Part shown: positions 1-64,000 of the stretch, one piece after another
Layout: every line of letters begins with the position of its first letter
Numbering within the stretch: the first letter of the stretch is position 1
Source: Xylanibacter muris
GTDB taxonomy: Bacteria > Bacteroidota > Bacteroidia > Bacteroidales > Bacteroidaceae
Direction: 5' to 3'
DNA length: 64,000 nt
NCBI RefSeq assembly: GCF_013166605.1
Contig: NZ_JABKKF010000001.1
Location: 434,001 to 498,000, forward strand
Program-made: the position numbers and the translations under genes
The notes under the pieces: generated by a model
Database searches by the model: none
What the model was told of the DNA's origin: nothing
What the model saw: only the letters and a program-made list of their open reading frames with translations

Positions 1-2951
1 GGTATGCCTATTCCTTCGTCCCTTACCTCCAATACGGCAACGTTCTTCTCCATTGTGAGTGAGACCGTTACGTTCCCGTTTTCTTTATTATACTTTATAG
101 CGTTTGATATGAGGTTATATATTATCTTGTCTATTTTGTCTATGTCAAACCATCCTTCTTTTTGCCGTACATTCTCTGTGTTTACAATGAGTTTCTGGCC
201 GCGCGCACTTGCCATGGGACGGATGTTTTCACATTCCTTCGCTATGAATCCGGCCAGATTGCCTTTGCTCACTTTCAGCTTGAGTTGTCCGGCCTGTGAC
301 TTTCTTATTTCCAATATCTGTCTTAACAGCCGTGTCATTCTGTCAATGTTGTTGCGTATCAGGCTGTAGTCACTGCCGAGTTGCGGAACTTTCACCTTCA
401 TTTCATCCACTGCCGCCGCAATGACAGTGAGCGGTGTCAGAAGCTCATGCGTTATGTTTGTGAATATGACAGCCATCTGCAGGCGGTTTTTCGTCTTAAG
501 ATGTCTTTTATACCATTCTATGCCGGCGAACACGGCTCCTGCGATTATTATAAGATATATGGTATACGCCCACCATGTCATATACCATGGCGGCATCACT
601 CTTATTGTTATGCCGTATGGAAGTTGCTGCCAATGTCCGAAACTGTCTGACGCTTTCAGCCGGAATGTGTATGTGCCGGATGGAAGGTTCTCATATTGTG
701 CGCTGTGCTGTTGCGCGTCGCAGTAATTATATTCCTGGTCATATCCGTCCAATATGTATGCGTATTTGTTCTGTTCCTGATTAAAATAAGTAAGCAGGGA
801 GAAATCGAGCGTGAATTTTCCAACGGTTGACGGTATGTTTATTCTGCGTGTGAATACCGGCATGTCGGTTGAGATGGTTTCCCTTAATTTCCTGTCCAGT
901 TGTGCCAGTGCGGTGTTGTTTATGATTATGTCCGATATAATCAGTTTGGGTTTCCAGTTGCTTACATATCCTGCCAGGTTCTTGGGCGAGAAAGCCACGA
1001 TGCCGCTTTTACAGCCAAAAAGCAGCATTGAGTCGTGTTTGAAGCACATGTATGGATTGAACAGCCGGTGTCCCAGTCCGTCGTTGTTGGCATAGCTGGC
1101 CACCTCCGGCCTGTTGGCATGTCCGTTGTTGTCGAAAGACAATTTTATTATGGAATTGTTGTTTGTCAGCCATAGGTTTCCTTCGTTGTCCTCGTTGATT
1201 GTCCGGATTCCGTCCTCACCGATGTGGTATTCTCTGTTTTTAGGTTCAAAGCGGTCATTCTTTCTGTCATACAGAAACAGACCACCGCTGTTTGATATGG
1301 CCCATAGACGTTTGCGGGAGTCTTCGAAGCATTGCCGTGCCTCACCTGAGGCAAACTGTCCGTTTTCAGGATGATAGTGGCGGAACTGCATGGCCTGTGG
1401 TTTCGCGGAGTTGCCGCTTACGCGTATTATGCCTTCATTTTCCGTTGCTATCCATATATTTCCGTCGCTGTCTTCGGTGATTCCCCTTGCATCGCAGTTT
1501 GTGAAATCGTCTGTGCCGTCTTTCATTTTCAGTACGATGCCTCCTCCTTTGGCAAAAGCTATGCTGACGGCTGAACGTTGCCCTATCCATACATTTCCGT
1601 TGCTTTGTCTGTATAAAGTGTTCACATAGTCGTCTTTGATAAACCCGGGAGAGTTGTCGTGGTTCATTATATATGCTTTCCCGTTTTTACTGTATGTCAG
1701 TACTCCATAGCTCCGGCTTGCCATCCAAATGTCGCCTTGGGCGGTTTTTGTTATGGATGAGATACCGGCCTTTACTATCTGCTTGAAGCCCCCGTCTCCG
1801 TTAAGTCCGGGAATGTCGTTGTCATACAGGGTCTTGCCGGTATTCCTGTCGTGTAGTGCGATCCCGTATGGGTTTAGTCCAAGCCATAGCTTTGTTCCGT
1901 CATCTGTGTATATTGTCTCGATATGGCTTATATTTCTGTTTCCTTGGGGTTCCAACTGCCACGAATCATACATTGGCGGCATTGCGTACATAGGTACGAT
2001 ACCGTCGTTCATTGTTCCTATGTATATATGTCCGGCACCGTCGGTGGCCATGCTGTTGCAAAACTTATACGTGTCTTTGTTTATGAATTTCGTGTCGGTC
2101 CTTTCGTCATAGATGCTGACACCGTCCCGTCCGCAAGTGTATATTGTGCCGGATGTCTTGTCTTCAAGGATATCGTGTATGGTGTTGAAGTCGCATCTGT
2201 CATTGTTGAATCTGTGCACTTTGGGAGAAGATATGTCTTCCGGATGTTCCAGCATTTCTATGCCGTATCCCCATGTGCCTATCCAAAGCCGCTGTTTGCT
2301 GTCCATTAGTAACTTGTAGGCGGAGTTCATATTGTTGGTCTGAGGATACTGCTCCATCCTGTCGCTTCCCTTTCTTAATCGTAGCAGTCCGGTAATCCAT
2401 GTGCCTATATACAATGTTCCGTGGCTGTCTTCGGTTATTGATTTGACACTGTATTCCTTGTTGTAGCGGTATGTGTGGAAACTGTCGCTGTGTTTGTCAT
2501 AGCGTGTCAGTCCGCCGTCTGTGCCTATCCACACTGTGCCGTTGCTTGATGTGAACAGTGTGTAGATAATACGCTGGTTGTTTTTGGGAAGGTGGTAGGT
2601 GGTGAAAGTGCCTTTGCGCCTGTTCATCTTTGCCAGGCCGTCGCGTGTGCCGATCCATATATTGTTGTCGTGGTCTTCGGTAAGCGACATTACGTAATTG
2701 TTCGGAAGTATGCCTGGAGAATAGGCGTCCGACTTGTATGTACGGAAGTTGTAACCGTCATACGAGATAAGTCCGGAACATGAGCCAATCCACATCATAC
2801 CGTCATTGTCGAGAAACACGCATCCGGCCTCGTCTGTATCGAATGCGGAGATCTGTATTGGTAATGTTATCTGATGTTTTGTGCCGTGCGCTGTGGCTGT
2901 CACTGCGAGCAACAGGACTGTCAGCGCAATATATATGTATGATTTTCTCAT
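1..2951 (-). CDS. Hybrid two-component system sensor (HTCS), N-terminal part, cut by window edge
   Basis: One-protein sensor/regulator of glycan utilization, expected in the inner membrane with a periplasmic sensor. Translation from the ATG at 2951 gives a signal peptide (about residues 1-22), then repeated propeller signatures such as MMWIGSCSGL, NNIWIGTRDGL and QRLWIGTWGYG (about 25-690), a Y_Y_Y domain (about 700-775), one membrane segment (about 787-807) and a HisKA box FTNITHELLTPLTVI with the phospho-acceptor at His835. The N box (NLISNAIKYNKENG) and the start of the G1 box (DEGIGI) follow, and the frame then leaves the window. The receiver and AraC-type DNA-binding domains expected from the family (roughly 400 more residues) would lie outside. 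The usual HELRTPL has Leu in place of Arg. It is divergent from the GH43 gene and probably controls the locus to its right. Confidence 0.93.
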   Translation of the reverse strand, partial: MRKSYIYIALTVLLLAVTATAHGTKHQITLPIQISAFDTDEAGCVFLDNDGMMWIGSCSGLISYDGYNFRTYKSDAYSPGILPNNYVMSLTEDHDNNIWIGTRDGLAKMNRRKGTFTTYHLPKNNQRIIYTLFTSSNGTVWIGTDGGLTRYDKHSDSFHTYRYNKEYSVKSITEDSHGTLYIGTWITGLLRLRKGSDRMEQYPQTNNMNSAYKLLMDSKQRLWIGTWGYGIEMLEHPEDISSPKVHRFNNDRCDFNTIHDILEDKTSGTIYTCGRDGVSIYDERTDTKFINKDTYKFCNSMATDGAGHIYIGTMNDGIVPMYAMPPMYDSWQLEPQGNRNISHIETIYTDDGTKLWLGLNPYGIALHDRNTGKTLYDNDIPGLNGDGGFKQIVKAGISSITKTAQGDIWMASRSYGVLTYSKNGKAYIMNHDNSPGFIKDDYVNTLYRQSNGNVWIGQRSAVSIAFAKGGGIVLKMKDGTDDFTNCDARGITEDSDGNIWIATENEGIIRVSGNSAKPQAMQFRHYHPENGQFASGEARQCFEDSRKRLWAISNSGGLFLYDRKNDRFEPKNREYHIGEDGIRTINEDNEGNLWLTNNNSIIKLSFDNNGHANRPEVASYANNDGLGHRLFNPYMCFKHDSMLLFGCKSGIVAFSPKNLAGYVSNWKPKLIISDIIINNTALAQLDRKLRETISTDMPVFTRRINIPSTVGKFTLDFSLLTYFNQEQNKYAYILDGYDQEYNYCDAQQHSAQYENLPSGTYTFRLKASDSFGHWQQLPYGITIRVMPPWYMTWWAYTIYLIIIAGAVFAGIEWYKRHLKTKNRLQMAVIFTNITHELLTPLTVIAAAVDEMKVKVPQLGSDYSLIRNNIDRMTRLLRQILEIRKSQAGQLKLKVSKGNLAGFIAKECENIRPMASARGQKLIVNTENVRQKEGWFDIDKIDKIIYNLISNAIKYNKENGNVTVSLTMEKNVAVLEVRDEGIGI

Positions 2952-2972
2952 ATTTTAAGTAATAGATATTTG

Positions 2973-3002
2973 CAAAGGTAATATAATTAAATATAATACA
3001 AA
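2973..3002 (-). promoter_or_regulatory. Putative promoter of the HTCS gene
   Basis: On the minus strand a TACCTTTG -7 box (2980-2973) sits 18 nt after a TTTG -33 box (3002-2999), matching the Bacteroidetes TTTG/TAnnTTTG pattern. The -7 box ends about 20 nt before the start codon. The 2952-3255 gap is AT-rich and holds this promoter plus the divergent promoter and repeats listed next. Confidence 0.5.
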
Positions 3003-3077
3003 ATAAATAAGTCCTTTTTTTGAGGCTCTTGTCCCGAACTCACTATTTATAAGCGGAAAGGATATGGTATACGTTAT

Positions 3078-3110
3078 AATTAACGATTTGTTTCACATTA
3101 ATAACGATAA
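3078..3110 (+). promoter_or_regulatory. Direct repeats, 21-bp period; candidate activator (HTCS) operator
   Basis: TAACGAT occurs at 3081-3087 and again at 3102-3108, exactly 21 bp apart, within the related strings TTAACGAT and ATAACGATAA. The repeat ends 7 bp before the putative -33 box of the GH43 gene. AraC-type regulators, the output domain class of HTCS proteins, bind direct half-sites spaced by about two helical turns. A similar AATAAYGATAA pair lies at 4517-4550. The binding role is inferred. Confidence 0.4.
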
Positions 3111-3117
3111 GTTTACT

Positions 3118-3145
3118 TTTGGCGGTTTACATTGTAATACTTTTG
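3118..3145 (+). promoter_or_regulatory. Putative promoter of the GH43 gene
   Basis: A TACTTTTG -7 box (3138-3145) follows a TTTG (3118-3121) after 16 nt. That is shorter than the usual 19-23, so the -33 assignment is weak and would fit an activator-dependent promoter. It implies a leader of roughly 100 nt before the start codon. Confidence 0.4.
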
Positions 3146-3255
3146 TGCCTCCAAACAATATGTTTGTTTCCGGGAGTGTATGGAAATCAGGAAATCGGTA
3201 CGTTCTTTTGTGCCTTTTCCCCTTGTATGGATATATAATGATAGACTGACAAAAT

Positions 3256-4413
3256 ATGAACTTAAAACCAATGAAGCGAGAATTTATTGTATTGTTGTGG
3301 CTCATGGCTGTCTTGCCGTGTTTTTCTGTCGGGAATATGACCATAAGGCCCGGACAAATATGGAAAGACAACCGTGGAATACATATCAATGCGCACGGTG
3401 GAGGAGTGATAAACCATAACGGAACGTATTATTGGTATGGCGAGCACAAGGCCGATACTACTTCATCGGCAATGGTCGGTGTGACGTGCTATTCATCGAA
3501 GAATCTTGTTGATTGGGTTTATGAGGGGGTGGCTCTTCCTGTTGTCGATGAAGAAGGACATGATATTGAGCGCGGATGCATCCTTGAGCGTCCTAAAGTC
3601 ATATATAATAAGGTTACCGGCCGGTTTGTCATGTGGTTTCATCTTGAACTGAAGGGGCGCGGTTATGCGGAGGCACGTTATGGAGTGGCCGTCAGCGACA
3701 CGCCTGTGGGGCCGTTCAAGTTTCTGCGGTCGGGTAGGGTCAATCCCGGTTTGTGGCCTTCGGACATGTCGCAGGCCTCACGTGCTGCGGCAGATACACT
3801 TGATGCGGGCAATTATAAGGAATGGTGGACACCGGCATGGCGTGAAGCCATTGTCAACGGTCTTTTTCTGAAGCGTGACATGCATGCCCATGACGGACAT
3901 CCGGCAGGACAGATGGCACGTGATATGACGTTATATGTCGACAGTGACGATTGTGCATATCATATCTACTCATCGGAGGATAACCTTACTCTTCATGTGG
4001 CGGAGCTTACTGCCGATTATACTGCGCATACAGGGCGTTATGTGCGTGTCGCTCCGGGCGGAATGAATGAGGCTCCGGCAATCTTCAGGAAAGATGGAAA
4101 GTATTGGATGATAACGTCCGGATGCACAGGATGGGAACCCAATGAGGCCCGTATGTTCTCGGCGGACAATATTCTTGGTCCTTGGACACAACATCCGAAT
4201 CCCTGTGTGGGTCCCGGAGCAGGCAAGACTTTCGGCGGGCAAAGCACTTATGTGCTTCCTGTGGGCGACGGTTTTGTTTTTATGGCGGATATATGGAGGC
4301 CCGGGCATCCGAGCGATGCCCGTTACGTATGGTTGCCGATAGAGTTTGAGCACGGTCTTCCGGTTGTGCGTTGGAGGGATGAATGGACACCTGTTGAATA
4401 TGGATTCAAATAG
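3256..4413 (+). CDS. Secreted GH43 family enzyme, exo-beta-1,3-galactanase-like
   Basis: Probable exo-acting glycosidase of the five-bladed propeller GH43 family. A signal peptide covers about residues 1-26; ATGs at 3256 and 3271 are both possible starts. The mature protein opens with the block INAHGGGVINHNGTYYWYGE, which I associate with galactan-active GH43 subfamilies (24/34). Glu272 in NEAPAIF is the likely general acid. Gln329 in FGGQST sits where subfamily-24 exo-beta-1,3-galactanases are reported to use Gln rather than an Asp base. The length of 385 residues is normal for a single-domain enzyme, and it lacks the C-terminal tail of its neighbours. Divergent from the HTCS gene, it probably trims the beta-1,3-galactan backbone of arabinogalactan. 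Subfamily and substrate are inferred from motifs only; an arabinofuranosidase or galactofuranosidase is the main alternative. Confidence 0.8.
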   Translation: MNLKPMKREFIVLLWLMAVLPCFSVGNMTIRPGQIWKDNRGIHINAHGGGVINHNGTYYWYGEHKADTTSSAMVGVTCYSSKNLVDWVYEGVALPVVDEEGHDIERGCILERPKVIYNKVTGRFVMWFHLELKGRGYAEARYGVAVSDTPVGPFKFLRSGRVNPGLWPSDMSQASRAAADTLDAGNYKEWWTPAWREAIVNGLFLKRDMHAHDGHPAGQMARDMTLYVDSDDCAYHIYSSEDNLTLHVAELTADYTAHTGRYVRVAPGGMNEAPAIFRKDGKYWMITSGCTGWEPNEARMFSADNILGPWTQHPNPCVGPGAGKTFGGQSTYVLPVGDGFVFMADIWRPGHPSDARYVWLPIEFEHGLPVVRWRDEWTPVEYGFK

Positions 4414-4881
4414 GGGGTGTCTGCTATAACATTTGTCTCACTTTATTGTCTGTATGGCTCATGTTTGTGTGTGGAATAACATATAAAACCCATTAAAAAC
4501 ACGGGAATATGTCCTGAAATAATGATAATGCGCCATAAAATAATGATAATTTTCCTGTAAAAAGGTCTTTGCTTGATAATTTCGCAATCAAAAAACAAAA
4601 ATAGCGATAAGCCAAATAAAATAAGTAATAATAATGACATATATGATGATTATCAACTTTTCATTACCTGAATCTTGGCATGATTATATGCCAAAGATGA
4701 TTGACGGGAGGGTATAGATAAAAGATGAATGTAATCTTGCTCCCAATATGACTGATTTTTGTCTTCGGATAATGACAGTCTCACAAATGTAGAATGAATG
4801 TGTATTAATTTACACCTATTATATAGAAGACTAACTTTAGAACATTAACAACAATTTTTATAACAACTAAAATCTACATCT
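4414..4881 (+). other. AT-rich 468-bp intergenic region
   Basis: No coding potential is convincing here. It holds the 13-bp direct repeat pair (4517-4550), a weaker related string AATAGCGATAA (4600-4610), and a long AT-rich leader. A TAACTTTA string near 4831 could be the -7 box of the next gene. No clear terminator for the GH43 gene was seen. Confidence 0.5.
4517..4550 (+). promoter_or_regulatory. Perfect 13-bp direct repeat, 21-bp period; candidate HTCS operator
   Basis: AAATAATGATAAT occurs at 4517-4529 and 4538-4550, a period of exactly 21 bp. The core AATAAYGATAA also appears at 3100-3110, upstream of the GH43 gene. The shared core and identical period at two sites beside a regulator gene suggest a common AraC-type binding site. 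It lies about 330 bp upstream of the next start codon, so its promoter target is uncertain. Confidence 0.4.
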
Positions 4882-7800
4882 ATGTATTTTGGAAAAAAAT
4901 TACTTTTAGCAACGGCGCTTACGTTGACTTCGCTAAGCGCAGGTGCAGAGATTGTTGACGGTGTGCGTCAGCCGCCTTTGTACCCACAGGTTACGAAGAC
5001 AGACTTGCAGTTCGACAAGTCGCTTCTGCTCTTTAACAAGGCTTCCGGATTCTTTTGCGGTGCAAACGATTGGAAGACACGTGCCAGTGTTTCCGAAAAC
5101 GGCTATAGGGTGTTTGTGAGCAAGCATCTTGATGCCGAGGGCGCATGGGACGGAAAGACAGTTGTCCTTAAGGATTCTGTCGAGAGAAACGGCAGCGGTG
5201 TATTGGTGAACACCATCCTGATGGTATGGGCCGCAGAGGACGGTGCATCATGGGTTGACTGGAACGGCCAGGCCGATACACTTTGGACCATCACTCCTGT
5301 AGGCGACAACTGGCGCATCTCGGCCAGCAGTGCTAATCCGGTATGTAACACTCCCGACACCTATTATGGCACTCAGAAAGGTAATCCCGATGAGACAAGG
5401 CTGTTCTGGAACCTTGCTCTCGACAAGGCTAATGCAGACTGGTATTTTGTAGACCCTGCGGTGTTTGCCACAGAGAAAGAGGCTTTTGAGGCCGCTATGC
5501 CTGCATATAAGGAGGCAGTGGAAATATATAAGGTGGCTCAGATTCTCAAGGCCCTTCTCGACGCAGCTGAGGCCGGAGGCGTTGATGTGGCCGCGCAAAA
5601 GGCTGTTTATCTGAATGAGAGTGCAACCAAAGAAGAGCTTGAGGCCGCCATTCAGGCAGTGAAGGACGCCATGGCTTCTGCGGAGGAAAACACGGTGACG
5701 GCTGATAATCCTGTTGACAAGACTGCTCTTATTGTCAATCCAAGTTACGATAACAATAATAATGACGGTTGGAGTGGCGATAAACCCGGCTTCCAGACAC
5801 ATACTGATGCCGAGTTCTATCAAAAGAAGTTTGACACCTATCAGAAGATCGGAACCGCTCCTAAGGGAGTATATGCACTTAGTGTTCAGGCATTCTACCG
5901 CTCCGGATGGGCTGCTGATGCTTATAGGAACTATAAGGACATGACCGGTTATGATGCAAAACTTTATGCTGTCAATGGCACCGACACGGTTTTGGCAAAC
6001 GTCGTTAACCCGTTCTCCGAGGCTCTTACCGAACCAAAGGGTATGAATGAAAGTTCTGTTGAAGACGGAGGCGTTACTTATTATGTACCTAACGATATGG
6101 AGACTGCAGAAGCTTACTTCATGGACGGTCTTTATAATAATAAGGTGTTCTTTGCTTCGGAAGACGGTACAATGACTATCGGTATGTATAAGAAGAATGG
6201 CGACCAGCCTGCCGGTAACTGGGTGCTGTACGATAACTGGGGCCTGAAATATTATGGTAATGGCGCAGACGCCTATACACTGTGGCTCACAGAAGTGAAG
6301 AATGCGGCCAAAGACTATTCCGCTCTTTCTGATGAGGTACTTGTTACCGTAGGTATGGTTGAGGCATATCAGAATGTTATCTCGGGTTTTGTTACAGCGT
6401 CCAATAAGGCAGAGGTCCTTGCAGCCATTGCAAAGATCAATGAAGAGGAAGCAAAAATAGAAGCCAACATCGCCGCATGGAAAGAATATCAGGAAGCAAT
6501 TGTCAAGGGTAAGAAGATTGCTAACGATGAGTCTATCATCGGTCAGGACAAGAATGACCTTGCCGATTATCTGGATCTTGAAAGTGAAGACATTCTCGCT
6601 GCCCTTACTCTTACTACAGAAGAGGTCGAGGCAGAGACACAGAAGTTGCTTGCCATGATAGAGGCTGCTATAAAGAACGGTATCACTCCCGGTACAGACG
6701 TTACAGACAAGTATCTTGTAAACGCAGACTTTGAGGTTAAGGACAAAGGATGGACTGTAAAGAAAGCAAGCGGCGGTGCTGTTGCTTACGGAGGTTCTTC
6801 TACAAACCAGTGCTTCGAGGCATGGAATAATGCAGACTTTGATGTATATCAGGAAGTAAGCAGCGCTCCTGTCGGTGTATACGAAATATCCGTTCAGGGA
6901 TTCTATCGTTACATGCGTGGTGCTAACGCATATAATGCATATTTGGATGAGACAGCTCCGAATGATGCTGTGAACATTTATGTGAATAACAGGAATGCAC
7001 ATTTCAAGAGCGTGTTCGACGAGAAAGTTGAGAACGGACAGCTTTACGAAGTGACAAAGGATAATCCTCCGTTTGTAGATCCGGATGAAGCATATTGGTA
7101 TCCGAACGATATGACAAACGGTAGTATCGCATTTGCCAACGGTATGTATAAGGCCACATCATTCGGTGTCGTTGCCAATGCAGGTGACGTTCTCCGTATC
7201 GGTGTTAAGGGTGCTACCAACCAGCAGGGCGACAGCTGGGCTATTTGGGATAACTTCAAGATGGTGTACAGAGGTACTGACGCAGAGGTTGTTAAACCGC
7301 TTCTTTCCGATGTTATTGCAGATCTTCAGACTACAATATCTGCAGGTAAGTCTGTAGGCAAGTCTGTTCTTGCAAATGCGAATACTGTTCTTGCCGCTGC
7401 GAATGAGGCTTTGAACGGCTCTGACGGCAAGGCAATGTTCCAGGCTTTGTGCGATGTGCTGGCTGCTGACGAGGCTATGAAGGCATCTGCCGCTCTCTTT
7501 GCAAATCTGAGTGCAAAGGCTGAGGAACTCAATGCGGCATATATATTGTCAGATGCTTCAGAGGCCACTAAGGCAGAAGCGTCAGCCCTGTTCTTTGAGA
7601 TTGCCGACGGTATTGCATCCGGAGCATTTGAGGACGAGGATGTGCCCGGTCTTATTGAGAAAGTTGATGCCCTGCTTATTAAGCTCGCTATTCCTGCAGA
7701 CGCGGCCAACGCTTCCGATGATAACCCTGTAGACCTGACAAAACTTATCAAGACTCCGGGCTTCGACGACGGTCAGGGTGCTAACTCTGTTGCCGGATGG

Positions 7801-8481
7801 GAAGGAACTGAAGGTTATAACTTTGGTAATGACGATACTCAGAAGGCAGCTCTTGCTCTTGAGTTCTACGAGAAGATCTTCAATATCAACCAGACTATAA
7901 CAGGTCTTCCAAACGGTACATATAAGGTTGCAGTATCTGCATACTACCGTTTTGGAAGTACAGACAACGACTATGCAGCTTATAAAGAGTCTACTATCGG
8001 CAATGCATTCCTTTATACAGTAGCCGGAGGCGATTCAATTTTAGTTCCTGTATGTCTGCTTGCTTCTGGTGCGCTTGAAGATATGGGTATTTCCGGTACT
8101 ACAAATATTTCCGGTACGGAATTGTATGTTCCTAATGACATGGTTTCTGCCACATCTTATTTCACAGACCTCAATGCTTATAATAATGAAATTATCGTGA
8201 AGGTCACCGATAACAAGCTTACTATCGGTATCAGAAAGGATGTGAAGGTTGGTTCAGACTGGGTGATCATGGACGGCTGGACACTTACATATTACGGTGA
8301 GAATAGTACTAAGGTACCTACAGTCGACATTGAAGGCGTAAGCAATAATACAGAGCCCGCAAATGTTGAGATATTCAACTTGAACGGTATCAAGATGAAC
8401 AGCTTCATCAAGGGTGTGAACATCGTCAAGATTACATCTGCAGACGGAAGTGTAACTATTAAGAAAGTAAACGTAAACTAA
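4882..8481 (+). CDS. Large secreted modular protein with three copies of a beta-sandwich-like module
   Basis: No enzyme family is recognised. A signal peptide (about 1-22) is followed by an N-terminal globular region (about 24-195) and helical, Ala/Glu-rich linkers (about 200-270, 460-600, 800-945) of FIVAR-like character. Three copies of one module lie at about 275-459, 604-798 and 947-1140. Each starts near a D-x-T-x-L/Y-I/L-x-N motif and carries an FYR motif, a YxPNDM motif and a closing W-x-x-x-D-x-W/F-x-x-x-Y. Related single copies end the GH51-GH43 protein and the HExxH protein downstream. A C-terminal tail (about 1148-1199, VEIFNLNGIKMNSF onward) resembles type 9 secretion sorting domains. 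A carbohydrate-binding or surface-scaffold role is the best guess. A terminator follows, so it may be a separate transcript. Confidence 0.85.
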   Translation: MYFGKKLLLATALTLTSLSAGAEIVDGVRQPPLYPQVTKTDLQFDKSLLLFNKASGFFCGANDWKTRASVSENGYRVFVSKHLDAEGAWDGKTVVLKDSVERNGSGVLVNTILMVWAAEDGASWVDWNGQADTLWTITPVGDNWRISASSANPVCNTPDTYYGTQKGNPDETRLFWNLALDKANADWYFVDPAVFATEKEAFEAAMPAYKEAVEIYKVAQILKALLDAAEAGGVDVAAQKAVYLNESATKEELEAAIQAVKDAMASAEENTVTADNPVDKTALIVNPSYDNNNNDGWSGDKPGFQTHTDAEFYQKKFDTYQKIGTAPKGVYALSVQAFYRSGWAADAYRNYKDMTGYDAKLYAVNGTDTVLANVVNPFSEALTEPKGMNESSVEDGGVTYYVPNDMETAEAYFMDGLYNNKVFFASEDGTMTIGMYKKNGDQPAGNWVLYDNWGLKYYGNGADAYTLWLTEVKNAAKDYSALSDEVLVTVGMVEAYQNVISGFVTASNKAEVLAAIAKINEEEAKIEANIAAWKEYQEAIVKGKKIANDESIIGQDKNDLADYLDLESEDILAALTLTTEEVEAETQKLLAMIEAAIKNGITPGTDVTDKYLVNADFEVKDKGWTVKKASGGAVAYGGSSTNQCFEAWNNADFDVYQEVSSAPVGVYEISVQGFYRYMRGANAYNAYLDETAPNDAVNIYVNNRNAHFKSVFDEKVENGQLYEVTKDNPPFVDPDEAYWYPNDMTNGSIAFANGMYKATSFGVVANAGDVLRIGVKGATNQQGDSWAIWDNFKMVYRGTDAEVVKPLLSDVIADLQTTISAGKSVGKSVLANANTVLAAANEALNGSDGKAMFQALCDVLAADEAMKASAALFANLSAKAEELNAAYILSDASEATKAEASALFFEIADGIASGAFEDEDVPGLIEKVDALLIKLAIPADAANASDDNPVDLTKLIKTPGFDDGQGANSVAGWEGTEGYNFGNDDTQKAALALEFYEKIFNINQTITGLPNGTYKVAVSAYYRFGSTDNDYAAYKESTIGNAFLYTVAGGDSILVPVCLLASGALEDMGISGTTNISGTELYVPNDMVSATSYFTDLNAYNNEIIVKVTDNKLTIGIRKDVKVGSDWVIMDGWTLTYYGENSTKVPTVDIEGVSNNTEPANVEIFNLNGIKMNSFIKGVNIVKITSADGSVTIKKVNVN

Positions 8482-8503
8482 GTCTTTATGACTGAAATTT
8501 AAT

Positions 8504-8542
8504 AAAGTAGGAGGCGGATAAACCTTTCCGCCCCTACTTTTT
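8504..8542 (+). terminator. Rho-independent terminator
   Basis: AAAGTAGGAGGCGG (8504-8517) pairs with CCGCCCCTACTTT (8528-8540) with one mismatch and ends in a T run. It separates the modular protein gene from the GH51 gene only 38 bp later, so downstream expression needs read-through or a nearby promoter. Confidence 0.8.
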
Positions 8543-8579
8543 AAACTAACAATAATTTATTATCTACGTAAAACCTGAA

Positions 8580-11500
8580 ATGAAAAGACTTTTGACTTTT
8601 TGGATACTGTGTGCCATCGCTATTTCCATGGTTGCACAAGTCAGCATGACTATTGACGCGACACGTCGGGGACCGCATATAGGACCCTATCACAACGGCC
8701 TCTTTTTCGAAGAGATAAATCATGCCGGAGACGGTGGCCTTTATGCCGAACTGGTGAGCAACCGTTCATTTGAAGACGGCCTTGCCAACTGGACAGCATA
8801 CAAGGGGACGGAAATAAGTCTGAAGACTAAAGGTCTGCTTAATGATGCACAGGCACATGCCCTGTCTGTGACTATCTCAGGTGCTTCAGAATCGAATATG
8901 AAAGGAATCGCGAACAGCGGATACTGGGGCATGAATATTGTGAAAGACTCGACATATAATCTCTCAATGTGGGTGAAAGGTGACGCTGCGTTCAATAACA
9001 AGATAATAGCACAGCTGCGTTCGAATGACGGGAAAAGCATATTGGGAAGAGCCGTATTAAAAGGCACGGTTAATAATACAGGTTGGAACAGGCTTTCTGT
9101 TTCTATTAAGGCAACCGCATCAGACAATAGAGGACAGCTATTGTTGCTCACGGGCACCAATGGCCATCTGGATCTGGATGTGGTTTCTTTGTTTCCTTAC
9201 ACGTGGAAGAACAGAAGCAACGGACTGCGTCCCGCCTTGGCACAGTTGTTGGCAGACACACGTCCTTCATTCCTGCGCTTTCCCGGAGGATGTTATGTGG
9301 AAGGCGAAGGCAGCTATGGAAACGCATTCCAATGGAAAAAGACAATAGGCCCCATAGAACAGCGTCCGGGGCATTATAATAAGAACTGGCACTATTGGTC
9401 ATCGGACGGTCTTGGCTTTGACGAATATCTTCAGATGTGTGAAGACCTTGGGGCCGCCCCGATGTTTGTGGTGAATATCGGTCTGGGCCATGGATTCTCC
9501 TTGTCGCATGATTCCACTCTCATACTTGTACAGGATGTACTTGATGCGATAGAGTATGCCAATGGTGATGCAGATACCGAATGGGGTGCAAGACGAATAG
9601 CCAACGGACATGCCGCACCTTATAATCTCAAGTTTATCGAGATAGGTAATGAAAACTATTCTCCGGGGGCGAACTCCGAGTACGCTGAACGGTATATTTT
9701 GTTTTATGATGCCATCAAGGCGAAATATCCAGAGATTGTGACCATAGGAAATGTAGAGGCATGGGGTACGGACAATCCTTCATGGGGTAATAACTATCCT
9801 GTTGAGATTGTAGACGAACACTACTACCGCACTTTCCAGTGGATGCGCAGCAATTACAATAAATATGACAACTATCCGCGTTTCCCTATCGTTTATAACG
9901 GAGAATATGCGGCCAACGGAGGAGGTTACGGCAAATACGGCAATATGAACAGCGCTTTGGGAGAGGCAATATATATGCTTGGTATGGAGCGTAACAGCGA
10001 TGTGTGCAGGATGGCTTCGTTTGCTCCTATCTTTACTCATGAAGAAGACCCCCGTTGGGCATACGACATGATACATTTCAACGCTTCCGACAATTTTGTC
10101 ACACCATCATACTATGTTCAGAAACTTATGAACATTAACCTTGGGAAGCAGAACCTGCTGTGGACAGAGAGCGGAAACAGACTGTCAAATATCAGTGATG
10201 TAAAGGTCGGATTAGGCTCATGGGGTACGCAGGTGGTATATGATGATGTTTCAGTTATCGGTTCCGATGGAAATATTGTAGCTTCCGACAATTTCAATGG
10301 CGGCATTGGAGCATGGATTGTCAATGACGGCAATTGGAATGTAAGTGACGGAACATTGGTGCAGTCTTCATTGGCAGAGAACTGTACGGCCGTGATGAAC
10401 ATACCCATGAACGGTAATTATACATATAAGGTGCGTGCGATGAAGACCGGAGGTAATGAGGGTTTTCTTATCTTGTTCAACTATCAGGACGGCCAGAACT
10501 ACGTATGGTGGAATATCGGAGGATGGAGCAACAGCAAACATGCGGTAGAGGTATGCAGCAATGGCTCAAAATCCACCGTGGCAGAGAAATCAGGCCGGGT
10601 GGAGAACAACAGATGGTATGACATCGAGGTGAAGGTGGACGGGGCGAATATTACATGCCTGCTTGACAATAAGGTAGTCCATGAATTCACCATGAGTGCC
10701 GACAGGGCATTGTATCAGAGTGTACAGATAGATGAAGATAAGGGTGAACTGATACTTAAGGTTGTAAATCCGAACTCGGAAGGTCAGACACTTAAACTCA
10801 ATATCCTTAATATGAGAATAGCCGACGGTACTGTTGTCCGTCTGCTTTCAAATGCAGGAACAGACGAAAATACGATGCAGACGCCTGATGTTATTGTTCC
10901 GACGGAAGGAGAGACGGTAGCCGTTGATGATGATACACACGCGACATTGGAAATACCGGCATATTCTCTGAATATCTTCAGACTGGGAGCAAGTGCGATA
11001 GGTGAGGAGGTAAAGATATCATATTCGGAATACGAGAAAGAGGATGAGAATATGGGAGCGTATCTTTATGCCCACATGAACGGACATGGTGAATACACAA
11101 ACTATGCGCTCAGCCTATACGGCAATAACTGGCAGGATATGTTAGGAGGGGCGGAAGTGTTTGACACAAAGGCCAATACTGTCACCGGAGGTATGCGTGA
11201 CGCTTATATCACCCGAATGCATGACGGAAATTTCATGCTTGCCGGAACCGATATGACTTCACGGTTGGGATGGACAAGCAACCATATCATGGTTCTTATG
11301 CTGTCTCCCGACCTTGTGCATTGGACTAAGAATGTAAAAATAGACCTTGAGTCCGCCGAGAATCTTGAGGCACTTGGCGGAATCACCGCAGAGGAGATGA
11401 CTGCAGCGTGGGCACCGCAGGTGATATATGACAAGGAAAGCGGTAATTATGTGGTATATTATAGCGTCGGTTTCCCGGACCGCCATCGTATTTATTACAG

Positions 11501-12830
11501 CATAGTTGACAAAGATTTGAACATACTTAGCCGTCCGGCTCTGTATTTTGACCCCGGCTATGATGTAATCGATGCAGATATAGTTTGGAATGATGTTGAC
11601 AAGCAATATGTGATGATCTACAAATGCGAGAAGACAACAGGGTTTGACCGTGCCACAGCTGACCATCTCATACCAAATGCTAATGAAACTAAAGGCACAT
11701 GCCAATGGACTGTGACACCTAACTTCCATTTCGGTGACAACAATCAGGCGATAGAAGCTCCTACACAGTGGAGGCGCATAGGGTCGGACAAATGGACGTT
11801 GGCGTATATCAACTATTCCGGCAACGGCTATGGATATAAAATGTGCAGCATGGACGAGCACGGGCTTAATATCGGCTCTCCTTCAATAATCAACGGAAAT
11901 GTGGATGCCCAGCATGGAAGTATATTAAAGATAACAACCGAGGAATACGACTATCTTAAGACCTGGGAGAAAGTGAAGATGCTTCTGCCCAAGGTGGAGT
12001 CATATTACAAGGCATGCAAGGTAGAGGCAATAGGTGATGCCATAGCCAAAGCCGAGAAGGCTCTTAACACAACCACAACCTTTGCACAGAACGTAAAGGC
12101 AATGGAAGCGGCCTATGCGGCATTGCTGGGATGTGAGGATATATATCTTGAATACATCAAACAGATGGGAGAGGCAGGCGCTGCTGTGGACATGACGGCA
12201 CTTATTGTCAATCCTGATTTCAGAGAAGGTGCGAGAGGATGGAGCACATCGGTTAATTTCACACAGGCTAACGGATATGTTGCGGAATTCTGGAATACTG
12301 CCTTTGACTTCTATCAGATAATAGAGAATATGCCAAAGGGTGAATATGAGCTTGGTGTGCAGAGCTTCTACCGGTACGGCTCCATTTCGGATGCCGTAAA
12401 TGCTCATAATAACGGTACAGAGAGGCTTAATGCCGTTTTATATGCAAATGGAGCTGAAGTCCCTGTAATGAGCATTTATGATGAGAGTGTAACACAGTAC
12501 ACACATTCGCCTTATACTTATCCGGACAACGTTACCGTAGCTAATGAGGCTTTCAATGATTATGGCTTATATACAAATACTGTAAAGCTGACGCTTGATG
12601 AAGCAGGACAGATAAAATTAGGTATAAGGAAAAAAGAGCATATATCTTCAGACTGGTGTTGCTTTGACAATTTCACCCTGAAGTATCTCGGTAATCCTGA
12701 TGCGATAAATAAAATAAGCCAAGGCAATGGCCGTAGTAAAAAAAAATACAATCTGGAAGGACAGGAAGTGAAAGGTAGGAAATCATATAAGGACATATAT
12801 ATAGTAAACGGAAAGAAAATAATAGAATAA
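8580..12830 (+). CDS. Secreted GH51-GH43 fusion, probable bifunctional alpha-L-arabinofuranosidase
   Basis: Two predicted glycosidases in one 1416-residue secreted chain. After a signal peptide (about 1-20), the GH51 catalytic part (about 25-530) opens with GLFFEEINHAGDGGLYAEL. Glu358 in EIGNEN is the likely acid/base and Glu442 in NGEYAANGG the likely nucleophile. A LamG/CBM-like sandwich (about 555-714) interrupts the GH51 C-terminal beta domain (to about 805). A GH43-like propeller follows (about 820-1130) with WAPQVIYD, VIDADIVW and Glu1059 in IEAPTQW. A short helical linker, one copy of the roughly 170-residue module shared with the upstream gene (about 1201-1372), and a basic tail with IYIVNGKK end the protein. 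It starts the compact gene train, with 15 bp to the next gene. Arabinose release from arabinan or arabinogalactan is inferred from the families. Confidence 0.9.
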   Translation: MKRLLTFWILCAIAISMVAQVSMTIDATRRGPHIGPYHNGLFFEEINHAGDGGLYAELVSNRSFEDGLANWTAYKGTEISLKTKGLLNDAQAHALSVTISGASESNMKGIANSGYWGMNIVKDSTYNLSMWVKGDAAFNNKIIAQLRSNDGKSILGRAVLKGTVNNTGWNRLSVSIKATASDNRGQLLLLTGTNGHLDLDVVSLFPYTWKNRSNGLRPALAQLLADTRPSFLRFPGGCYVEGEGSYGNAFQWKKTIGPIEQRPGHYNKNWHYWSSDGLGFDEYLQMCEDLGAAPMFVVNIGLGHGFSLSHDSTLILVQDVLDAIEYANGDADTEWGARRIANGHAAPYNLKFIEIGNENYSPGANSEYAERYILFYDAIKAKYPEIVTIGNVEAWGTDNPSWGNNYPVEIVDEHYYRTFQWMRSNYNKYDNYPRFPIVYNGEYAANGGGYGKYGNMNSALGEAIYMLGMERNSDVCRMASFAPIFTHEEDPRWAYDMIHFNASDNFVTPSYYVQKLMNINLGKQNLLWTESGNRLSNISDVKVGLGSWGTQVVYDDVSVIGSDGNIVASDNFNGGIGAWIVNDGNWNVSDGTLVQSSLAENCTAVMNIPMNGNYTYKVRAMKTGGNEGFLILFNYQDGQNYVWWNIGGWSNSKHAVEVCSNGSKSTVAEKSGRVENNRWYDIEVKVDGANITCLLDNKVVHEFTMSADRALYQSVQIDEDKGELILKVVNPNSEGQTLKLNILNMRIADGTVVRLLSNAGTDENTMQTPDVIVPTEGETVAVDDDTHATLEIPAYSLNIFRLGASAIGEEVKISYSEYEKEDENMGAYLYAHMNGHGEYTNYALSLYGNNWQDMLGGAEVFDTKANTVTGGMRDAYITRMHDGNFMLAGTDMTSRLGWTSNHIMVLMLSPDLVHWTKNVKIDLESAENLEALGGITAEEMTAAWAPQVIYDKESGNYVVYYSVGFPDRHRIYYSIVDKDLNILSRPALYFDPGYDVIDADIVWNDVDKQYVMIYKCEKTTGFDRATADHLIPNANETKGTCQWTVTPNFHFGDNNQAIEAPTQWRRIGSDKWTLAYINYSGNGYGYKMCSMDEHGLNIGSPSIINGNVDAQHGSILKITTEEYDYLKTWEKVKMLLPKVESYYKACKVEAIGDAIAKAEKALNTTTTFAQNVKAMEAAYAALLGCEDIYLEYIKQMGEAGAAVDMTALIVNPDFREGARGWSTSVNFTQANGYVAEFWNTAFDFYQIIENMPKGEYELGVQSFYRYGSISDAVNAHNNGTERLNAVLYANGAEVPVMSIYDESVTQYTHSPYTYPDNVTVANEAFNDYGLYTNTVKLTLDEAGQIKLGIRKKEHISSDWCCFDNFTLKYLGNPDAINKISQGNGRSKKKYNLEGQEVKGRKSYKDIYIVNGKKIIE

Positions 12831-12845
12831 CTAAAACTCACTAAC

Positions 12846-15557
12846 ATGAATTGCAAACAAGTCAGACGAGGTGCTTTTAGCCCCATGGTTGCAATAGGAC
12901 TGATGTTGGGAGCTGCCACATTATTTCAATCATGTGAGGACGATTTGCTCACAGGCCAGCCTTCATGGTTGGGCAACTCTATCTATGAAGAGTTGAATTC
13001 CGATGGCAACTACAAAACAATGCTCAGGCTTATTGACGATTTGGGGTTTCATGACCAGATGAGCCGTACAGGCTCTGTAACAATATTTGTTGCAGATGAT
13101 GTAGCCTTTGAAGAATGGTTTAAAACAAACAAAATGGGAGTTCGGTCGTACGAACAACTGTCGGTTGCACAGAAGAAACAGCTTCTCAACAAATCGATGA
13201 TTAACAATGCATATCTCATCGAGCTGATGTCGAATGTCAGTGCAGACCCGCCAGAGACAGGCATGGCAATGCGGCGTCCTAACTCAACAAGTGTGTTTGA
13301 TTCCATCTATGTGATGAAGCACGAGGATATGAACGGAGCCATGCCGGCATGGGCGTGGTACAAGCAGAACAAGAAGGATATCATTTTGTTTAAAGACGGT
13401 AGGATAATGAACGGAAGTTCGGTTGCGGGACTGTCGGAACCTATGATACATCTTCTGCCCGCATTTATGCAGAAGCAGGCTTTCACCGATGAGGACATAA
13501 AAATCCTGACCAATGGCAAGGCAACATCTGTAAACGATGCCTTTGTTGAGGGAAGAAAGGTCATTGAGCGTGATATAACCTGCAAAAACGGTTATATACA
13601 CAAAGTGGACGGAGTCATTGAAGGCTATGATAATATGGCGGAAATATTGCGCCGGCATCAGAACATGTCATTGTGGTCACATCTCATCGACCGTTTCAGT
13701 GCGCCATATTATGACAAGTACAAGACAGAAGAGTATAATCGTCTGTATGGAAAGAATGTTGATTCGGTATTTACGTTGCGTTATTTTGCCGATTCACGTA
13801 AAGACGGACTTGCTGCGACATCCTACCCGTTGACTTCCGGTAATCCGGTAGAGGAAAAAGTGCCGGCTACGCTTTCTTTTGATCCGGGGTGGAACCAATA
13901 CATGTATGAGAACACCAGCGGCTATGACCTTCATTATGATGCCGGTGCGATGCTGGTACCGGACAACGACGCTTTGCTTAGATGGTGGAATGCCGATGGA
14001 AAAGTGTTGAAGGATAAATATGGAACGTGGGATAATATTCCGGAGCTTGTGCTCTCCAAACTGTTGAGAGTGAACATGCTGGGGACATTTACAGATGCCA
14101 TACCGTCGAAATTCTCGTCAATCGTAAATGATGCCAAGGTATCGATGAATGTAAAGACATCGGATGTCGACAGTTGTTTTATCGGATGTAACGGTGTAGT
14201 GTATCTTACCAATCGTGTCTTCAGCCCAATGGAATATTCGAGTGTGTCTTTTCCGGCTCTTATACACCAGGATCTTATGAGTGTAATTTACTGGGCTATC
14301 GACGAACTGGAGTTCACACCCTATCTTAATTCAATGGACTCATACTATAGTCTGATGTTGCCGACGAACACGTCGATGCTCACATACGTGGATCCATGTT
14401 CATACGGAGAGTCACAGCAAACCCTTCTCGAGTTTTACTATGATGCCAGGGAGAAGAAAGTAAAGGCACGCCGCTATCTGTGTACCATAGGTGACAATGG
14501 CGAGATATCGATAGGACAGAAAATTGTCGAGAATGTGCCGGAAACACAGGTCAAGAACAGACTTAAAGATATTGTAAATCAGATGATTATCGTAGGCGAT
14601 GTGGAAAACGGCTACAGCTATTACAAGTCGAAGAACGGAACAATGGTCAAGATTTCCGATGCTGGTAAGTCAGGCCGGATGACTGTGGCCGGCGGATGGC
14701 AGATGGAGTATGGCACAGGAGTGAAAGTCGACTCTATTTATGATATGTCAGCGACGGGCAACGGTAAGTCTTACAGTCTGTCTGAACAAGTGCCCATGCC
14801 GGCATCAAAGTCTGTGTATCAGACATGTCTTGCCCATGAGGAATACTCCGAGTTCCTTAATCTGTTGATTGGCTCGCAGTATCTTGACAAGAATGACATT
14901 ATCCTTGCAAGCAGTGTCAAGCTCGGTGATAATAAATACAGTTGTCTTAATCCTACAGCTAACAGCAACATAAGTTTGTTCGGTACTTACAATTATACCG
15001 TATACATACCTACAAACGAGTCGATAAGACAATTGATAAATGACGGTATAATGCCGACATGGGACGATTTTGATGAGCAGTTCTTATTGTCGGAGAATGC
15101 CTCTACACAAGAAGAGAAAGATGCTGCCAAAGCTGCGTGCACAATGATAAAGAACCGTATATTGGATTTTGTGAAATATCATATCCAGGATAACGGAGTG
15201 GCTGTTAATGGTGCACCGGAAACAGGTGAGAACGGTGTCGCTATTATTAAGAACAACTATGAGACGATGGTGCTGAATGCAGAGACCAACCGTTATTATC
15301 CCGTTGAAGTGGATGTGGAAAACAAGGGGCTGAAAATAACCGACCTTACTGGTAATGTACGTAAGGTTGTGGAGAAAGACGGCCTGTATAATAATATATG
15401 TCGCGAGTACTGGGTATCAGGAACAGGCTTCAACAAGCTTCTGTATACATCAGCCGATGCTGTAGTTCATCTTATTGACGGACCTCTGTTCTACAGCTCA
15501 AGTCAGAAGACATTATGGAAGAATGAAATGTCGAATGCCAAATTGAGAAGGAGGTAA
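12846..15557 (+). CDS. Multi-FAS1-domain surface lipoprotein
   Basis: Signal peptide with lipobox LFQS-C (Cys30) followed by acidic residues, as in surface-exported Bacteroidetes lipoproteins. The 903-residue chain carries fasciclin (FAS1)-like units: the first near residues 40-110 (ending in TIFVADDVAFEEWF), a second from about 265 (ILRRHQNMSLWSHLIDRF), and further copies after about 420 and 670 (YTVYIPTNESIRQL). It sits 4 bp before susC, in the slot where SusE/SusF-type glycan-binding lipoproteins often occur, so surface capture or display of glycan is the likely role. No catalytic motif is seen. Domain number is approximate. Confidence 0.82.
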   Translation: MNCKQVRRGAFSPMVAIGLMLGAATLFQSCEDDLLTGQPSWLGNSIYEELNSDGNYKTMLRLIDDLGFHDQMSRTGSVTIFVADDVAFEEWFKTNKMGVRSYEQLSVAQKKQLLNKSMINNAYLIELMSNVSADPPETGMAMRRPNSTSVFDSIYVMKHEDMNGAMPAWAWYKQNKKDIILFKDGRIMNGSSVAGLSEPMIHLLPAFMQKQAFTDEDIKILTNGKATSVNDAFVEGRKVIERDITCKNGYIHKVDGVIEGYDNMAEILRRHQNMSLWSHLIDRFSAPYYDKYKTEEYNRLYGKNVDSVFTLRYFADSRKDGLAATSYPLTSGNPVEEKVPATLSFDPGWNQYMYENTSGYDLHYDAGAMLVPDNDALLRWWNADGKVLKDKYGTWDNIPELVLSKLLRVNMLGTFTDAIPSKFSSIVNDAKVSMNVKTSDVDSCFIGCNGVVYLTNRVFSPMEYSSVSFPALIHQDLMSVIYWAIDELEFTPYLNSMDSYYSLMLPTNTSMLTYVDPCSYGESQQTLLEFYYDAREKKVKARRYLCTIGDNGEISIGQKIVENVPETQVKNRLKDIVNQMIIVGDVENGYSYYKSKNGTMVKISDAGKSGRMTVAGGWQMEYGTGVKVDSIYDMSATGNGKSYSLSEQVPMPASKSVYQTCLAHEEYSEFLNLLIGSQYLDKNDIILASSVKLGDNKYSCLNPTANSNISLFGTYNYTVYIPTNESIRQLINDGIMPTWDDFDEQFLLSENASTQEEKDAAKAACTMIKNRILDFVKYHIQDNGVAVNGAPETGENGVAIIKNNYETMVLNAETNRYYPVEVDVENKGLKITDLTGNVRKVVEKDGLYNNICREYWVSGTGFNKLLYTSADAVVHLIDGPLFYSSSQKTLWKNEMSNAKLRRR

Positions 15558-15561
15558 TTTT

Positions 15562-18500
15562 ATGGAGTATATTAATATAATAAATATAAAGACGATAAGC
15601 CGAAAGACAGGCAGGTTGCACCGGCTGTTTTTCATGACGCTCATGCTGATGCTGTGCTCGTCGGTATTTGCACAGATATCATCCGTCCACGGCACATTGT
15701 CTGACGAGATGGGGCCTTTGATGGGTGCTACCGTTTGCGAGGTAGACGTCAACGGACGTATCATCAACTCGGCCATCACAGACCTGAACGGAAATTTCAC
15801 CATGTCGGTGAAAAACCAAAAGAATAAGATAAGGTTCAGTTATGTGGGACTCAAAACACAAACGATGCCTATCAGCCGTTCTGTATATAATATAAGGATG
15901 CAGAGCGCTACCAAACTGAAAGAAGTAACGGTGGTGTCGAAAAAACGCACGGGCGGCAATAACCTTGGAGTGCCTGAGCGTGAGATATCGTATGCATCAC
16001 AGAGTATTAATATGAAAGAGTTTGAAGGTTTGTCGTTCACTTCTATTGATGAGGCTTTGCAGGGACGTATAGCTGGTCTTGATATCATTGGAAACTCCGG
16101 TGACCTCGGCTCTGGGTCAAGCATACGTTTGCGTGGCGCCTCTTCATTGTCGACACTTACAGATTCTAATCCGCTTATTGTTATTGACGGTAATATCCGT
16201 AGTGTCGATCTGACGGGGTATGATCTGGCATCAGCCAGCAATGAGACTTTCTCGGAATTGCTTAATATCAATCCGGAGGATATTTCAGACATAAAAGTGC
16301 TGAAAGATGCTGCCGCTACGGCTGTATATGGTAGCCAGGGTGGTAACGGTGTTATCGAGATTACCACTAAGCGTGGCGCTATGGGAGCTCCCAGGGTGTC
16401 TTATTCGTTCAAACTTACGGCCACTCAACAGCCTAAGGGATATAAGTTGCTTAGCGGTGATGACTATACCATGATGCTTAAGGAAAGCTACTTCAATCCC
16501 ACTCAGAACGACAATATAAGTCAGAGCATAAGGGAAATAAACTATGACCCTACGTTCTCTGAATACGAACAGTATAACAACAATACCGACTGGCGTGACG
16601 CTGTTACGCAGACGGGATGGCGTCAGAATCACTATCTGTCGATAACCGGTGGCGGTGAGAAGGCAAGATTCCGTATCGGAGGAGGTTTTGACACGGAAAA
16701 AGGCTCGGTTATCAAGCAGGGACTTGACAGGTTCTCCACACGTGTCGCTCTGGACTATTATGTCAGTGACCGTATAACGGTGTCGACCAATTTCGCCCTT
16801 ACCTATACCAAGACAAAATTCAACAGCGATGACCTTCTTGCAATTGCGATGAAGAAGATGCCTAATATGAGTATTTACGAACAGGATCCGGTTACGGGTG
16901 AGGATACCGGACGTTTCTATGAAATGCTGCAGTCGGCATCAAGCGTCTTTGATAAGAATCAGAAGGATCTTGTAAACCCTGTGGCCAGCGCTTATCTGGC
17001 CAAGAAGACCAGAAGAACATACGACCTTGTTCCGGAACTGGTTATAAACTACCGTCTTCTCGGAACCGATGACCAGCATACCCGTCTTGATTGGCGCGGC
17101 AGTGTGCTGATGAGTGTCTACAATCAATATGATGATTCATTCTATCCGTCGGAGCTTAGGACTGTCTCTTGGGACAATGGAGTGAACACTGCATCATCGG
17201 CAAGTCTGAAGAGCGTTAACTTCAATACCAAACAGACCATTACCTTTATCCCTCATTTCAACAATGAGGACCATTCGCTTATGATGATGGGACGTTTTGA
17301 GTTGAATTCAGGAACCAAAAGCTCACAGTCAAACGGTGCCAAGCTCCTTCCCTCCGGAGGTATAGAGAGCCCTGATGCCGGTGGTTTCAATACAGGTCTC
17401 GCGTCGTCTTATTCACAGTCGCGTACAATGTACTTCACCTATTCGGCCCACTATGCCTATAAGGGTAAGTATATGGCCGACTTCTCAATACGTGCTGATG
17501 GTACGACAAAGTTCGGTCCCGGAAAGCGTTGGGGATATTTCCCTGCAGTGTCGCTCAGATGGAACATATCGGATGAGGCGTTCATGAAACCTACAAAGAA
17601 ATGGCTCTCGATGCTTTCATTGCGTCCAAGCTGGGGACGTGTGGGTACCGCACCGAAAATAGACTATCTCTATACCAGTAAGTATGCTTCGGGAAGCAAC
17701 TATCTTGACATGCCGACAATGCGTCCTTCGAATATACGTCTTACCGATCTGCGCTGGCAGGAAACATCAAGTTATAACATCGGTGTGGACCTCGGACTGT
17801 GGGATGACCGTTTGTCCATGGCTATTGAAACATACCGTTCGACAACGTCTAACCTGCTTCTTGAGAATTATCGTATTCCTTCAAACTCAGGATTCATGAC
17901 ATTGCCTTATCATAACAGCGGTAAGATGCGCAATATAGGATGGGAGTTCCATATCAATACAAACAGATTGGTGAAGGTAGGTAAGGTCACTATAGACATG
18001 AATGCCAATTTCGGTAATAACCGGAATGAGATTCTGGAGATGGACGAGTATGTTCTCAACTCACTCAATTCAACGTTCGCATACAACAACGGTGAGTGGC
18101 TGCGCCGCGTACAGTTGCATAATCCGCAAGGCGCAATTTATGGCTTCAAGTATAAGGGTGTTTATCAATACAATTATGAGACATTCAAGAATCTTGATGA
18201 GGAAGGACGTGCTGCATTCCTGGCATCAGGAAAGACTGCACCGGTGGCATTTAATGCCAATGGTCAGCTGATACTTGATTCCGAGGGTAATCCCTTACGC
18301 ATGAGGTATAACTATAATAACGAGGGCACAGGCAAGAATTATCCGTTTACCGGTGGTGATGCCATATATGAGGATATAAATCATGACGGTAACATTGATG
18401 CGCTTGATATTGTTTATTTGGGAAGTTCGCTTCCTAAGCTTGTCGGAGGTTTCGGCTTCGCATTCTCATACAAGAAATGGCGTCTTACAACACAGTTTAC

Positions 18501-18927
18501 CTATCGTGTGGGAAACAAGATTTTGAATATGGCACGTTTGAATGCAGAGGCAATGATAGGCAATAACAATCAGAGTCAGGCTGTGAACTACCGTTGGCGT
18601 AAGGAAGGCGACGTGACACCCATACCGCGTGCCATGTTCGGTGAGACATCCAACTACAACACTTTGGTGAGTGATCGTTTTGTAGAGTCGGGCTCGTATC
18701 TGCGTGCAAGTTATTTCCAATTGTCGTATGCTTTGGAAAAGAAACAGCTTAAGAGTCTCGGACTGAACCGTATATCTTTGTATGCAAGCGCCAACAACCC
18801 GTTTGTGATAACCAAATATACAGGTGTTGACCCTGATATAAGCGCATGGGGGTATGATCCTGCCATCGACAATGCGCAGACACCGCGTACGCGTTCATAT
18901 ACATTTGGTATAACAGTAGATTTTTAA
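15562..18927 (+). CDS. SusC-like TonB-dependent outer-membrane transporter (first pair)
   Basis: Outer-membrane importer for oligosaccharides that works with the SusD-like lipoprotein encoded 15 bp downstream. An N-terminal membrane-targeting segment (about 18-38, ending VFAQ) is followed by a carboxypeptidase-regulatory-like domain (about 42-115, with GATVCEVDVNG), then the plug (SIRLRGASSLS, NPLIVIDG, DISDIKVLKDAAATAVYGS, GVIEITTKRG), and the beta-barrel to the C-terminal TFGITVDF. The length of 1121 residues is typical. Energy would come from TonB-ExbBD elsewhere. It is part of the 8580-33310 gene train and transport specificity cannot be read from the sequence. Confidence 0.96.
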   Translation: MEYINIINIKTISRKTGRLHRLFFMTLMLMLCSSVFAQISSVHGTLSDEMGPLMGATVCEVDVNGRIINSAITDLNGNFTMSVKNQKNKIRFSYVGLKTQTMPISRSVYNIRMQSATKLKEVTVVSKKRTGGNNLGVPEREISYASQSINMKEFEGLSFTSIDEALQGRIAGLDIIGNSGDLGSGSSIRLRGASSLSTLTDSNPLIVIDGNIRSVDLTGYDLASASNETFSELLNINPEDISDIKVLKDAAATAVYGSQGGNGVIEITTKRGAMGAPRVSYSFKLTATQQPKGYKLLSGDDYTMMLKESYFNPTQNDNISQSIREINYDPTFSEYEQYNNNTDWRDAVTQTGWRQNHYLSITGGGEKARFRIGGGFDTEKGSVIKQGLDRFSTRVALDYYVSDRITVSTNFALTYTKTKFNSDDLLAIAMKKMPNMSIYEQDPVTGEDTGRFYEMLQSASSVFDKNQKDLVNPVASAYLAKKTRRTYDLVPELVINYRLLGTDDQHTRLDWRGSVLMSVYNQYDDSFYPSELRTVSWDNGVNTASSASLKSVNFNTKQTITFIPHFNNEDHSLMMMGRFELNSGTKSSQSNGAKLLPSGGIESPDAGGFNTGLASSYSQSRTMYFTYSAHYAYKGKYMADFSIRADGTTKFGPGKRWGYFPAVSLRWNISDEAFMKPTKKWLSMLSLRPSWGRVGTAPKIDYLYTSKYASGSNYLDMPTMRPSNIRLTDLRWQETSSYNIGVDLGLWDDRLSMAIETYRSTTSNLLLENYRIPSNSGFMTLPYHNSGKMRNIGWEFHINTNRLVKVGKVTIDMNANFGNNRNEILEMDEYVLNSLNSTFAYNNGEWLRRVQLHNPQGAIYGFKYKGVYQYNYETFKNLDEEGRAAFLASGKTAPVAFNANGQLILDSEGNPLRMRYNYNNEGTGKNYPFTGGDAIYEDINHDGNIDALDIVYLGSSLPKLVGGFGFAFSYKKWRLTTQFTYRVGNKILNMARLNAEAMIGNNNQSQAVNYRWRKEGDVTPIPRAMFGETSNYNTLVSDRFVESGSYLRASYFQLSYALEKKQLKSLGLNRISLYASANNPFVITKYTGVDPDISAWGYDPAIDNAQTPRTRSYTFGITVDF

Positions 18928-18942
18928 ACAGCTAAGACATTT

Positions 18943-20667
18943 ATGAAAATAAAAAGTATTATATATAGTGTTCTCGGCATGGCTTGCGCTTCAATAGGAT
19001 TGTCATCATGCAGTGACTTTCTGGAACTGGAGCCGCAGAACGAAATAATCCTGGAAAAGTTTTGGAACGAGAAAGCCGATGTTGACGGTATGATTGCCGG
19101 CTGTTATTCTGGAATGCAGTCAGACAATATGATGCTTCGTATGATGATATGGGGAGAATTCAGAAGTGACAACATCTCAAGGGGACAGAATCTGGAGAAG
19201 GATTTGAATATTGAGAATATACTGAAGGAAAATATCATGGCATCAAATGGCTATACCACCTGGGAGGCATTTTATGATATAATAAACCGTTGCAATACGG
19301 TTATGAAATATGCTCCTGGTGTGGCAGAAAAAGACCCCAGCTTCAGTGAAAGTGAACTTAAGGCCGATATTGCAGAGGTGACAGCATTGCGTGCCTTGTG
19401 TTATTTCTATCTTATACGTACATTCCGTGATGTGCCATATTCTACAGAGGCGTTCACAGATGATGATCAGGTAATGGATCTGCCGGCAACAAGTTTTGAT
19501 ACGGTTCTTGACAGTTTGATAAACGACCTTGAAAGGGTCAAGGATGATGCTGTTGAGAAATATCCTGAAGGAAGTTCGGTAAAAAAGCTGTATCAGACTG
19601 CACGTATTACAAAGATGGCTATACATGCCATGCTATGTGAGATGTATCTCTGGAAAAAGGACTATAATACCAGTATACGTTATGCAGACCTGATAATAGA
19701 GGAGAAGAAAAAGCAGGCGGAAGAAGAAAATGCCAACAGTATGTTAGCCACAGACTATCGGAAAACCAACGGCTATCCTTTGATTCCGACTGATTACATC
19801 AGTTCGCCGTCTATATACGGTAATGCATATAATCGGATATTTGGAGAAGGAAACAGTTCGGAGAGTATCTTTGAACTCACTTTTATGGATGATGACAATA
19901 TGTTGAGTAACGGTGCGGTGAGTCTTTGTTATGGCAATGCAAAAAATGCCGGTATTATGGGCTATGCATCTGTATCCTCTTTCATTAGTGATGATATAGA
20001 TTCCAAGTCGTTTGAAGTGTTTTACAACAAATATGACGTACGTGCTTACGAGAATATTATGGGAAATGTGATAGCTAAATACACTCATACATTATCACAG
20101 ATAGACTTCTCTTCCGGAACGGTTGGTTGGGATCTATCGGGATTCTTCCCTGAAAACAAGGTAAAGACCAACTGGATTATTTATCGTCTTTCGGATATCA
20201 TGTTGCTTAAGGCAGAGGCCCTGACGCAGTTGATAAGTAATGAAGAGACATTTACTGAGCAGGACAAACAATACTATCAGCAGGCTTTCTCATTGGTGAA
20301 TGCAGTAAACAAGCGTTCGTTGTGCCAGCCTGCCAGCCAGTTGAAAGACACTCTTGACGCTTCCAAGTTCAACACGAAGGATGGAATAGAGACGCTTGTT
20401 ATGAAGGAGCGTCATCGCGAACTTATGTTTGAGGGGAAAAGGTGGTATGACCTTGTGCGCCGCTCCATGAGAGACGGAAACACCAATTATCTTGTTGCAC
20501 AAGTGCTTCAGAAGTTCACTTCAAATACATCTGCCATACAAAACAAGTTCAGAAAGATGGATGCCGTCTTCTGGCCATATAATGTGGATGAGCTGAAGGT
20601 TAACAAGAACCTGCATCAGAATCCTGCTTTTGGAAGCGGAGAGAATGGCAATTATACAAAGGATTGA
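18943..20667 (+). CDS. SusD-like surface glycan-binding lipoprotein (first pair)
   Basis: Lipoprotein lid of the adjacent SusC transporter. The lipobox is LSS-C (Cys23), followed by the family-typical SDFLELEPQ. TPR-like helical pairs and the SusD C-terminal signature (ERHRELMFEGKRWYDLVR, about residues 486-503) are present. The length of 574 residues is normal. It binds oligosaccharides at the cell surface; the ligand is not readable from sequence. Spacing of 15 bp from susC implies cotranscription. Confidence 0.95.
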   Translation: MKIKSIIYSVLGMACASIGLSSCSDFLELEPQNEIILEKFWNEKADVDGMIAGCYSGMQSDNMMLRMMIWGEFRSDNISRGQNLEKDLNIENILKENIMASNGYTTWEAFYDIINRCNTVMKYAPGVAEKDPSFSESELKADIAEVTALRALCYFYLIRTFRDVPYSTEAFTDDDQVMDLPATSFDTVLDSLINDLERVKDDAVEKYPEGSSVKKLYQTARITKMAIHAMLCEMYLWKKDYNTSIRYADLIIEEKKKQAEEENANSMLATDYRKTNGYPLIPTDYISSPSIYGNAYNRIFGEGNSSESIFELTFMDDDNMLSNGAVSLCYGNAKNAGIMGYASVSSFISDDIDSKSFEVFYNKYDVRAYENIMGNVIAKYTHTLSQIDFSSGTVGWDLSGFFPENKVKTNWIIYRLSDIMLLKAEALTQLISNEETFTEQDKQYYQQAFSLVNAVNKRSLCQPASQLKDTLDASKFNTKDGIETLVMKERHRELMFEGKRWYDLVRRSMRDGNTNYLVAQVLQKFTSNTSAIQNKFRKMDAVFWPYNVDELKVNKNLHQNPAFGSGENGNYTKD

Positions 20668-20703
20668 CCGGGTTTCATTAATAATGTAAAATGAAGTAAC
20701 AAT

Positions 20704-22776
20704 ATGAAACGACTGAAATATATATTTTTCTGTGCGATGTGCGCACTTGCTGGTGTGATGACTGTAGGCTGTTCCGATGAACCGGACAAGGAGAATTTCT
20801 ATACATTCACCGGTGAGATGATGAGTGACTATTTAAGGAACAGGCCGGAATACAGTGATTTTGCATATATCGTGGATCAGGCCGGTATGACCGACCTGTT
20901 GTCTGCATACGGCCATTATACCTGTTTCCTGCCTTCGAATACTGTTGTGGATAACTATCTTCAGAAGAAAGGACTTTCCAGCGTAGAGGAACTGACTGTG
21001 GGGCAGTGTGACACAATAGCGCGTACACATTTGGTTAATAACATGTATGCTACTATCGACATGAATGACGGTACATTGAATACGGCAAACATGAATAAAC
21101 GGTATATACAGATTACACATACCACTGATGAGAATGACAACTCTGTAGTGCAGTTGAACCGAATGTCGAAAATCATCTTCGAACTTAAGGACGATTCTGT
21201 AGAGAATGGCATTGTGCAGCCAATCGACGTGTTGCTTGAAAACTCAAACAGTTCGATTTCCGACGTATTGAAGTCAAATGACAGAATAGGAATATTCTAT
21301 GAGGGACTGACTGCTACCGGTCTTCGTGACACGCTTATAAAGACCAGGGATGAATCGTATGACGGTTCAAAATATGATACATATTCATATACCTCGGACT
21401 TCTGGCGTGAGATAGCTGTAGCTCCTGAAGAGAAGAAATACGGATTCACGGTGTTTGTAGAGCCCGATGAATTGTATAAGAGAAAGTTCGAGGAATATGG
21501 CATATCTACAGCCGAAGGTAATGTGAAGGCGCTTTATGACCTTGCATGTAAGATTTACGACCCTGTGTTCGCGGGAGATGCCGATTATCAGGCAGCCTAC
21601 GGTTTCGACAAGCTTACGGAGAGATACAATCCCCTCAATATGTTTATAGCCTATCATATCCTTACACGTGATGTTATAGGATGGAATAAGCTTACACCGA
21701 TAGAACTTCATTCCGGTATCGTAGACGGTGCCATCGGAATCAAGATAGACAAGATGAATCCGAACGACTGGTACGAGACATTAATGCCGCATACCATGAT
21801 GAAACTCGAACAGGCAACGGTACGTGAATATCTTGGCGACTCGGAACGCGGACAAAGGTATATAAACCGCCGTATCGATGATAAGTTTGTCATTAAAGGC
21901 AGTAAAGTGTTTCCTACCGTTGAGGAAGTCTATCTTCAGGATGCGCCTAACGGACGCTATTTCTATATCGATGACATTATTGCCTTCAGCAAGGATACAC
22001 AGGAAAAGGTTATGAACGACCGTATACGTATGGACTTCTCCACAATCTTTCCTGAAGTGATGACAATGAACATGCGTCTTAACGGTGATCCGACGAAGGA
22101 TGACGAAAGTTCGAAGGCAGACCAGACATATAAGAACGGAAAGAACTACTGGTTCCCTAAAGGATACCTCGACAATGTGACTATGAAAGGCAATGGTGTT
22201 CTCGTATATCGTCGTCCTCACTGGAACTTCTGGTCATACGAAGGCGATGAGTTCAACCTTTTCGGTGATTATGACTTTACCTTCCGTTTGCCTCCGGTGC
22301 CATACGAGGGTGATTATCAGATCCGCCTCGGATTCTGTGCGCTCGATACCCGTGGTGTCGCTCAGATATATTTTGACGGAAAACCCCAGGGAATACCTGT
22401 AGACATGCGCAAGCGTCTTAACGACGAGTCCATTCTCGGAAATCAGTTCGGAACAAAGAAGTGGGCAGATATGACAGATGAGGAGAAGGCCGAGGATCAG
22501 AAAATGCTTAAGAATCTCGGTTATTATCGCGGTGCTTATGGCGGTTATCATTCGAGTGGTTCGACTATCAACGAGTTTGTCGACAATGAGCGTACATATC
22601 GCCTCGTGCTATGTACCGTACATATTAATCCAAAGCAAGACCATTTCATACGTGTGCGCTGTACATCATCCAGTAAGCTTGGTAATAACAATGAGTTTAT
22701 GATGGATTATCTGGAAATTGTTCCAAAGAGCGTGTATGGGGTTACATCCAGTGGTTCTATGGAGTCAGACTTGTAA
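20704..22776 (+). CDS. FAS1-domain lipoprotein with C-terminal beta-sandwich
   Basis: Lipobox VG-C (Cys23). A FAS1 unit (about 35-165; AGMTDLLSAYGHYTCFLPSN) and a second, more divergent one (about 180-430) are followed by a beta-rich C-terminal region (about 450-690; YEGDYQIRLGFCALDTRG, AQIYFDGKPQGIPVDM) that looks like a carbohydrate-binding sandwich. It lies between two SusCD pairs in the same gene train, which suggests a surface glycan-binding accessory role. No catalytic residues are recognised. Confidence 0.8.
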   Translation: MKRLKYIFFCAMCALAGVMTVGCSDEPDKENFYTFTGEMMSDYLRNRPEYSDFAYIVDQAGMTDLLSAYGHYTCFLPSNTVVDNYLQKKGLSSVEELTVGQCDTIARTHLVNNMYATIDMNDGTLNTANMNKRYIQITHTTDENDNSVVQLNRMSKIIFELKDDSVENGIVQPIDVLLENSNSSISDVLKSNDRIGIFYEGLTATGLRDTLIKTRDESYDGSKYDTYSYTSDFWREIAVAPEEKKYGFTVFVEPDELYKRKFEEYGISTAEGNVKALYDLACKIYDPVFAGDADYQAAYGFDKLTERYNPLNMFIAYHILTRDVIGWNKLTPIELHSGIVDGAIGIKIDKMNPNDWYETLMPHTMMKLEQATVREYLGDSERGQRYINRRIDDKFVIKGSKVFPTVEEVYLQDAPNGRYFYIDDIIAFSKDTQEKVMNDRIRMDFSTIFPEVMTMNMRLNGDPTKDDESSKADQTYKNGKNYWFPKGYLDNVTMKGNGVLVYRRPHWNFWSYEGDEFNLFGDYDFTFRLPPVPYEGDYQIRLGFCALDTRGVAQIYFDGKPQGIPVDMRKRLNDESILGNQFGTKKWADMTDEEKAEDQKMLKNLGYYRGAYGGYHSSGSTINEFVDNERTYRLVLCTVHINPKQDHFIRVRCTSSSKLGNNNEFMMDYLEIVPKSVYGVTSSGSMESDL

Positions 22777-22800
22777 TTGAAATAATAAATACAATCGGTT

Positions 22801-24495
22801 ATGACAAGAAACAATATAATAAACGGCAGGACATTAGGAGCAATGGCGGTTGTTCTTGGTATCGTTGCGTGTTCGGACAAATGGGACGAACATTATAATG
22901 TAGGCACGCCTTTTGAAGGCAACTTGTGGGAGGCTGTCTCATCTAATCCCAATTTGAATAATTTCACCCGTGTCATCGAGGCTTGCGGTTATGACTCATC
23001 TTTAGTAAGTTCGCAGATGTTTACTGTGTTTGCACCTACGGATGACAAATTCACCGAGGAAGATGCCAATGACATTATAGCTGCATATAATGAGCAGAAA
23101 GCCAAAAGGGTTAAGGATAATGACAATACGGCCATAAAGGAATTTGTGCAGAACCATATAGCTCTGTACAACTATTCGGTGTCGGGTTTAAGCAACGATT
23201 CAATAGTAATGATGAACGGTAAGTATGTGCCGCTGTCTTCAAATTCCTTTGGAGGCTCCTCCATGTCGCTTTGCAAGACAGTAGGCAACGGAGTTCTATA
23301 TACTATTGATGAAAAGGTAAAGTATGCACCGAATGTGTTTGAATATCTGGAGAAGGACAATGAACTTGACTCGGTTGCAAAATTCCTGTATTCTTTCAAT
23401 AAGTATGAGTTCCAGCCGTCACTCAGTGTTCCCGGTGACATTGTGAATGGAAAGACTGAATATCTTGATTCTGTAACGACTCTTGAGAATAAGATATTTA
23501 CAGAGTTGAAGGCCAAGCTCGGTTCTGAGGACAGTACTTATTGGATGGTTGTTCCGACCAACGGTGTGTGGAACGCTCTTGTGCCCGAATATGAAAAATA
23601 TTTCGTATACGACAAGTCGGTAAACAAGCGTGATTCGCTGCAGTATACCAATGCCCGTATGGCATTGCTTCGCGGAACGACGTTCAGCCGTACTAATAAT
23701 ACGGACCTTACAGTCAATGACTCGGCAATGTCTACAAATGCCGTGATATATGAGTTGCGGCAGCTTTATTATGGTTCGAGTGAAGACAAGTATTACCAGT
23801 ATAATAAGCCGTTTGAGCCGGGAGGAATATTTTATGATGCACGGCAACAACAATGCAGTAACGGTGTTGTGTTTAAGACGGATAACTGGAATATAGGCAA
23901 GACCATGACATTCTTCCAGACAATCCGTGCAGAGGGTGAGAATAATGAGCGTCTTGATTCTGTAGACCAGGCATCCACAAATGCTCCGCTGAGTATTTAC
24001 AAGGTTTTGTCACAGAATAAGTTCTACAATAAGATTTCAGGTAATTCTTATTCGGAAATATCTCCTGCAAGCGGAGCTGCGACAAACATCAAGGCCGTGT
24101 TCAACATACCGTCGGTATTGTCTAATATAGGGTATGACATTTACATCGTGACAGTTCCAGCCCTTGCCGGCGATACTCTCGCATCAGATGCGGAACGGCT
24201 TCCGACAAAGTTCCGTGTAAGAATGTCATACAATGACGAGAACGGCAAGCAACCGTCCAAGGAATCGGGCTGGACGCTGTTGCAGTCGTCTCTCCAGACC
24301 ACAGCCGATGAAGTGGACACCTTCAAGGTGGCGGAGAACGTTATGATACCCTATTGCTCATGGGGCGAGAACATCTCTCCGCAAGTTAAGATTATCCTCG
24401 ACACGCGTGTCAGCAACTCTGATGTCAGGAATGGAAAGTTCAATCGTATCCTGCGTCTCGACTGCATAATATTCAAGCCGCATGATGAGGAATAG
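22801..24495 (+). CDS. FAS1-domain lipoprotein
   Basis: Lipobox IVA-C (Cys24) followed by SDKWDEHY, a frequent start of FAS1 lipoproteins beside SusCD pairs. The first FAS1 unit spans about 38-165 (FTRVIEACGYDSSL, FTVFAPTDDKF), a second covers about 170-330, and the C-terminal part (about 370-564) is beta-rich with no recognised family. It is 33 bp upstream of the second susC, so it probably acts with that transporter as the SusE-like partner. Confidence 0.8.
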   Translation: MTRNNIINGRTLGAMAVVLGIVACSDKWDEHYNVGTPFEGNLWEAVSSNPNLNNFTRVIEACGYDSSLVSSQMFTVFAPTDDKFTEEDANDIIAAYNEQKAKRVKDNDNTAIKEFVQNHIALYNYSVSGLSNDSIVMMNGKYVPLSSNSFGGSSMSLCKTVGNGVLYTIDEKVKYAPNVFEYLEKDNELDSVAKFLYSFNKYEFQPSLSVPGDIVNGKTEYLDSVTTLENKIFTELKAKLGSEDSTYWMVVPTNGVWNALVPEYEKYFVYDKSVNKRDSLQYTNARMALLRGTTFSRTNNTDLTVNDSAMSTNAVIYELRQLYYGSSEDKYYQYNKPFEPGGIFYDARQQQCSNGVVFKTDNWNIGKTMTFFQTIRAEGENNERLDSVDQASTNAPLSIYKVLSQNKFYNKISGNSYSEISPASGAATNIKAVFNIPSVLSNIGYDIYIVTVPALAGDTLASDAERLPTKFRVRMSYNDENGKQPSKESGWTLLQSSLQTTADEVDTFKVAENVMIPYCSWGENISPQVKIILDTRVSNSDVRNGKFNRILRLDCIIFKPHDEE

Positions 24496-24528
24496 GACTT
24501 GTTTTCATGATTATAAAACGACAGCAAT

Positions 24529-27500
24529 ATGAAACTCAAGAATATCACATTCTATAATAAGATTTGCCATAATGTTCCGGCAGGATGCATCGTGTTGTGC
24601 ATGGGAATGTTGGCTTGTCCTTCAAATGTATTCGCCCAAGACGATGATACTGATGAGACGGTGGAGGTTTTAAATAAGCCTGAAGTAAGAAAACAGAAGC
24701 ATTACGCTTTGCGTACGATAACCGGACGTGTCGTAGACGCAAACAATAATCCCGTGTTCGGTGCAATCGTTAATGCAATGGATTTCGAAGGCTATAGTAC
24801 ATTAACGGAAGAAGACGGTACATATAAGTTGGAGTTGCCTGTTTTCTGTAGTTCGGTAATAATCACCGAACCCAAGTACAATTCTGTTGTAATAGGATTG
24901 CAGAAAGGTGAGAAACAGATGGAGGCGACTATGTATTCCACATCGTTCACATCCGGGTACAGCAGCGATATGAACAGGCGGAATGACAGAAGTTCAACGT
25001 CGTTCGGCTATACGTCGGCATTGAACGTTAAGGAGGAAATACAGAAGCAGCTTGGCGGGGTTGCCTACACCCAGCAGCGTAACGGTACTCCCGGTATCGG
25101 AGGCAATATTTTCATCCAGGGTATCAACTCATTGAATGTAAATGCCCAGCCTCTTGTGGTTGTTGACGGTGTCGTGCTTGACCAACAGTATGGACGCACC
25201 ATGATTCACGACGGTTTCACCAATGACATCCTTTCCAATATAAGTCCTGCTGACATAGAGAAAGTTACAGTGCTTCGAAACGGAACTGCTCTTTATGGAG
25301 CCAAGGGGGCAAATGGTGTGATCCTCATAGAGACACGCCGTTGCAAGAGTATGGCTACACGTATCTCTGCCACTATTTCCGCCGGCATAACAGCCAAACC
25401 CAAGTTTATCGACATGATGGATGCGGAGCAGTATCGCGGTTATGCTTCTGAAATGCTAAAGACCACGTCTACAAGAATCCGCGAGTTTAAGTTCTTGAAC
25501 AACGACCCTAACTACTATTACTACAATCAGTATCATAACAATACGGACTGGAAGGATAAGGTTTACCGTACTGCGTTCACACAGAACTATGGCATCACGG
25601 TAGAGGGTGGAGACAATGTCGCCACATATAATCTGTCTGTGGGTTATACGGAGGCAAACAGTACGTTGGAATATAACGACATGTCACGTTTGAATATAAG
25701 GTTCAATACAGATATCAACCTTGTAAAGAATCTGTCGGTGAGATTTGACGCGTCATTCTCTAACCTTACACGTGATATAAGGGATGACGGTGCGCCTTTG
25801 AGCTATGATGAGGGAACCCCTACGTCTCCTTCATTTCTTGCATACGCGAAGTCTCCGTTCCTGAGCCCGTACGCTTTCGGACGCGGCGTGATATCCGACT
25901 CGCATCTTGACATCACACCGGAAAGCTATCTTGATGAGGCTCTTGCCAATTATTCCGATTACAACTGGAAGCTCGCCAACCCTGTGGCGTTGAATGAATA
26001 TGCGGAGGCTTCGAACAAGAACCGTTTCGAAAACTCGTTGCTCAACATATCCGTGAGGCCGGAGTACAGAATCACACCCAACCTTTCGGTAAGCGAACAT
26101 TTCAGCTATACATTGGTAAACACCAATGAGAAGTATTATATTCCTATCAACGGTGTGCCTTCGTATTATGTGGCAGAGGTGAACGGATTCCGGACCAATG
26201 AGGTGCGCTCGCTCTTCTCCAAGCAGAACTCAGTCATGAGTGATACTCGTGTTTCCTGGCATAACCGTTATGATGCGCATAATATAAGTGTGTTTGGCGG
26301 TGCCCGCATTCAGTGGGAGTCATATTTGCTCAATAACCAGCTTGGATATAATACCGGTAGTGACAAGACTCCGTTTATGAGTTCTGGTCTTATGAATGCC
26401 AATTCTTTCGGTACAAAGGACAACTGGAATTCACTGGCTTGGTATCTGCAGGCCAATTATGACTTCATGGGCAGATATTATCTGCAGGGCAACCTTACGG
26501 CGGAAGGCTCTTCACGTTTTGGTGAGGATGCCGACGGCCTTAGCCTGTTCGGCGCGTCGTGGGGCGTGTTCCCATCGTTGCAGGCATCATGGGTCATCAC
26601 CAACGAGCCATGGATGGCAAAGGCCGGAATCTTCAATTTCCTGCGCCTCACTGCCGGTTATGACGTGAGCGGAAATGATGACATCGACTATTATGCCGCA
26701 CGAAGCTATCTCCGCTCGAAACTGTTTCTGCATGCCTTGTCCGGTATTACAATTGCCGGCATTGGCAATACCAAGATAAAGTGGGAGACAACACGTCGTG
26801 TCAATGTCGGTATCGATGCGGCCATGCTTAACAACAGGCTTTCTTTATCTTTCAACGTATTCAAGAGTTGGACCAGCGACCTTCTTACAATGCAGAGTCT
26901 TGGTTTCCTGTCCGGACTTGATTCCAACTGGTCGAACGGAGGAAAGCTGGAGAATGAAGGCTTTGATTTGAGTGCAAATGTGAAGGTAGTGTCAAACCGT
27001 GACTGGCAATGGGAAATCGGTGGAAGTATGGGGCATTATAAAAACAAGCTGACCGAGCTTCCTGATAACAAGACATACATTGATACGGAACTGTATGGAG
27101 CCGTTGTCCGTTCGGAGGTGGGCATGCCCGTCAATATGTTCTACGGTTATAAGACTAAGGGCGTGTTCTCAACTTCAGAAGAGGCGGAAAAGGCCGGAAA
27201 GTATGTTCTTGACGCCAACGGAGTGACCAAGCATTATTTCGGTGCCGGTGACATGATTTTTGTAGACAGGGACGGAAACGGTGAGATCAATGATAAGGAC
27301 CGTTTTGTCATCGGTGACCCCAATCCCGACATCTACGGTAATATCTCAACATCACTGACATACAAGAATATCAACCTTGATGTGCGTTTCAATTACAGTC
27401 TCGGCAATGATGTGTACAACTATATGCGTTCTCAGCTTGAGGGTGGCAGCCGTTTCATGAATCAGACGAGCAACATGTTGGGCCGCTGGCAGGCGGAAGG

Positions 27501-27813
27501 ACAGGTGACGGATGTGCCTAAGATCACATTCCAGGATCCGATGGGCAACTCACGTTTCAGCGACCGTTGGATAGAAGACGGCTCATATCTTCGTCTGAAA
27601 ACTGTCACCTTGAGCTACCGTATGCCGATGAACTCACAGTATATCCAGGGGCTTGAGTTCTGGATTCAGGGCAACAACCTGTTGACATTCAGTAAATATC
27701 TTGGCTCCGATCCGGAATTTTCAACCACAACGTCTGTGATAGGTCAGGGTATAGACTGCGGTCAGTTGCCGCAAAGTGCGTCTTTTGTTGCAGGTGTGAG
27801 AATCAATTTGTAA
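24529..27813 (+). CDS. SusC-like TonB-dependent outer-membrane transporter (second pair)
   Basis: Second outer-membrane oligosaccharide importer of the locus, 1094 residues. A signal sequence ending VFAQ (about residue 36) is followed by a regulatory-like beta domain (about 63-135; TGRVVDANNNPVFGAIV), the plug (FIQGINSLN, PLVVVDGVV, ADIEKVTVLRNGTALYGAKG, GVILIETRR) and the barrel. It is clearly divergent from the first SusC, so the two pairs probably import different products or entered the locus separately. The paired susD starts 21 bp downstream. Confidence 0.95.
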   Translation: MKLKNITFYNKICHNVPAGCIVLCMGMLACPSNVFAQDDDTDETVEVLNKPEVRKQKHYALRTITGRVVDANNNPVFGAIVNAMDFEGYSTLTEEDGTYKLELPVFCSSVIITEPKYNSVVIGLQKGEKQMEATMYSTSFTSGYSSDMNRRNDRSSTSFGYTSALNVKEEIQKQLGGVAYTQQRNGTPGIGGNIFIQGINSLNVNAQPLVVVDGVVLDQQYGRTMIHDGFTNDILSNISPADIEKVTVLRNGTALYGAKGANGVILIETRRCKSMATRISATISAGITAKPKFIDMMDAEQYRGYASEMLKTTSTRIREFKFLNNDPNYYYYNQYHNNTDWKDKVYRTAFTQNYGITVEGGDNVATYNLSVGYTEANSTLEYNDMSRLNIRFNTDINLVKNLSVRFDASFSNLTRDIRDDGAPLSYDEGTPTSPSFLAYAKSPFLSPYAFGRGVISDSHLDITPESYLDEALANYSDYNWKLANPVALNEYAEASNKNRFENSLLNISVRPEYRITPNLSVSEHFSYTLVNTNEKYYIPINGVPSYYVAEVNGFRTNEVRSLFSKQNSVMSDTRVSWHNRYDAHNISVFGGARIQWESYLLNNQLGYNTGSDKTPFMSSGLMNANSFGTKDNWNSLAWYLQANYDFMGRYYLQGNLTAEGSSRFGEDADGLSLFGASWGVFPSLQASWVITNEPWMAKAGIFNFLRLTAGYDVSGNDDIDYYAARSYLRSKLFLHALSGITIAGIGNTKIKWETTRRVNVGIDAAMLNNRLSLSFNVFKSWTSDLLTMQSLGFLSGLDSNWSNGGKLENEGFDLSANVKVVSNRDWQWEIGGSMGHYKNKLTELPDNKTYIDTELYGAVVRSEVGMPVNMFYGYKTKGVFSTSEEAEKAGKYVLDANGVTKHYFGAGDMIFVDRDGNGEINDKDRFVIGDPNPDIYGNISTSLTYKNINLDVRFNYSLGNDVYNYMRSQLEGGSRFMNQTSNMLGRWQAEGQVTDVPKITFQDPMGNSRFSDRWIEDGSYLRLKTVTLSYRMPMNSQYIQGLEFWIQGNNLLTFSKYLGSDPEFSTTTSVIGQGIDCGQLPQSASFVAGVRINL

Positions 27814-27834
27814 AACATAACCATCAAGAAAGAT

Positions 27835-29601
27835 ATGAAAACAAAGTATATATTTGGCGGGATGATAACGGCCGCTTTAACAATATTTTCGTCATGCAGT
27901 GATTTTTTCGATCAAGACTCTGACCATGTCATCTTTACTGACGGTCATAAATTGAATGAGGCTTCCGACACTATTTACTCGCTGACGGGAATAATGACGA
28001 AGATGCAGGCACTTGGCGACCGCACTGTTCTTCTTGGAGAGGTAAGAGGAGATTTGGTGGACGTCACCAATGCTGCAAATGCCGACCTGCGTGAACTGGC
28101 ACAGTTCAATATCAGCGACGAAAACAAATATAACAGTCCCAAAGACTATTATGCAGTTATAAACAACTGTAACCTTTATATCTCTAAGGCTGACACAACA
28201 ATCAGGAACAGTTCAAACAAACCTCTGTTCCTTAAAGAATATGCCGCAGTAAAGGCTTATAGGGCATGGACCTATCTGCAATTGGTGTTGAATTATGGCA
28301 GAGTGCCGTTCTATACTGTGCCGATAACGACAAAGGAGCAGGCTGATGCGAAATATGAAGAGAAAGGCATCGTTGACTTATGCAATACCCTTATTGCCGA
28401 CATTGCCCCGTTGGCAGATGTGGAGATGCCGGGATTGGGAAAAATAGGCGTCACGGACAGCCGTATGCTCTATTTCCCAATATACATGCTGTTGGGCGAC
28501 CTGAATCTTTGGGCAGGGAACTATAAGGAGGCCGCAACGGCTTATTATAAGTATATAACTACCGCCAATGGCAGCAATTCATATTTCCCAATATCTTCAT
28601 CGCGTGTATCCTGGGTCGGAACAGACTGGCTTAGTGCCCGTGATTCTTGGAGTACGCAATTTTATTCAGAGACTTTCACGCAAGACCGCGGAATAGTCAC
28701 AATGATTGCCGGTGACTCTATTCCTTCTGACGGAAACTACAGCCAGTTGCGTAATATTTATAATAGTAATGTCGACAATGATTTCAAGCCGAGTCTTGTG
28801 CCTTCACAGTCGTTGATAGATCTGTCCGCGAGACAGGTATACTGTCAGTTGACAAACGGAGGCAGGGATACTATATATGCCCCTTCAAATCTCACTATGA
28901 ACCGTGCCGGAGATTTGAGGCTTATATCATGCTGGAGTTCATACCGAGGCGTATATCAGGGCAATACCGTGACAAACCAGCGTATTTCAAAGTTCAGTTC
29001 GAGAAATATAACGGTATATCGCCGTGCCACTGTCTATCTTCGCCTTGCTGAGGCGTTGAACCGTGCCGGTTATCCGCATTTCGCTTACGAGATACTTGCT
29101 CAGGGCGTGAACAATACCATTATAGAAAGGCACGTGCTGCCGCATTGCAAGACAGCCGCAGACACAGCATTTGTCAAGTCATTTAATTTCCCGAGCGGTT
29201 CTTCCAACGGATATATTGTGGAGGATATTGCCAGCGGTCAGATTTATTATAACACCATAGGCTTGCATTCGCGCGGGTCGGGTTACAGTGACTGTAATAA
29301 GTATTATATGATGCCCGATGATGCCACTCTCGGTGAACAGGAGCGTCTTGACTATCAGATAAGCAAGGTTGAGGATATGATTGTCGATGAGGGCGCGCTT
29401 GAATTTGCCTTTGAAGGAACGCGTTATTACGATTTGCTGCGTGTGGCGTTGAGACGTAATGACCCGGATTATCTTGCCGGCCGTATCTATGCACGGAGAG
29501 GCGAGGACAAGACGGAAGAAGTGAAGTCGGAAATAAAGTCAGACCTTAGCGACATGAAAAACTGGTTTATGTCATGGGAGGGTAAGCTTGGCATAAGGTG
29601 A
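27835..29601 (+). CDS. SusD-like surface glycan-binding lipoprotein (second pair)
   Basis: Lipobox FSS-C (Cys21) then SDFFDQDSD. The N-terminal TPR-like part (AVKAYRAWTYLQLVLNYGRV, about 134-153) and the C-terminal signature EGALEFAFEGTRYYDLLRVA (about 522-541) identify the family. The length of 588 residues is typical. It is the partner of the preceding SusC, with 28 bp to the following hydrolase gene in the same train. Confidence 0.94.
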   Translation: MKTKYIFGGMITAALTIFSSCSDFFDQDSDHVIFTDGHKLNEASDTIYSLTGIMTKMQALGDRTVLLGEVRGDLVDVTNAANADLRELAQFNISDENKYNSPKDYYAVINNCNLYISKADTTIRNSSNKPLFLKEYAAVKAYRAWTYLQLVLNYGRVPFYTVPITTKEQADAKYEEKGIVDLCNTLIADIAPLADVEMPGLGKIGVTDSRMLYFPIYMLLGDLNLWAGNYKEAATAYYKYITTANGSNSYFPISSSRVSWVGTDWLSARDSWSTQFYSETFTQDRGIVTMIAGDSIPSDGNYSQLRNIYNSNVDNDFKPSLVPSQSLIDLSARQVYCQLTNGGRDTIYAPSNLTMNRAGDLRLISCWSSYRGVYQGNTVTNQRISKFSSRNITVYRRATVYLRLAEALNRAGYPHFAYEILAQGVNNTIIERHVLPHCKTAADTAFVKSFNFPSGSSNGYIVEDIASGQIYYNTIGLHSRGSGYSDCNKYYMMPDDATLGEQERLDYQISKVEDMIVDEGALEFAFEGTRYYDLLRVALRRNDPDYLAGRIYARRGEDKTEEVKSEIKSDLSDMKNWFMSWEGKLGIR

Positions 29602-29629
29602 GACAACGTTTATAACGATATAAGATAAT

Positions 29630-32600
29630 ATGGCTATGCACATGAATATATGTTTTAGATGGGCTATGTCATTGTTGGGTATGATGACGGTATCGGCAGC
29701 CATGGCTGCCAATACCGTCACTACCGTTAACAAGGTGACATCAGATGTGGTAATTTCCGATGATGTTGATTATCATATCACGGATGCCGTTCCGTTTTCT
29801 GCTACCGGAAGCATCAATATTACGGCAGTAGACCATGCGGTGATTATTTTCGACAATGTGAAACCTTCGAAGCTTGTCAGCTATCTTCCGTATGTCAGGA
29901 TAAATGGCGCCGATGCTGTCAATAACAGGACATGCCAGGTTAAGATATACAACCAGGGGTCTATGATTCTTCCATACGGCAGCGATATCAGGCCGCTTAC
30001 TGTCTATAGCGGACAGAACTTTACCGGTACGTCGGTGAGCGACTTCGGTCTGGAGAGTAACGGAGGCTTCATGAATACCCTTAAAGATGAGAAACTGAAC
30101 AACAAGATACGCAGTTTCAAGTTGAAGAGAGGGTATATGGTCACATTCTCTACACGTGCTGGAGGCTACGGCTATAACAGATGTTTTGTGGCTGATACGG
30201 AGGATCTGGAGATTGCGGAGCTGCCGGGAATCCTTGACCGCAGTATCTCCTCATACCGTATCTTCAAATGGAATGATGCCAGCAAGAAAGGTCTTGCCAA
30301 CGATACTCGCACAGTATCTAATGACGCTCTGAACACCACATGGTGCTATTCGTTCGGTCTTGGTGAGGATACCGGCATGGATCGTGAGTGTGTGGCACAT
30401 CATATTTATGAAGGGTGGCCGGCCATAGCCGACTGCGGCCGCAACAACTATACTACGTCTGCCCCTACCATGAAGACCAATAACGAGCCGGGAAACAAGT
30501 CTGATGATCATCCTCAGAGTGTTGCGGAGGTGCTTGCAAACTGGGAGACGCTGATGGCTACAGGATTGCGTCTGTGTTCGCCTTCTTCCCATGACGGCAG
30601 TCTTAACTGGCTGAAGGAATTCATGGATTCTGTGGATGCCAGGGGGTGGCGTTGCGATGTGTTGGACGTGCACTCCTATTGGCCGTCGGGCAGTTTCTAC
30701 AACCTGCAGTCATGGTATAACAGCTATGGTCGTCCGTTGTGGATATCAGAGTGGTGTTGGGGCGCGTCATGGAACAACAACGGTGTGTTCAACTCCGGAC
30801 TTTCCGATGAAGAGGCAAAGAGGCAGAATGCGGACAGGATAAAGGAACTGACTGAATTGATGAACGGCTATGGCTATGTGGAGCGTTTTGCCTATTGGAA
30901 TTCAGAGGCCGACCGTTCAAAGGTATATCTGAATGGCACTCTCACCGATGCAGGCAGAAACTATGCGGCATTGAAAGGTGTCATAGGATATAACAAGAAA
31001 TATGAATTTGTTCCGAAATTGCCAAAGGCTAAAGGAGCTCCTTCAAATCTTTCGTGCAGATTTAACGCTTCAACAGGAGTAGCGGTGCTTGGCTGGCATG
31101 AACCGAACGGAGAATATAATAAGAGCATGACTGTGGAACGCCGAAAGAAAGGGACTGCATGGGAGACGCTCATGGAAGTGGAACTGGAAGAGGGTGAGGC
31201 AGACTATAGAGTGGAAGATAATGAATCCTTTGACGGTGCCGAGTATCGCATACATGTTGTTTATTCGGATGGTAAAGACTATTATACAGCAAAGACAGCG
31301 ACAGCCGTTCCAGAAAAGATGCTTCCAGGCGATGCCATAGATGTTAACGGCAGGAAATACTATATAGGAGGCAACATACTGATTAACGGCAGTTTTGATT
31401 TCGGGACTCAGGGCTGGACTAACGGTGAAGGCGGCATTCTGTCTCTGCCGGATTTCGAGGTGTTACCAAAAGGAGGCTATGACGGAGGAACATACCTGCA
31501 GTCTTATTCCAACCAGTCATTAGACAAGGCAGGTTCGGTAAAGACCATGGTCGAACTTGAGAAAGGGGCTGATTACTATTTCAGTGCGGCCTCATATTAT
31601 AACGGCATGTCGGTAAACAAGCTGAGCATGACCCGTGACGGTGTTAAGGAAGACTCTGTTGTTGCCGGTATACCGAACAATGTTGTATGGTCGAAGTATG
31701 CCACGACATTCAATACGGGAACATACAGCAAGGCCTTGGTGGCGTTTTCCCACTTGGGAGCCCGCGCACAGTTTGACCAACTTTCAATATCACGTCTGTT
31801 CTTGTCAAAGGAAGAGGCTGTAGCAGACGGCTTGTCGGCAGAGACAAGAAGAGCACGGATGTTGCTTGATTTCAACAAGTCGCTTCCGCAATTGAACGAA
31901 GGTGTGAAGTCTGTTTTAGAGCAGGCCGGGAATACGGAGGAATACCTGTTGTCGCTGGTGTCAGTCATAGACAACACTATTGAGGCTCTCGGCATGAAGC
32001 GTATCGCTGACTCTGTTGCGGTTGTTGCTGGTGCGGCCATAGCCGAAGGCTTTGACGGCAGTGAAGAGCTGAAGGCCTCAATAGAGACATTGTCGTCAAC
32101 GACATCGGCGGAAACATATATTGGCGAGGTTGCCACGCTTGGCGAGAAGCTTGCCGTATGTATGCCGTTTAAAGAGACATCGTTTATAAAACATCCTTCC
32201 TTCGGGCAGCAAACCATTGACTGGAAAAGAACCGGTTCCTATACAGGAGGGGAACAGGGTATATCCGTTCAAGACGGAAAGAAATGCTGGAGCGCACTGT
32301 GGAAAGACATAAGCGCGTCGGAGCAGGACGGACTCACGATGGCTGTATCACAGAGGATTATCAAGGATGCCGGCGGTGAATATCTTTCACATGGCCTCTA
32401 TGTATTGGAATGTAAGGCTTCAACGCAGCATTATTGCGTTTCCGACCAGCATTCCTATATCGTGTATAAAGGAGACAGCATCGTCTCACCGATACTTTCC
32501 GCAGATTACCTTGACATTCCGGCAATAACCGGCAACGGCAAATGGCAGACGCTTATAACGCCTGCTGTCTATGTAAGCGACAAAGATACCCTGACAATAG

Positions 32601-33310
32601 GCTTCACCTCATCGAAGGCAAATGCTGTCGACAACGCCTGGAAACCGTATGGCGATAATAACGGAAAGGGCGACATGCGTGAAGGCAGCTGGTGTGCGAC
32701 GGATTTTGTGCTCCGTTATCTGCCCGTCTATCATTATAAGGCGGATGCAAGCGGATGGTCCACACTTTGTCTTCCGTATGATGCAACCCCGTCAAAAGGT
32801 GTAAGGTTTTATCAGATAGCAGGCGTCACGGCTGATAAGTCGCAGATCTGTCTTGAGGAAATAAACGGGAGTGCGGCAGGTGTTCCATGCGTGGTCTATT
32901 CAGATCATTCTGATGTCGTGATATATGAGACGGGAGAGAAAGTGACCAAGAGAACAGTCGGCCCTAACGGGCTCAACGGACTTTTTATCACATCGGCCAC
33001 GACGCCTGAGAACGGATTGGTGCTGAAAGATGGGAAATGGGTTATACAGAACTCTCCCAATCGTGATGAAAGGGCAAAGATCGGTGACTATTCCGCATAT
33101 ATAAAGAATATAGACAATATGACGGTGTTACAGGACTGGACGGGTGTCACTCTGCCTGTTAGCTCGCTTTTGTCATCTGTAAACAGGATAGACGCAGATG
33201 CCGGCAAGCCCGAATTCTATTCCTTGGATGGAATAAGATATGAGAAGGAACCGGAGTCGGGTGTCTATGTAAGGGTTGTTGACGGAAAAGCCGTTAAAGT
33301 GATGAAATGA
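29630..33310 (+). CDS. Secreted GH128-like glycoside hydrolase with accessory domains
   Basis: Predicted retaining endo-hydrolase of the Asl1/GH128-like TIM-barrel type. A signal sequence (about 1-27; in-frame ATGs at 29630, 29636 and 29642) precedes a beta-rich N-terminal region (about 30-200). The catalytic core (about 200-450) has Glu286 in MKTNNEPGN (likely acid/base) and Glu374 in LWISEWCWG (likely nucleophile). An FN3-like domain (about 470-560), a sandwich domain (about 575-725), a helical stretch (about 735-845) and further beta domains follow. The C-terminal tail has YSLDGIRYEKE and resembles tails of other secreted proteins here. GH128 enzymes characterised so far act on beta-1,3-glucan; whether this one cleaves a glucan or a beta-1,3-linked galactan side chain is open. 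It is the last gene of the 8580-33310 train. Confidence 0.8.
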   Translation: MAMHMNICFRWAMSLLGMMTVSAAMAANTVTTVNKVTSDVVISDDVDYHITDAVPFSATGSINITAVDHAVIIFDNVKPSKLVSYLPYVRINGADAVNNRTCQVKIYNQGSMILPYGSDIRPLTVYSGQNFTGTSVSDFGLESNGGFMNTLKDEKLNNKIRSFKLKRGYMVTFSTRAGGYGYNRCFVADTEDLEIAELPGILDRSISSYRIFKWNDASKKGLANDTRTVSNDALNTTWCYSFGLGEDTGMDRECVAHHIYEGWPAIADCGRNNYTTSAPTMKTNNEPGNKSDDHPQSVAEVLANWETLMATGLRLCSPSSHDGSLNWLKEFMDSVDARGWRCDVLDVHSYWPSGSFYNLQSWYNSYGRPLWISEWCWGASWNNNGVFNSGLSDEEAKRQNADRIKELTELMNGYGYVERFAYWNSEADRSKVYLNGTLTDAGRNYAALKGVIGYNKKYEFVPKLPKAKGAPSNLSCRFNASTGVAVLGWHEPNGEYNKSMTVERRKKGTAWETLMEVELEEGEADYRVEDNESFDGAEYRIHVVYSDGKDYYTAKTATAVPEKMLPGDAIDVNGRKYYIGGNILINGSFDFGTQGWTNGEGGILSLPDFEVLPKGGYDGGTYLQSYSNQSLDKAGSVKTMVELEKGADYYFSAASYYNGMSVNKLSMTRDGVKEDSVVAGIPNNVVWSKYATTFNTGTYSKALVAFSHLGARAQFDQLSISRLFLSKEEAVADGLSAETRRARMLLDFNKSLPQLNEGVKSVLEQAGNTEEYLLSLVSVIDNTIEALGMKRIADSVAVVAGAAIAEGFDGSEELKASIETLSSTTSAETYIGEVATLGEKLAVCMPFKETSFIKHPSFGQQTIDWKRTGSYTGGEQGISVQDGKKCWSALWKDISASEQDGLTMAVSQRIIKDAGGEYLSHGLYVLECKASTQHYCVSDQHSYIVYKGDSIVSPILSADYLDIPAITGNGKWQTLITPAVYVSDKDTLTIGFTSSKANAVDNAWKPYGDNNGKGDMREGSWCATDFVLRYLPVYHYKADASGWSTLCLPYDATPSKGVRFYQIAGVTADKSQICLEEINGSAAGVPCVVYSDHSDVVIYETGEKVTKRTVGPNGLNGLFITSATTPENGLVLKDGKWVIQNSPNRDERAKIGDYSAYIKNIDNMTVLQDWTGVTLPVSSLLSSVNRIDADAGKPEFYSLDGIRYEKEPESGVYVRVVDGKAVKVMK

Positions 33311-33358
33311 GCGTTTTCGCTAAGCCGGATGGACTATATACATATCCTATCTTCCACA

Positions 33359-33549
33359 GTGTAGGGACATGCCTTTGGCATGTGTCAGGCGACAACGACC
33401 ATACATCCCAATTCATTACACACACCATAGATATCGCAAAGCGATGGACTTAATCGTTGGAAGGACTCTTCAGAAAACAACCGTATATACGGTATACTCT
33501 TTGGAGAATGTTTGTACACATGACACATGCCGAAGGCACGTCCCTACAC
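33359..33549. mobile_element. MITE/REP-like element with 29-bp terminal inverted repeats
   Basis: The 29 bp at 33359-33387 (starting GTGTAGGGACATGCC) match the reverse complement of 33521-33549 at 27 of 29 positions. Each arm is itself a small hairpin (CATGCC-TTT-GGCATG). The 133-bp interior has only short palindromes (ATCGCAAAGCGAT; CCGTATATACGG) and no gene. No target-site duplication was seen. It resembles a non-autonomous repeat or paired REP sequences; transposition is not shown. Confidence 0.5.
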
Positions 33550-33582
33550 GGATGAATGCTATGGTATGAATGTTCTCGTTGA

Positions 33583-33627
33583 GCCAAACGGGCAATGTAA
33601 AAATAAGCTTGACATTGCCCGTTTGGC
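33583..33627. repeat. Perfect 16-bp inverted repeat, 13-nt loop, upstream of the HExxH gene
   Basis: GCCAAACGGGCAATGT (33583-33598) is the exact reverse complement of 33612-33627. The hairpin ends 47 bp before the preferred start codon. There is no following T run, so an operator or leader structure is as likely as a terminator. Confidence 0.6.
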
Positions 33628-33674
33628 GAGAAAAAGTTAGAATAAAATTCAAGATAATAAATAAAAATATTGGA

Positions 33675-36026
33675 ATGATTATGAGAACTTTCCTTTCTGT
33701 TTTTTTCGTTATGCTGCTGATGTCCGGACAGATATCAGCCCAAAGCATATCCGTTACTACCGACAAGCGTTTTGCCAGGGGAGCGACAATGGCTTTCGGA
33801 CGTATGACAGTCAAAGGTACGGATATTAAGGAAACAGGTTTCTGCTGGGCGGAAACTCCTGAACCTACTGTTGATGACAACAAGACAGTGAAGTATCTGT
33901 CGAAGAACGGTAAGATTTATTGGCTTCAGGACCTCACTCCCTCCACCTTGTATTATATGCGTGCATACGCTGTCGACAAGGAGGGAAAGGCTTATTACGG
34001 TGATGTCATAAAATTCTATACCATTCCTAAAGGCACCATCAGCTATACCATACGTGACGGTGGTGCGGATGATGTGAAGACGCGAATTGCCAATGCAACG
34101 AAAAGTGCCGTGGATTATTGGAACAATCTTACTTCCATAACAGGCTTCTCCACAAGTGTGGGCTATGAAGCCGGTGTACAGACGGCCGACTGTTCTTATG
34201 GCGGATGGGTGAGGGTCGGGCCTAACGCTTCTTATCAGCGCACAGGCACTATCCTCCATGAGCTTCTTCATGGTGTGGGTGTGATTCCATGGGCGGATAC
34301 GGAGTGGAGCCGTCATAATCTGCGTGCTTCAGTCAACGGTGACGGATATGGCACCGGTGCATGGCTGGGCGACCGTGTAACCGAGGTTGTGAGGTTTCTT
34401 GCCAACAATAATACGGAAGTTCTTAACGGTGATTATCAGCACATGTGGCCATACGGTATCAACGGAGCACATGAGGATGACGGAACAGAGATTCTTTATA
34501 TAGGAAACGGTCTTGTATGTCAGGCTCTTGGGGAAGACGGCCTCCAGCATACCGCCACAAGCTTCTCGCGTCCTTATTATTCTTTCTGTCATGAGGACGG
34601 CAAGAAATACTATATTAAAAACGAGTCGGCGGAGTTCGGCCTTTACACTTCTTACCTTATTCCCTCCAAGTCGGGAGCTCTTGTATGGAAGACAATGACC
34701 GCCGCTCAGGCCGTTGGAAACGACAGTGCCGCATGGACAATAACGTTCACACCGCAGAATCAGTATTACCAGCTGAAGAATGTCGCCACGGGAAGGTATT
34801 TCAGCTATAGCGGCGCAGGAATCAACGGCATAACCACCTCTGCGGTCAGTGCGGCGTCTTCAACGGAGAATTTCCAGCTGATGCGCGGACGTAAGGATAT
34901 TGCGGTAGGCGGGATGTCATTACCGCAGCGCGGATACTGGATTATATATCCAGAGAGCAATTGGTCGCCCAAATGTCTGCAGGCGAATGCCGGGGAGAAA
35001 ACATCGGCCATGACATTCAACATATCCAATACCGCTGACAGCCAGCGTTGGCTGATACTTTCTGCCGAAGAGCTGGCAGACGTAGAGGCAATGGCAGTGG
35101 ACGGCATAAAAACGGAGATAGCAAAGGCCCTTTCTGTGTTGGAGGACCTGATTGGCGTTCCACACACAGAGGATGTGGAGGGAGTAGATGATGAGGTGGC
35201 GTCAACAATCTCGAGGGTGTGGTCGGTCATGCAGACTTCTGTAGACATTTCCGAATTGAATTCCATGCAGGGTGAAATTCGTGACGCAACGTTTGCTTTT
35301 CTCAATGGAGCGACACCGTTGAGCGAAAGCCAGCCGTTTGACCTTACATATATGCTTGTCAACTCCGGAATGGATTCGGCTGAAGGATGGTCGGTGGCTC
35401 CTGCAGTCAATCATTCGTGCGGCGAGTTTTATGAGAAAACGTTCGATATGAACCAGATATTGACAGGCATGCCTGCCGGCACGTATCAGTTGCGCGCTAA
35501 AGGATTTCAGCGGCCGGGCTCCTCTGCTGATGCCTGGGCGAAGTATTCTTCTGGGCAGAGCAGGGTTACGGCTTTCCTTTATTTAGGCTCCGCCGCACAG
35601 AAATTGAATGATATATGTGCTTGTGCCTCAGACACGAAGTTGGGCGGAAGCGAATCATCTGTCGGCTCGCCGGTTAAATATATTCCCAATGACATGAAGT
35701 CGGCGAGTATTTATTTTTCCCGTGGATTATACGAAAATGCAGTGGTATATGAGAACAAGACAAAAGGAGCGTCGTTGAAACTCGGTGTCCGTACTGCAAA
35801 TATGCCGGAAAAGTATTGGTGCATATTCGATGATTTCCGGCTGTATTTCTTTGGAAAGACCCCGAAAGAGGCTCTTGGCATAGAGGAGGTGCATGCGGAT
35901 GGTGCGTACAGCCGCCGGTCGGGAGTATATTCTTTGGACGGACGTATTGTAAATAGAGATGCCTCGGCATTTGGGTCGTTGCCTAAAGGGATATATATTG
36001 TCAACGGCAGAAAACTGATTAAATAG
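33675..36026 (+). CDS. Secreted HExxH metallopeptidase-like protein with beta-trefoil and shared C-terminal module
   Basis: I chose the start at 33675 (33681 also possible) because the signal peptide MRTFLSVFFVMLLMSGQ begins there. A fibronectin-like domain (about 25-120) is followed by a peptidase-like region with TGTILHELLHGVGVIPW: His195, Glu196 and His199 form an HExxH zinc motif. The metzincin third His is replaced by Pro, so the third ligand would have to be elsewhere (Glu210 or His214 are near). A ricin-like beta-trefoil (about 300-465), a helical linker, one copy of the roughly 190-residue module (about 553-745; YIPNDMKSASIYF) and a tail with GIYIVNGRKLIK complete it. The position suggests attack on the protein part of a plant proteoglycan, but peptidase activity is only inferred. 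Confidence 0.78.
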   Translation: MIMRTFLSVFFVMLLMSGQISAQSISVTTDKRFARGATMAFGRMTVKGTDIKETGFCWAETPEPTVDDNKTVKYLSKNGKIYWLQDLTPSTLYYMRAYAVDKEGKAYYGDVIKFYTIPKGTISYTIRDGGADDVKTRIANATKSAVDYWNNLTSITGFSTSVGYEAGVQTADCSYGGWVRVGPNASYQRTGTILHELLHGVGVIPWADTEWSRHNLRASVNGDGYGTGAWLGDRVTEVVRFLANNNTEVLNGDYQHMWPYGINGAHEDDGTEILYIGNGLVCQALGEDGLQHTATSFSRPYYSFCHEDGKKYYIKNESAEFGLYTSYLIPSKSGALVWKTMTAAQAVGNDSAAWTITFTPQNQYYQLKNVATGRYFSYSGAGINGITTSAVSAASSTENFQLMRGRKDIAVGGMSLPQRGYWIIYPESNWSPKCLQANAGEKTSAMTFNISNTADSQRWLILSAEELADVEAMAVDGIKTEIAKALSVLEDLIGVPHTEDVEGVDDEVASTISRVWSVMQTSVDISELNSMQGEIRDATFAFLNGATPLSESQPFDLTYMLVNSGMDSAEGWSVAPAVNHSCGEFYEKTFDMNQILTGMPAGTYQLRAKGFQRPGSSADAWAKYSSGQSRVTAFLYLGSAAQKLNDICACASDTKLGGSESSVGSPVKYIPNDMKSASIYFSRGLYENAVVYENKTKGASLKLGVRTANMPEKYWCIFDDFRLYFFGKTPKEALGIEEVHADGAYSRRSGVYSLDGRIVNRDASAFGSLPKGIYIVNGRKLIK

Positions 36027-36085
36027 GGATTTGCGCGGATAGATATTTCTCATTCAGGAGAAAGTTTTAATATTGCTTTTTTGTT

Positions 36086-36123
36086 TATGGTCTTGTCATG
36101 ATTCGTTTCACGGCAAGACCATA
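36086..36123 (+). terminator. Probable terminator after the HExxH gene
   Basis: TATGGTCTTG (36086-36095) pairs exactly with CAAGACCATA (36114-36123), followed by the T-rich TTTGTTTTC. It lies 59 bp after the stop codon. Confidence 0.6.
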
Positions 36124-36187
36124 TTTGTTTTCATTATCAAATGGCTTAGGAATTTAAACAAAGTGTACATTGCGCGGATGACGGACA

Positions 36188-36300
36188 GCAAATGTTAGAA
36201 GTGTATTTAGCCTAAATACACTGTGTATGTAGGCTAAATACACTGTGTATGTAGCCCAAATACACTCTGTATGTGGCCTACATACACTTTTAACATTTGC
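36188..36300. repeat. Four tandem 22-bp palindromic units inside an inverted-repeat frame
   Basis: Four 22-bp units run without spacers at 36200-36221, 36222-36243, 36244-36265 and 36266-36287; they vary around GTGTATGTAGSCTAMATACAC. The array is bounded by outer arms GCAAATGTTA (36188-36197) and TAACATTTGC (36291-36300); with adjoining bases 18 of 19 positions pair. A three-unit copy lies at 62646-62711 with a similar left flank. The function is unknown. It is not a CRISPR array because there are no spacers. Confidence 0.8.
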
Positions 36301-36425
36301 CGTTCATTCTCCACGGCTTACCGTTTCGTCTGCTTTTTTTATGACAGAGAGTCCTTGCCCAGGTGTCACAGGCTTTCTTTTGTCTTCCAAATTCTTGTTA
36401 ATGCAGGCGTTAAGTATGTTTTTAT

Positions 36426-36456
36426 TTTGCAGGTTAACGGAAAAACCGTATCTTTG
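36426..36456 (+). promoter_or_regulatory. Promoter of kduI-kduD
   Basis: TTTG (36426-36429), 19 nt, TATCTTTG (36449-36456): an exact match to the Bacteroidetes consensus. It is 33 bp upstream of the chosen kduI start. Confidence 0.75.
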
Positions 36457-36489
36457 CACAAAACTACAGCTAAAAACAAATATTTCATT

Positions 36490-37335
36490 ATGAAGACAAA
36501 TTATGAAGTCAGGTATGCGTCACATCCTGATGATGCAAAGAAATATGACACAGCCCGTATCCGTCGTGATTTTCTTATAGAAACCTTATTCGTGGGTGAT
36601 GAGGTGAATATGGTTTATTCGATGTATGACCGTATGGTCGTCGGTGGAGCCATGCCTGTAGGTGAGGAGTTAAAACTTGAGGCGATAGACCCTCTTAAGG
36701 CCGCTTTCTTTACTTCGCGCCGTGAGATAGGTGTCTTTAATGTCGGCAACGGCAGTGGAAAGGTGAAGGTCGGTGACGAGGTCTTTACACTTGGCTATAA
36801 AGAGGCTTTATACATCGGTCGTGGCGACCGTGACATAATATTCTGCAGTGATGACGCTGCAAATCCGGCAATGTTTTATTTCAACAGCACAACGGCTCAT
36901 AAGGAATATCCCTGCATGAAGGTCACAAAGGCTGATGCCGTCGTTGCACACATGGGATCGCTTGAGATGAGCAACGAGCGTGACATAAATAAAATGCTGG
37001 TGTCGCAGGTCGTTCCGACTTGTCAATTGCAGATGGGAATGACAGAGCTGGCTCCGGGAAGTGTATGGAACACCATGCCGGCCCATGTCCATAGCCGCAG
37101 GATGGAGGCCTATTTCTATTTTGAAGTGCCTCAGGAACAGGCTGTATGTCATTTTATGGGTGAGGTGAACGAGACACGCCATATATGGATGAAAGGCAAT
37201 CAGGCTGTTCTTTCACCGGAATGGAGCATCCACAGTGCCGCAGCTACACATAATTATACCTTTATATGGGGTATGGGAGGTGAGAACCTCGACTATGGCG
37301 ACCAGGACTTTTCCCGGATTACAGATTTGAAATGA
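36490..37335 (+). CDS. kduI: 5-keto-4-deoxyuronate isomerase (KduI)
   Basis: Cytosolic zinc cupin that isomerises 5-keto-4-deoxyuronate (from unsaturated galacturonate released by pectin lyases) to 2,5-diketo-3-deoxygluconate. The start at 36490 (MKTNYEVRYASHPDDAKKYD) gives the normal 281 residues and lies just after a consensus promoter. The zinc-binding set is visible: His199 and His201 in PAHVHSRRMEAY, Glu206, and His248 in WSIH. kduD follows after 38 bp, forming the classical pectin catabolic pair. Together with the PL10 lyase at 53101 it shows the organism consumes pectic uronates. Confidence 0.96.
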   Translation: MKTNYEVRYASHPDDAKKYDTARIRRDFLIETLFVGDEVNMVYSMYDRMVVGGAMPVGEELKLEAIDPLKAAFFTSRREIGVFNVGNGSGKVKVGDEVFTLGYKEALYIGRGDRDIIFCSDDAANPAMFYFNSTTAHKEYPCMKVTKADAVVAHMGSLEMSNERDINKMLVSQVVPTCQLQMGMTELAPGSVWNTMPAHVHSRRMEAYFYFEVPQEQAVCHFMGEVNETRHIWMKGNQAVLSPEWSIHSAAATHNYTFIWGMGGENLDYGDQDFSRITDLK

Positions 37336-37373
37336 TAATTACGCTCACAATTAAACTATAATAATAAAAGTAT

Positions 37374-38177
37374 ATGGATACATTTTCACAGAGATTCTCA
37401 CTTGAGGGCAAGGTCGCTCTTGTGACGGGTGCGGCTTACGGAATTGGTTTTGCCATTGCAGAGGCGTATGCAATGGCCGGTGCGAAGATTGCATTTAACT
37501 GTCGTGGCCAGGAGCACATGGAAAAGGCGTTGGCTGATTATAAGGCAAAGGGTATTGACGCAAAAGGATATATTTGCGACGTCACAGACGAAGAGCAGGT
37601 GAAGGCAATGGTTGCCGACATAGAGAAAGAACTTGGAGTTATAGACATATTGGTGAATAACGCCGGCATTATCAAGCGTATTCCAATGACCGACATGTCT
37701 GTGGATGACTTCCGCAAGGTTATTGACATAGACCTGAATGCACCGTTTATCGTTTCAAAGGCAGTCCTTCCGGGAATGATAAAGAAAGGTCATGGTAAGA
37801 TTATCAATATCTGTTCAATGATGAGTGAGCTCGGCAGGGAGACCGTTTCTGCCTATGCCGCTGCAAAGGGAGGCCTGAAGATGCTTACACGCAATATATG
37901 TTCCGAGTTCGGTGAGCATAACATACAGTGTAATGGTATCGGTCCGGGCTATATCGCGACTCCTCAGACAGCTCCTCTCCGTGAGACACAGCCTGATGGA
38001 AGCCGTCATCCTTTTGACAAGTTCATTATCTCGAAGACTCCTGCCGCACGTTGGGGTACTCCTGAAGACCTTATGGGACCGGCCGTATTCCTTGCTTCAG
38101 ACGCTTCAGACTTTGTAAACGGGCATGTGCTCTATGTCGATGGCGGTATTCTCGCATATATAGGCAAGCAGCCATAA
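37374..38177 (+). CDS. kduD: 2-deoxy-D-gluconate 3-dehydrogenase / 2-keto-3-deoxygluconate oxidoreductase (KduD)
   Basis: NAD(P)-dependent short-chain dehydrogenase converting the KduI product to 2-keto-3-deoxygluconate. The Rossmann motif TGAAYGIG (about 19-26), the NNAG motif (about 96-99) and the catalytic Tyr/Lys in SAYAAAKGG (about 160-168) are present, and the C-terminal YVDGG is typical. The 267 residues fit the family. It is cotranscribed with kduI. Family membership is certain; the KduD assignment relies on context and sequence character. Confidence 0.93.
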   Translation: MDTFSQRFSLEGKVALVTGAAYGIGFAIAEAYAMAGAKIAFNCRGQEHMEKALADYKAKGIDAKGYICDVTDEEQVKAMVADIEKELGVIDILVNNAGIIKRIPMTDMSVDDFRKVIDIDLNAPFIVSKAVLPGMIKKGHGKIINICSMMSELGRETVSAYAAAKGGLKMLTRNICSEFGEHNIQCNGIGPGYIATPQTAPLRETQPDGSRHPFDKFIISKTPAARWGTPEDLMGPAVFLASDASDFVNGHVLYVDGGILAYIGKQP

Positions 38178-38301
38178 TAAAATAACATGGAACCGTATGT
38201 GCACAGGAAAGCATATTTGACTTGAATCAGAATCTGCCGGCAGTTTGTGTTAAAACGGGCAGTCTCAAAGCAGTGATACCGCTTTCCGGTGTGTTTCTAT
38301 A

Positions 38302-38345
38302 ATGATGACGGGGCCGTGGCAATTTTGCCACGGCCCCGTCATCAT
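38302..38345. terminator. 19-bp perfect hairpin between convergent kduD and HU genes
   Basis: ATGATGACGGGGCCGTGGC (38302-38320) pairs exactly with 38327-38345 across a 6-nt loop. On the plus strand no strong U-tract follows, but the position between convergent genes fits a bidirectional terminator. Confidence 0.75.
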
Positions 38346-38360
38346 ACTTTCATGCTATGA

Positions 38361-38636
38361 TTATTTATTAATCATTTCCGTCAGTTCAGAACCAGCCTTG
38401 AACTTCGCGATTTTCTTTGCTGCAATCTGAATCTTTTCTTTTGTGAGGGGATTGATTCCTTCGCGGGCCGGACGTTCGTTAACGCTGAATGTACCGAAAC
38501 CTACGAATGTTATCTTGTCGCCTGCGATAAGAGCGTCCTTAATGGCGTCAATTGTTGCGTTAAGAGCTTTTTTTGCATCTTCCTTACCCAAACCTGAGCC
38601 GGCCGCAATCTTCTCGATCAATTCTGTCTTTTTCAT
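38361..38636 (-). CDS. HU-family DNA-binding protein
   Basis: Small nucleoid protein of 91 residues. It begins MKKTELIEKIAAGSGLGKED and has the conserved DNA-contacting stretch GFGTFSVNERPAREGINP. It binds and bends DNA as a dimer. It is monocistronic with a consensus promoter and faces kduD across a strong hairpin. Confidence 0.97.
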   Translation of the reverse strand: MKKTELIEKIAAGSGLGKEDAKKALNATIDAIKDALIAGDKITFVGFGTFSVNERPAREGINPLTKEKIQIAAKKIAKFKAGSELTEMINK

Positions 38637-38697
38637 AACTCTGTTTTTAATTAATAATATTATTTCTTTTATATTTGTTGTCTTGACAAATTCTCCG

Positions 38698-38728
38698 CAA
38701 ATATAACTTAAAGAAATAAGAAATCAAA
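38698..38728 (-). promoter_or_regulatory. Promoter of the HU gene
   Basis: On the minus strand TTTG (38728-38725), 19 nt, TATATTTG (38705-38698): an exact Bacteroidetes consensus, with a leader of about 55 nt. Confidence 0.8.
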
Positions 38729-38810
38729 CAAAAAATAAAGAAAAGTGATGATATTCTATAAAAATAGATGCTAAACACTTGTTTAAATGCTGTTTGACAG
38801 ATATTTTTCG

Positions 38811-38818
38811 TAATTTTG
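38811..38818 (+). promoter_or_regulatory. Putative -7 box for the rhomboid gene
   Basis: TAATTTTG (38811-38818) matches TAnnTTTG, 47 bp before the start codon. The nearest upstream TTTG (38793-38796) is only 14 nt away, so the -33 element is uncertain. Confidence 0.5.
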
Positions 38819-38865
38819 CAGCCGATAAATGATATATTTTAATTTAGAAACAGGAAACAGTAATT

Positions 38866-39825
38866 ATGCGCAACATTCCGGTAATAACGAAAAATCTGCT
38901 TATAATCAATGCCATTGTATTCATTGCCACTTATATTATCGAGAGAGCCGGTATTGATTTCACTTCCATATTCGGATTGCATTTCTTTTTGGCGGAGGAT
39001 TTCCATATCTATCAGTTTGTGACTTATCAGTTTCTTCATGGCGGGTTTACGCATATATTCTTCAATATGTTTGCATTGTGGATGTTCGGATGCGTTATAG
39101 AGAATGTGTGGGGACCAAAGAAATTTCTTTTCTATTATATTTCCTGTGGAGTCGGTGCCGGCGTATTGCAGGAACTTGCCCAATTGTGCTCGTTCTATTT
39201 CACTGTCAGTGCCCAGGATCCCAGTATAGGAATGTTGGATATATTTGCTGTCGGTGACGCTTTGTCCCGCCAGCTTAATTCATGGACAACCATAGGCGCG
39301 TCCGGTGCCGTATATGCGATCCTGCTCGCGTTCGGCATGACATTCCCAAATGAGCGCATATTCATATTTCCTCTTCCCATACCGGTCAAGGCAAAGTGGT
39401 TTGTAATGTTTTATGCCGGTATAGAATTCTTCTCGGCCATGAGCGGTCCGGGCGACAATGTCGCGCACATGGCACACCTTGGCGGAATGCTCTTCGGCTA
39501 TCTTATGATAAGGTATTGGAATAAGAATCCGCATTCCGGAGGCTTCGGTGAGAGAAATAATATCTTTGGAAATTTAAAGGACGGTTTTGGCCGTCAGAAG
39601 AAAAACTTTTTCAGTGGCTTTGGCAACGGCAGGCCGTCTTCCGGCAATGATGGCGACGTTTCCGGCCGGCAGCGTTTTTCGCGTGAAGATGACTGGGAGT
39701 ATAACGAGCGTATGAAGGCAAGGCAAGTTGAAACGGACCGTATTCTTGACAAGATACGCAAAAGCGGATATGACAGTCTTACCGAAAGTGAAAAGCGTTT
39801 CCTGTTTGAGAGCGGTGATAAATAG
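38866..39825 (+). CDS. Rhomboid family intramembrane serine protease
   Basis: Six-helix inner-membrane protease. The catalytic serine lies in GASGAVYA (Ser146) and the catalytic histidine in HMAHLGG (His204). The conserved HGGFTHIFFNMFALW loop is at about 61-75. The C-terminal cytosolic tail (about 225-319) is charged and ends in SLTESEKRFLFES, a helix pair often found in Bacteroidetes rhomboids. The next gene starts immediately after the stop codon, so the two are cotranscribed. The substrate is unknown. Confidence 0.95.
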   Translation: MRNIPVITKNLLIINAIVFIATYIIERAGIDFTSIFGLHFFLAEDFHIYQFVTYQFLHGGFTHIFFNMFALWMFGCVIENVWGPKKFLFYYISCGVGAGVLQELAQLCSFYFTVSAQDPSIGMLDIFAVGDALSRQLNSWTTIGASGAVYAILLAFGMTFPNERIFIFPLPIPVKAKWFVMFYAGIEFFSAMSGPGDNVAHMAHLGGMLFGYLMIRYWNKNPHSGGFGERNNIFGNLKDGFGRQKKNFFSGFGNGRPSSGNDGDVSGRQRFSREDDWEYNERMKARQVETDRILDKIRKSGYDSLTESEKRFLFESGDK

Positions 39826-40932
39826 ATGGTAAGTCAGTTAAAGCAAATAACGGTGAATATGGCGGCGGGAGCGAATGTGGCTACTGTCATCATGATGTTT
39901 TTGTCGGGATTCTCAGATTATTGGGATCCTGTCAGGTTTCCCGTGTTGTCGTGCACAGGCCTTGCATTCCCGGTGTTTCTTGCCGTCAACATGGCGTTTC
40001 TTTTCTTTTGGCTTGCCTTTAAACGTATATACATGTCAATACCTTTGGTCGGATATCTTGCATGTTATGTGCCTTTGAGAATATATATGCCGTTGAATCT
40101 TCCGGAAGATATGCCTGAGGATGTCATAAAGGTTCTCACATACAACGTTGAAAACTATACCGGTGATCCGAGGTATGAAGACGGATTCTCTAAAATATAT
40201 ACATATATAAAGGAAAGCAAGGCTGACATAGTGTGTATTCAGGAGGATAATTCGAAACTGTTCGCGGCAATGCGTGACAGTGTCGGAGCCCCATACGCGT
40301 ATTATGATACTACCGGTGTGGGCAACGCCTCCGTGAAGATGAATTGGCAGGGTATATACAGCCGTTTCCCGATTTTAAAGAAAGAAACGATCGGATATAC
40401 CTCAAAGGGAAACGGCAGTGTGGCATATTATCTGAAGATTGATAATGACACCGTTATTGTAGTAAACAATCATTTTGAAAGCAATCACCTTTCTCCTGAC
40501 GAACGTGAGATGTATAAGGATATGATTAAAGGCGATGTCGAGACCGATACGGCCAAGGCCGGATCGAAGATTATTTTTTCCAAGCTTGTCGAGGCCGTGG
40601 CCATGAGGGCGCCTCAGGCCGACTCCGTTCATCAATATATAGAGAACCATAAGGAATATCCTGTCATTGTATGCGGGGATTTTAACGACAACCCCATTTC
40701 ATATACCAGGCGCACAGTGGCAAAGGGACTTGTTGATTGTTATGTCGAAACAGGCCGTGGGATAGGATTGTCATATAATCGGAAAGGCTTTTTTGTCCGT
40801 ATCGACAATATTTTCTGTTCCGATAAGTTTAAGGCGTATAATTGTAAGGTTGATAATGAAATAGATGCATCCGACCATTATCCTATGTATTGTTGGTTAA
40901 GAATGGTGAATAAAAATGGAAAAAAGCCATAG
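39826..40932 (+). CDS. Membrane-anchored endonuclease/exonuclease/phosphatase family protein
   Basis: Three N-terminal membrane segments (about 10-90) precede an EEP-fold domain (about 100-365) with the motifs LTYNVENY, VCIQED, VCGDFND and SDHYPM that form the metal site. Members cleave phosphodiesters or phosphomonoesters in nucleic acids, lipids or inositol phosphates; the substrate here cannot be told. Its ATG directly abuts the rhomboid stop codon. This pairing is, to my knowledge, common in Bacteroidales. Confidence 0.9.
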   Translation: MVSQLKQITVNMAAGANVATVIMMFLSGFSDYWDPVRFPVLSCTGLAFPVFLAVNMAFLFFWLAFKRIYMSIPLVGYLACYVPLRIYMPLNLPEDMPEDVIKVLTYNVENYTGDPRYEDGFSKIYTYIKESKADIVCIQEDNSKLFAAMRDSVGAPYAYYDTTGVGNASVKMNWQGIYSRFPILKKETIGYTSKGNGSVAYYLKIDNDTVIVVNNHFESNHLSPDEREMYKDMIKGDVETDTAKAGSKIIFSKLVEAVAMRAPQADSVHQYIENHKEYPVIVCGDFNDNPISYTRRTVAKGLVDCYVETGRGIGLSYNRKGFFVRIDNIFCSDKFKAYNCKVDNEIDASDHYPMYCWLRMVNKNGKKP

Positions 40933-40971
40933 AAAAAAGCCAAAAGATTTTTCAAAGTGTAAAAAAATCAC

Positions 40972-40979
40972 TATATTTG
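40972..40979 (+). promoter_or_regulatory. Putative -7 box for secDF
   Basis: TATATTTG (40972-40979) followed by CAAG is a good -7 match 68 bp before secDF. A T-rich run near 40948-40952 replaces a clear TTTG -33 box. Confidence 0.55.
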
Positions 40980-41047
40980 CAAGCTTTATAACGCCATCTT
41001 GATGGCTCGGTTAAGGAATATAATAATTAAATAACATAAAAAATAAA

Positions 41048-44000
41048 ATGCAAAACAAAGGAATTGTAAAGTTTATCGCACTTATGCTTATGCTCGTGTG
41101 TATATTCTACCTTTCTTTCTCTTTTGTGACACGCCAGTATGAGAACAAGGCTGCGGCAATGGGAGAAAAGGCAGGCAAGGAGTACCTCGACTCAATGAAG
41201 AACGAGAAAGTGTATCTTGGCATTTATTCTCTGAAGCAGTGCCGTGAGATGCAAATAGGTCTCGGTCTTGACCTTAAGGGCGGTATGAACGTGATTCTTG
41301 AGGTTTCTGTACCGGATGTAATCATGGTATTGGCCGACCACAAGACAGACCCGGCATTCATAAAGTCAATGCAGGAGGCAAAGAAAGAGGAGGAGACAAG
41401 TCAGAATGACTTTATCTCTCTGTTCGTTAAGTATTATCATCAGAATGCTCCCGGCCACCGTCTGGCTGAAATCTTCGCCACTCAGCAGATGAAGGGAAAG
41501 GTAAGCACACAAAGTAGTGATGCTGAAGTGGAGCGCGCCTTACGTGCGGAGGTTCAGTCGGCTGTAGACAACTCTTTCAATGTTGTACGTAACCGTATAG
41601 ATAAGTTCGGTGTCGTTCAGCCGAATATCCAGAAACTTGAAGGCCAGTCCGGACGTATCATGGTTGAAATGCCTGGTGTTCAGGAGCCTGACCGTGTGCG
41701 CAAGCTTCTTCAGGGAAGTGCCAACCTTGAATTTTGGGAGACATATAACAGTCAGGAGATAGTTCCTTATCTTGCACAGCTCAACCAGCGTTTTGCAAAT
41801 GAGAATGCTGACAACAAGGCTGTAAATGATACTGTACAGGCTGCTGCTGACACTGTAAGCACTGCCGCCGACACGGCAAAGGCAACAAGCCTTGCCGCTG
41901 CGATCAGCGGAAAGAAAGCGGAAAAGAAAGTCGTGTCGAAAGAAGCACAGGCCGAATTGCTTAAGAAGCAGAATCCGTTGTTCTCCGTGTTCCAGCCCGT
42001 ACAGGGACAGAGCCTTAGCGTAGTCGGATATTCTTCATCAAGAGACACAGCGGATGTAAACAAGATTATCTATTCTGAACTGGCAAGACAGATACTTCCG
42101 TCGGATGTGAAACTTCTTTGGAGTGCGAAGGCCGCAGACTTTGATCCTAAAGCCGATGTATACGAACTTCATGCGATAAAGGTTTCGGAACCTTCCGGCC
42201 GTGCACCGCTTGAGGGTGACGTGATAACGACAGCCAAGGATGAGTTTGACCAGATGGGACATCCTTGTGTTTCAATGCAGATGAATTCCGACGGTGCGCG
42301 CCGTTGGGCACAGCTTACCAAAATGAATATTGGCAAGGCTATAGCCATCGTTCTTGATAACACTGTATACAGTGCACCCCGTGTGAACGGAGAGATTGCC
42401 GGAGGAAATTCACAGATTACAGGTAACTTTACCATTGAGGATACCAAAGACCTTGCGAATACCCTTAACTCAGGTAAGATGCCTGCTCCGACACGTATCG
42501 TACAGGAAGAGGTCGTTGGTCCTACACTTGGCGCACAGTCTATCCAACAGGGACTTATGTCATTTGTTGTGGCGTTTGTATTGCTGATGATTTACATGGT
42601 GGTATTGTATAATGTGATACCCGGTATGCTCGCAAATGTCGCATTGCTGTTCAACCTGTTCTTTACCTTGGGTATATTAGCGTCATTCCAGGCCGCACTC
42701 ACCATGCCGGGTATCGCCGGTATCGTGCTTACTCTCGGTATGGCCGTTGACGCCAACGTGCTTATTTACGAGCGTACGAAAGAGGAATTGCGTAACGGTT
42801 TCAATGTAAAGGAAGCCATGAAGAAAGGATATTCAAATGCCTTCTCTGCAATTTTCGACTCAAACCTCACATCTATAATTACCGGTGTGATTCTTTACGT
42901 GTTCGGAACCGGTCCTATCCGTGGCTTTGCCACTACATTGATAATCGGTATCTGCTGTTCGTTCTTTACCGCAGTATACCTCACACGTCTTGTTTACAAT
43001 CATCAGTTGAGTCGTGACAAGTGGCTTAACCTCACATTCACTACCAATTTCTCAAAGAACATGCTTCAGAACATGAAGGTCAACTTCATGGGCATGTACA
43101 AGAGGACATTCACAATCTGGGGTGTGGTTGCGGTTCTGTTTGTCATTTGCTTCGGTCTGCGTGGTCTTAGCAAGAGTATCGACTTTACCGGTGGCCGCAA
43201 CTATGTTGTCGTATTGGAGAAAGGCATTGAGCCGGAGCAGGTTCGTACCGTTCTCAACGGTGCATTCGGTGATGCAAACGTCAGTGTCATCGCTTTGGGT
43301 ACAGACGGCAAGACAATACGTATATCTACCAACTATAAGATAGAGTCAAACGATCCGAATATCGATGATGAGGTAGAGACAGTGCTTTTCAATGCCTTGT
43401 CTAAGGCGAACATGGTAACTCAGAAAGATGTTCACGCATTCAAGAATCCGGATATCCGTAGCGGCGGTTCCATCGTCAGCAGTACAAAGGTTGGTCCTGC
43501 AATTGCAAAGGATATTACTTACGGTGCCATTGTGAGCGTTATTTTCGCTTTGGTAGCTATCTTCGTTTACATCCTTATCCGTTTCCATAACGTTGCATTC
43601 TCTATAGGTTCAACCATAGCTCTTGCCCTTGATACACTCATTGTAATAGGATTCTATTCTGCATTGTGGGGTATAGTTCCCATGTCGCTTGAGATTGATC
43701 AGACGTTTATCGGAGCCATACTTACCGTTATCGGTTACTCCATAAATGATAAGGTGGTTGTGTTCGACCGTGTGCGTGAGAACATCCAGCTTTATGGCAA
43801 GCGCGACCGCATGGTGATATTCAATGATTCATTGAACCAGACTCTGGCACGTACCATAAATACATCCGCTACGACATTGCTCGTATTGCTTTGTATCTTC
43901 TTCCTTGGTGGTGACAGTATCCGCAGCTTCTCGTTTGCAATGATTCTCGGTGTTGTGTTCGGAACTCTGTCTTCAATATTCATTGCCGCTCCTATTGCAT

Positions 44001-44056
44001 ACCTTATAATGCGCAAGACAGGCCGTAAGGGAGAGAAGAATGTTGCGGTTGCATAA
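41048..44056 (+). CDS. secDF: Fused SecD-SecF protein translocase subunit
   Basis: Inner-membrane proton-driven accessory of the Sec translocon, with SecD and SecF in one 1002-residue chain as is usual in Bacteroidetes. The SecD part has the first membrane helix (about 7-28), DLKGGMNVILEV (about 77-88), the large periplasmic domain with VRNRIDKFGVVQPNIQ, and the helix with LTLGMAVDANVLIYERTKEE. The SecF part (from about 685) has DFTGGRNYVV and the matching TVIGYSINDKVVVFDRVREN. An Ala-rich, low-complexity insert lies at about 255-310. It is monocistronic, ending in a terminator. Confidence 0.98.
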   Translation: MQNKGIVKFIALMLMLVCIFYLSFSFVTRQYENKAAAMGEKAGKEYLDSMKNEKVYLGIYSLKQCREMQIGLGLDLKGGMNVILEVSVPDVIMVLADHKTDPAFIKSMQEAKKEEETSQNDFISLFVKYYHQNAPGHRLAEIFATQQMKGKVSTQSSDAEVERALRAEVQSAVDNSFNVVRNRIDKFGVVQPNIQKLEGQSGRIMVEMPGVQEPDRVRKLLQGSANLEFWETYNSQEIVPYLAQLNQRFANENADNKAVNDTVQAAADTVSTAADTAKATSLAAAISGKKAEKKVVSKEAQAELLKKQNPLFSVFQPVQGQSLSVVGYSSSRDTADVNKIIYSELARQILPSDVKLLWSAKAADFDPKADVYELHAIKVSEPSGRAPLEGDVITTAKDEFDQMGHPCVSMQMNSDGARRWAQLTKMNIGKAIAIVLDNTVYSAPRVNGEIAGGNSQITGNFTIEDTKDLANTLNSGKMPAPTRIVQEEVVGPTLGAQSIQQGLMSFVVAFVLLMIYMVVLYNVIPGMLANVALLFNLFFTLGILASFQAALTMPGIAGIVLTLGMAVDANVLIYERTKEELRNGFNVKEAMKKGYSNAFSAIFDSNLTSIITGVILYVFGTGPIRGFATTLIIGICCSFFTAVYLTRLVYNHQLSRDKWLNLTFTTNFSKNMLQNMKVNFMGMYKRTFTIWGVVAVLFVICFGLRGLSKSIDFTGGRNYVVVLEKGIEPEQVRTVLNGAFGDANVSVIALGTDGKTIRISTNYKIESNDPNIDDEVETVLFNALSKANMVTQKDVHAFKNPDIRSGGSIVSSTKVGPAIAKDITYGAIVSVIFALVAIFVYILIRFHNVAFSIGSTIALALDTLIVIGFYSALWGIVPMSLEIDQTFIGAILTVIGYSINDKVVVFDRVRENIQLYGKRDRMVIFNDSLNQTLARTINTSATTLLVLLCIFFLGGDSIRSFSFAMILGVVFGTLSSIFIAAPIAYLIMRKTGRKGEKNVAVA

Positions 44057-44115
44057 TTGTTACTTGGACAAATGTGATAATTTAATTGCATAAATCCATA
44101 TTTGGAATCTCTTAT

Positions 44116-44150
44116 AAGGCGTATCGTTTTAATGCGGTACGCCTTTTTTA
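44116..44150 (+). terminator. Rho-independent terminator of secDF
   Basis: AAGGCGTA (44116-44123) pairs with TACGCCTT (44138-44145) and runs into TTTTTT. It lies 60 bp after the stop codon. Confidence 0.85.
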
Positions 44151-44282
44151 TGAGCTGTGACAATCCTGTATGAATATTGCCATGGCTGGAAAATGTGCAT
44201 GATGTATGGTTTTTCATTTATGCCCGTGGAAATAGAAATAATGTGGTATAAGGAAGGATATATAAAAAAACAGGACTTTTAT

Positions 44283-44313
44283 TTTGTATTATCTCTGTTT
44301 TTACGTAACTTTG
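44283..44313 (+). promoter_or_regulatory. Promoter of tRNA-Arg
   Basis: TTTG (44283-44286), 19 nt, TAACTTTG (44306-44313): a consensus Bacteroidetes promoter about 50 bp upstream of the tRNA. Confidence 0.75.
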
Positions 44314-44363
44314 CAGGGTGAAAGCTTTCATGTAAAGAAAGATTTACAGATTCTATTGATGAT

Positions 44364-44435
44364 GCTCTGATAGTTCAATGGATAGAATAGCTCTCTCCTA
44401 AAGAGTAGATCCGGGTTCGATTCCCGGTCGGAGTA
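44364..44435 (+). tRNA. tRNA-Arg (anticodon CCT)
   Basis: A cloverleaf can be drawn by eye. The acceptor stem is GCTCTGA with TCGGAGT (containing G-T and T-G wobbles). The D arm contains GTTCAATGGATAGAAT. The anticodon stem GCTCT/AGAGT encloses the loop CTCCTAA (anticodon CCT). The T arm is CCGGG-TTCGATT-CCCGG. CCA is not encoded. Confidence 0.95.
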
Positions 44436-44703
44436 CAGATAGAATAGATAAAGTCCGATAGTTTATTGGGTGGAAGAGTTTGTTGCCTCAATAGACGATT
44501 ATCTTATGTTTTTGTTTGGATACAGTCAGGATGGAAACCATATCCTTTGAGTGGGGTCGGGGCTTGGCACGTGTTATTGATATGAAAAGAAATGTGTGTC
44601 CGTTCTTTTCGGTGCAATGCTTTCGTCCGATTGTTTCAAAAAAGCATGTTCGGTTAAAATAATTGCATATTTTCCGCGTTCCTTCTATAAAGGAAAAACA
44701 ATT

Positions 44704-46965
44704 ATGAAAAAGATACTTTTATCGGTATGTGTAATTCTGTATGCGGCTGCTTCACAGGCTCAGAAGTCATCCATGAGGGAATATGTGGATCAGCTTATGC
44801 GGAAAATGACATTACATGAAAAGATAGGGCAGCTTAATCTTATGGTGGCCGGTGATATTACTACCGGTGGGGTCATGGACACACGTGTCGGCGGAGATAT
44901 TGCGGCTGGTAATATCGGTGGGGTCTTCAACATAAAGGGTATAGACAAGATACGTGCCATTCAGGATATAGCTGTGAAGAAGTCGCGTCTCGGTATTCCG
45001 CTTATTGTGGGCATGGATGTTATCCACGGTTATGAGACAATATTCCCCATTCCGCTGGCCATGTCATGTTCATGGGATATGGAGGCCATAGAGCGCAGTG
45101 CCATGATAGCCGCAAAGGAATGCAGTGCTGACGGAATAAACTGGACGTTCTCGCCAATGACGGATATTGCCCTTGATGCCCGATGGGGACGTATAAGCGA
45201 GGGTGGAGGTGAGGATCCGTTTCTTGGAAGCCGTATAGCGGAGGCCATGGTGCGCGGCTATCAGGGTGATTATTCTAAGCCGTATAACATCATGGCATGT
45301 CTGAAGCATTTTGCCTTATATGGGGCGGTGGAGGCCGGACGTGACTACAACACGGTGGACATGAGCCGCATACGCATGTATAACAGGTATTTCCCGCCAT
45401 ATAAGGCTGCGGTAGATGCGGGTGTGGGCAGTGTGATGTCGTCATTCAATATTGTTGACGGTGAGCATGCTACGGCCAACAGGTGGCTCCTCACCGACTT
45501 GTTGCGTGATCAATGGAACTTTGACGGCTTTGTCGTGACAGACTATGAGTCGATAGGTGAGATGACAAAACACGGTTTCGCTCCGCTTGCCGAGTCATCT
45601 GTGATGGCACTTAGGGCAGGTACGGATATGGATATGTGTTCCCGGGGCTTTGTCGGCACATTGGAGAAATCGCTGAAAGAGGGCCTTGTGACAATAGAGG
45701 AAATAGACTTGGCATGCCGTCGAGTGCTTGAGGCAAAGTATAAACTCGGATTGTTTGCCGATCCATATAAATATCTTGACAAGAAGCGTGCAAAGAAAGA
45801 TATATTCACGGCAGAGAACCGTAAGGCCGCACGTGACATCGCGGCAGAGACATTCGTGCTTCTGAAGAATGAAGGCAACTTGCTGCCGCTGAAAAAACAA
45901 GGTAAGATAGCACTTATAGGTCCGCTTGCCAATACGCGTAGCAATATTACTGGTACATGGTGTGTGGCGCAGACCCCAGAACGTTATTCCACTTTGAAGG
46001 ACGGAATGGAACGTGCCGTCGGTGACAAGGCTGTCGTGCTCTATGCCCAGGGATGTAACATAAGCCGCGATGAGGCATTCCAAAGAGATTCCGAATTTGG
46101 CAGGACTATAGAGCGTGGTGATGAAAAACAGCTGAAGGCAGAGGCCGTTCAGGTGGCAGGGATGGCCGATGTGATTGTCTGTGCCATGGGCGAATGCTCC
46201 GAAATGTCTGGTGAGTCGTCAAGCCGTGCAAATCTTGATCTGCCTGATGTGCAGATGGAACTTCTGAAGGAGCTTGTCGCGTTGGGCAAGCCAGTGGTCC
46301 TGCTTAATTTCTCAGGTCGTCCGACGGTGATGAAATGGGAAGACGATAATGTACAGGCAATCCTTAACGTATGGTTCGGAGGCAGTGAGGCCGCTGATGC
46401 CATAGCCGATGTGGTGTTTGGCGACAAGGTGCCGTGCGGGCGTCTTACGGCAACGATGCCTCAGGCAGTGGGGCAGTTGCCGCTGTATTATAATCATCTT
46501 AACACAGGACGTCCTGTGCCGGAGGGTGCAAATAAGTATTACAAGTATCGCAGCAATTATCTTGATATGCGCAATGACCCGTTGTATCCTTTTGGCTACG
46601 GGCTGTCGTATACCACATTCTCATACAGTGACTTGCAGCTTAGCAGCAATACAATGGCTGCCGACGGTGACGTGAAAGTGTCTGTAATGGTCACCAATAC
46701 CGGTGGCCGCGATGCGGCCGAGGTGGTGCAGTTGTATATCAGGGACGTGTTTGCATCTATAGCCCGTCCGGTGAAAGAGCTGAAGGGGTTTGAGCGTATT
46801 GAGCTTAAGGCAGGTGAAAGCCGCAGGGTAGAGTTTACGGTCACTCCTGATTTACTTAAATTCTATAACCGTAATCTCGACTTTGTGCTTGAACCGGGGG
46901 ATTTCGAGATAATGGTAGGGCCTAACAGCCGCGATTTGAAGAAACTGAAACTAACGGTTAAATAA
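44704..46965 (+). CDS. bglX: GH3 family beta-glucosidase-like enzyme
   Basis: Periplasmic exo-glycosidase. The start at 44704 was chosen because MKKILLSVCVILYAAASQAQ is a clear signal peptide. The GH3 N-terminal barrel (about 30-380) includes FSPMTDIALDARWGRISEGG, KHFALYGAVEAGRDYN and the nucleophile Asp280 in FVVTDYES. The GH3 C-terminal sandwich (about 400-620) and a fibronectin type III-like domain (about 670-750; VVQLYIRDVFASIARPVKEL) follow. The length of 754 residues fits BglX-type enzymes. It is monocistronic with a strong terminator. BglX-type beta-glucosidase is most likely; beta-xylosidase or galactosidase activity cannot be excluded. Confidence 0.93.
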   Translation: MKKILLSVCVILYAAASQAQKSSMREYVDQLMRKMTLHEKIGQLNLMVAGDITTGGVMDTRVGGDIAAGNIGGVFNIKGIDKIRAIQDIAVKKSRLGIPLIVGMDVIHGYETIFPIPLAMSCSWDMEAIERSAMIAAKECSADGINWTFSPMTDIALDARWGRISEGGGEDPFLGSRIAEAMVRGYQGDYSKPYNIMACLKHFALYGAVEAGRDYNTVDMSRIRMYNRYFPPYKAAVDAGVGSVMSSFNIVDGEHATANRWLLTDLLRDQWNFDGFVVTDYESIGEMTKHGFAPLAESSVMALRAGTDMDMCSRGFVGTLEKSLKEGLVTIEEIDLACRRVLEAKYKLGLFADPYKYLDKKRAKKDIFTAENRKAARDIAAETFVLLKNEGNLLPLKKQGKIALIGPLANTRSNITGTWCVAQTPERYSTLKDGMERAVGDKAVVLYAQGCNISRDEAFQRDSEFGRTIERGDEKQLKAEAVQVAGMADVIVCAMGECSEMSGESSSRANLDLPDVQMELLKELVALGKPVVLLNFSGRPTVMKWEDDNVQAILNVWFGGSEAADAIADVVFGDKVPCGRLTATMPQAVGQLPLYYNHLNTGRPVPEGANKYYKYRSNYLDMRNDPLYPFGYGLSYTTFSYSDLQLSSNTMAADGDVKVSVMVTNTGGRDAAEVVQLYIRDVFASIARPVKELKGFERIELKAGESRRVEFTVTPDLLKFYNRNLDFVLEPGDFEIMVGPNSRDLKKLKLTVK

Positions 46966-47022
46966 AACTGCGAGCCGGATTCAAAAGCAAAACTTGTTTT
47001 CGGAGGGAGTATCTAAGGATAC

Positions 47023-47080
47023 AAAACAGCCAACTAATTCATGCTGGAAGCATTGTGAATTAGTTGGCTGTTTTTTTGAT
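47023..47080. terminator. Strong terminator between GH3 gene and fimbrial operon
   Basis: AAAACAGCCAACTAATTCA (47023-47041) pairs exactly with 47056-47074, followed by more T. A small inner hairpin (TGCT-GGA-AGCA) extends the stem. With A on one side and T on the other it can serve both convergent units. Confidence 0.9.
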
Positions 47081-47139
47081 TGTTAAATGAATATCCCTAC
47101 ACCGTGTTCTGCATTTAGCTATAGTTACTATAATGTGTG

Positions 47140-49281
47140 TTAGCGGTTACGTACGACACGGATCTTCTTTTGGGTCATGCGCGGTACTGTTGTACCGTTG
47201 CCGAGATAAGCTCGGGTAGCGTCATTATAGGCTGTCGACGACCAAAAATCACCTGTAGTGAAGTTTCCGGCCGGCATTCTGCCAAATTGCTCATACGCCG
47301 GCAGATACCACAGAATATCATTTTCGAGAATTTTCGGTGCTGTTGTCTCTGTTCCGGTCTCGCTGTCGGAATATCTGTTCAGATAATAACGGTTTTTCTT
47401 TAATACCATTGTTAATGCCTGGCTTTCGTCAATCAATGAGCCCCCAACTTCCTGCGGTACGTCCGACGGATCATCATTTGCCCTGCGTCTGAATGCCGGT
47501 GTGTTGCTGGTGCCTATACGTTTCATCTGCTGTAATGCGTGTTCAAAAGTATTTGATATGGCCGAGCCTCCGAAGTTGAACAGCTGTACCGTATTGGTAT
47601 GTCCGTCATCCGGAGAGGATGCTGTAGCACCGAGATTGCTCAGCTTAGAGTAATCGATTGCCACATAAAACCGTTGACTTACAAGTGATATATTATATGA
47701 ATCATAGTCTACATACGATGACGCATTATATTGACTGACAAGATTGCTTATCATATTTCTTACCCTGTATGCGGTAATCAGCCCCGATGAATTATTGTAA
47801 ATATATACAATCTTTGCCGTATAGTAAAAGCCGTAGGCTCCGTTGATGTTGTCATCGAGCTGTTCCCATCCCTCGTTGCCGTTCCACAGCGGGTGAAGCT
47901 GTCTGATCTCATGTGTTACAGTATAGCGTGGCGGGGCGTTGTCTACGCTGAGCTTTAGTGTTATTGTCCGGTCTTGCTCTGTGATATTCTCCGGAAGGAA
48001 TATTGTAATTGGAAAATCGCCCGAGCCATAACCTTTCACTATCGATGTCCCGCGGGCCGACACATTGGTTATGGTTGTTCCGTTCCGTATTTCCTTGTCG
48101 GTCCAGAATCCCTGTTTTACAAATTCGTTGACGTCTGCACTCAGCTGGACGCTCGGATCCGCGTTGTCTGATGCTTCAATGCTGAGCGTCCACGACTTGC
48201 CGGCAGGCACACCGCTTATGCGTATGTTATTGTTGCATATCACATAGTGGGCATCTTGGGTTTCCGACGGTTCGGTGAATTCAAGTTCGAATGCCGATGT
48301 GATGCCTATATGGTATGTAGTGACGGTGCCCTGTTTCCATGTCTGGCCGTTGAGAGAGGCGGTGAGATGACGTTCAGTACCGGTAACGTCGTCTTGAAAT
48401 ACCACTGTAAGCATTGCGTCTTCTTCAAGTTGCTGTGGTATCATCATTAGTGTGTTATAATCGGGCAGTATTGCTGTGCCGGCCGTTTCTGTGTCTGTAG
48501 TAGCCTTGTCGGCATTTATGGTAAATGATGTCTTGCCGGTTAGATTGCTCCATTGTGTGGTGTATTGCCCGTGTGACATGATGCCGGATAGTGTAATGCT
48601 TTTTATTTTACCGGCCTGCATCTCTGTTCCGAATACGAATCGGACAGCGGCACAAAGGTGTTTGAAATGCAACGGCACGCGTTTGTCTGGGGTGTTCAGC
48701 CTGTCTGTAGTGGCTAACATGAGGTCTTTCTGGTTGTAGGATGATGCCGGCACATCATAATTTATTATCATTGATCCGATGTCTGATGCGGACTCCGTTA
48801 TTTCTACTCCGGGAGAGTCTGCTCCCGCCATAGCCCAGAAATTTAGGGTTGAGCCGGGTGATGTCGGCCAGTAATAGAGGGTTGGGGTTGACCAGTAATC
48901 ACTCTGTCTGAGAGCTTTCTCATTTCTGAAAAACGGTATCGGGTCTGCTGTTTCCGAAGAGTAGTAGAATGAATATATGCTGAAATCACCGATAGCGTCG
49001 GCATTAGTTATAGGTATGGACCTGCTTGTCTTTCTACAGGAATCCATATCGGTGACAGTAATTATGGCATCAACCTGAGAGATATTACAGGTGTCTCCGC
49101 CACATCGCAATGTCAGTATATCAGGCGTTCGGGTTTCTTCAATGGCACGCGACCTGGGGGTGATTCCTGCCACTCCAAACTTTATGCCCGCATTATTGCC
49201 GATGTCAATCAGTGATGTCTCATCAGTGCATGATGATATTCCGACAATAAATATGAATGATAATACCTGATATAATTTCAT
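47140..49281 (-). CDS. Fimbrillin-family lipoprotein with C-terminal lectin-like domain, probable fimbrial tip/accessory subunit
   Basis: Lipobox GISS-C (Cys18) begins a 713-residue lipoprotein. The N-terminal half has fimbrillin character (STPTLYYWPTSPGSTLNFWA, HFKHLCAAVRFVF, about 130-340). The C-terminal third (about 480-713) has WYLPAYEQFGRMPAGN and FWSSTAYNDATRAY, the pattern of a lectin-like fold seen at the end of large fimbrial or adhesin proteins. It is the last gene of the operon, separated from the probable shaft gene by an intercistronic hairpin, as expected for a less abundant tip subunit. The ligand is unknown. Confidence 0.8.
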   Translation of the reverse strand: MKLYQVLSFIFIVGISSCTDETSLIDIGNNAGIKFGVAGITPRSRAIEETRTPDILTLRCGGDTCNISQVDAIITVTDMDSCRKTSRSIPITNADAIGDFSIYSFYYSSETADPIPFFRNEKALRQSDYWSTPTLYYWPTSPGSTLNFWAMAGADSPGVEITESASDIGSMIINYDVPASSYNQKDLMLATTDRLNTPDKRVPLHFKHLCAAVRFVFGTEMQAGKIKSITLSGIMSHGQYTTQWSNLTGKTSFTINADKATTDTETAGTAILPDYNTLMMIPQQLEEDAMLTVVFQDDVTGTERHLTASLNGQTWKQGTVTTYHIGITSAFELEFTEPSETQDAHYVICNNNIRISGVPAGKSWTLSIEASDNADPSVQLSADVNEFVKQGFWTDKEIRNGTTITNVSARGTSIVKGYGSGDFPITIFLPENITEQDRTITLKLSVDNAPPRYTVTHEIRQLHPLWNGNEGWEQLDDNINGAYGFYYTAKIVYIYNNSSGLITAYRVRNMISNLVSQYNASSYVDYDSYNISLVSQRFYVAIDYSKLSNLGATASSPDDGHTNTVQLFNFGGSAISNTFEHALQQMKRIGTSNTPAFRRRANDDPSDVPQEVGGSLIDESQALTMVLKKNRYYLNRYSDSETGTETTAPKILENDILWYLPAYEQFGRMPAGNFTTGDFWSSTAYNDATRAYLGNGTTVPRMTQKKIRVVRNR

Positions 49282-49331
49282 TGTCCGGTTTTTACTTGTT
49301 AGTGTTTAAATGTGAAGATTATGGATTATAT

Positions 49332-49367
49332 GTTTCATACCGGTTCCGGTGAGGCCCGGTATGAAAC
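49332..49367 (-). terminator. Intercistronic hairpin downstream of the fimbrillin gene
   Basis: GTTTCATACCGG (49332-49343) pairs perfectly with CCGGTATGAAAC (49356-49367) across 12 nt. There is no U-tract, so partial termination or mRNA-end stabilisation is more likely than full termination. Confidence 0.5.
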
Positions 49368-49379
49368 TTATGATATTCT

Positions 49380-50426
49380 TTATTCTTCGGTTGGAGTAGT
49401 GCTCTCGGGAAGAGTAACGGGAATGCCACTTTCCTCTATCCATCCGTCAACATCAATAACGTTAAATTCGATTGGGAACATATCCTGCTCCGGGTCGATA
49501 TTCTTGGGATTAATATCCGCCAGAAAGTTATAGCTGTGTCCGTTCTGGAATGTTGTTGTGGGAATCTCTTGGTTATTGTGGTAGTAAGTGGCAATCGTTT
49601 TGCCGTATACAATGAGATCGATATTAAATGAGATATTAAGTGTCTGTTCACCAGGGATGATAAATTTGGTGCCGCTTGCCACAGATGCTGCATTTAACGC
49701 GATTTGATTTGCAGGTACGAACAAATTATTGCGTAGAGTCAGTTCCGTAGTGTTGGAGTGATTGTTCCACGTAGGATCCTTTTCGCCAAGAGTCAGTTCG
49801 GCCTGAGTGGCGGCATTGGTTATCTTAAGGTCATAGATTTTTATTGAGTATGCATCGCTTCCCATTGCGTTTTTGAATGTAAACTTAACTCGTGACAGCG
49901 CGTGTTTGAATACGAACTCCACTTTACCGGGGCTGGTGGTGATTTGGGCTGGAGTGCTTTTGGTGGCATACGCATACACCAAATCTTCATTTCCTCCAGA
50001 CTTTGAGTTGTCGATGGAAATTGTTCCTGAGCCATAAAAATCCGCATTTATATCAATAGGCAGATTGTCGGCCCATGTATAGGTGTAGTGGCTGTTGCCT
50101 TCGCTTACAGGTGATGAGATTGCAGTAAAGAAATAATTCTTGTCTGCTGTCCAATACTGGATAGGAGTATATCCCCATTCTGTAGATTGGTCAGGACGTG
50201 AGACAATTTGCCCGTCGAAGTTCTTCACAGGTGTCTCGTCACCAATATAGCCGTAAACGGTCATATTCATAAGATTTGTTTTTGATGCATCTGTGGCACG
50301 GGTGGTTTTGCTGACAAAACTGTCGAAGTTGATAGCTGCCTGGCCGGGAACCGAGATAACTTCATCGTTTGAACACGATGATAACATCAGAGATGCAGCG
50401 ACTGCTGCTAAAACATGTTTTTTCAT
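49380..50426 (-). CDS. Fimbrillin-family lipoprotein, probable major fimbrial subunit
   Basis: The start at 50426 is chosen because MKKHVLAAVAASLMLSSCSNDE gives a proper lipoprotein signal (Cys18). The mature 348-residue precursor has fimbrillin hallmarks: AAINFDSFVSKTTRATD, WTADKNYFFTAISSPVSE, the conserved VEFVFKHALSRVKFTF, and a C-terminal strand ending in a polar tail. Such proteins are exported as lipoproteins, cut by an Rgp-like or other protease, and assembled by strand exchange. It sits third in a DUF3575-DUF5119-fimbrillin-tip operon. Confidence 0.86.
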   Translation of the reverse strand: MKKHVLAAVAASLMLSSCSNDEVISVPGQAAINFDSFVSKTTRATDASKTNLMNMTVYGYIGDETPVKNFDGQIVSRPDQSTEWGYTPIQYWTADKNYFFTAISSPVSEGNSHYTYTWADNLPIDINADFYGSGTISIDNSKSGGNEDLVYAYATKSTPAQITTSPGKVEFVFKHALSRVKFTFKNAMGSDAYSIKIYDLKITNAATQAELTLGEKDPTWNNHSNTTELTLRNNLFVPANQIALNAASVASGTKFIIPGEQTLNISFNIDLIVYGKTIATYYHNNQEIPTTTFQNGHSYNFLADINPKNIDPEQDMFPIEFNVIDVDGWIEESGIPVTLPESTTPTEE

Positions 50427-50457
50427 ACTTTTGTTGTTTATAATGATTAATAATATG

Positions 50458-51501
50458 TTATATGTCAATTATAATGTCTTCATATTCACCCCAGCCGTCA
50501 ACATCGATATCAAATCCTGATCCTGATTCGTTGCCGTCCTTATCGCTTATTTCAAGACCGGTGATTAATATCACTCCACCGTGTGGCTGAGCGGCAATCA
50601 GCTTCGTTACATCATGGTCGAAATTAATAACCTTGCCGTTTTTTAGCATTACTTCGAGGTTTAGACCGTAGAAATCTCCCGAACGCGAATAGTTGTTGTT
50701 GGGATAGTTGGGTATTCCGAAAGAGTTTACGACAGCCTCGATGCCCCAATCGTAAACATTGCAGTCATAAAGTATTGTGACACGGTCGTTACCGGTATGG
50801 CCGTCATACATGAATACCGAGCCGGCCATGCCTGTCATTGCTCCTCGGGCCAGTCCCGCATATTCAATGCCGCGAGTAAACTCATAGCGTACGACATATT
50901 TGAAAACCAAAGGTTTCATAGTGGCTCTGATAGTCATCGGATTTACCATGGGCTGCTGGTCATATTTTTCAATATAATAGCCGAACAGAGGATCGGGAGG
51001 CGATACCGTTTTCTCCGTTTTGTTTCCTGATGAAGTGTTAAGTGTGTTGCCTGTATATCCGGCCCTGGACCTTACGCGTGTTGTGGCTTTTGCCGATACG
51101 GAAATGTTCAGGTCGTTGAAAATGATATACTCGGTATCGTCGTTATACATAAGTAGTGAGTTTATGCCCGGTGTCATCTCGATGACTCCTCCTGTGGGAG
51201 GCAGGTGCCTTGACGTTTTTTGTCCGTTGCCACCGTAGGTGTTGACGCAAAGTCCTTCGGGCATTGACGGATTAAGCGAATGATAACTGTATCCGAAACT
51301 CTCCGGCCAGCAGGCACTCCAGTCGAAGCCGTCAGATTCGCGCATTTCCCATATCAGTTCGTATGATGCAGCCACCTTTGACTCGTAGCGTGCGGAATGT
51401 TTCGGATGGTTGAAGCACAAGTCTTTGTGTTCACAACTGCACAGTGATGTAGCCAGAACCAGTATCACGGTGACAGCGAAGCGTATGTGATGTGGTTTCA
51501 T
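50458..51501 (-). CDS. DUF5119 lipoprotein of the fimbrial operon
   Basis: Lipobox SLCS-C (near residue 23) followed by EHKDLCFNHPKH, the DUF5119 start that places a conserved HxxLC-type motif after the anchor. Beta-rich throughout, it ends DIDVDGWGEYEDI. It is 347 residues and overlaps the upstream DUF3575 gene by 4 bp (ATGA). Members occur next to fimbrillins and may anchor or regulate the fimbria (FimB/Mfa2-like role); this is inferred from context. Confidence 0.85.
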   Translation of the reverse strand: MKPHHIRFAVTVILVLATSLCSCEHKDLCFNHPKHSARYESKVAASYELIWEMRESDGFDWSACWPESFGYSYHSLNPSMPEGLCVNTYGGNGQKTSRHLPPTGGVIEMTPGINSLLMYNDDTEYIIFNDLNISVSAKATTRVRSRAGYTGNTLNTSSGNKTEKTVSPPDPLFGYYIEKYDQQPMVNPMTIRATMKPLVFKYVVRYEFTRGIEYAGLARGAMTGMAGSVFMYDGHTGNDRVTILYDCNVYDWGIEAVVNSFGIPNYPNNNYSRSGDFYGLNLEVMLKNGKVINFDHDVTKLIAAQPHGGVILITGLEISDKDGNESGSGFDIDVDGWGEYEDIIIDI

Positions 51502-52814
51502 TCCGAATCTCCTTTCTGTTTGTTGCGGTTACCGTAGCCTATAAGCCATACCAGTGAAACCTCGGCTTTTGCAGGACCGAACCAGTGGCGCTGCTTGGTG
51601 GCTTGCCACACATAATGCCCGTCAATGGGCTTATATTCGTAATACTCACCTCCCAGATATCCTGCGCCGATGGTAAGGTCGATGTTTATACGCTGTCTTA
51701 TCGGCAACGAGAATCCGTATTCTATGCCTCCTCCATAGTTGTATTTATTCCCCATTTGTCCTTTTCCGCCAAGTTCAAAGTCATACGTGAGTATCTGTGC
51801 ATAAAGGCCTATGTGATGTCCGGTAAGAGGTTTTTCCGCAGCCCTTTGTCCGAACCAGCGTCTCAGGGCGATATCTCCGCCATAGTATCGCCAATAATTA
51901 TGATGTCTGTCGCTTTTCCACCATGCATACGACCAGTTGGCGTTGAGGCTTACCATCTTTCCTAAATATACTTCTGCGCCTATGCTTGGTATCAGCAGGG
52001 CGTCATAAAGCATATTGCTTTTCAGCGAGACATATAATGGCCGGCGGGCGGTTTGTTTTTTTGTGCCTGTTGTCTGCACAGTATCTGTGGCAGGAACAAT
52101 GTCTTGCTGTGTGTCCACGTTTTCTCCGGTATGTTTCCCGGCCATGTCAGGTGTTGTGTCGGCAACCTCGTTAAACGGCTTGACCACCGGAGATTTCTTT
52201 ATATATATGAATGTTACCGATGCATAGCGGAAATCGTTCAGCAAGGGTTTTATTTCCTTCCACAACAACCCGCGGTTGAACTGTCTCAGCCGCTTTATCC
52301 TTTCGGATGGCGGGCGGTTGTCAGCCGTATCGTTTAATATCTCAAGCGCCTGCCGGCGGTGTGGTATGTCAGATGATTCTATGACACTGCCAAGTAATGA
52401 CAAATCTATAATGTCATTTTTATGTGTCATACTTCCGATGACTGATGTTTCGGTTCTTTGCGTTACATATTTTTCTATGGCATGCATACGTTTTTCAGAA
52501 AGCTGACGGTTGAATAGCCGTGGTCCTTCCGGTGATGCATATCCGCAGAATACAATTTCCTTTATTTCAATAGTACTGTCGGCTATGGCTTTTTCTATAA
52601 ATCGGCTGATATCATTCAAAGATTTTGAGTTGCCGCTGAATTGTGGGTCTATGTCATAGCGGTTTACATGAAATATAATCCTTGACTCCATCCGTTCCGC
52701 CGTGTATCCGGTGCCAGCCGTCTTTGAAATAAAGGCAAAGAGGAATGACAGCAAAACGAATTTACGTAAAGCAGGAAAATCGAATGTGATATACTTTATA
52801 TGAGTATGGGGCAT
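51498..52814 (-). CDS. DUF3575 protein with OmpA-like N-terminal region, first gene of the fimbrial operon
   Basis: I prefer the start at 52814 (MPHTHIKYITFDFP) over an in-frame ATG at 52865. A membrane/signal segment precedes ERMESRIIFHVNRYDIDPQF, then a region resembling OmpA-type periplasmic domains (about 50-190; IVFCGYASPEGPRLFNRQLS). A low-complexity Thr-rich linker (about 210-255) leads to an outer-membrane barrel-like DUF3575 part (about 255-438; PLYVSLKSNMLYDALLIPSI). Such proteins commonly head fimbrillin operons and probably form an outer-membrane base. The stop overlaps the next start. Confidence 0.82.
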   Translation of the reverse strand: MPHTHIKYITFDFPALRKFVLLSFLFAFISKTAGTGYTAERMESRIIFHVNRYDIDPQFSGNSKSLNDISRFIEKAIADSTIEIKEIVFCGYASPEGPRLFNRQLSEKRMHAIEKYVTQRTETSVIGSMTHKNDIIDLSLLGSVIESSDIPHRRQALEILNDTADNRPPSERIKRLRQFNRGLLWKEIKPLLNDFRYASVTFIYIKKSPVVKPFNEVADTTPDMAGKHTGENVDTQQDIVPATDTVQTTGTKKQTARRPLYVSLKSNMLYDALLIPSIGAEVYLGKMVSLNANWSYAWWKSDRHHNYWRYYGGDIALRRWFGQRAAEKPLTGHHIGLYAQILTYDFELGGKGQMGNKYNYGGGIEYGFSLPIRQRINIDLTIGAGYLGGEYYEYKPIDGHYVWQATKQRHWFGPAKAEVSLVWLIGYGNRNKQKGDSE

Positions 52815-53032
52815 GTTGTAAAAATACTGTGAGATAATACCAATAAACCAAAGCGTATATGCCACAGTATAAAGGTCGTTTTATTAAACACTTCATAAAT
52901 ATAATAGTTTTTGTCAGGAATCACAAGAAAAGAATGCGTAATTTATGTTAAATACAGTTGGATTATTGTGTTTTTATCAAAAAAGTTATTATACTACCTA
53001 TAATCCATGTGTCTTTTTATGTATGTTTAAGT

Positions 53033-53064
53033 TTTGCTGTTATCGGCAAAATTTGCTATATTTG
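53033..53064 (+). promoter_or_regulatory. Promoter of the PL10 gene
   Basis: TTTG (53033-53036), 20 nt, TATATTTG (53057-53064), followed by a leader of about 30 nt. It excludes the upstream in-frame ATG at 52945 as the start. Confidence 0.75.
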
Positions 53065-53100
53065 CAAACCAAAACTATTAAAACAATAATCAAAAAGCAC

Positions 53101-54318
53101 ATGTATAACTTTAGGGTAAAAAAGGGAATGCCTTGTGGCAGGATTCTGTCCGGGACATCAAAGGGTATTGTCGGTAAATGTATTCTTTCAGTGGTTTCAA
53201 CAATGTTTTTTGCGGCTCCTTATGCATCGGCAGGTGTATCGGATCATGAGAACCATATTCCGCGGTATAAGACACAAGTTGCGGTGACAGTTGAAAAGTA
53301 TAAATACACATCAAGAGAGTGGAAGAGTATAGTCAGGAAAAGCCCCGACAGTTTCTTCCGTACTGATGAGGCTGTGAGAATAGCGGAAAACGTACTCGAC
53401 TATCAGCGTGTCACCGGTGGATGGCCAAAGAACATTGCGATACACGAGCCGCTTGGCGACAGACGCAATGAAGTGCTTGAGGCAAAGAAGCGCAGAACCG
53501 ATTCGACGACAGACAATGACGCCACAATTCTTGAAATGACCTATCTTGCGCGTCTCTATCATCAAAGGCCGGATGAGCGTTATAAACAGGCGTTTATGAA
53601 AGCTGTAGACTTCCTGCTCGACGGACAGTATGACAATGGAGGATGGCCGCAGTTCTGGCCTGAAAACAGGGGAGATTACCAGACACATATTACCTACAAT
53701 GATAATGCCATGGTACAGACACTTACCGTCATACGTGACCTGAGAGACGGAAAGACCCCGTTCGACATCATCACAGACAAGGCAATCAAAAAGCGTCTTG
53801 CCAAGGCCTTCGACAAGGGTGTCGAATGTATTCTTAATACTCAGATTATTGTGAACGGAGAGCCTACTGTATGGTGTCAGCAGCATGACAGCAAGACATT
53901 GGCTCCGGCAAAGGCGCGTGCATACGAGCTTCCCTCATTCTGTTCGGCTGAAAGTGCGTCGCTGGTATATATGCTTATGGAGATTCCCAATCCCGACAGT
54001 CGTGTTAAGGCTGCTGTAAACGGTGCTATGAAATGGTTTGAAAACCATAAGCTTACAGGAATAAAGGTCGTCCGTTTTATAGACAGCGAAGGCAAAAGCG
54101 ATACGAAGGTGGTGGAAGATGCCGGTGCCGAGCCTATATGGGCGCGATATTATGATTTGGAAGAAGCCGAACCAATGTTCTGCGACCGCGACGGGGTGCC
54201 ACGGCGCACATTGGCGGAGATTGGCAGAGAAAGACGTGGAGGCTATGGGTGGTACAGCAACTCACCGGCGTATCTGTATCCGGAATATGAAAAATGGAAA
54301 AAGAAGTATAATATGTAG
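53101..54318 (+). CDS. pelA: Secreted PL10 family pectate lyase
   Basis: Predicted endo-lyase that cleaves de-esterified polygalacturonate by beta-elimination. The start at 53101 follows a consensus promoter; a signal sequence (about 22-42; ILSVVSTMFFAAPYASA) precedes the mature enzyme. PL10 motifs are clear: VTGGWPKNIAIHEP, TDNDATILEMTYLARLY, LLDGQYDNGGWPQFWPENRG, THITYNDNAMVQTL and the C-terminal YGWYSNSPAYLYPEYEKW. The 405 residues suit a single catalytic domain. It is monocistronic and 15 kb from kduI/kduD, whose substrates it would produce. Confidence 0.94.
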   Translation: MYNFRVKKGMPCGRILSGTSKGIVGKCILSVVSTMFFAAPYASAGVSDHENHIPRYKTQVAVTVEKYKYTSREWKSIVRKSPDSFFRTDEAVRIAENVLDYQRVTGGWPKNIAIHEPLGDRRNEVLEAKKRRTDSTTDNDATILEMTYLARLYHQRPDERYKQAFMKAVDFLLDGQYDNGGWPQFWPENRGDYQTHITYNDNAMVQTLTVIRDLRDGKTPFDIITDKAIKKRLAKAFDKGVECILNTQIIVNGEPTVWCQQHDSKTLAPAKARAYELPSFCSAESASLVYMLMEIPNPDSRVKAAVNGAMKWFENHKLTGIKVVRFIDSEGKSDTKVVEDAGAEPIWARYYDLEEAEPMFCDRDGVPRRTLAEIGRERRGGYGWYSNSPAYLYPEYEKWKKKYNM

Positions 54319-54341
54319 GGGAAATCGCTCTGTTGCCTTTG

Positions 54342-54401
54342 CCCATATATGCGGATGAGGTGCGTACAGCCTGCTGTACGCACCTCATCCGCATATATGG
54401 G
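54342..54401. terminator. 28-bp perfect hairpin between convergent pelA and rseP
   Basis: 54342-54369 (starting CCCATATATGCGG) is the exact reverse complement of 54374-54401, with a 4-nt loop CCTG. A T-rich stretch follows on the plus strand (GTCTTTTTCTT). Its position fits a bidirectional terminator, but the stem is unusually long. Confidence 0.75.
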
Positions 54402-54414
54402 TCAAGTCTTTTTC

Positions 54415-55791
54415 TTACATGTATCCAAGCCAGCGTAGGATATCGTTCATGTTGGCGACGATGAGAAGAAGGATTACTATGCCGAAGCCTACATATTCGG
54501 CGGCAATCATGAATTTCTCGCTTGGCTTGCGCCTTGTTATCATCTCGTATACAAGGAACAACACGTGGCCTCCGTCGAGGGCCGGGATTGGCAGGATATT
54601 CATGAAAGCAAGGATAATGCTGAGAAAAGCTGTCATCTTCCAGAACACGTACCAGTCCCATGTGCCGGGGAACAGGTTTCCTATCGTGCCGAATCCGCCT
54701 AAAGATTTTGCTCCGTCGGAGGAGAATACATACTTCATGTCATCCACATATCCTGTAAGTACGCTTATTCCGTATTTCACTCCGGCAGGTAAACTCTCGA
54801 GGAATCCGTATTCTGTGGTTACAGCCTTATAGCCCTTAATCACGTTCACCGGTGCGAAACCAGCCTTTAAGTCGGCGGTGAGTGTAAGTGAGACGGTATC
54901 GCGGAGATCTGTATTCCCTTTGCCGATCACCATAGTTACGTTTCTTGCCTTAAGGCTGTCGCCGGAAGTCTTTGCCACGGCCAACACATCGCTTAATTTG
55001 GAAATCTCATAAAGAAACTCGTTGTGCGAGTCTATGGCTTTCCCGTTTAGGGCGATTATTCTGTCGCCCTTGGCCAGTCCTGCCTTTTGGGCAGGGGTGT
55101 TGGGAAGAACGGAATCTACGCGTGCGGGAATGAGCATTTCGGCAAATAGAGGCCTATCCTTTATCATCTGCAGCATGTTCAGGTCGCCTGGGAGGTTTAT
55201 CGTGACGTTCTTGCCGTTTCTTATGACATGAACCTGTTTTGCCTTTGATATATCACGGAACATATCCGCACCGAAGTCCTTGAAATCTTGTTTCTCAGTG
55301 CCTACAAGTCTGTCACCGTCACGGAATCCGAGCTGTTGCGCCTCTGTGTTGAACTTCATACCGTAAGTATAGTTCTTCAAAGGAATGTAAGAGTCGCCCC
55401 ATGTGAACAATATCATCGAGTATATGAACAGTGCAAGTATAAAATTCACAAGCACTCCGCCCACCATTACCAACAGGCGCTGCCATGCCGGTTTGGCCCT
55501 GAACTCCCATGACTGCACGGGCTGTTTCATCTGTTCCGTGTCGAAACTCTCGTCAATCATTCCCGCAATCTTGCAGTATCCTCCGAGCGGAAGCCATCCC
55601 ATGCCGTATGCCGTATCGCTGTTTTTCGGCTTGAATTCAAACAGATGGAACCACGGGTCGAAAAAGAGGTAGAACTTCTCGACACGTATTCCGAACAGTT
55701 TTGCGAAGAAGAAGTGCCCGCCCTCATGTAGCAGTACCAACAACGATATTGACAGCATGAACTGCAATATCTTTATCAACAAAATTTCCAT
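54415..55791 (-). CDS. rseP: RIP metalloprotease RseP (site-2 protease)
   Basis: Intramembrane zinc protease that cuts anti-sigma factors or other single-pass proteins. HExxH is in LLHEGGHFFFAKLFG (about 20-34) and the third-ligand motif in ILPIPALDGGHVLF (about 394-407). A PDZ region lies between (about 205-290; VLPNTPAQKAGLAKGDRIIA). The 458 residues are normal for Bacteroidetes. It is the last gene of the tsaB-DUF4290-murA-rimM-dxr-rseP run, 62 bp after dxr. Confidence 0.96.
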   Translation of the reverse strand: MEILLIKILQFMLSISLLVLLHEGGHFFFAKLFGIRVEKFYLFFDPWFHLFEFKPKNSDTAYGMGWLPLGGYCKIAGMIDESFDTEQMKQPVQSWEFRAKPAWQRLLVMVGGVLVNFILALFIYSMILFTWGDSYIPLKNYTYGMKFNTEAQQLGFRDGDRLVGTEKQDFKDFGADMFRDISKAKQVHVIRNGKNVTINLPGDLNMLQMIKDRPLFAEMLIPARVDSVLPNTPAQKAGLAKGDRIIALNGKAIDSHNEFLYEISKLSDVLAVAKTSGDSLKARNVTMVIGKGNTDLRDTVSLTLTADLKAGFAPVNVIKGYKAVTTEYGFLESLPAGVKYGISVLTGYVDDMKYVFSSDGAKSLGGFGTIGNLFPGTWDWYVFWKMTAFLSIILAFMNILPIPALDGGHVLFLVYEMITRRKPSEKFMIAAEYVGFGIVILLLIVANMNDILRWLGYM

Positions 55792-55853
55792 TTCTTATTC
55801 TATTTGTTTTTAATTTGTCTTTATATATAGATAATGTCCAGATAAGTTCCGTT

Positions 55854-57008
55854 TCAGATGTTTTCCATTATTCCGAGTGCGATCTTTCGTGCCTCGCGGT
55901 CGCTTTCAACGTAGGTGTCGTATGTCGGTGCTGCGTCGAATGTGGCAAGCTCCATTGTCTGTTCTATTATCTCGCTTATCTGTATGAACCCGCAACGTTC
56001 CTCAAGGAATCCCCGGTTTGCAATCTCGTTTGCGGCATTCATTATACACGGCATGTTGCCACCGCGGTTCACGGCTTCGAAAGCGAGGGATAGACACCTG
56101 AACCTTTCCATGTCGGGCTTATGGAATTCCAGTGGTCCGGCGAACAGGTCGAGCCGTTCTGATGTGAGGCGCAGGCGTTGGGGGAAAGAGAATGCGTACT
56201 GTATCGGCAGGCGCATGTCCGGCACTCCGAGTTGTGCTTTCACGGCACCGTCGCGGAACTGTATGGCGCTGTGAACTATCGATTGCGGGTGTATAAGCAC
56301 TTCAATCTGCGATGCGTCTACCCCGAAGAGCCATTTTGCCTCAATCATTTCGAATCCCTTGTTCATCATTGTGGCACTGTCTATTGTTATTTTTGCTCCC
56401 ATTTTCCATGTGGGGTGTCTCAGTGCATCGTCTTTTGTAACCGTCCGGAGCTGATCCATTGTCATGTTGCGGAAAGGGCCTCCGCTTGCCGTGAGGAGAA
56501 TTTTCTCAATCTCATTGCCGTCCTCTCCTGTAAGGCACTGGAATATTGCCGAGTGCTCGCTGTCCACCGGAAGAACCGGTGTATGGTATTCCGTGGCAAG
56601 TCTTTGTATCAGCTCTCCTGCCACGACAAGTGTCTCCTTGTTTGCAAGGCAAATTGTCTTGCGTGCCTTGATCGCATGTATCGTAGGCGACAGGCCGGCA
56701 AAACCTACCATCGCCGTAAGCACGATGTCTATGGGTGATGCTTCCACAATTTCGTCTACGGCTTCCTTGCCTGCGTATACTTTTATGTCAGGTTCGTCTG
56801 CGAGCAGTTCCTTCAGTCTTCCGTAATGGGCGTCGTTTGCTATTACCACGGCTGCCGGCTTGAACCTTCGTGCCTGTTCTGCAAGCTTATCCACGCGGTT
56901 GTTTGCCGTAAGACAGTATATCTCATACATGTCAGGATGCTCCGCTACCACTTCAAGTGCCTGTGTGCCGATAGAGCCTGTGGAACCAAGTATTGCTATT
57001 TGTTTCAT
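55854..57008 (-). CDS. dxr: 1-deoxy-D-xylulose 5-phosphate reductoisomerase
   Basis: NADPH-dependent second step of the MEP isoprenoid pathway, DXP to 2-C-methylerythritol 4-phosphate. The NADPH site GSTGSIGTQALEVV (about 8-21), metal/substrate motif LPVDSEHSAIFQCL (about 142-155), LTASGGPFR, and KMGAKITIDSATMMNKGFEMIEA region are present. The 384 residues are typical. It lies 8 bp after rimM, so it is cotranscribed. Confidence 0.98.
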   Translation of the reverse strand: MKQIAILGSTGSIGTQALEVVAEHPDMYEIYCLTANNRVDKLAEQARRFKPAAVVIANDAHYGRLKELLADEPDIKVYAGKEAVDEIVEASPIDIVLTAMVGFAGLSPTIHAIKARKTICLANKETLVVAGELIQRLATEYHTPVLPVDSEHSAIFQCLTGEDGNEIEKILLTASGGPFRNMTMDQLRTVTKDDALRHPTWKMGAKITIDSATMMNKGFEMIEAKWLFGVDASQIEVLIHPQSIVHSAIQFRDGAVKAQLGVPDMRLPIQYAFSFPQRLRLTSERLDLFAGPLEFHKPDMERFRCLSLAFEAVNRGGNMPCIMNAANEIANRGFLEERCGFIQISEIIEQTMELATFDAAPTYDTYVESDREARKIALGIMENI

Positions 57009-57016
57009 AAAGAATA

Positions 57017-57526
57017 TTATAAGTCTGCCAGTCCTTCCGGCACGGTCATTGTTATTTCCCGGTTCTCGCTGTCCACAGCCGTTATCAGCTCTTCGGCTGC
57101 CGGCACGAGTATCCCGTTGTCGAGTTCAAGTAGAATATTTATTGTTGTGTCGTCTACGGATATTATGTGTCCTATTACCTTGTCGCTTGTCGAGTCTTTC
57201 AGTGCGAATCCTACCGTTTCCGCCCATGTCATTCCTTTCTCGGTGCTGTCGCTGAGATGTCGCGGGAAGAACACTTCGCATCCTGTGAGCTGTGCGGCTC
57301 TTTCCTGTGTGTCTATGTCGCAGAATTTCATCAGTACGCTCTCGTCGTTTCTGAAGCGATACTCTTCCATGAAGAAAGGCACGAGTATCCCGTCTATCTT
57401 TAAAATAAGATATTCGCTTTCTGTGCGGTCGAACACGTCATCTTGAAATTGCATGGATATTTCCCCCTTTATTCCATGAGGTTTGCCGAGGCGGCCTATT
57501 TTATATACACTTTCTTCACTTATCAT
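57017..57526 (-). CDS. rimM: 16S rRNA processing protein RimM
   Basis: 30S subunit maturation factor with an N-terminal RimM domain (VYKIGRLGKPHGIKGEISMQ, from about residue 7) and a PRC-barrel C-terminal half (VIGHIISVDDTTINILLEL, DNGILVPAAEELI). I chose the ATG at 57526, which starts directly before the domain and lies 25 bp after the murA stop. An in-frame ATG at 57577 would overlap murA by 26 bp. It is 169 residues from this start. Confidence 0.93.
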   Translation of the reverse strand: MISEESVYKIGRLGKPHGIKGEISMQFQDDVFDRTESEYLILKIDGILVPFFMEEYRFRNDESVLMKFCDIDTQERAAQLTGCEVFFPRHLSDSTEKGMTWAETVGFALKDSTSDKVIGHIISVDDTTINILLELDNGILVPAAEELITAVDSENREITMTVPEGLADL

Positions 57527-57551
57527 ATCACTGTAGCGGGATGTAATGGAT

Positions 57552-58856
57552 TCATACGCGTGTGATGTTTGCTCCAAGACTGTTCAGTCGGACCTCTATG
57601 TTCTCATATCCGCGGTCTATCTGTTCGATATTGTCGATATGGCTTGTGCCGTTCGCGCTTATCGCCGCTATCAGCAACGCTATGCCCGCACGGATATCCG
57701 GACTTGACATACGTCCGCCGCGAAGCCTCATCTGATGGTCGTGTCCCACGACGACGGCACGGTGGGGGTCACAAAGTATTATCTGTGCTCCCATGTCTAT
57801 CAGTTTGTCTACAAAAAACAGGCGGCTCTCAAACATTTTCTGATGAAACAGCACTGTGCCTTTGGCCTGTGTCGCCACTACGATAAGCACAGACAGAAGG
57901 TCAGGGGTTAGTCCGGGCCATGGCGCATCCGCAAGGGTCATTATAGTTCCGTCAATGAACGAGTCGATAGTATAATGCTCATGCCGCGGTATTATAAGGT
58001 CGTCACCGTCTTCGTTTATTGTTATTCCCAGACGGCGGAAAGCATCGGGTATTATGCCGAGATTATTTATAGATACGTTCTTTATCCTTATCCCGTCTCC
58101 CACCATTGCCGCCATGCCTATGAATGAGCCGACCTCAATCATGTCGGGAAGTATCCTGTGCCTTGTTCCGCAAAGCTTCTCCACTCCCGTTATTGTCAGC
58201 AGGTTGCTTCCGATTCCGGTAATCATTGCTCCCATACTGTTCAGCATGCGGCAGAGCTGCTGTATGTATGGCTCGCATGCGGCATTGTATATCGTTGTAT
58301 TGCCTCTTGCCATTACGGCAGCCATTATAATGTTGGCTGTACCGGTGACGCTTGCCTCATCCAAAAGCATATCGCATCCGTTCAGTTCCTTGGCGTCTAC
58401 CTCATACACATTACGTCCCTCAATACGGTGGAATTCCGCACCGAGTTTACTGAAACCGAGGAAATGCGTGTCAAGACGCCTCCGGCCTATTTTGTCGCCT
58501 CCCGGTTTTGTGATGACGGCTTTTTTAAAACGTGCGAGAAGAGGACCTATCATAAGCACGCTTCCACGTAACGCCGCGCATTTCTTCACAAACTCGTCGC
58601 TTTCGAGATATTCCAGATTAAGGTCGGCGGCACGGAACATATATTCGTTTCTGCTTATTCGGGATATGCCGACCCCTATGTCATTGAGCAGTTGTATAAG
58701 GTTGTTCACGTCCCTGATGTCGGGAATATTGCTGATTGTCACTTCATCTTCGGTCAGCAAAGAGGCGCATATAACCTGCAAGGCCTCGTTTTTAGCACCC
58801 TGCGGTGTGATTGTTCCTCTTAGCGGATGTCCTCCTTCTATAGTGAATGATGCCAT
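57552..58856 (-). CDS. murA: UDP-N-acetylglucosamine 1-carboxyvinyltransferase (MurA), Asp in place of catalytic Cys
   Basis: First committed step of peptidoglycan synthesis, PEP transfer to UDP-GlcNAc. Lys22 and Asn23 in QGAKNEAL are conserved. The flexible-loop motif reads KPGGDKIGRRRLDTH: the position that is Cys115 in E. coli MurA is Asp121 here. Asp at this position is known from other bacteria to keep activity while conferring insensitivity to fosfomycin. The 434 residues are slightly longer than E. coli MurA. It lies 22 bp after the DUF4290 gene. Confidence 0.97.
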   Translation of the reverse strand: MASFTIEGGHPLRGTITPQGAKNEALQVICASLLTEDEVTISNIPDIRDVNNLIQLLNDIGVGISRISRNEYMFRAADLNLEYLESDEFVKKCAALRGSVLMIGPLLARFKKAVITKPGGDKIGRRRLDTHFLGFSKLGAEFHRIEGRNVYEVDAKELNGCDMLLDEASVTGTANIIMAAVMARGNTTIYNAACEPYIQQLCRMLNSMGAMITGIGSNLLTITGVEKLCGTRHRILPDMIEVGSFIGMAAMVGDGIRIKNVSINNLGIIPDAFRRLGITINEDGDDLIIPRHEHYTIDSFIDGTIMTLADAPWPGLTPDLLSVLIVVATQAKGTVLFHQKMFESRLFFVDKLIDMGAQIILCDPHRAVVVGHDHQMRLRGGRMSSPDIRAGIALLIAAISANGTSHIDNIEQIDRGYENIEVRLNSLGANITRV

Positions 58857-58878
58857 GGCATGATGGTTGTGGTTAGAG

Positions 58879-59502
58879 CTATTGTCTTCTTTTTTTTGTA
58901 TTGCCCGGTGTCTTTCTCTGGCCTTCGTTGGATGACATGTTCATATTGTCAAACGTAAACCTGCTGAGGTCGAGCTGTATGCGTCCGTCAGTAAACCTGG
59001 CAAGGTCGTCTGCGACTTTCTCGTCATCCATGGAGCCGTGTCCCCAGTTTATCAGGTCGCGTTTCATCTGATTTGCTGCAAGCCTCACAAGTTCGTCACG
59101 TTCGTCTCCCTCCGGCATTGTCTTCAGCTTTTCGAAGATCTTTTCCATAAGGCATCCGTAATGTCTTAGACGAACATGCTCGTTGATGTCCGGACGTTTC
59201 ATCGGTTCCGGTCTTGCCTGTATGTTCTCTGCCTTGCTTACGTCAAAGGGCCAGTCTATTTCAAGTTTCTTGCCGCTTATTATGTATAGATGATCCCACA
59301 GGGTCTGTTCGAAATTCGTATCCCCGTAGCGGTTGGTGACTTTCGTCGCCATCATCTTCACAATTGTTTCCGCACATACCTGTCTCATTGCCTTGTCGGG
59401 TACGTTTACGGTATAGTTTATCATGTTTTGAATTTCCCTGCCATATTCCGGCATGATCAGCGGTTCACGCTGTGTATTGTAATCCAAACCTTTTATGTCC
59501 AT
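58879..59502 (-). CDS. DUF4290 domain protein
   Basis: Conserved Bacteroidetes protein of unknown function. The ATG at 59502 (MDIKGLDYNTQREPLIMPEY) is preferred over one at 59595 because homology-like sequence begins there and it avoids overlap with tsaB. It is predicted soluble, mostly helical (about 1-170), with conserved PEYGREIQNMINY and a Lys/Arg/Asn-rich C-terminus that looks disordered. It always seems to accompany murA and rimM in this order, which hints at a role in envelope growth or ribosome assembly, but nothing in the sequence shows it. Confidence 0.85.
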   Translation of the reverse strand: MDIKGLDYNTQREPLIMPEYGREIQNMINYTVNVPDKAMRQVCAETIVKMMATKVTNRYGDTNFEQTLWDHLYIISGKKLEIDWPFDVSKAENIQARPEPMKRPDINEHVRLRHYGCLMEKIFEKLKTMPEGDERDELVRLAANQMKRDLINWGHGSMDDEKVADDLARFTDGRIQLDLSRFTFDNMNMSSNEGQRKTPGNTKKRRQ

Positions 59503-59563
59503 TCGGTTAAGTTTAAAAAATCCAGGGTGTTTGTCGTTTAAGAATGCGTCAGACTCATAACAC

Positions 59564-60256
59564 CTAAATGAGCTTGCGCGGGGTCTTTGCCACAAAATCT
59601 TTCAAATAGAACGGTACGAAGTATGCCACGTCCTCAAAATCTTCATTTGCCATTTTCTTCTCGGCCAATGGAAACATCCATTTCGCCAAAGGCTCTATTC
59701 CTTCTATGAGATGTGCGTTGGGATGGTTGATACTTGCCATACATTTTGAAGCTCCGTTGCCGAAGAAATATACAGGACACTTGTCGAGGTATTCCTTGTA
59801 GGTCTCCGCATCCACCACGTCGGCGGATATTTCCCTTATGGGTCGCAGCGCCCGGTCATATATTCCTGCGTATACTTCCATTCTTCTTGCGTCTATCATC
59901 GGACATAGCAGCGCATCGTCCTCTATCTCCTCATGATTGAGCAATACGGGCACGGCCAAAAGTTCGGGTGTCGGTACTGACAGCAGGGGCAGCCCTTGCC
60001 CGTAGCAGATGCCTTTTGCCATCGACACGCCTATTCTCAGGCCCGTGTAGGAACCGGGACCGCAGCTGACGGCCACTGCATCGAGCGGTATGCCGTGACT
60101 GTCGGCAAACGACATGGCCATGTCGGCAAATGTACCCAGCTTCACTGCATGATTGGGTCCGCTGTGGTCTTCCTCGCTGAATATGCACACACCGTCCTGA
60201 CTTACGGCTACTGAGCACACGTCGGTGCTTGTCTCAATGTGTAAGATGCTTGACAT
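59564..60256 (-). CDS. tsaB: tRNA threonylcarbamoyladenosine biosynthesis protein TsaB
   Basis: Inactive-paralogue partner of TsaD in the complex that makes t6A37 in ANN-decoding tRNAs. It has the ASKHA-fold start ILHIETSTDVCSVAVSQDG (about 4-22) and the TsaB signature CGPGSYTGLRIGVSMAKG (about 65-82). The 230 residues are normal. It is the first gene of the minus-strand housekeeping operon and divergent from yicC; a TATTTTTG -7-like box lies about 45 bp upstream. Confidence 0.95.
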   Translation of the reverse strand: MSSILHIETSTDVCSVAVSQDGVCIFSEEDHSGPNHAVKLGTFADMAMSFADSHGIPLDAVAVSCGPGSYTGLRIGVSMAKGICYGQGLPLLSVPTPELLAVPVLLNHEEIEDDALLCPMIDARRMEVYAGIYDRALRPIREISADVVDAETYKEYLDKCPVYFFGNGASKCMASINHPNAHLIEGIEPLAKWMFPLAEKKMANEDFEDVAYFVPFYLKDFVAKTPRKLI

Positions 60257-60379
60257 TATTATTTGTTGAAAACAAAGCTTATATTATGTTTAAAGTGCAA
60301 AAATAAGTATTTTCCTTCAAACCACCGCCGTTATTATATGTTTTTTAGAAAATAAATGCCCTTAGTCAGAAATTTACAC

Positions 60380-60387
60380 TACCTTTG
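60380..60387 (+). promoter_or_regulatory. Putative -7 box for yicC-gmk-nadD
   Basis: TACCTTTG (60380-60387) followed by CAG is a good -7 match 24 bp before yicC. No clear TTTG was found 19-23 nt upstream. Confidence 0.5.
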
Positions 60388-60411
60388 CAGAGATAAAAAA
60401 CTCAAACAGTT

Positions 60412-61287
60412 ATGATACAGTCAATGACAGGTTACGGGAAAGCAGTGGTAACCTACAAAGAAAAGAAAATCAACGTAGAACTAAAATCTCTTAACAGCAA
60501 AGCATTGGACCTTTCCACACGAATAGCTCCGCTATACCGTGAGAAGGAAATGGAAATACGTCAGACGATAGCCGGGGTGCTTGTCCGTGGAAAGATTGAT
60601 TTCTCTATATGGGTGGAAAAGGATGCCGGAAGCGAGGCTCTGCCAATCAACAGCCAGCTTATAGAAAACTATTACCGTCAGATAAAGAGCATATCGGAGC
60701 GTATCGGAGTGCCGGAACCGGCAGACTGGTTTGCAAGTCTCTTGCGTATGCCTGACGTGATGGCGAAGAACGATGCGGAGGAACTCTGCGAGGAGGAGTG
60801 GGCTGCTGTCAAGGATGCCGTTGATAAAGCTATATGTCAGTTGTTGACATTCAGAATCCAGGAGGGTGAGGCCCTGGAAAGCAAGTTCACCGAAAAGATC
60901 GACAACATTGAAGCCCTTCTCAAACAGCTTGAGCCGTACGAAAAGCTCAGGGTTGAAAAGATACGCAGCCGTATTATCGAGGGCCTGAGCAATATTCCGG
61001 AAGTGGAATACGACAAGAACAGGCTCGAGCAGGAACTAATCTATTACATAGAGAAACTCGACATCAGCGAAGAGAAGCAGAGACTTGCCAATCATCTGAA
61101 ATATTTCCGTGAGACTATGGGCGAGAAGGCCGGACAGGGAAAGAAGCTCGGTTTCATTGCACAGGAAATGGGACGTGAGATAAACACTACCGGTTCTAAA
61201 AGCAACAATGCCGAGATGCAGAACATCGTAGTGAAGATGAAAGACGAGCTGGAACAGATAAAGGAGCAGGTGCTGAACGCCCTTTAA
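60412..61287 (+). CDS. yicC: YicC family endoribonuclease
   Basis: YicC/YloC-type stress-induced endoribonuclease. It begins with the invariant MIQSMTGYGKA and ends in the DUF1732 block (GKKLGFIAQEMGREINTTGS). The 291 residues are typical. It is followed after 38 bp by gmk, an arrangement common in bacteria, and then nadD. Confidence 0.95.
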   Translation: MIQSMTGYGKAVVTYKEKKINVELKSLNSKALDLSTRIAPLYREKEMEIRQTIAGVLVRGKIDFSIWVEKDAGSEALPINSQLIENYYRQIKSISERIGVPEPADWFASLLRMPDVMAKNDAEELCEEEWAAVKDAVDKAICQLLTFRIQEGEALESKFTEKIDNIEALLKQLEPYEKLRVEKIRSRIIEGLSNIPEVEYDKNRLEQELIYYIEKLDISEEKQRLANHLKYFRETMGEKAGQGKKLGFIAQEMGREINTTGSKSNNAEMQNIVVKMKDELEQIKEQVLNAL

Positions 61288-61325
61288 ACCGACAACAGAA
61301 AAACAATATTTGGAAAATAAGCACA

Positions 61326-61895
61326 ATGGCAGGAAAACTCGTTATATTCTCCGCGCCGAGCGGAACAGGGAAGAGTACGATCATAAGCAGGCTCATGGAG
61401 CATAAGGAACTTAATCTGGCCTTTTCGATATCATGCACCACACGCAAACCGCGCGGAACGGAGCGGGACGGCGTGGAATATTTTTTCATCACACCGGAGA
61501 GGTTCCGTGAGCATATAGCAGCCGGAGAACTGCTTGAATACGAGGAGGTATATGCCGACCGTTACTATGGAACACTGAAACCAAAGGTTGAGGAACAACT
61601 TAATGCCGGACAGAACATTATTTTTGACGTAGACGTGAAAGGCGGATGCAATATAAAGGAGTATTACGGCAGCCGTGCGCTGAGTCTGTTCGTCATGCCG
61701 CCTTCCATAGACGAGCTTCGCAGGAGGCTTGAAAGCCGTGGCACCGAGACTGCCGATGTCATCGATACGCGTATAGCACGCGCGGAATATGAGATAAGCC
61801 AGTCTCCGAAATTCGACAAGATTGTTGTAAACAATATTCTTGAGGAGGCGGTAGCGGAGGTCCTTGGTGCCGTAAAAGAGTTCCTGGAGGCATAA
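61326..61895 (+). CDS. gmk: Guanylate kinase
   Basis: ATP-dependent phosphorylation of GMP to GDP. The P-loop is SAPSGTGKST (about 9-18), with the GMP-binding SCTTRKPRGTERDGVEYFF (about 37-55), DVDVKGG (about 99-105) and the lid region with TRIARAEYE. The 189 residues are normal. Eight bases separate it from nadD. Confidence 0.97.
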   Translation: MAGKLVIFSAPSGTGKSTIISRLMEHKELNLAFSISCTTRKPRGTERDGVEYFFITPERFREHIAAGELLEYEEVYADRYYGTLKPKVEEQLNAGQNIIFDVDVKGGCNIKEYYGSRALSLFVMPPSIDELRRRLESRGTETADVIDTRIARAEYEISQSPKFDKIVVNNILEEAVAEVLGAVKEFLEA

Positions 61896-61903
61896 TATCT
61901 ACT

Positions 61904-62503
61904 ATGAAAGTAGGCATTTTCGGAGGATCGTTCAATCCTATCCACAACGGGCACGTGGCTTTGGCCAAATCATTGCTTGGTGTTGCCGGTCTTGACGAGA
62001 TATGGTTTATGGTGTCTCCTCAGAACCCGTTGAAGAACGCTCCTGAGCTTCTCGATGAGGACATACGTCTGGAGATGGTCCGTGCCGCATTGTCGGATGA
62101 GCCCCGGCTTGTGGCGTCCGACTATGAGTTTGCTTTGCCGCGTCCGTCATACACATGGAATACGCTGACAAGTCTCAGCCGAGCTTTCCCTCACATCGTT
62201 TTTTCGCTTTTGATAGGAGGCGACAACTGGCAATGCTTCCATAAGTGGTATCGCAGCCGCGATATCATTGCCAATTATCCTATTGTTGTATACCCGCGTT
62301 GTGCGGACGGGCCGTTTGCCGGCACTGTTCCGGTGCGGCACGAGAATCCTGGCCATGTGACATTTGCCGATACGCCTTTGCTGGATATCAGCAGCACGGA
62401 GGTGCGCAAAAGGATAGCCGGAGGAAAATCCATTGCGGGTATGGTGCCTCCGGAAGTTGAGGCTATAATAACAGACCGTTGTCTGTATGCTCGTGCATTT
62501 TGA
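61904..62503 (+). CDS. nadD: Nicotinate-nucleotide adenylyltransferase
   Basis: NAD biosynthesis: nicotinate mononucleotide plus ATP to deamido-NAD. The nucleotidyltransferase motif GGSFNPIHNGH (residues 7-17) and C-terminal ISSTEVRKRI are present. The 199 residues are typical. It is the last gene of the yicC-gmk-nadD unit; no clear terminator was seen after it. Confidence 0.96.
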   Translation: MKVGIFGGSFNPIHNGHVALAKSLLGVAGLDEIWFMVSPQNPLKNAPELLDEDIRLEMVRAALSDEPRLVASDYEFALPRPSYTWNTLTSLSRAFPHIVFSLLIGGDNWQCFHKWYRSRDIIANYPIVVYPRCADGPFAGTVPVRHENPGHVTFADTPLLDISSTEVRKRIAGGKSIAGMVPPEVEAIITDRCLYARAF

Positions 62504-62633
62504 GCAATATGTCTTTTCCGTTCTCCAGTATGTTTTCTTTCTTCCGCAGGATGATTCGTCGCGGACATTGATGTGTTCTGCGATGTGTCAGGTGTTTTTT
62601 GTTGCATAAAAGATTGGTTATGACAGATGGGTG

Positions 62634-62711
62634 CCAAATGTTTAAAGTGTATCTGGGCTAAATACAGAGTGTACGTAGGCTACATACACTGTGTATGTAG
62701 CCTACGTACAC
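62634..62711. repeat. Three tandem 22-bp palindromic units, second copy of the 36.2-kb array type
   Basis: Units at 62646-62667, 62668-62689 and 62690-62711 follow the same GTGTAYGTAGSCTACRTACAC pattern as the array at 36200-36287. The left flank CCAAATGTTTAAAGTG resembles the outer arm of the first array (GCAAATGTTAGAAGTG). The right arm is missing here. The function is unknown. Confidence 0.78.
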
Positions 62712-63003
62712 TTATTGACCAGCCTGGACGTTTTTTCCCGATCTTACTTTGATTGTTTGTATTTTTTGTACCGCATGAAATTCGGTCGTGATTTTTGTCT
62801 TTAGTATTCATCCCATGTATGGACTTGTCTTCGGCATGTTTCAAACAGCGGTCATTGTATATATCGCAAAACGATGTCACAGCTCGTGGCAGTATATTTG
62901 GGAATTGATATTCCATGTCTGTCTTGCCAATATGTTATATGCTGATTTATCCCTAACAGAGGTTAAAAAACAAAGGTGTCACGTACATTAATATATAAAT
63001 TAT

Positions 63004-63011
63004 TAACTTTG
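63004..63011 (+). promoter_or_regulatory. Putative -7 box very close to the downstream start codon
   Basis: TAACTTTG (63004-63011) followed by CAG matches the -7 consensus. It ends only 8 bp before the ATG at 63020, which would give an almost leaderless transcript. No TTTG -33 box is evident at the right distance. Confidence 0.4.
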
Positions 63012-63019
63012 CAGTTTCA

Positions 63020-64000
63020 ATGGCACATAAGTTTAATAATACAATCGGAAAATTATCAAGTCAGGCAGGAAGGCTTTTGGGAAAGGCATTGTACCCTATA
63101 CGGGGTAATGTCCTGTTTTTTGTCTTCATGTTTTGGCTCGGATATGAGTGTACCGTTCTTGAGGTTCCTCATGTCAGAGGTGCGAAGCCATACGCGCTTG
63201 CCGCAGAAGAGCTGTTTGTAGACATATATTTCGTATGTCTGTTGCTTGTTCTTCTTCCTTTGAGAATAAGGCGGTGGTGCAGGGCGGTGCTTTATACCGT
63301 ACTTTATTCAACGGCGATAATAGACGTGTATTGTTTCGTGAAGTTCAAGTCGACGCTTACTCCCACGATGCTCTTGCTTGTAGGCGAGACCAATGGCAGC
63401 GAAGCCGCTGAGTTTGTCAGTACTTATCTCAGTTGGGATATCATGCGCACGGAGGTGGGTACGGTGGTGATGATAATGCTTCTTCACATCCTTGCCAATA
63501 TCGTTGTCGCATCAAGGCATAGTCTTGCCCGGGTGGCAATGAAGTTGCGTCCCACGGCCGTGGCTTACAGGCTTGTGCGTACATTGCGGGCATGGATATT
63601 GCACCGGAGAGACGTCACGCGTCCGTATAGGGTGGCTTTGCAGGCCGCTGCCGGTGTAGCTGTAATATGGCTTTTCATACGCTGCTGGCAGGCTGTAGAG
63701 CCTAATAAGCTTGCCTATCAGAGACTTATGGGACTTGAAACCATCGGCAAGGTGGAACACGAGCTTACCCGTCCCGAGAGAGCCGTGCAGTATCTTCCTA
63801 TATACAGGCTCATGTTCAGTATCCATGCGAATGATCTGGCGGCGGAGCAGGTCAGAAAGCTCATAGCGGCCAAAGATGAGGTTAAGGTGGACAGCTGTTC
63901 TTTCAAAAGCCGCAATATTGTGCTTGTCATAGGTGAGAGCTACAACCGTCATCACTCGCAGATTTACGGATATGAACTGCCTACCACTCCCCGTCAGGCA
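63020..64000 (+). CDS. Membrane phosphoethanolamine transferase / sulfatase-family protein, cut by window edge
   Basis: From the ATG at 63020 the frame is open for 327 codons to the window end. Several N-terminal membrane helices (about 29-45, 67-90, 95-112, 150-170, 215-230) precede the start of an alkaline-phosphatase-fold domain: NIVLVIGESYNRHHSQIYGY (about 299-318), with ELPTTP after it. This matches EptA/CptA-like transferases that modify lipid A or other surface glycolipids. The catalytic and metal residues after position 64000 are not visible. The start is uncertain because a -7-like box lies just upstream; a later ATG at 63128 would remove part of the first helix. Confidence 0.88.
   Translation, partial: MAHKFNNTIGKLSSQAGRLLGKALYPIRGNVLFFVFMFWLGYECTVLEVPHVRGAKPYALAAEELFVDIYFVCLLLVLLPLRIRRWCRAVLYTVLYSTAIIDVYCFVKFKSTLTPTMLLLVGETNGSEAAEFVSTYLSWDIMRTEVGTVVMIMLLHILANIVVASRHSLARVAMKLRPTAVAYRLVRTLRAWILHRRDVTRPYRVALQAAAGVAVIWLFIRCWQAVEPNKLAYQRLMGLETIGKVEHELTRPERAVQYLPIYRLMFSIHANDLAAEQVRKLIAAKDEVKVDSCSFKSRNIVLVIGESYNRHHSQIYGYELPTTPRQA

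Follow-up and report, generated by a model that had tools for sequence, protein, structure and literature searches.

A module of about 170-195 residues occurs five times in three secreted proteins of a Xylanibacter muris gene cluster. We consider it probable that this repeated segment is a surface carbohydrate-binding module (CBM), a CBM61-lineage beta-sandwich with a conserved insert of ~40 residues, representing a divergent CBM61-like family. The window analyzed is a 64,000-nucleotide stretch of the genome (GCF_013166605.1 NZ_JABKKF010000001.1:434001-498000), with positions counted from its first letter. The module-carrying open reading frames were confirmed at 4882-8481, 8580-12830, and 33570-36026, and all features described below lie on the + strand. 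Sugar binding, the ligand, the placement of the carriers at the cell surface, and what each protein does are inferred.

The protein encoded at 8580 has Pfam matches to GH51 and CBM4_9 as well as a GH43-like part (Pfam and NCBIfam scans), and the HExxH protein encoded at 33570 includes a ricin-like trefoil stretch that scores just below the Pfam cut-off. Upstream of the module genes, at 3256, is a GH43 protein that we take to resemble a GH43_24 exo-beta-1,3-galactanase, and two SusC/SusD-like pairs can be recognized in the window translations. Because it combines the GH43 protein, the GH51-GH43 fusion, and the SusC/SusD-like pairs, the cluster looks like a type II arabinogalactan-like locus, and this context suggests type II arabinogalactan as the candidate ligand.

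The initial annotation had proposed that one module occurs five times in the three proteins, and all sequence comparisons agree with this. The copies match each other in BLASTP with E = 3e-32 to 5e-7, and profiles built from four copies recovered the held-out fifth with 84-139 bits (E 5.5e-25 to 8.7e-42), compared with 4.5-8.5 bits for the best of 200 shuffles per copy. A profile of 36 copies, searched against all six-frame ORFs of the window, gave exactly five full-length matches of 173-203 bits each; the next-best match had 2.4 bits. Three copies are in the 4882 protein: A1 (5704-6264, residues 275-461, 186 bits), A2 (6694-7281, residues 605-800, 173 bits), and A3 (7720-8304, residues 947-1141, 185 bits). 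Copy B (12183-12695, residues 1202-1372, 195 bits) is in the GH51-GH43 protein and copy C (35331-35861, residues 588-764, 203 bits) in the HExxH protein. Four of the originally annotated intervals were right, and the one in the HExxH protein (553-745) had to be moved, as it begins ~35 residues early and ends short of the closing motif. The accessory regions 565-715 and 855-1080 of a GH-like protein at 29630, considered as extra copies, were rejected, since neither matches the 36-copy profile.

The motifs by which the module had been recognized are real: D-x-T, E-F-Y/W...F-D-x-x-Q, F/Y-Y/Q-R, Y-x-P-N-D-M, and W-x-x-x-D-x-F/W-x-L-x-Y-x-G, to which N-P-x-F, GW, and P-x-G-x-Y can be added as common to the copies. 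The PNDM motif is degenerate in copy B, as had been noted, and reads P-D-N-V. Across 205 copies, the Arg of FYR is conserved in 96%, and a Q, an E, and a Y in 99%, 90%, and 93%, respectively. The YxPNDM motif, a helix, and a YxN motif make up the insert of ~40 residues, which separates the "LYA" strand from the one preceding "GxLxIG". In copy C this element (...YIPNDMKSASIYFSRGLY...) spans 35622-35735 (about residues 685-722). Over the same set of copies, its residues are kept (P 88%, N 77%, M 72%, F 90%, Y 93%), so the insert is a conserved element and not a loose loop.

The 4882 protein has an N-terminal domain (4945-5469, about residues 22-196) for which AlphaFold2 predicted a beta-trefoil structure with a pLDDT of 92.7 (18 homologues); in Foldseek it matches other proteins of this fold, namely Kunitz inhibitors, FGF1, lectins, and BT0265. 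A helical spacer follows the domain. Pfam and NCBIfam scans recognized no catalytic domain in this protein. Its modules are separated by helix-rich spacers at 6265-6693 and 7282-7719, which are assigned by sequence character only; similarity between the two spacers was undetectable, and they were rejected as a repeated unit. About ten species of the sample have a protein of the same layout, and in a tree the copies 1, 2, and 3 each group by position (2-3 label changes, compared with ~10 in shuffles), which indicates that the three copies diverged before the species split and were kept distinct. This pattern fits copies that may differ in ligand or geometry. Helix-rich spacers and repeated units within the window proteins could also point to a structural spacer that binds no ligand and is moved around with secreted proteins. 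We regard this as very unlikely, given how well polar and aromatic positions are conserved (the R, Q, E, and Y noted above) and given copies that are old and position-specific.

The module had been called unassigned, which holds for Pfam and NCBIfam: scans of four proteins and the 36 copies gave no family over the cut-off on the module. DUF5013 (PF16405) matched 3 of the 36 long modules below the gathering cut-off (best E 0.013) and weakly matched short modules related to them (best E 2.8e-4; see below). No description of the module was found in the literature searched. CBM112, a mannan-binding module of Bacteroides GH26 with published limits of 239-355 and 240-354, is likewise a Bacteroidota CBM located inside or beside enzymes, and some of its host proteins have a C-terminal tail of 30-40 residues (PMC13357471). 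CBM112 is mannan-specific and comprises only ~115 residues, compared with 170-195 in the long module, and its two key tryptophans are spaced in a way that does not fit; the two are set apart here by description, not by sequence.

The AlphaFold2 model of copy C, based on the 36-copy alignment, has a pLDDT of 96.7 and a pTM of 0.91 and shows a mostly-beta domain with two helices, predicted to be a beta-sandwich such as CBMs use. Foldseek matches to the PDB were weak (best E 1.4e-3, all E > 0.001, TM ~0.4-0.5), and the fold assignment therefore leans partly on sequence profiles. Many of the top matches are beta-sandwich sugar-binding domains, and the matches include the putative D-arabinan-binding CBM of EndoMA1, a porphyran-binding CBM, CBM22, CBM16, and TmCBM61 (2xom; probability 0.99, E 4.8e-3, TM 0.42/0.51). 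The EndoMA1 domain (8hhv) and the porphyran-binding CBM (8xmz) were the top matches, yet with ~10% identity and TM ~0.4-0.46 they are distant in sequence and belong to other families. The putative CBM of EndoMA1 has itself been likened to CBM4-2 and CBM61 (PMC10509167). Matches in a viral structure library were mostly generic phage sandwich folds.

An hmmsearch of all PDB sequences with the 36-copy profile returned two matches below 0.01, both of them CBM61 domains of GH53 galactanases: 9fli (chain E 1.9e-7, best single domain i-E 0.0085) and 2xom from Thermotoga maritima (E 0.007, domain i-E 0.085). These alignments are confined to the profile's first 60-70 positions and its last 30 and leave the middle unaligned. 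A short sister module of ~135 residues, frequent in the same carrier proteins, connects the two families. This short module, which has no family name, shares its opening and closing motifs and its strand order with the long module, lacks the insert, and is nearer to CBM61; a profile of 12 short sequences aligned over its full length with 9fli (E 4e-21) and 2xom (E 3.5e-8). Searched against the X. muris genome, the short profile also picked up four of the five copies of the window (best E 3e-9). Profile-profile comparison by hhalign related the long to the short module with a probability of 99.6% (E 1.5e-24), the short module to CBM61 with 98.9%, and the long module to CBM61 with 97% (E 1.2e-10, 125 columns, insert gapped), where a beta-trefoil profile used as a negative control reached 1.5%; the E-values stem from single comparisons and not from a database search, and CBM61 is represented by three sequences. 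Shared features of the module and CBM61 are the opening N-P-x-F-E, a W, Q-x-x-x-x-L-P-x-G-x-Y, the closing G-x-x-x-I-G...W-x-x-x-D-x-F-x-L, and, as far as the model predicts, the beta-sandwich. Based on the PDB matches, the bridging short module, and the profile-profile comparisons, we conclude that the long module and CBM61 appear to share common descent.

The same profile relationship to 9fli and 2xom, together with the galactan-type locus, could mean that the module is simply a diverged CBM61 with the usual specificity for beta-1,4-galactan or terminal galactose, in which case no new family would be needed. We consider this unlikely. The direct match is marginal (i-E 0.0085 at best), and the module differs from the CBM61 domains 2xom/2xon and 9fli by the conserved FYR and by the ~40 extra residues with their own conserved motif, an element that, according to the profile alignments, is absent from both CBM61 and the short modules. 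CBM61 domains comprise ~140-150 residues without a large insert; the long module exceeds this size. Membership in CBM61 would also not fix the ligand, since, according to a structural study, the CBM61 module in one GH31 enzyme has maltooligosaccharides as its ligand (PMC10509167). Because CBM61-type folds bind different sugars, the ligand of the module cannot be read from its fold.

In the X. muris genome, all five full copies are located in the window; one more distant short-type relative is encoded elsewhere (C1:371.5k, in a 1,443-aa protein), along with weaker matches. The module was found in 23 of 60 genomes of a genus sample, 108 of 299 genomes and 13 of 27 genera of the family, and 8 of 294 genomes of the order (including X. 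muris itself). A phylum sample of 395 genomes, almost all from outside the order, contained it only in X. muris, and the module thus is largely confined to the Bacteroidaceae. The family, order, and phylum scans scored 8-11 candidates per genome, so their per-genome counts are lower bounds; when every candidate was scored in four rich genomes, the counts at E 1e-5 were 41, 44, 36, and 32, with partial matches among them. The genomes with the HExxH protein include those of Prevotella communis E15-14, Xylanibacter rodentium, and Marseilla massiliensis. The related loci were found with the whole HExxH protein as the query, and the carrier sample is biased to HExxH orthologues.

Pfam domains in 61 carriers included enzymes and lectins (GH51, GH43, GH30, GH27, PL11 rhamnogalacturonan lyase, alginate-lyase-like domains, Laminin_G_3, and ricin lectins) as well as CotH kinase with lamin-tail domains, BspA repeats, DUF6055, a tyrosine-phosphatase-like domain, and dockerins; metallopeptidase-like proteins are also among the carriers. 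Whatever the partner type, FYR and PNDM are mostly retained. The 142 complete carriers have one (106), two (24), three (10), four (1), or five (1) full modules. GH51 relatives of 816-824 residues (G049, G009, and G034) lack both the GH43 part and the module, and HExxH relatives at two loci (L145 and L146) lack the module while these loci still encode the triplet protein and GH51. The module is therefore an add-on in the manner of CBMs, a distinct and separable domain joined to carbohydrate-active enzymes. The initial suggestion of an undescribed CBM is made plausible by the beta-sandwich model, the remote profile relationship to CBM61, and the many secreted catalytic partners; with CBM61 as a detectable far relative, however, the module is not without kin among the named families. 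As the CotH kinase, BspA, and metallopeptidase-like partners are not carbohydrate-active, and the tyrosine-phosphatase-like and DUF6055 partners are not glycan enzymes either, the ligand could also be something other than a sugar.

In 108 of the 142 complete carriers, the last module ends within 90 residues of the C-terminus and adjoins a sorting-like tail, and 138 have no lipobox-like motif. A profile of the tail, built from 40 carriers, matched 91 of 102 held-out carriers compared with 70 of 940 non-module ORFs, a contrast that is somewhat overstated because these control ORFs include spurious ones. The HExxH protein ends in such a tail according to this profile (YSLDGR...LPKGIYIVNGRKLIK, 35862-36026), and the C-terminus of the 4882 protein (8305-8481) resembles a sorting tail with a weak TIGR04183 match (E 3). 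The type IX translocon protein SprA is encoded in the X. muris genome (2632 bits), and type IX export is therefore available. Judging from sequence, the short tails are putative type IX signals. The module beside the tail, the scarcity of lipoboxes, and the partners that act on unrelated substrates could alternatively reflect a surface-assembly or anchoring domain, with which type IX cargo docks to a common surface partner or to the cell's own surface polysaccharide; one shared ligand would also explain why FYR and PNDM are kept across partners. We think that this, too, is rather improbable, as 27 carriers have the module at internal positions only and 7 at the N-terminus, the three diverged copies of the triplet stay apart by position, and the relatives of the module with known function bind sugars; moreover, the sample that yields the positional counts has the HExxH bias mentioned above.

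The carriers appear to be type IX cargo that is held at the cell surface. If the repeated segment is a CBM, the modules may keep the arabinofuranosidase/GH43 enzyme and the HExxH protein attached to the polymer, and the 4882 protein, with its beta-trefoil and three modules, may be a multivalent glycan-capturing surface protein. The conserved insert (YxPNDM, helix, and YxN) lies next to the conserved FYR. It is conceivable, though we rate it as distinctly unlikely, that the insert forms a new ligand site in all copies and that one common target, such as a scaffold or a surface polysaccharide of the cell itself, gathers dozens of unrelated type IX cargo proteins on the cell surface. If true, a lectin fold would here serve an assembly principle like that of cohesin and dockerin.

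The module is unnamed in Pfam and NCBIfam, though some Bacteroidaceae genomes hold 32-44 matches on proteins that target pectin, arabinogalactan, and other substrates. The identity of the ligand would decide whether a new CBM family belongs beside CBM61, would show to what the module proteins without enzymes attach, and would annotate many proteins secreted by Prevotella-like bacteria of the rumen and gut.

The long module, the CBM61-like repeat of about 170-195 residues, is frequently accompanied by a shorter sister module of about 135 residues, which is common in the same carrier proteins (L204, L207, L212, L222, L223, L253, and others) and also occurs in the Xylanibacter muris genome itself (C1:371492-371944). 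No Pfam family scores above cut-off for this sister module, and CBM61 is nearer to it than to the long module.

The carriers, numbered here by related locus or protein in other genomes, vary in architecture. About ten of them, from Prevotella-type genomes, end in dockerin-type repeats (GDVNGDGTVDVADIS...), which replace the type IX-like sorting tail at the C-terminus (L116, L118, L128, L130, L131, L140, L142, L149, L213, and L266). The module is located at the N-terminus in L208, L209, L210, L241, and L265; L208 and L241 are CotH-kinase/lamin-tail proteins, in which a nutrient-glycan role for the module is not obvious. In two more distant relatives (L258 and L259), it occurs together with DUF6055, a family without known function (E-value of 1e-147 or better).

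Within the window, two fasciclin-domain proteins (12846-15557 and 20704-22776) adjoin the SusCD-like pairs of the cluster, and similar genes are present in related loci. On the minus strand, opposite the first and second copies of the module, runs a 584-aa open frame (5248-7002), which need not be a gene. The HExxH protein (TILHELLHGVGV; 33570-36026) combines a trefoil stretch with the module and is widely conserved in Prevotella-type genomes. In its N-terminal part there is a weak match to the NCBIfam model for BT0360.

Follow-up and report, generated by a model that had tools for sequence, protein, structure and literature searches.

In the SusCDEFG system and in the levan and dextran utilisomes of Bacteroides thetaiotaomicron, a SusC transporter with its SusD lid, binding lipoproteins and surface enzymes are encoded in one locus, as described in the accessible part of PMC7618045. 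These systems comprise one SusCD pair together with SusE/F or an SGBP, and the utilisomes are known as outer-membrane complexes. Two SusCD pairs in one locus are found in the B. thetaiotaomicron homogalacturonan PUL BT4108-BT4124, the binding protein of which is BT4112; the term FAS1 is absent from the accessible text (PMC8002723). A guess of FAS1 genes at BT4117, BT4118 and BT4122 was rejected, since BT4122 is part of a SusCD pair in the same text. The arabinogalactan protein PULs of Bacteroides encode a GH43_24 exo-beta-1,3-galactanase, and the word fasciclin is absent from the accessible text describing them (PMC8406133). In another PUL a FAS1 gene is labelled in a figure legend only, and the accessible part of the source describes no seven-gene order (PMC4891872).

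The locus presented here lies in a stretch of 64,000 nucleotides of Xylanibacter muris (the window). It shares with the above systems the transporter, lid, lipoproteins and enzymes and, like the homogalacturonan PUL, has two SusCD pairs, which are paralogous and are combined with three FAS1 lipoproteins, designated FasA, FasB and FasC. It is adjoined by a GH43_24-like enzyme, as in the arabinogalactan protein PULs. A search of one open-access library found no description of the seven-gene arrangement.

The description of the locus given in the original prediction was confirmed with small corrections. The ORF list, Pfam and NCBIfam place nine plus-strand genes at 8580-33310 instead of the ten counted previously; their order (GH51-GH43, FAS1, SusC, SusD, FAS1, FAS1, SusC, SusD, GH128-like) was matched by Pfam and NCBIfam, and the eight intergenic gaps of 15, 4, 15, 36, 24, 33, 21 and 28 bp (4-36 bp) agree with the announced range of about 4-40 bp. 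The large gene upstream ends 98 bp before the operon with a terminator-like hairpin in between, so it probably lies outside the operon and would not be a tenth gene of it; the promoter scans, covering sigma-70 types only, were used here solely for this hairpin. The next gene downstream starts 259 bp after the operon. The locus has the features of a Sus-like PUL, namely SusC genes each followed by SusD, CAZymes (GH51, GH43, Glyco_hydro_cc) and a two-component sensor, which is likely to be the regulator of the locus. Both SusC proteins score above the TIGR04056 cut-off of 368.25 bits.

Table 1. Features of the X. muris locus and its surroundings (positions in the window)
Position	Strand	Feature	Basis
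3..2951	-	Two-component hybrid-type sensor (Reg_prop propeller, Y_Y_Y, HisKA, HATPase), truncated at left edge of window	
3256..4413	+	GH43, exo-beta-1,3-galactanase candidate (GH43_24-like)	Pfam GH43; PDB matches
4882..8481	+	Large protein of secreted type, with a module in triplicate that also occurs in two neighbours	Pfam: no family
8513..8532	+	Terminator-like hairpin ahead of operon	Promoter/hairpin scan
8580..12830	+	CBM4_9-GH51-GH43 arabinofuranosidase-type enzyme	Pfam, NCBIfam
12846..15557	+	FasA, lipoprotein-type, modelled as four tandem FAS1 domains	Pfam Fasciclin, structure model
15562..18927	+	SusC1 TonB-dependent transporter	TIGR04056, 691.5 bits; slot-1 clade
18943..20667	+	SusD1 lid lipoprotein	Pfam SusD_RagB; tree
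20704..22776	+	FasB, lipoprotein-type, two FAS1 domains and C-terminal CBM35-like beta-sandwich (model)	
22801..24495	+	FasC, FAS1 lipoprotein-type	Pfam Fasciclin
24529..27813	+	SusC2 TonB-dependent transporter, SusC1 paralogue	TIGR04056, 586.5 bits; slot-2 clade
27835..29601	+	SusD2 lid lipoprotein	Pfam SusD_RagB; tree
29630..33310	+	Glyco_hydro_cc (GH128-like) enzyme, final gene of operon	Pfam
33570..36026	+	HELLHGVG-motif protein with shared C-terminal module and T9SS-like tail	Pfam ricin-type lectin match below cut-off
36271..37335	+	NF002091 match, 411 bits (cut-off 250)	NCBIfam
37374..38177	+	SDR enzyme	NCBIfam: one gluconate 5-dehydrogenase model above cut-off, KduD models below

Both SusCD pairs and the FAS1 genes interspersed with them are indeed present and, far from being an ad hoc mosaic, constitute a conserved seven-gene module, FasA-SusC1-SusD1-FasB-FasC-SusC2-SusD2. 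What looked like an odd single locus is a recurring module, present four times in the X. muris genome (the window copy and three collinear copies). Together the four copies hold 8 of the 10 SusC genes of the genome, so the module probably carries much of the glycan uptake of this bacterium. For 20 of the 21 genes of the other three copies the best window match was the gene in the expected slot. The FasC of the C1:286 kb copy had window FasA as its best BLAST match (E 6e-4), and in the tree it groups with FasC.

Among 80 related loci the full order was found in 67, twelve were truncated by a contig end and in one (L083) FasA had moved. The recurrence of the slots in these loci and three more times within the genome places the arrangement beyond chance. 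A further 27 loci, selected from FasB matches, comprised 19 complete cassettes (the FasC of one, L140, being detected via Pfam), one cassette without FasC and seven FasB genes without SusCD; the complete and FasC-less ones extend to further genera and, within the class, to two more families. Cultured relatives with such loci include Hallella seregens ATCC 51272 (L020) and Prevotella communis (L061). The FasB genes without a cassette (L150, L152, L153, L155, L156, L158 and L159) had a weak SusC-profile match in L153 alone, and up to 11 FasB matches occurred within one genome, hence FasB is not bound to the cassette. FasB profile matches were found in 215 of 301 genomes of the family, with at most three candidates scored per genome and with absences limited by the reach of a profile built mostly from Prevotella-type proteins; in the phylum sample only 10 of 395 genomes, X. 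muris included, reached E 1e-20. Two loci, L151 and L214, have no recognisable FasC, and their final SusD fits the SusD1 profile better than that of SusD2.

In the SusC tree the SusC1 and SusC2 clades (supports 0.999 and 1.0) are joined at 0.969 against 34 other SusCs, namely those unassigned to a cassette, the surroundings of which were inspected for a minority. Since they are sister clades against these 34 sequences, the tree indicates that a single duplication produced both SusC1 and SusC2. The SusD tree agrees with this duplication, as judged from supports of 1.0 for SusD2, 0.975 for all cassette SusDs against 27 others and a weak 0.712 for SusD1. Loci with a single SusCD pair and one FAS1 gene (L215, L217) were considered as the ancestral form and rejected, their SusCs not being adjacent to the SusC1+SusC2 clade. 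Distances in the different slots were correlated at 0.89-0.98 across 82 cassettes, values uncorrected for shared species history and given little weight.

Two-pair PULs exist elsewhere. For one of them it is suggested that the pairs might target different oligosaccharides (PMC6298971). The X. muris pairs could likewise be two ordinary, independent systems for two glycans, adjacent by accident, with the FAS1 genes as hitchhiking adhesins. We consider this very improbable: chance adjacency is a poor fit to slots identical in 67 of 80 and 19 of 27 loci and to the common origin of both SusCD pairs. If the reading of the module as a capture-and-import device, set out below, is correct, the paired SusCD duplication would be a trackable signature of complex plant glycan uptake in Prevotella and its relatives.

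The SusCD transporters known so far form dimers of a single SusCD pair, and no outer-membrane importer composed of two different SusCD halves is known to us. It is conceivable, albeit unlikely, that the module builds an obligate hetero-utilisome, a twin barrel of SusC1 and SusC2 with its halves bridged by the four FAS1 domains of FasA, in which FasB and FasC would pass acidic oligosaccharides to one barrel and neutral ones to the other. The duplicated pairs would then have stayed together because SusC1 and SusC2 form the mixed barrel. The module offers a direct test of SusCD pumps operating as mixed pairs.

The three FAS1 proteins gave Pfam Fasciclin scores of 45.5, 38.4 and 38.3 bits (cut-off 22). 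None of them matched the SusE models, and Fasciclin was the sole Pfam match at E 0.01; though outside the SusE/SusF family, they may work like SusE/F. Each forms one clade in trees without outgroup (supports 1.0, 1.0 and 0.998 for FasA, FasB and FasC). Their N-termini carry a stretch resembling a lipobox, with acidic residues after it, and acidic residues following the lipobox cysteine are a surface export signal. A permissive lipobox pattern fits FasA-C, SusD1 (where an early cysteine was taken) and SusD2 in the window, but SusC2 too; in relatives it fits 69/72 FasA, 79/79 SusD1, 80/80 FasB, 77/78 FasC and 78/78 SusD2 proteins. The lipobox-like starts and the modelled CBM35-like domain of FasB support the proposal that FAS1 lipoproteins occupy SusE/SusF-type slots.

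The FAS1 fold is seen in the models of both FasA and FasB. FasA aligns with the four-FAS1 adhesion proteins periostin and TGFBIp over 506-514 residues (Z 16.5-17.4, 15-17 % identity); since the rmsd is 13.5-14.8, the inter-domain geometry of FasA, a bacterial lipoprotein, differs from theirs. In the FasB model (pLDDT 89.6) the FAS1 pair resembles TGFBIp/periostin, and the C-terminal sandwich, at residues of about 438-690, matches a xanthan-lyase domain (Z 10.8), MiXBM (10.3) and a CBM35 solved with anhydrogalacturonate (8.2); the Z of 7.7-8.2 to CBM35 entries denotes likeness of fold only, near the level of common arrangements. When FasB and FasC profiles were compared the N-terminal FAS1 part alone was aligned, so a common C-terminal domain is not supported.

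The FAS1 proteins could alternatively be purely structural, with FAS1 serving as a protein-protein module as in periostin and TGFBIp, docking to one another as well as to the pumps and enzymes in a large surface complex without glycan binding. In line with this, the FasA model consists of four FAS1 domains and none of its matches is a carbohydrate-binding fold (in these searches a lack of other folds is uninformative), adhesion proteins and parts of large assemblies are found among the FAS1 relatives of solved structure, and the order is unscrambled in all complete loci of the 80-locus set, L083 being the lone rearrangement. The CBM35-like domain of FasB speaks against it, as does the greater divergence of the FAS1 proteins than of the SusCs among the genome's own copies, expected of substrate-facing parts. 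We hold this structural role to be a tentative alternative, less than evenly probable.

From gene order, families, conservation, paralogy and the model folds of FasA and FasB we infer surface display, glycan binding, pump specialisation, substrate and regulation as follows. The module is probably a conserved outer-membrane device for glycan capture and import, in which sister SusCD pumps are served by FAS1 lipoproteins acting as surface glycan-binding proteins. The locus enzymes (GH51-GH43, GH128-like and the adjacent GH43) would trim a branched plant glycan, here most likely type II arabinogalactan. FasB, possibly via its CBM35-like domain, and perhaps FasC would keep the chains close to the pumps, while the four-FAS1 row of FasA could be a scaffold or a chain-binding arm. 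SusC1D1 and SusC2D2 would import different oligosaccharides of one glycan, the neighbouring two-component sensor would switch the locus on, and the module would be redeployed with other enzyme sets for other glycans. If this is true, Bacteroidota would have, alongside SusE/F-type proteins, a second widespread way of capturing glycans at the surface in the form of FAS1 domains.

The GH43 part of the first operon enzyme was detected solely by the NCBIfam BAD_1527 model, at 52.6 bits against a cut-off of 500; the C-terminal module of this enzyme is common to the 4882-8481 and 33570-36026 proteins. BAD_1527 is inactive on arabinogalactan according to the accessible part of PMC11264647, and the resemblance of the operon GH43 domain to it counts against an arabinogalactan target. 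Of 67 proteins scanned in the flanks of related cassettes, 8 belong to the Glyco_hydro_cc family. The GH128 enzymes known to us are beta-glucanases, which also counts against arabinogalactan.

The GH43 at 3256-4413 had 6eug as its best PDB match (E 6.8e-149), which we take to be a B. thetaiotaomicron exo-beta-1,3-galactosidase, although 6eug and 6euf are both titled 'Beta-glucanase'; further matches were 3vsf, 7bys/7byv/7byx (galactan 1,3-beta-galactosidase) and 5flw (exo-beta-1,3-galactanase). This enzyme is probably an exo-beta-1,3-galactanase, and because of this resemblance type II arabinogalactan is the likely target of the window copy. The original prediction of a proteoglycan target may thus hold in part, this copy possibly taking arabinogalactan protein, on the strength of a gene outside the interval then considered. 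The reasoning that adhesive FAS1 domains point to a proteoglycan failed, as the same FAS1 trio is encoded near RG lyase, GH30 glucuronoxylanase-like, PL4 and acetylesterase genes. In X. muris itself the C21 copy adjoins a rhamnogalacturonan lyase and the C5 copy a GH30 glucuronoxylanase-like enzyme. Because other copies adjoin RG-I or glucuronoxylan enzymes, FAS1 in itself is no proteoglycan signal. Targeting of arabinogalactan by the C5 copy through a beta-1,6-galactanase was rejected, the best matches of its GH30 being xylan-degrading GH30s, several of them glucuronoxylanases.

The GH51 and GH43 arabinofuranosidase-type domains within the operon would also suit pectic arabinan or RG-I side chains as the substrate of the window copy in place of arabinogalactan protein, with KduI and the SDR enzyme processing pectin uronates. 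A KduI gene (NCBIfam) is located downstream of the operon, and, besides the RG lyase close to the C21 copy, PL11, PL4, GH28, GH106 or acetylesterase genes were found in the flanks of distant copies. Against this, Pfam revealed no polysaccharide lyase or GH28 among the 18 window proteins scanned (3256-46965), and the nearest GH43 is exo-beta-1,3-galactanase-like. A pectic substrate is possible, with the odds somewhat against it, and type II arabinogalactan is retained as the likely target. Flank gene tallies were mixed among the 25 families listed, and they contain unrelated genes, such as those for a homoserine dehydrogenase and a transposase directly beside two cassettes.

Export of the cassette enzymes by the T9SS is a possibility only. 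SprA_N is present in the X. muris genome, and 13 TIGR04183 matches were found, 12 over the cut-off and all of them outside the window; the tails of the proteins starting at 8580, 29630 and 33570 were judged by eye. The cassette enzymes were rejected as general T9SS cargo, since a crude tail pattern fits only 9 of 118 plus-strand flank proteins of relatives with a complete C-terminus (7/70 upstream, 2/48 downstream). The PL4 lyase adjoining one distant cassette bears a T9SS CHU_C domain.

The interval 8580-33310 was found in the ORF listing to be filled by nine plus-strand genes with intergenic gaps of 4-36 bp; the original prediction had counted ten, while its family assignments agreed with the profile searches. 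A terminator-like hairpin (8513-8532) lies upstream of the operon, and the next gene starts 259 bp after the operon ends. A hybrid-type two-component sensor, cut by the left edge of the window, is encoded on the minus strand and may regulate the locus. Between the terminal enzyme genes, the slot order of the seven-gene cassette is FasA, SusC1, SusD1, FasB, FasC, SusC2, SusD2, where FasA, FasB and FasC are the FAS1 lipoprotein-type proteins.

The FAS1 search of the own genome (3.35 Mb, completeness 99.97 %; window at G000:C1:434001-498000) matched several places, and fetching these revealed the seven-gene order again at three of them. The expected window slot was the best BLAST match for 20 of the 21 genes of these copies; the exception, FasC of the C1:286 kb copy, had the window's FasA as best match (E 6e-4) and groups with FasC in the tree. 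In a second slot-matching run the C21 and C1 copies were inside the reference set, the independent test there being the C5 copy only.

Further copies of the seven-gene cassette in the own genome
Feature	Contig	Position	Strand	Gene order
Cassette copy	C21	about 13.4-30.7 kb		same seven-gene order
Cassette copy	C1	about 286.5-302.4 kb		same seven-gene order
Cassette copy	C5	about 75.7-59.7 kb	minus	same seven-gene order

Ten SusC genes were recognized in this genome by TIGR04056, eight in the four cassettes and two on contig C20. The SusD_RagB model marked nine places, seven in the cassettes and two on C20, and overlooked the eighth cassette SusD. The SusC repertoire is small, C20:17227-20211 and C20:156808-160053 being the sole SusC genes found outside the cassettes.

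The alignment search with FasB among GTDB contigs gave at least 533 encoded relatives, the closest among the matches listed coming from Prevotella MAGs (84 %) and Hallella seregens (79 %). The best 80 of these were examined with 10 kb flanks, as far as the contig reached: 67 loci had the full seven-slot order, 12 ended at a contig edge with the visible part in agreement, and in one (L083:18388-20871) FasA sits 3' of SusD2 with the other six genes in the usual order. Median intergenic gaps were 4-35 bp (71 loci). Adjacent FasB copies were merged in scoring, so loci L041, L042 and L048, with FasB duplicated in tandem within otherwise complete cassettes, were scored as complete. FasB matches at E 1e-20 occurred in 215 of 301 family genomes and 18 of 30 genera; in the phylum sample 10 of 395 genomes, the own one counted, had a match, all from the same class.

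Another 27 loci around FasB hits were hand-picked from other genera and families. All seven slots were present in order in 19, in 18 by slot profiles and in L140 with the FasC slot recognized via Pfam; SusC1 of L139 is broken into two frames. No FasC was found in L151, and in seven loci FasB was present and the cassette was not found, the only SusC-profile hit, a weak one, being in L153. Multiplied FasB-like genes without the cassette, some in tandem, were seen in L152, L153, L158 and L159 (three in L159), and genomes G010 and G011 have 11 and 8 FasB matches. In L156 (6636-8036 and the FasB behind it) a solitary FasB adjoins the gene of the glucuronate isomerase UxaC, which hints at a connection with uronates.

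In the SusC1 profile search of 148 genomes, cassette SusC1s scored at least 1337 bits versus at most 876 bits for the rest. Ten hits of the lower group were inspected within 20 kb: the 876-bit hit was a further cassette without FasC (L214), two (L215, L217) had a single SusCD pair and one FAS1 gene, and seven had no FAS1 slot match inside 20 kb. In L215:8460-14412 and L217:5678-11777 a FAS1-CBM96-cadherin-like protein comes after the single pair, which gives a simpler layout of FAS1 and SusCD, with SusC of another lineage.

The SusC tree (FastTree, 97 SusCs, 1054 columns) supported the SusC1 clade at 0.999, the SusC2 clade at 1.0 and their union at 0.969 versus 34 SusCs without cassette assignment, the surroundings of a minority of which were inspected. 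SusCs of L214 and L151 branch at the bases of the SusC1 and SusC2 clades, and smaller trees gave the same result. Slots were assigned by profile, and for all complete cassettes this assignment coincided with gene position; in the two cassettes without FasC the last SusD scored higher as SusD1. The SusD tree matched the SusC result, with the SusD2 clade at 1.0, the SusD1 clade at 0.712 (counting in four partial cassette SusD1s first placed in the outgroup) and all cassette SusDs together at 0.975 versus 27 others (counting in six mis-grouped cassette SusDs). The SusC clades and the mirroring SusD clades indicate a single duplication of the SusCD pair, after which both copies were kept together with the FAS1 genes.

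FasA, FasB and FasC each start with a lipobox-like stretch and then acidic residues (CEDD, CSDE, CSDK); by a permissive pattern the same holds for most relatives. Acidic residues after the lipobox cysteine are linked to surface export. The FasB model (pLDDT 89.6) comprises two FAS1 domains (about 35-430) and a C-terminal sandwich (about 438-680) whose fold matches include a xanthan-lyase domain (Z 10.8), MiXBM (Z 10.3) and CBM35 modules (Z 7.7-8.2), one of these solved with anhydrogalacturonate. TGFBIp and periostin, each with four FAS1 domains, can be aligned along the FasA model (pLDDT 87.4; Z 16.5-17.4); the rmsd is high, so the arrangement differs. We infer that the FAS1 proteins act as surface glycan-binding or scaffold proteins.

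The GH43 protein at 3256-4413 matched PDB entry 6eug (E 6.8e-149), labelled 'Beta-glucanase', which we take to be a B. theta exo-beta-1,3-galactosidase; four weaker PDB matches are labelled galactan 1,3-beta-galactosidase or exo-beta-1,3-galactanase. Subfamily GH43_24 is described as exclusively exo-beta-1,3-galactanase-type (PMC8406133). Together with the operon's GH51 and GH43 domains of arabinofuranosidase type, this galactanase-like GH43 makes type II arabinogalactan the most plausible candidate for the target of the window copy. Counting against it, the operon GH43 domain resembles BAD_1527, which is reported not to act on arabinogalactan (PMC11264647). KduI, encoded close by, is compatible with uronate-bearing glycans. 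Near the C21 copy lie genes of acetylesterase type and one for a PL11 rhamnogalacturonan lyase, and a glucuronoxylanase-like GH30 gene adjoins the C5 copy. Around distant copies PL4, PL11, GH28, GH106 and acetylesterase genes occur amid many unrelated ones, in tallies that list the first 25 families. With such differing enzymes beside the copies, the cassette core appears to be a module for transport and binding that is put to use on several plant glycans which, as a generalisation, have uronic acids in common.

The gene anatomy, conservation, paralogy and two model folds (FasA, FasB) are established here, and the two pumps might split the work between them. Known utilisomes are described as containing a single kind of SusCD, dimeric, plus extra lipoproteins (PMC7618045). 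Searches of the open-access literature that paired fasciclin (FAS1) with SusC, SusD, PUL or glycans, and searches for SusCD pairs, returned only incidental mentions in the text accessible. A Gramella PUL figure legend carries a FAS label (PMC4891872), and a symbiont with a transcribed FAS1 gene also has a two-SusCD locus (PMC10199937). The literature covered was open-access only, with PULDB outside it, and an earlier description of a FAS1-SusCD cassette elsewhere is possible.

The protein encoded at 33570-36026, adjoining the operon, has a zincin-like motif (HELLHGVGVIP) at residue 230 and a weak lectin match; it may be a protease that acts on the core of a glycoprotein. It shares with the proteins encoded at 4882-8481 and 8580-12830 a module of C-terminal type without a Pfam name, present in three copies in the 4882-8481 protein.
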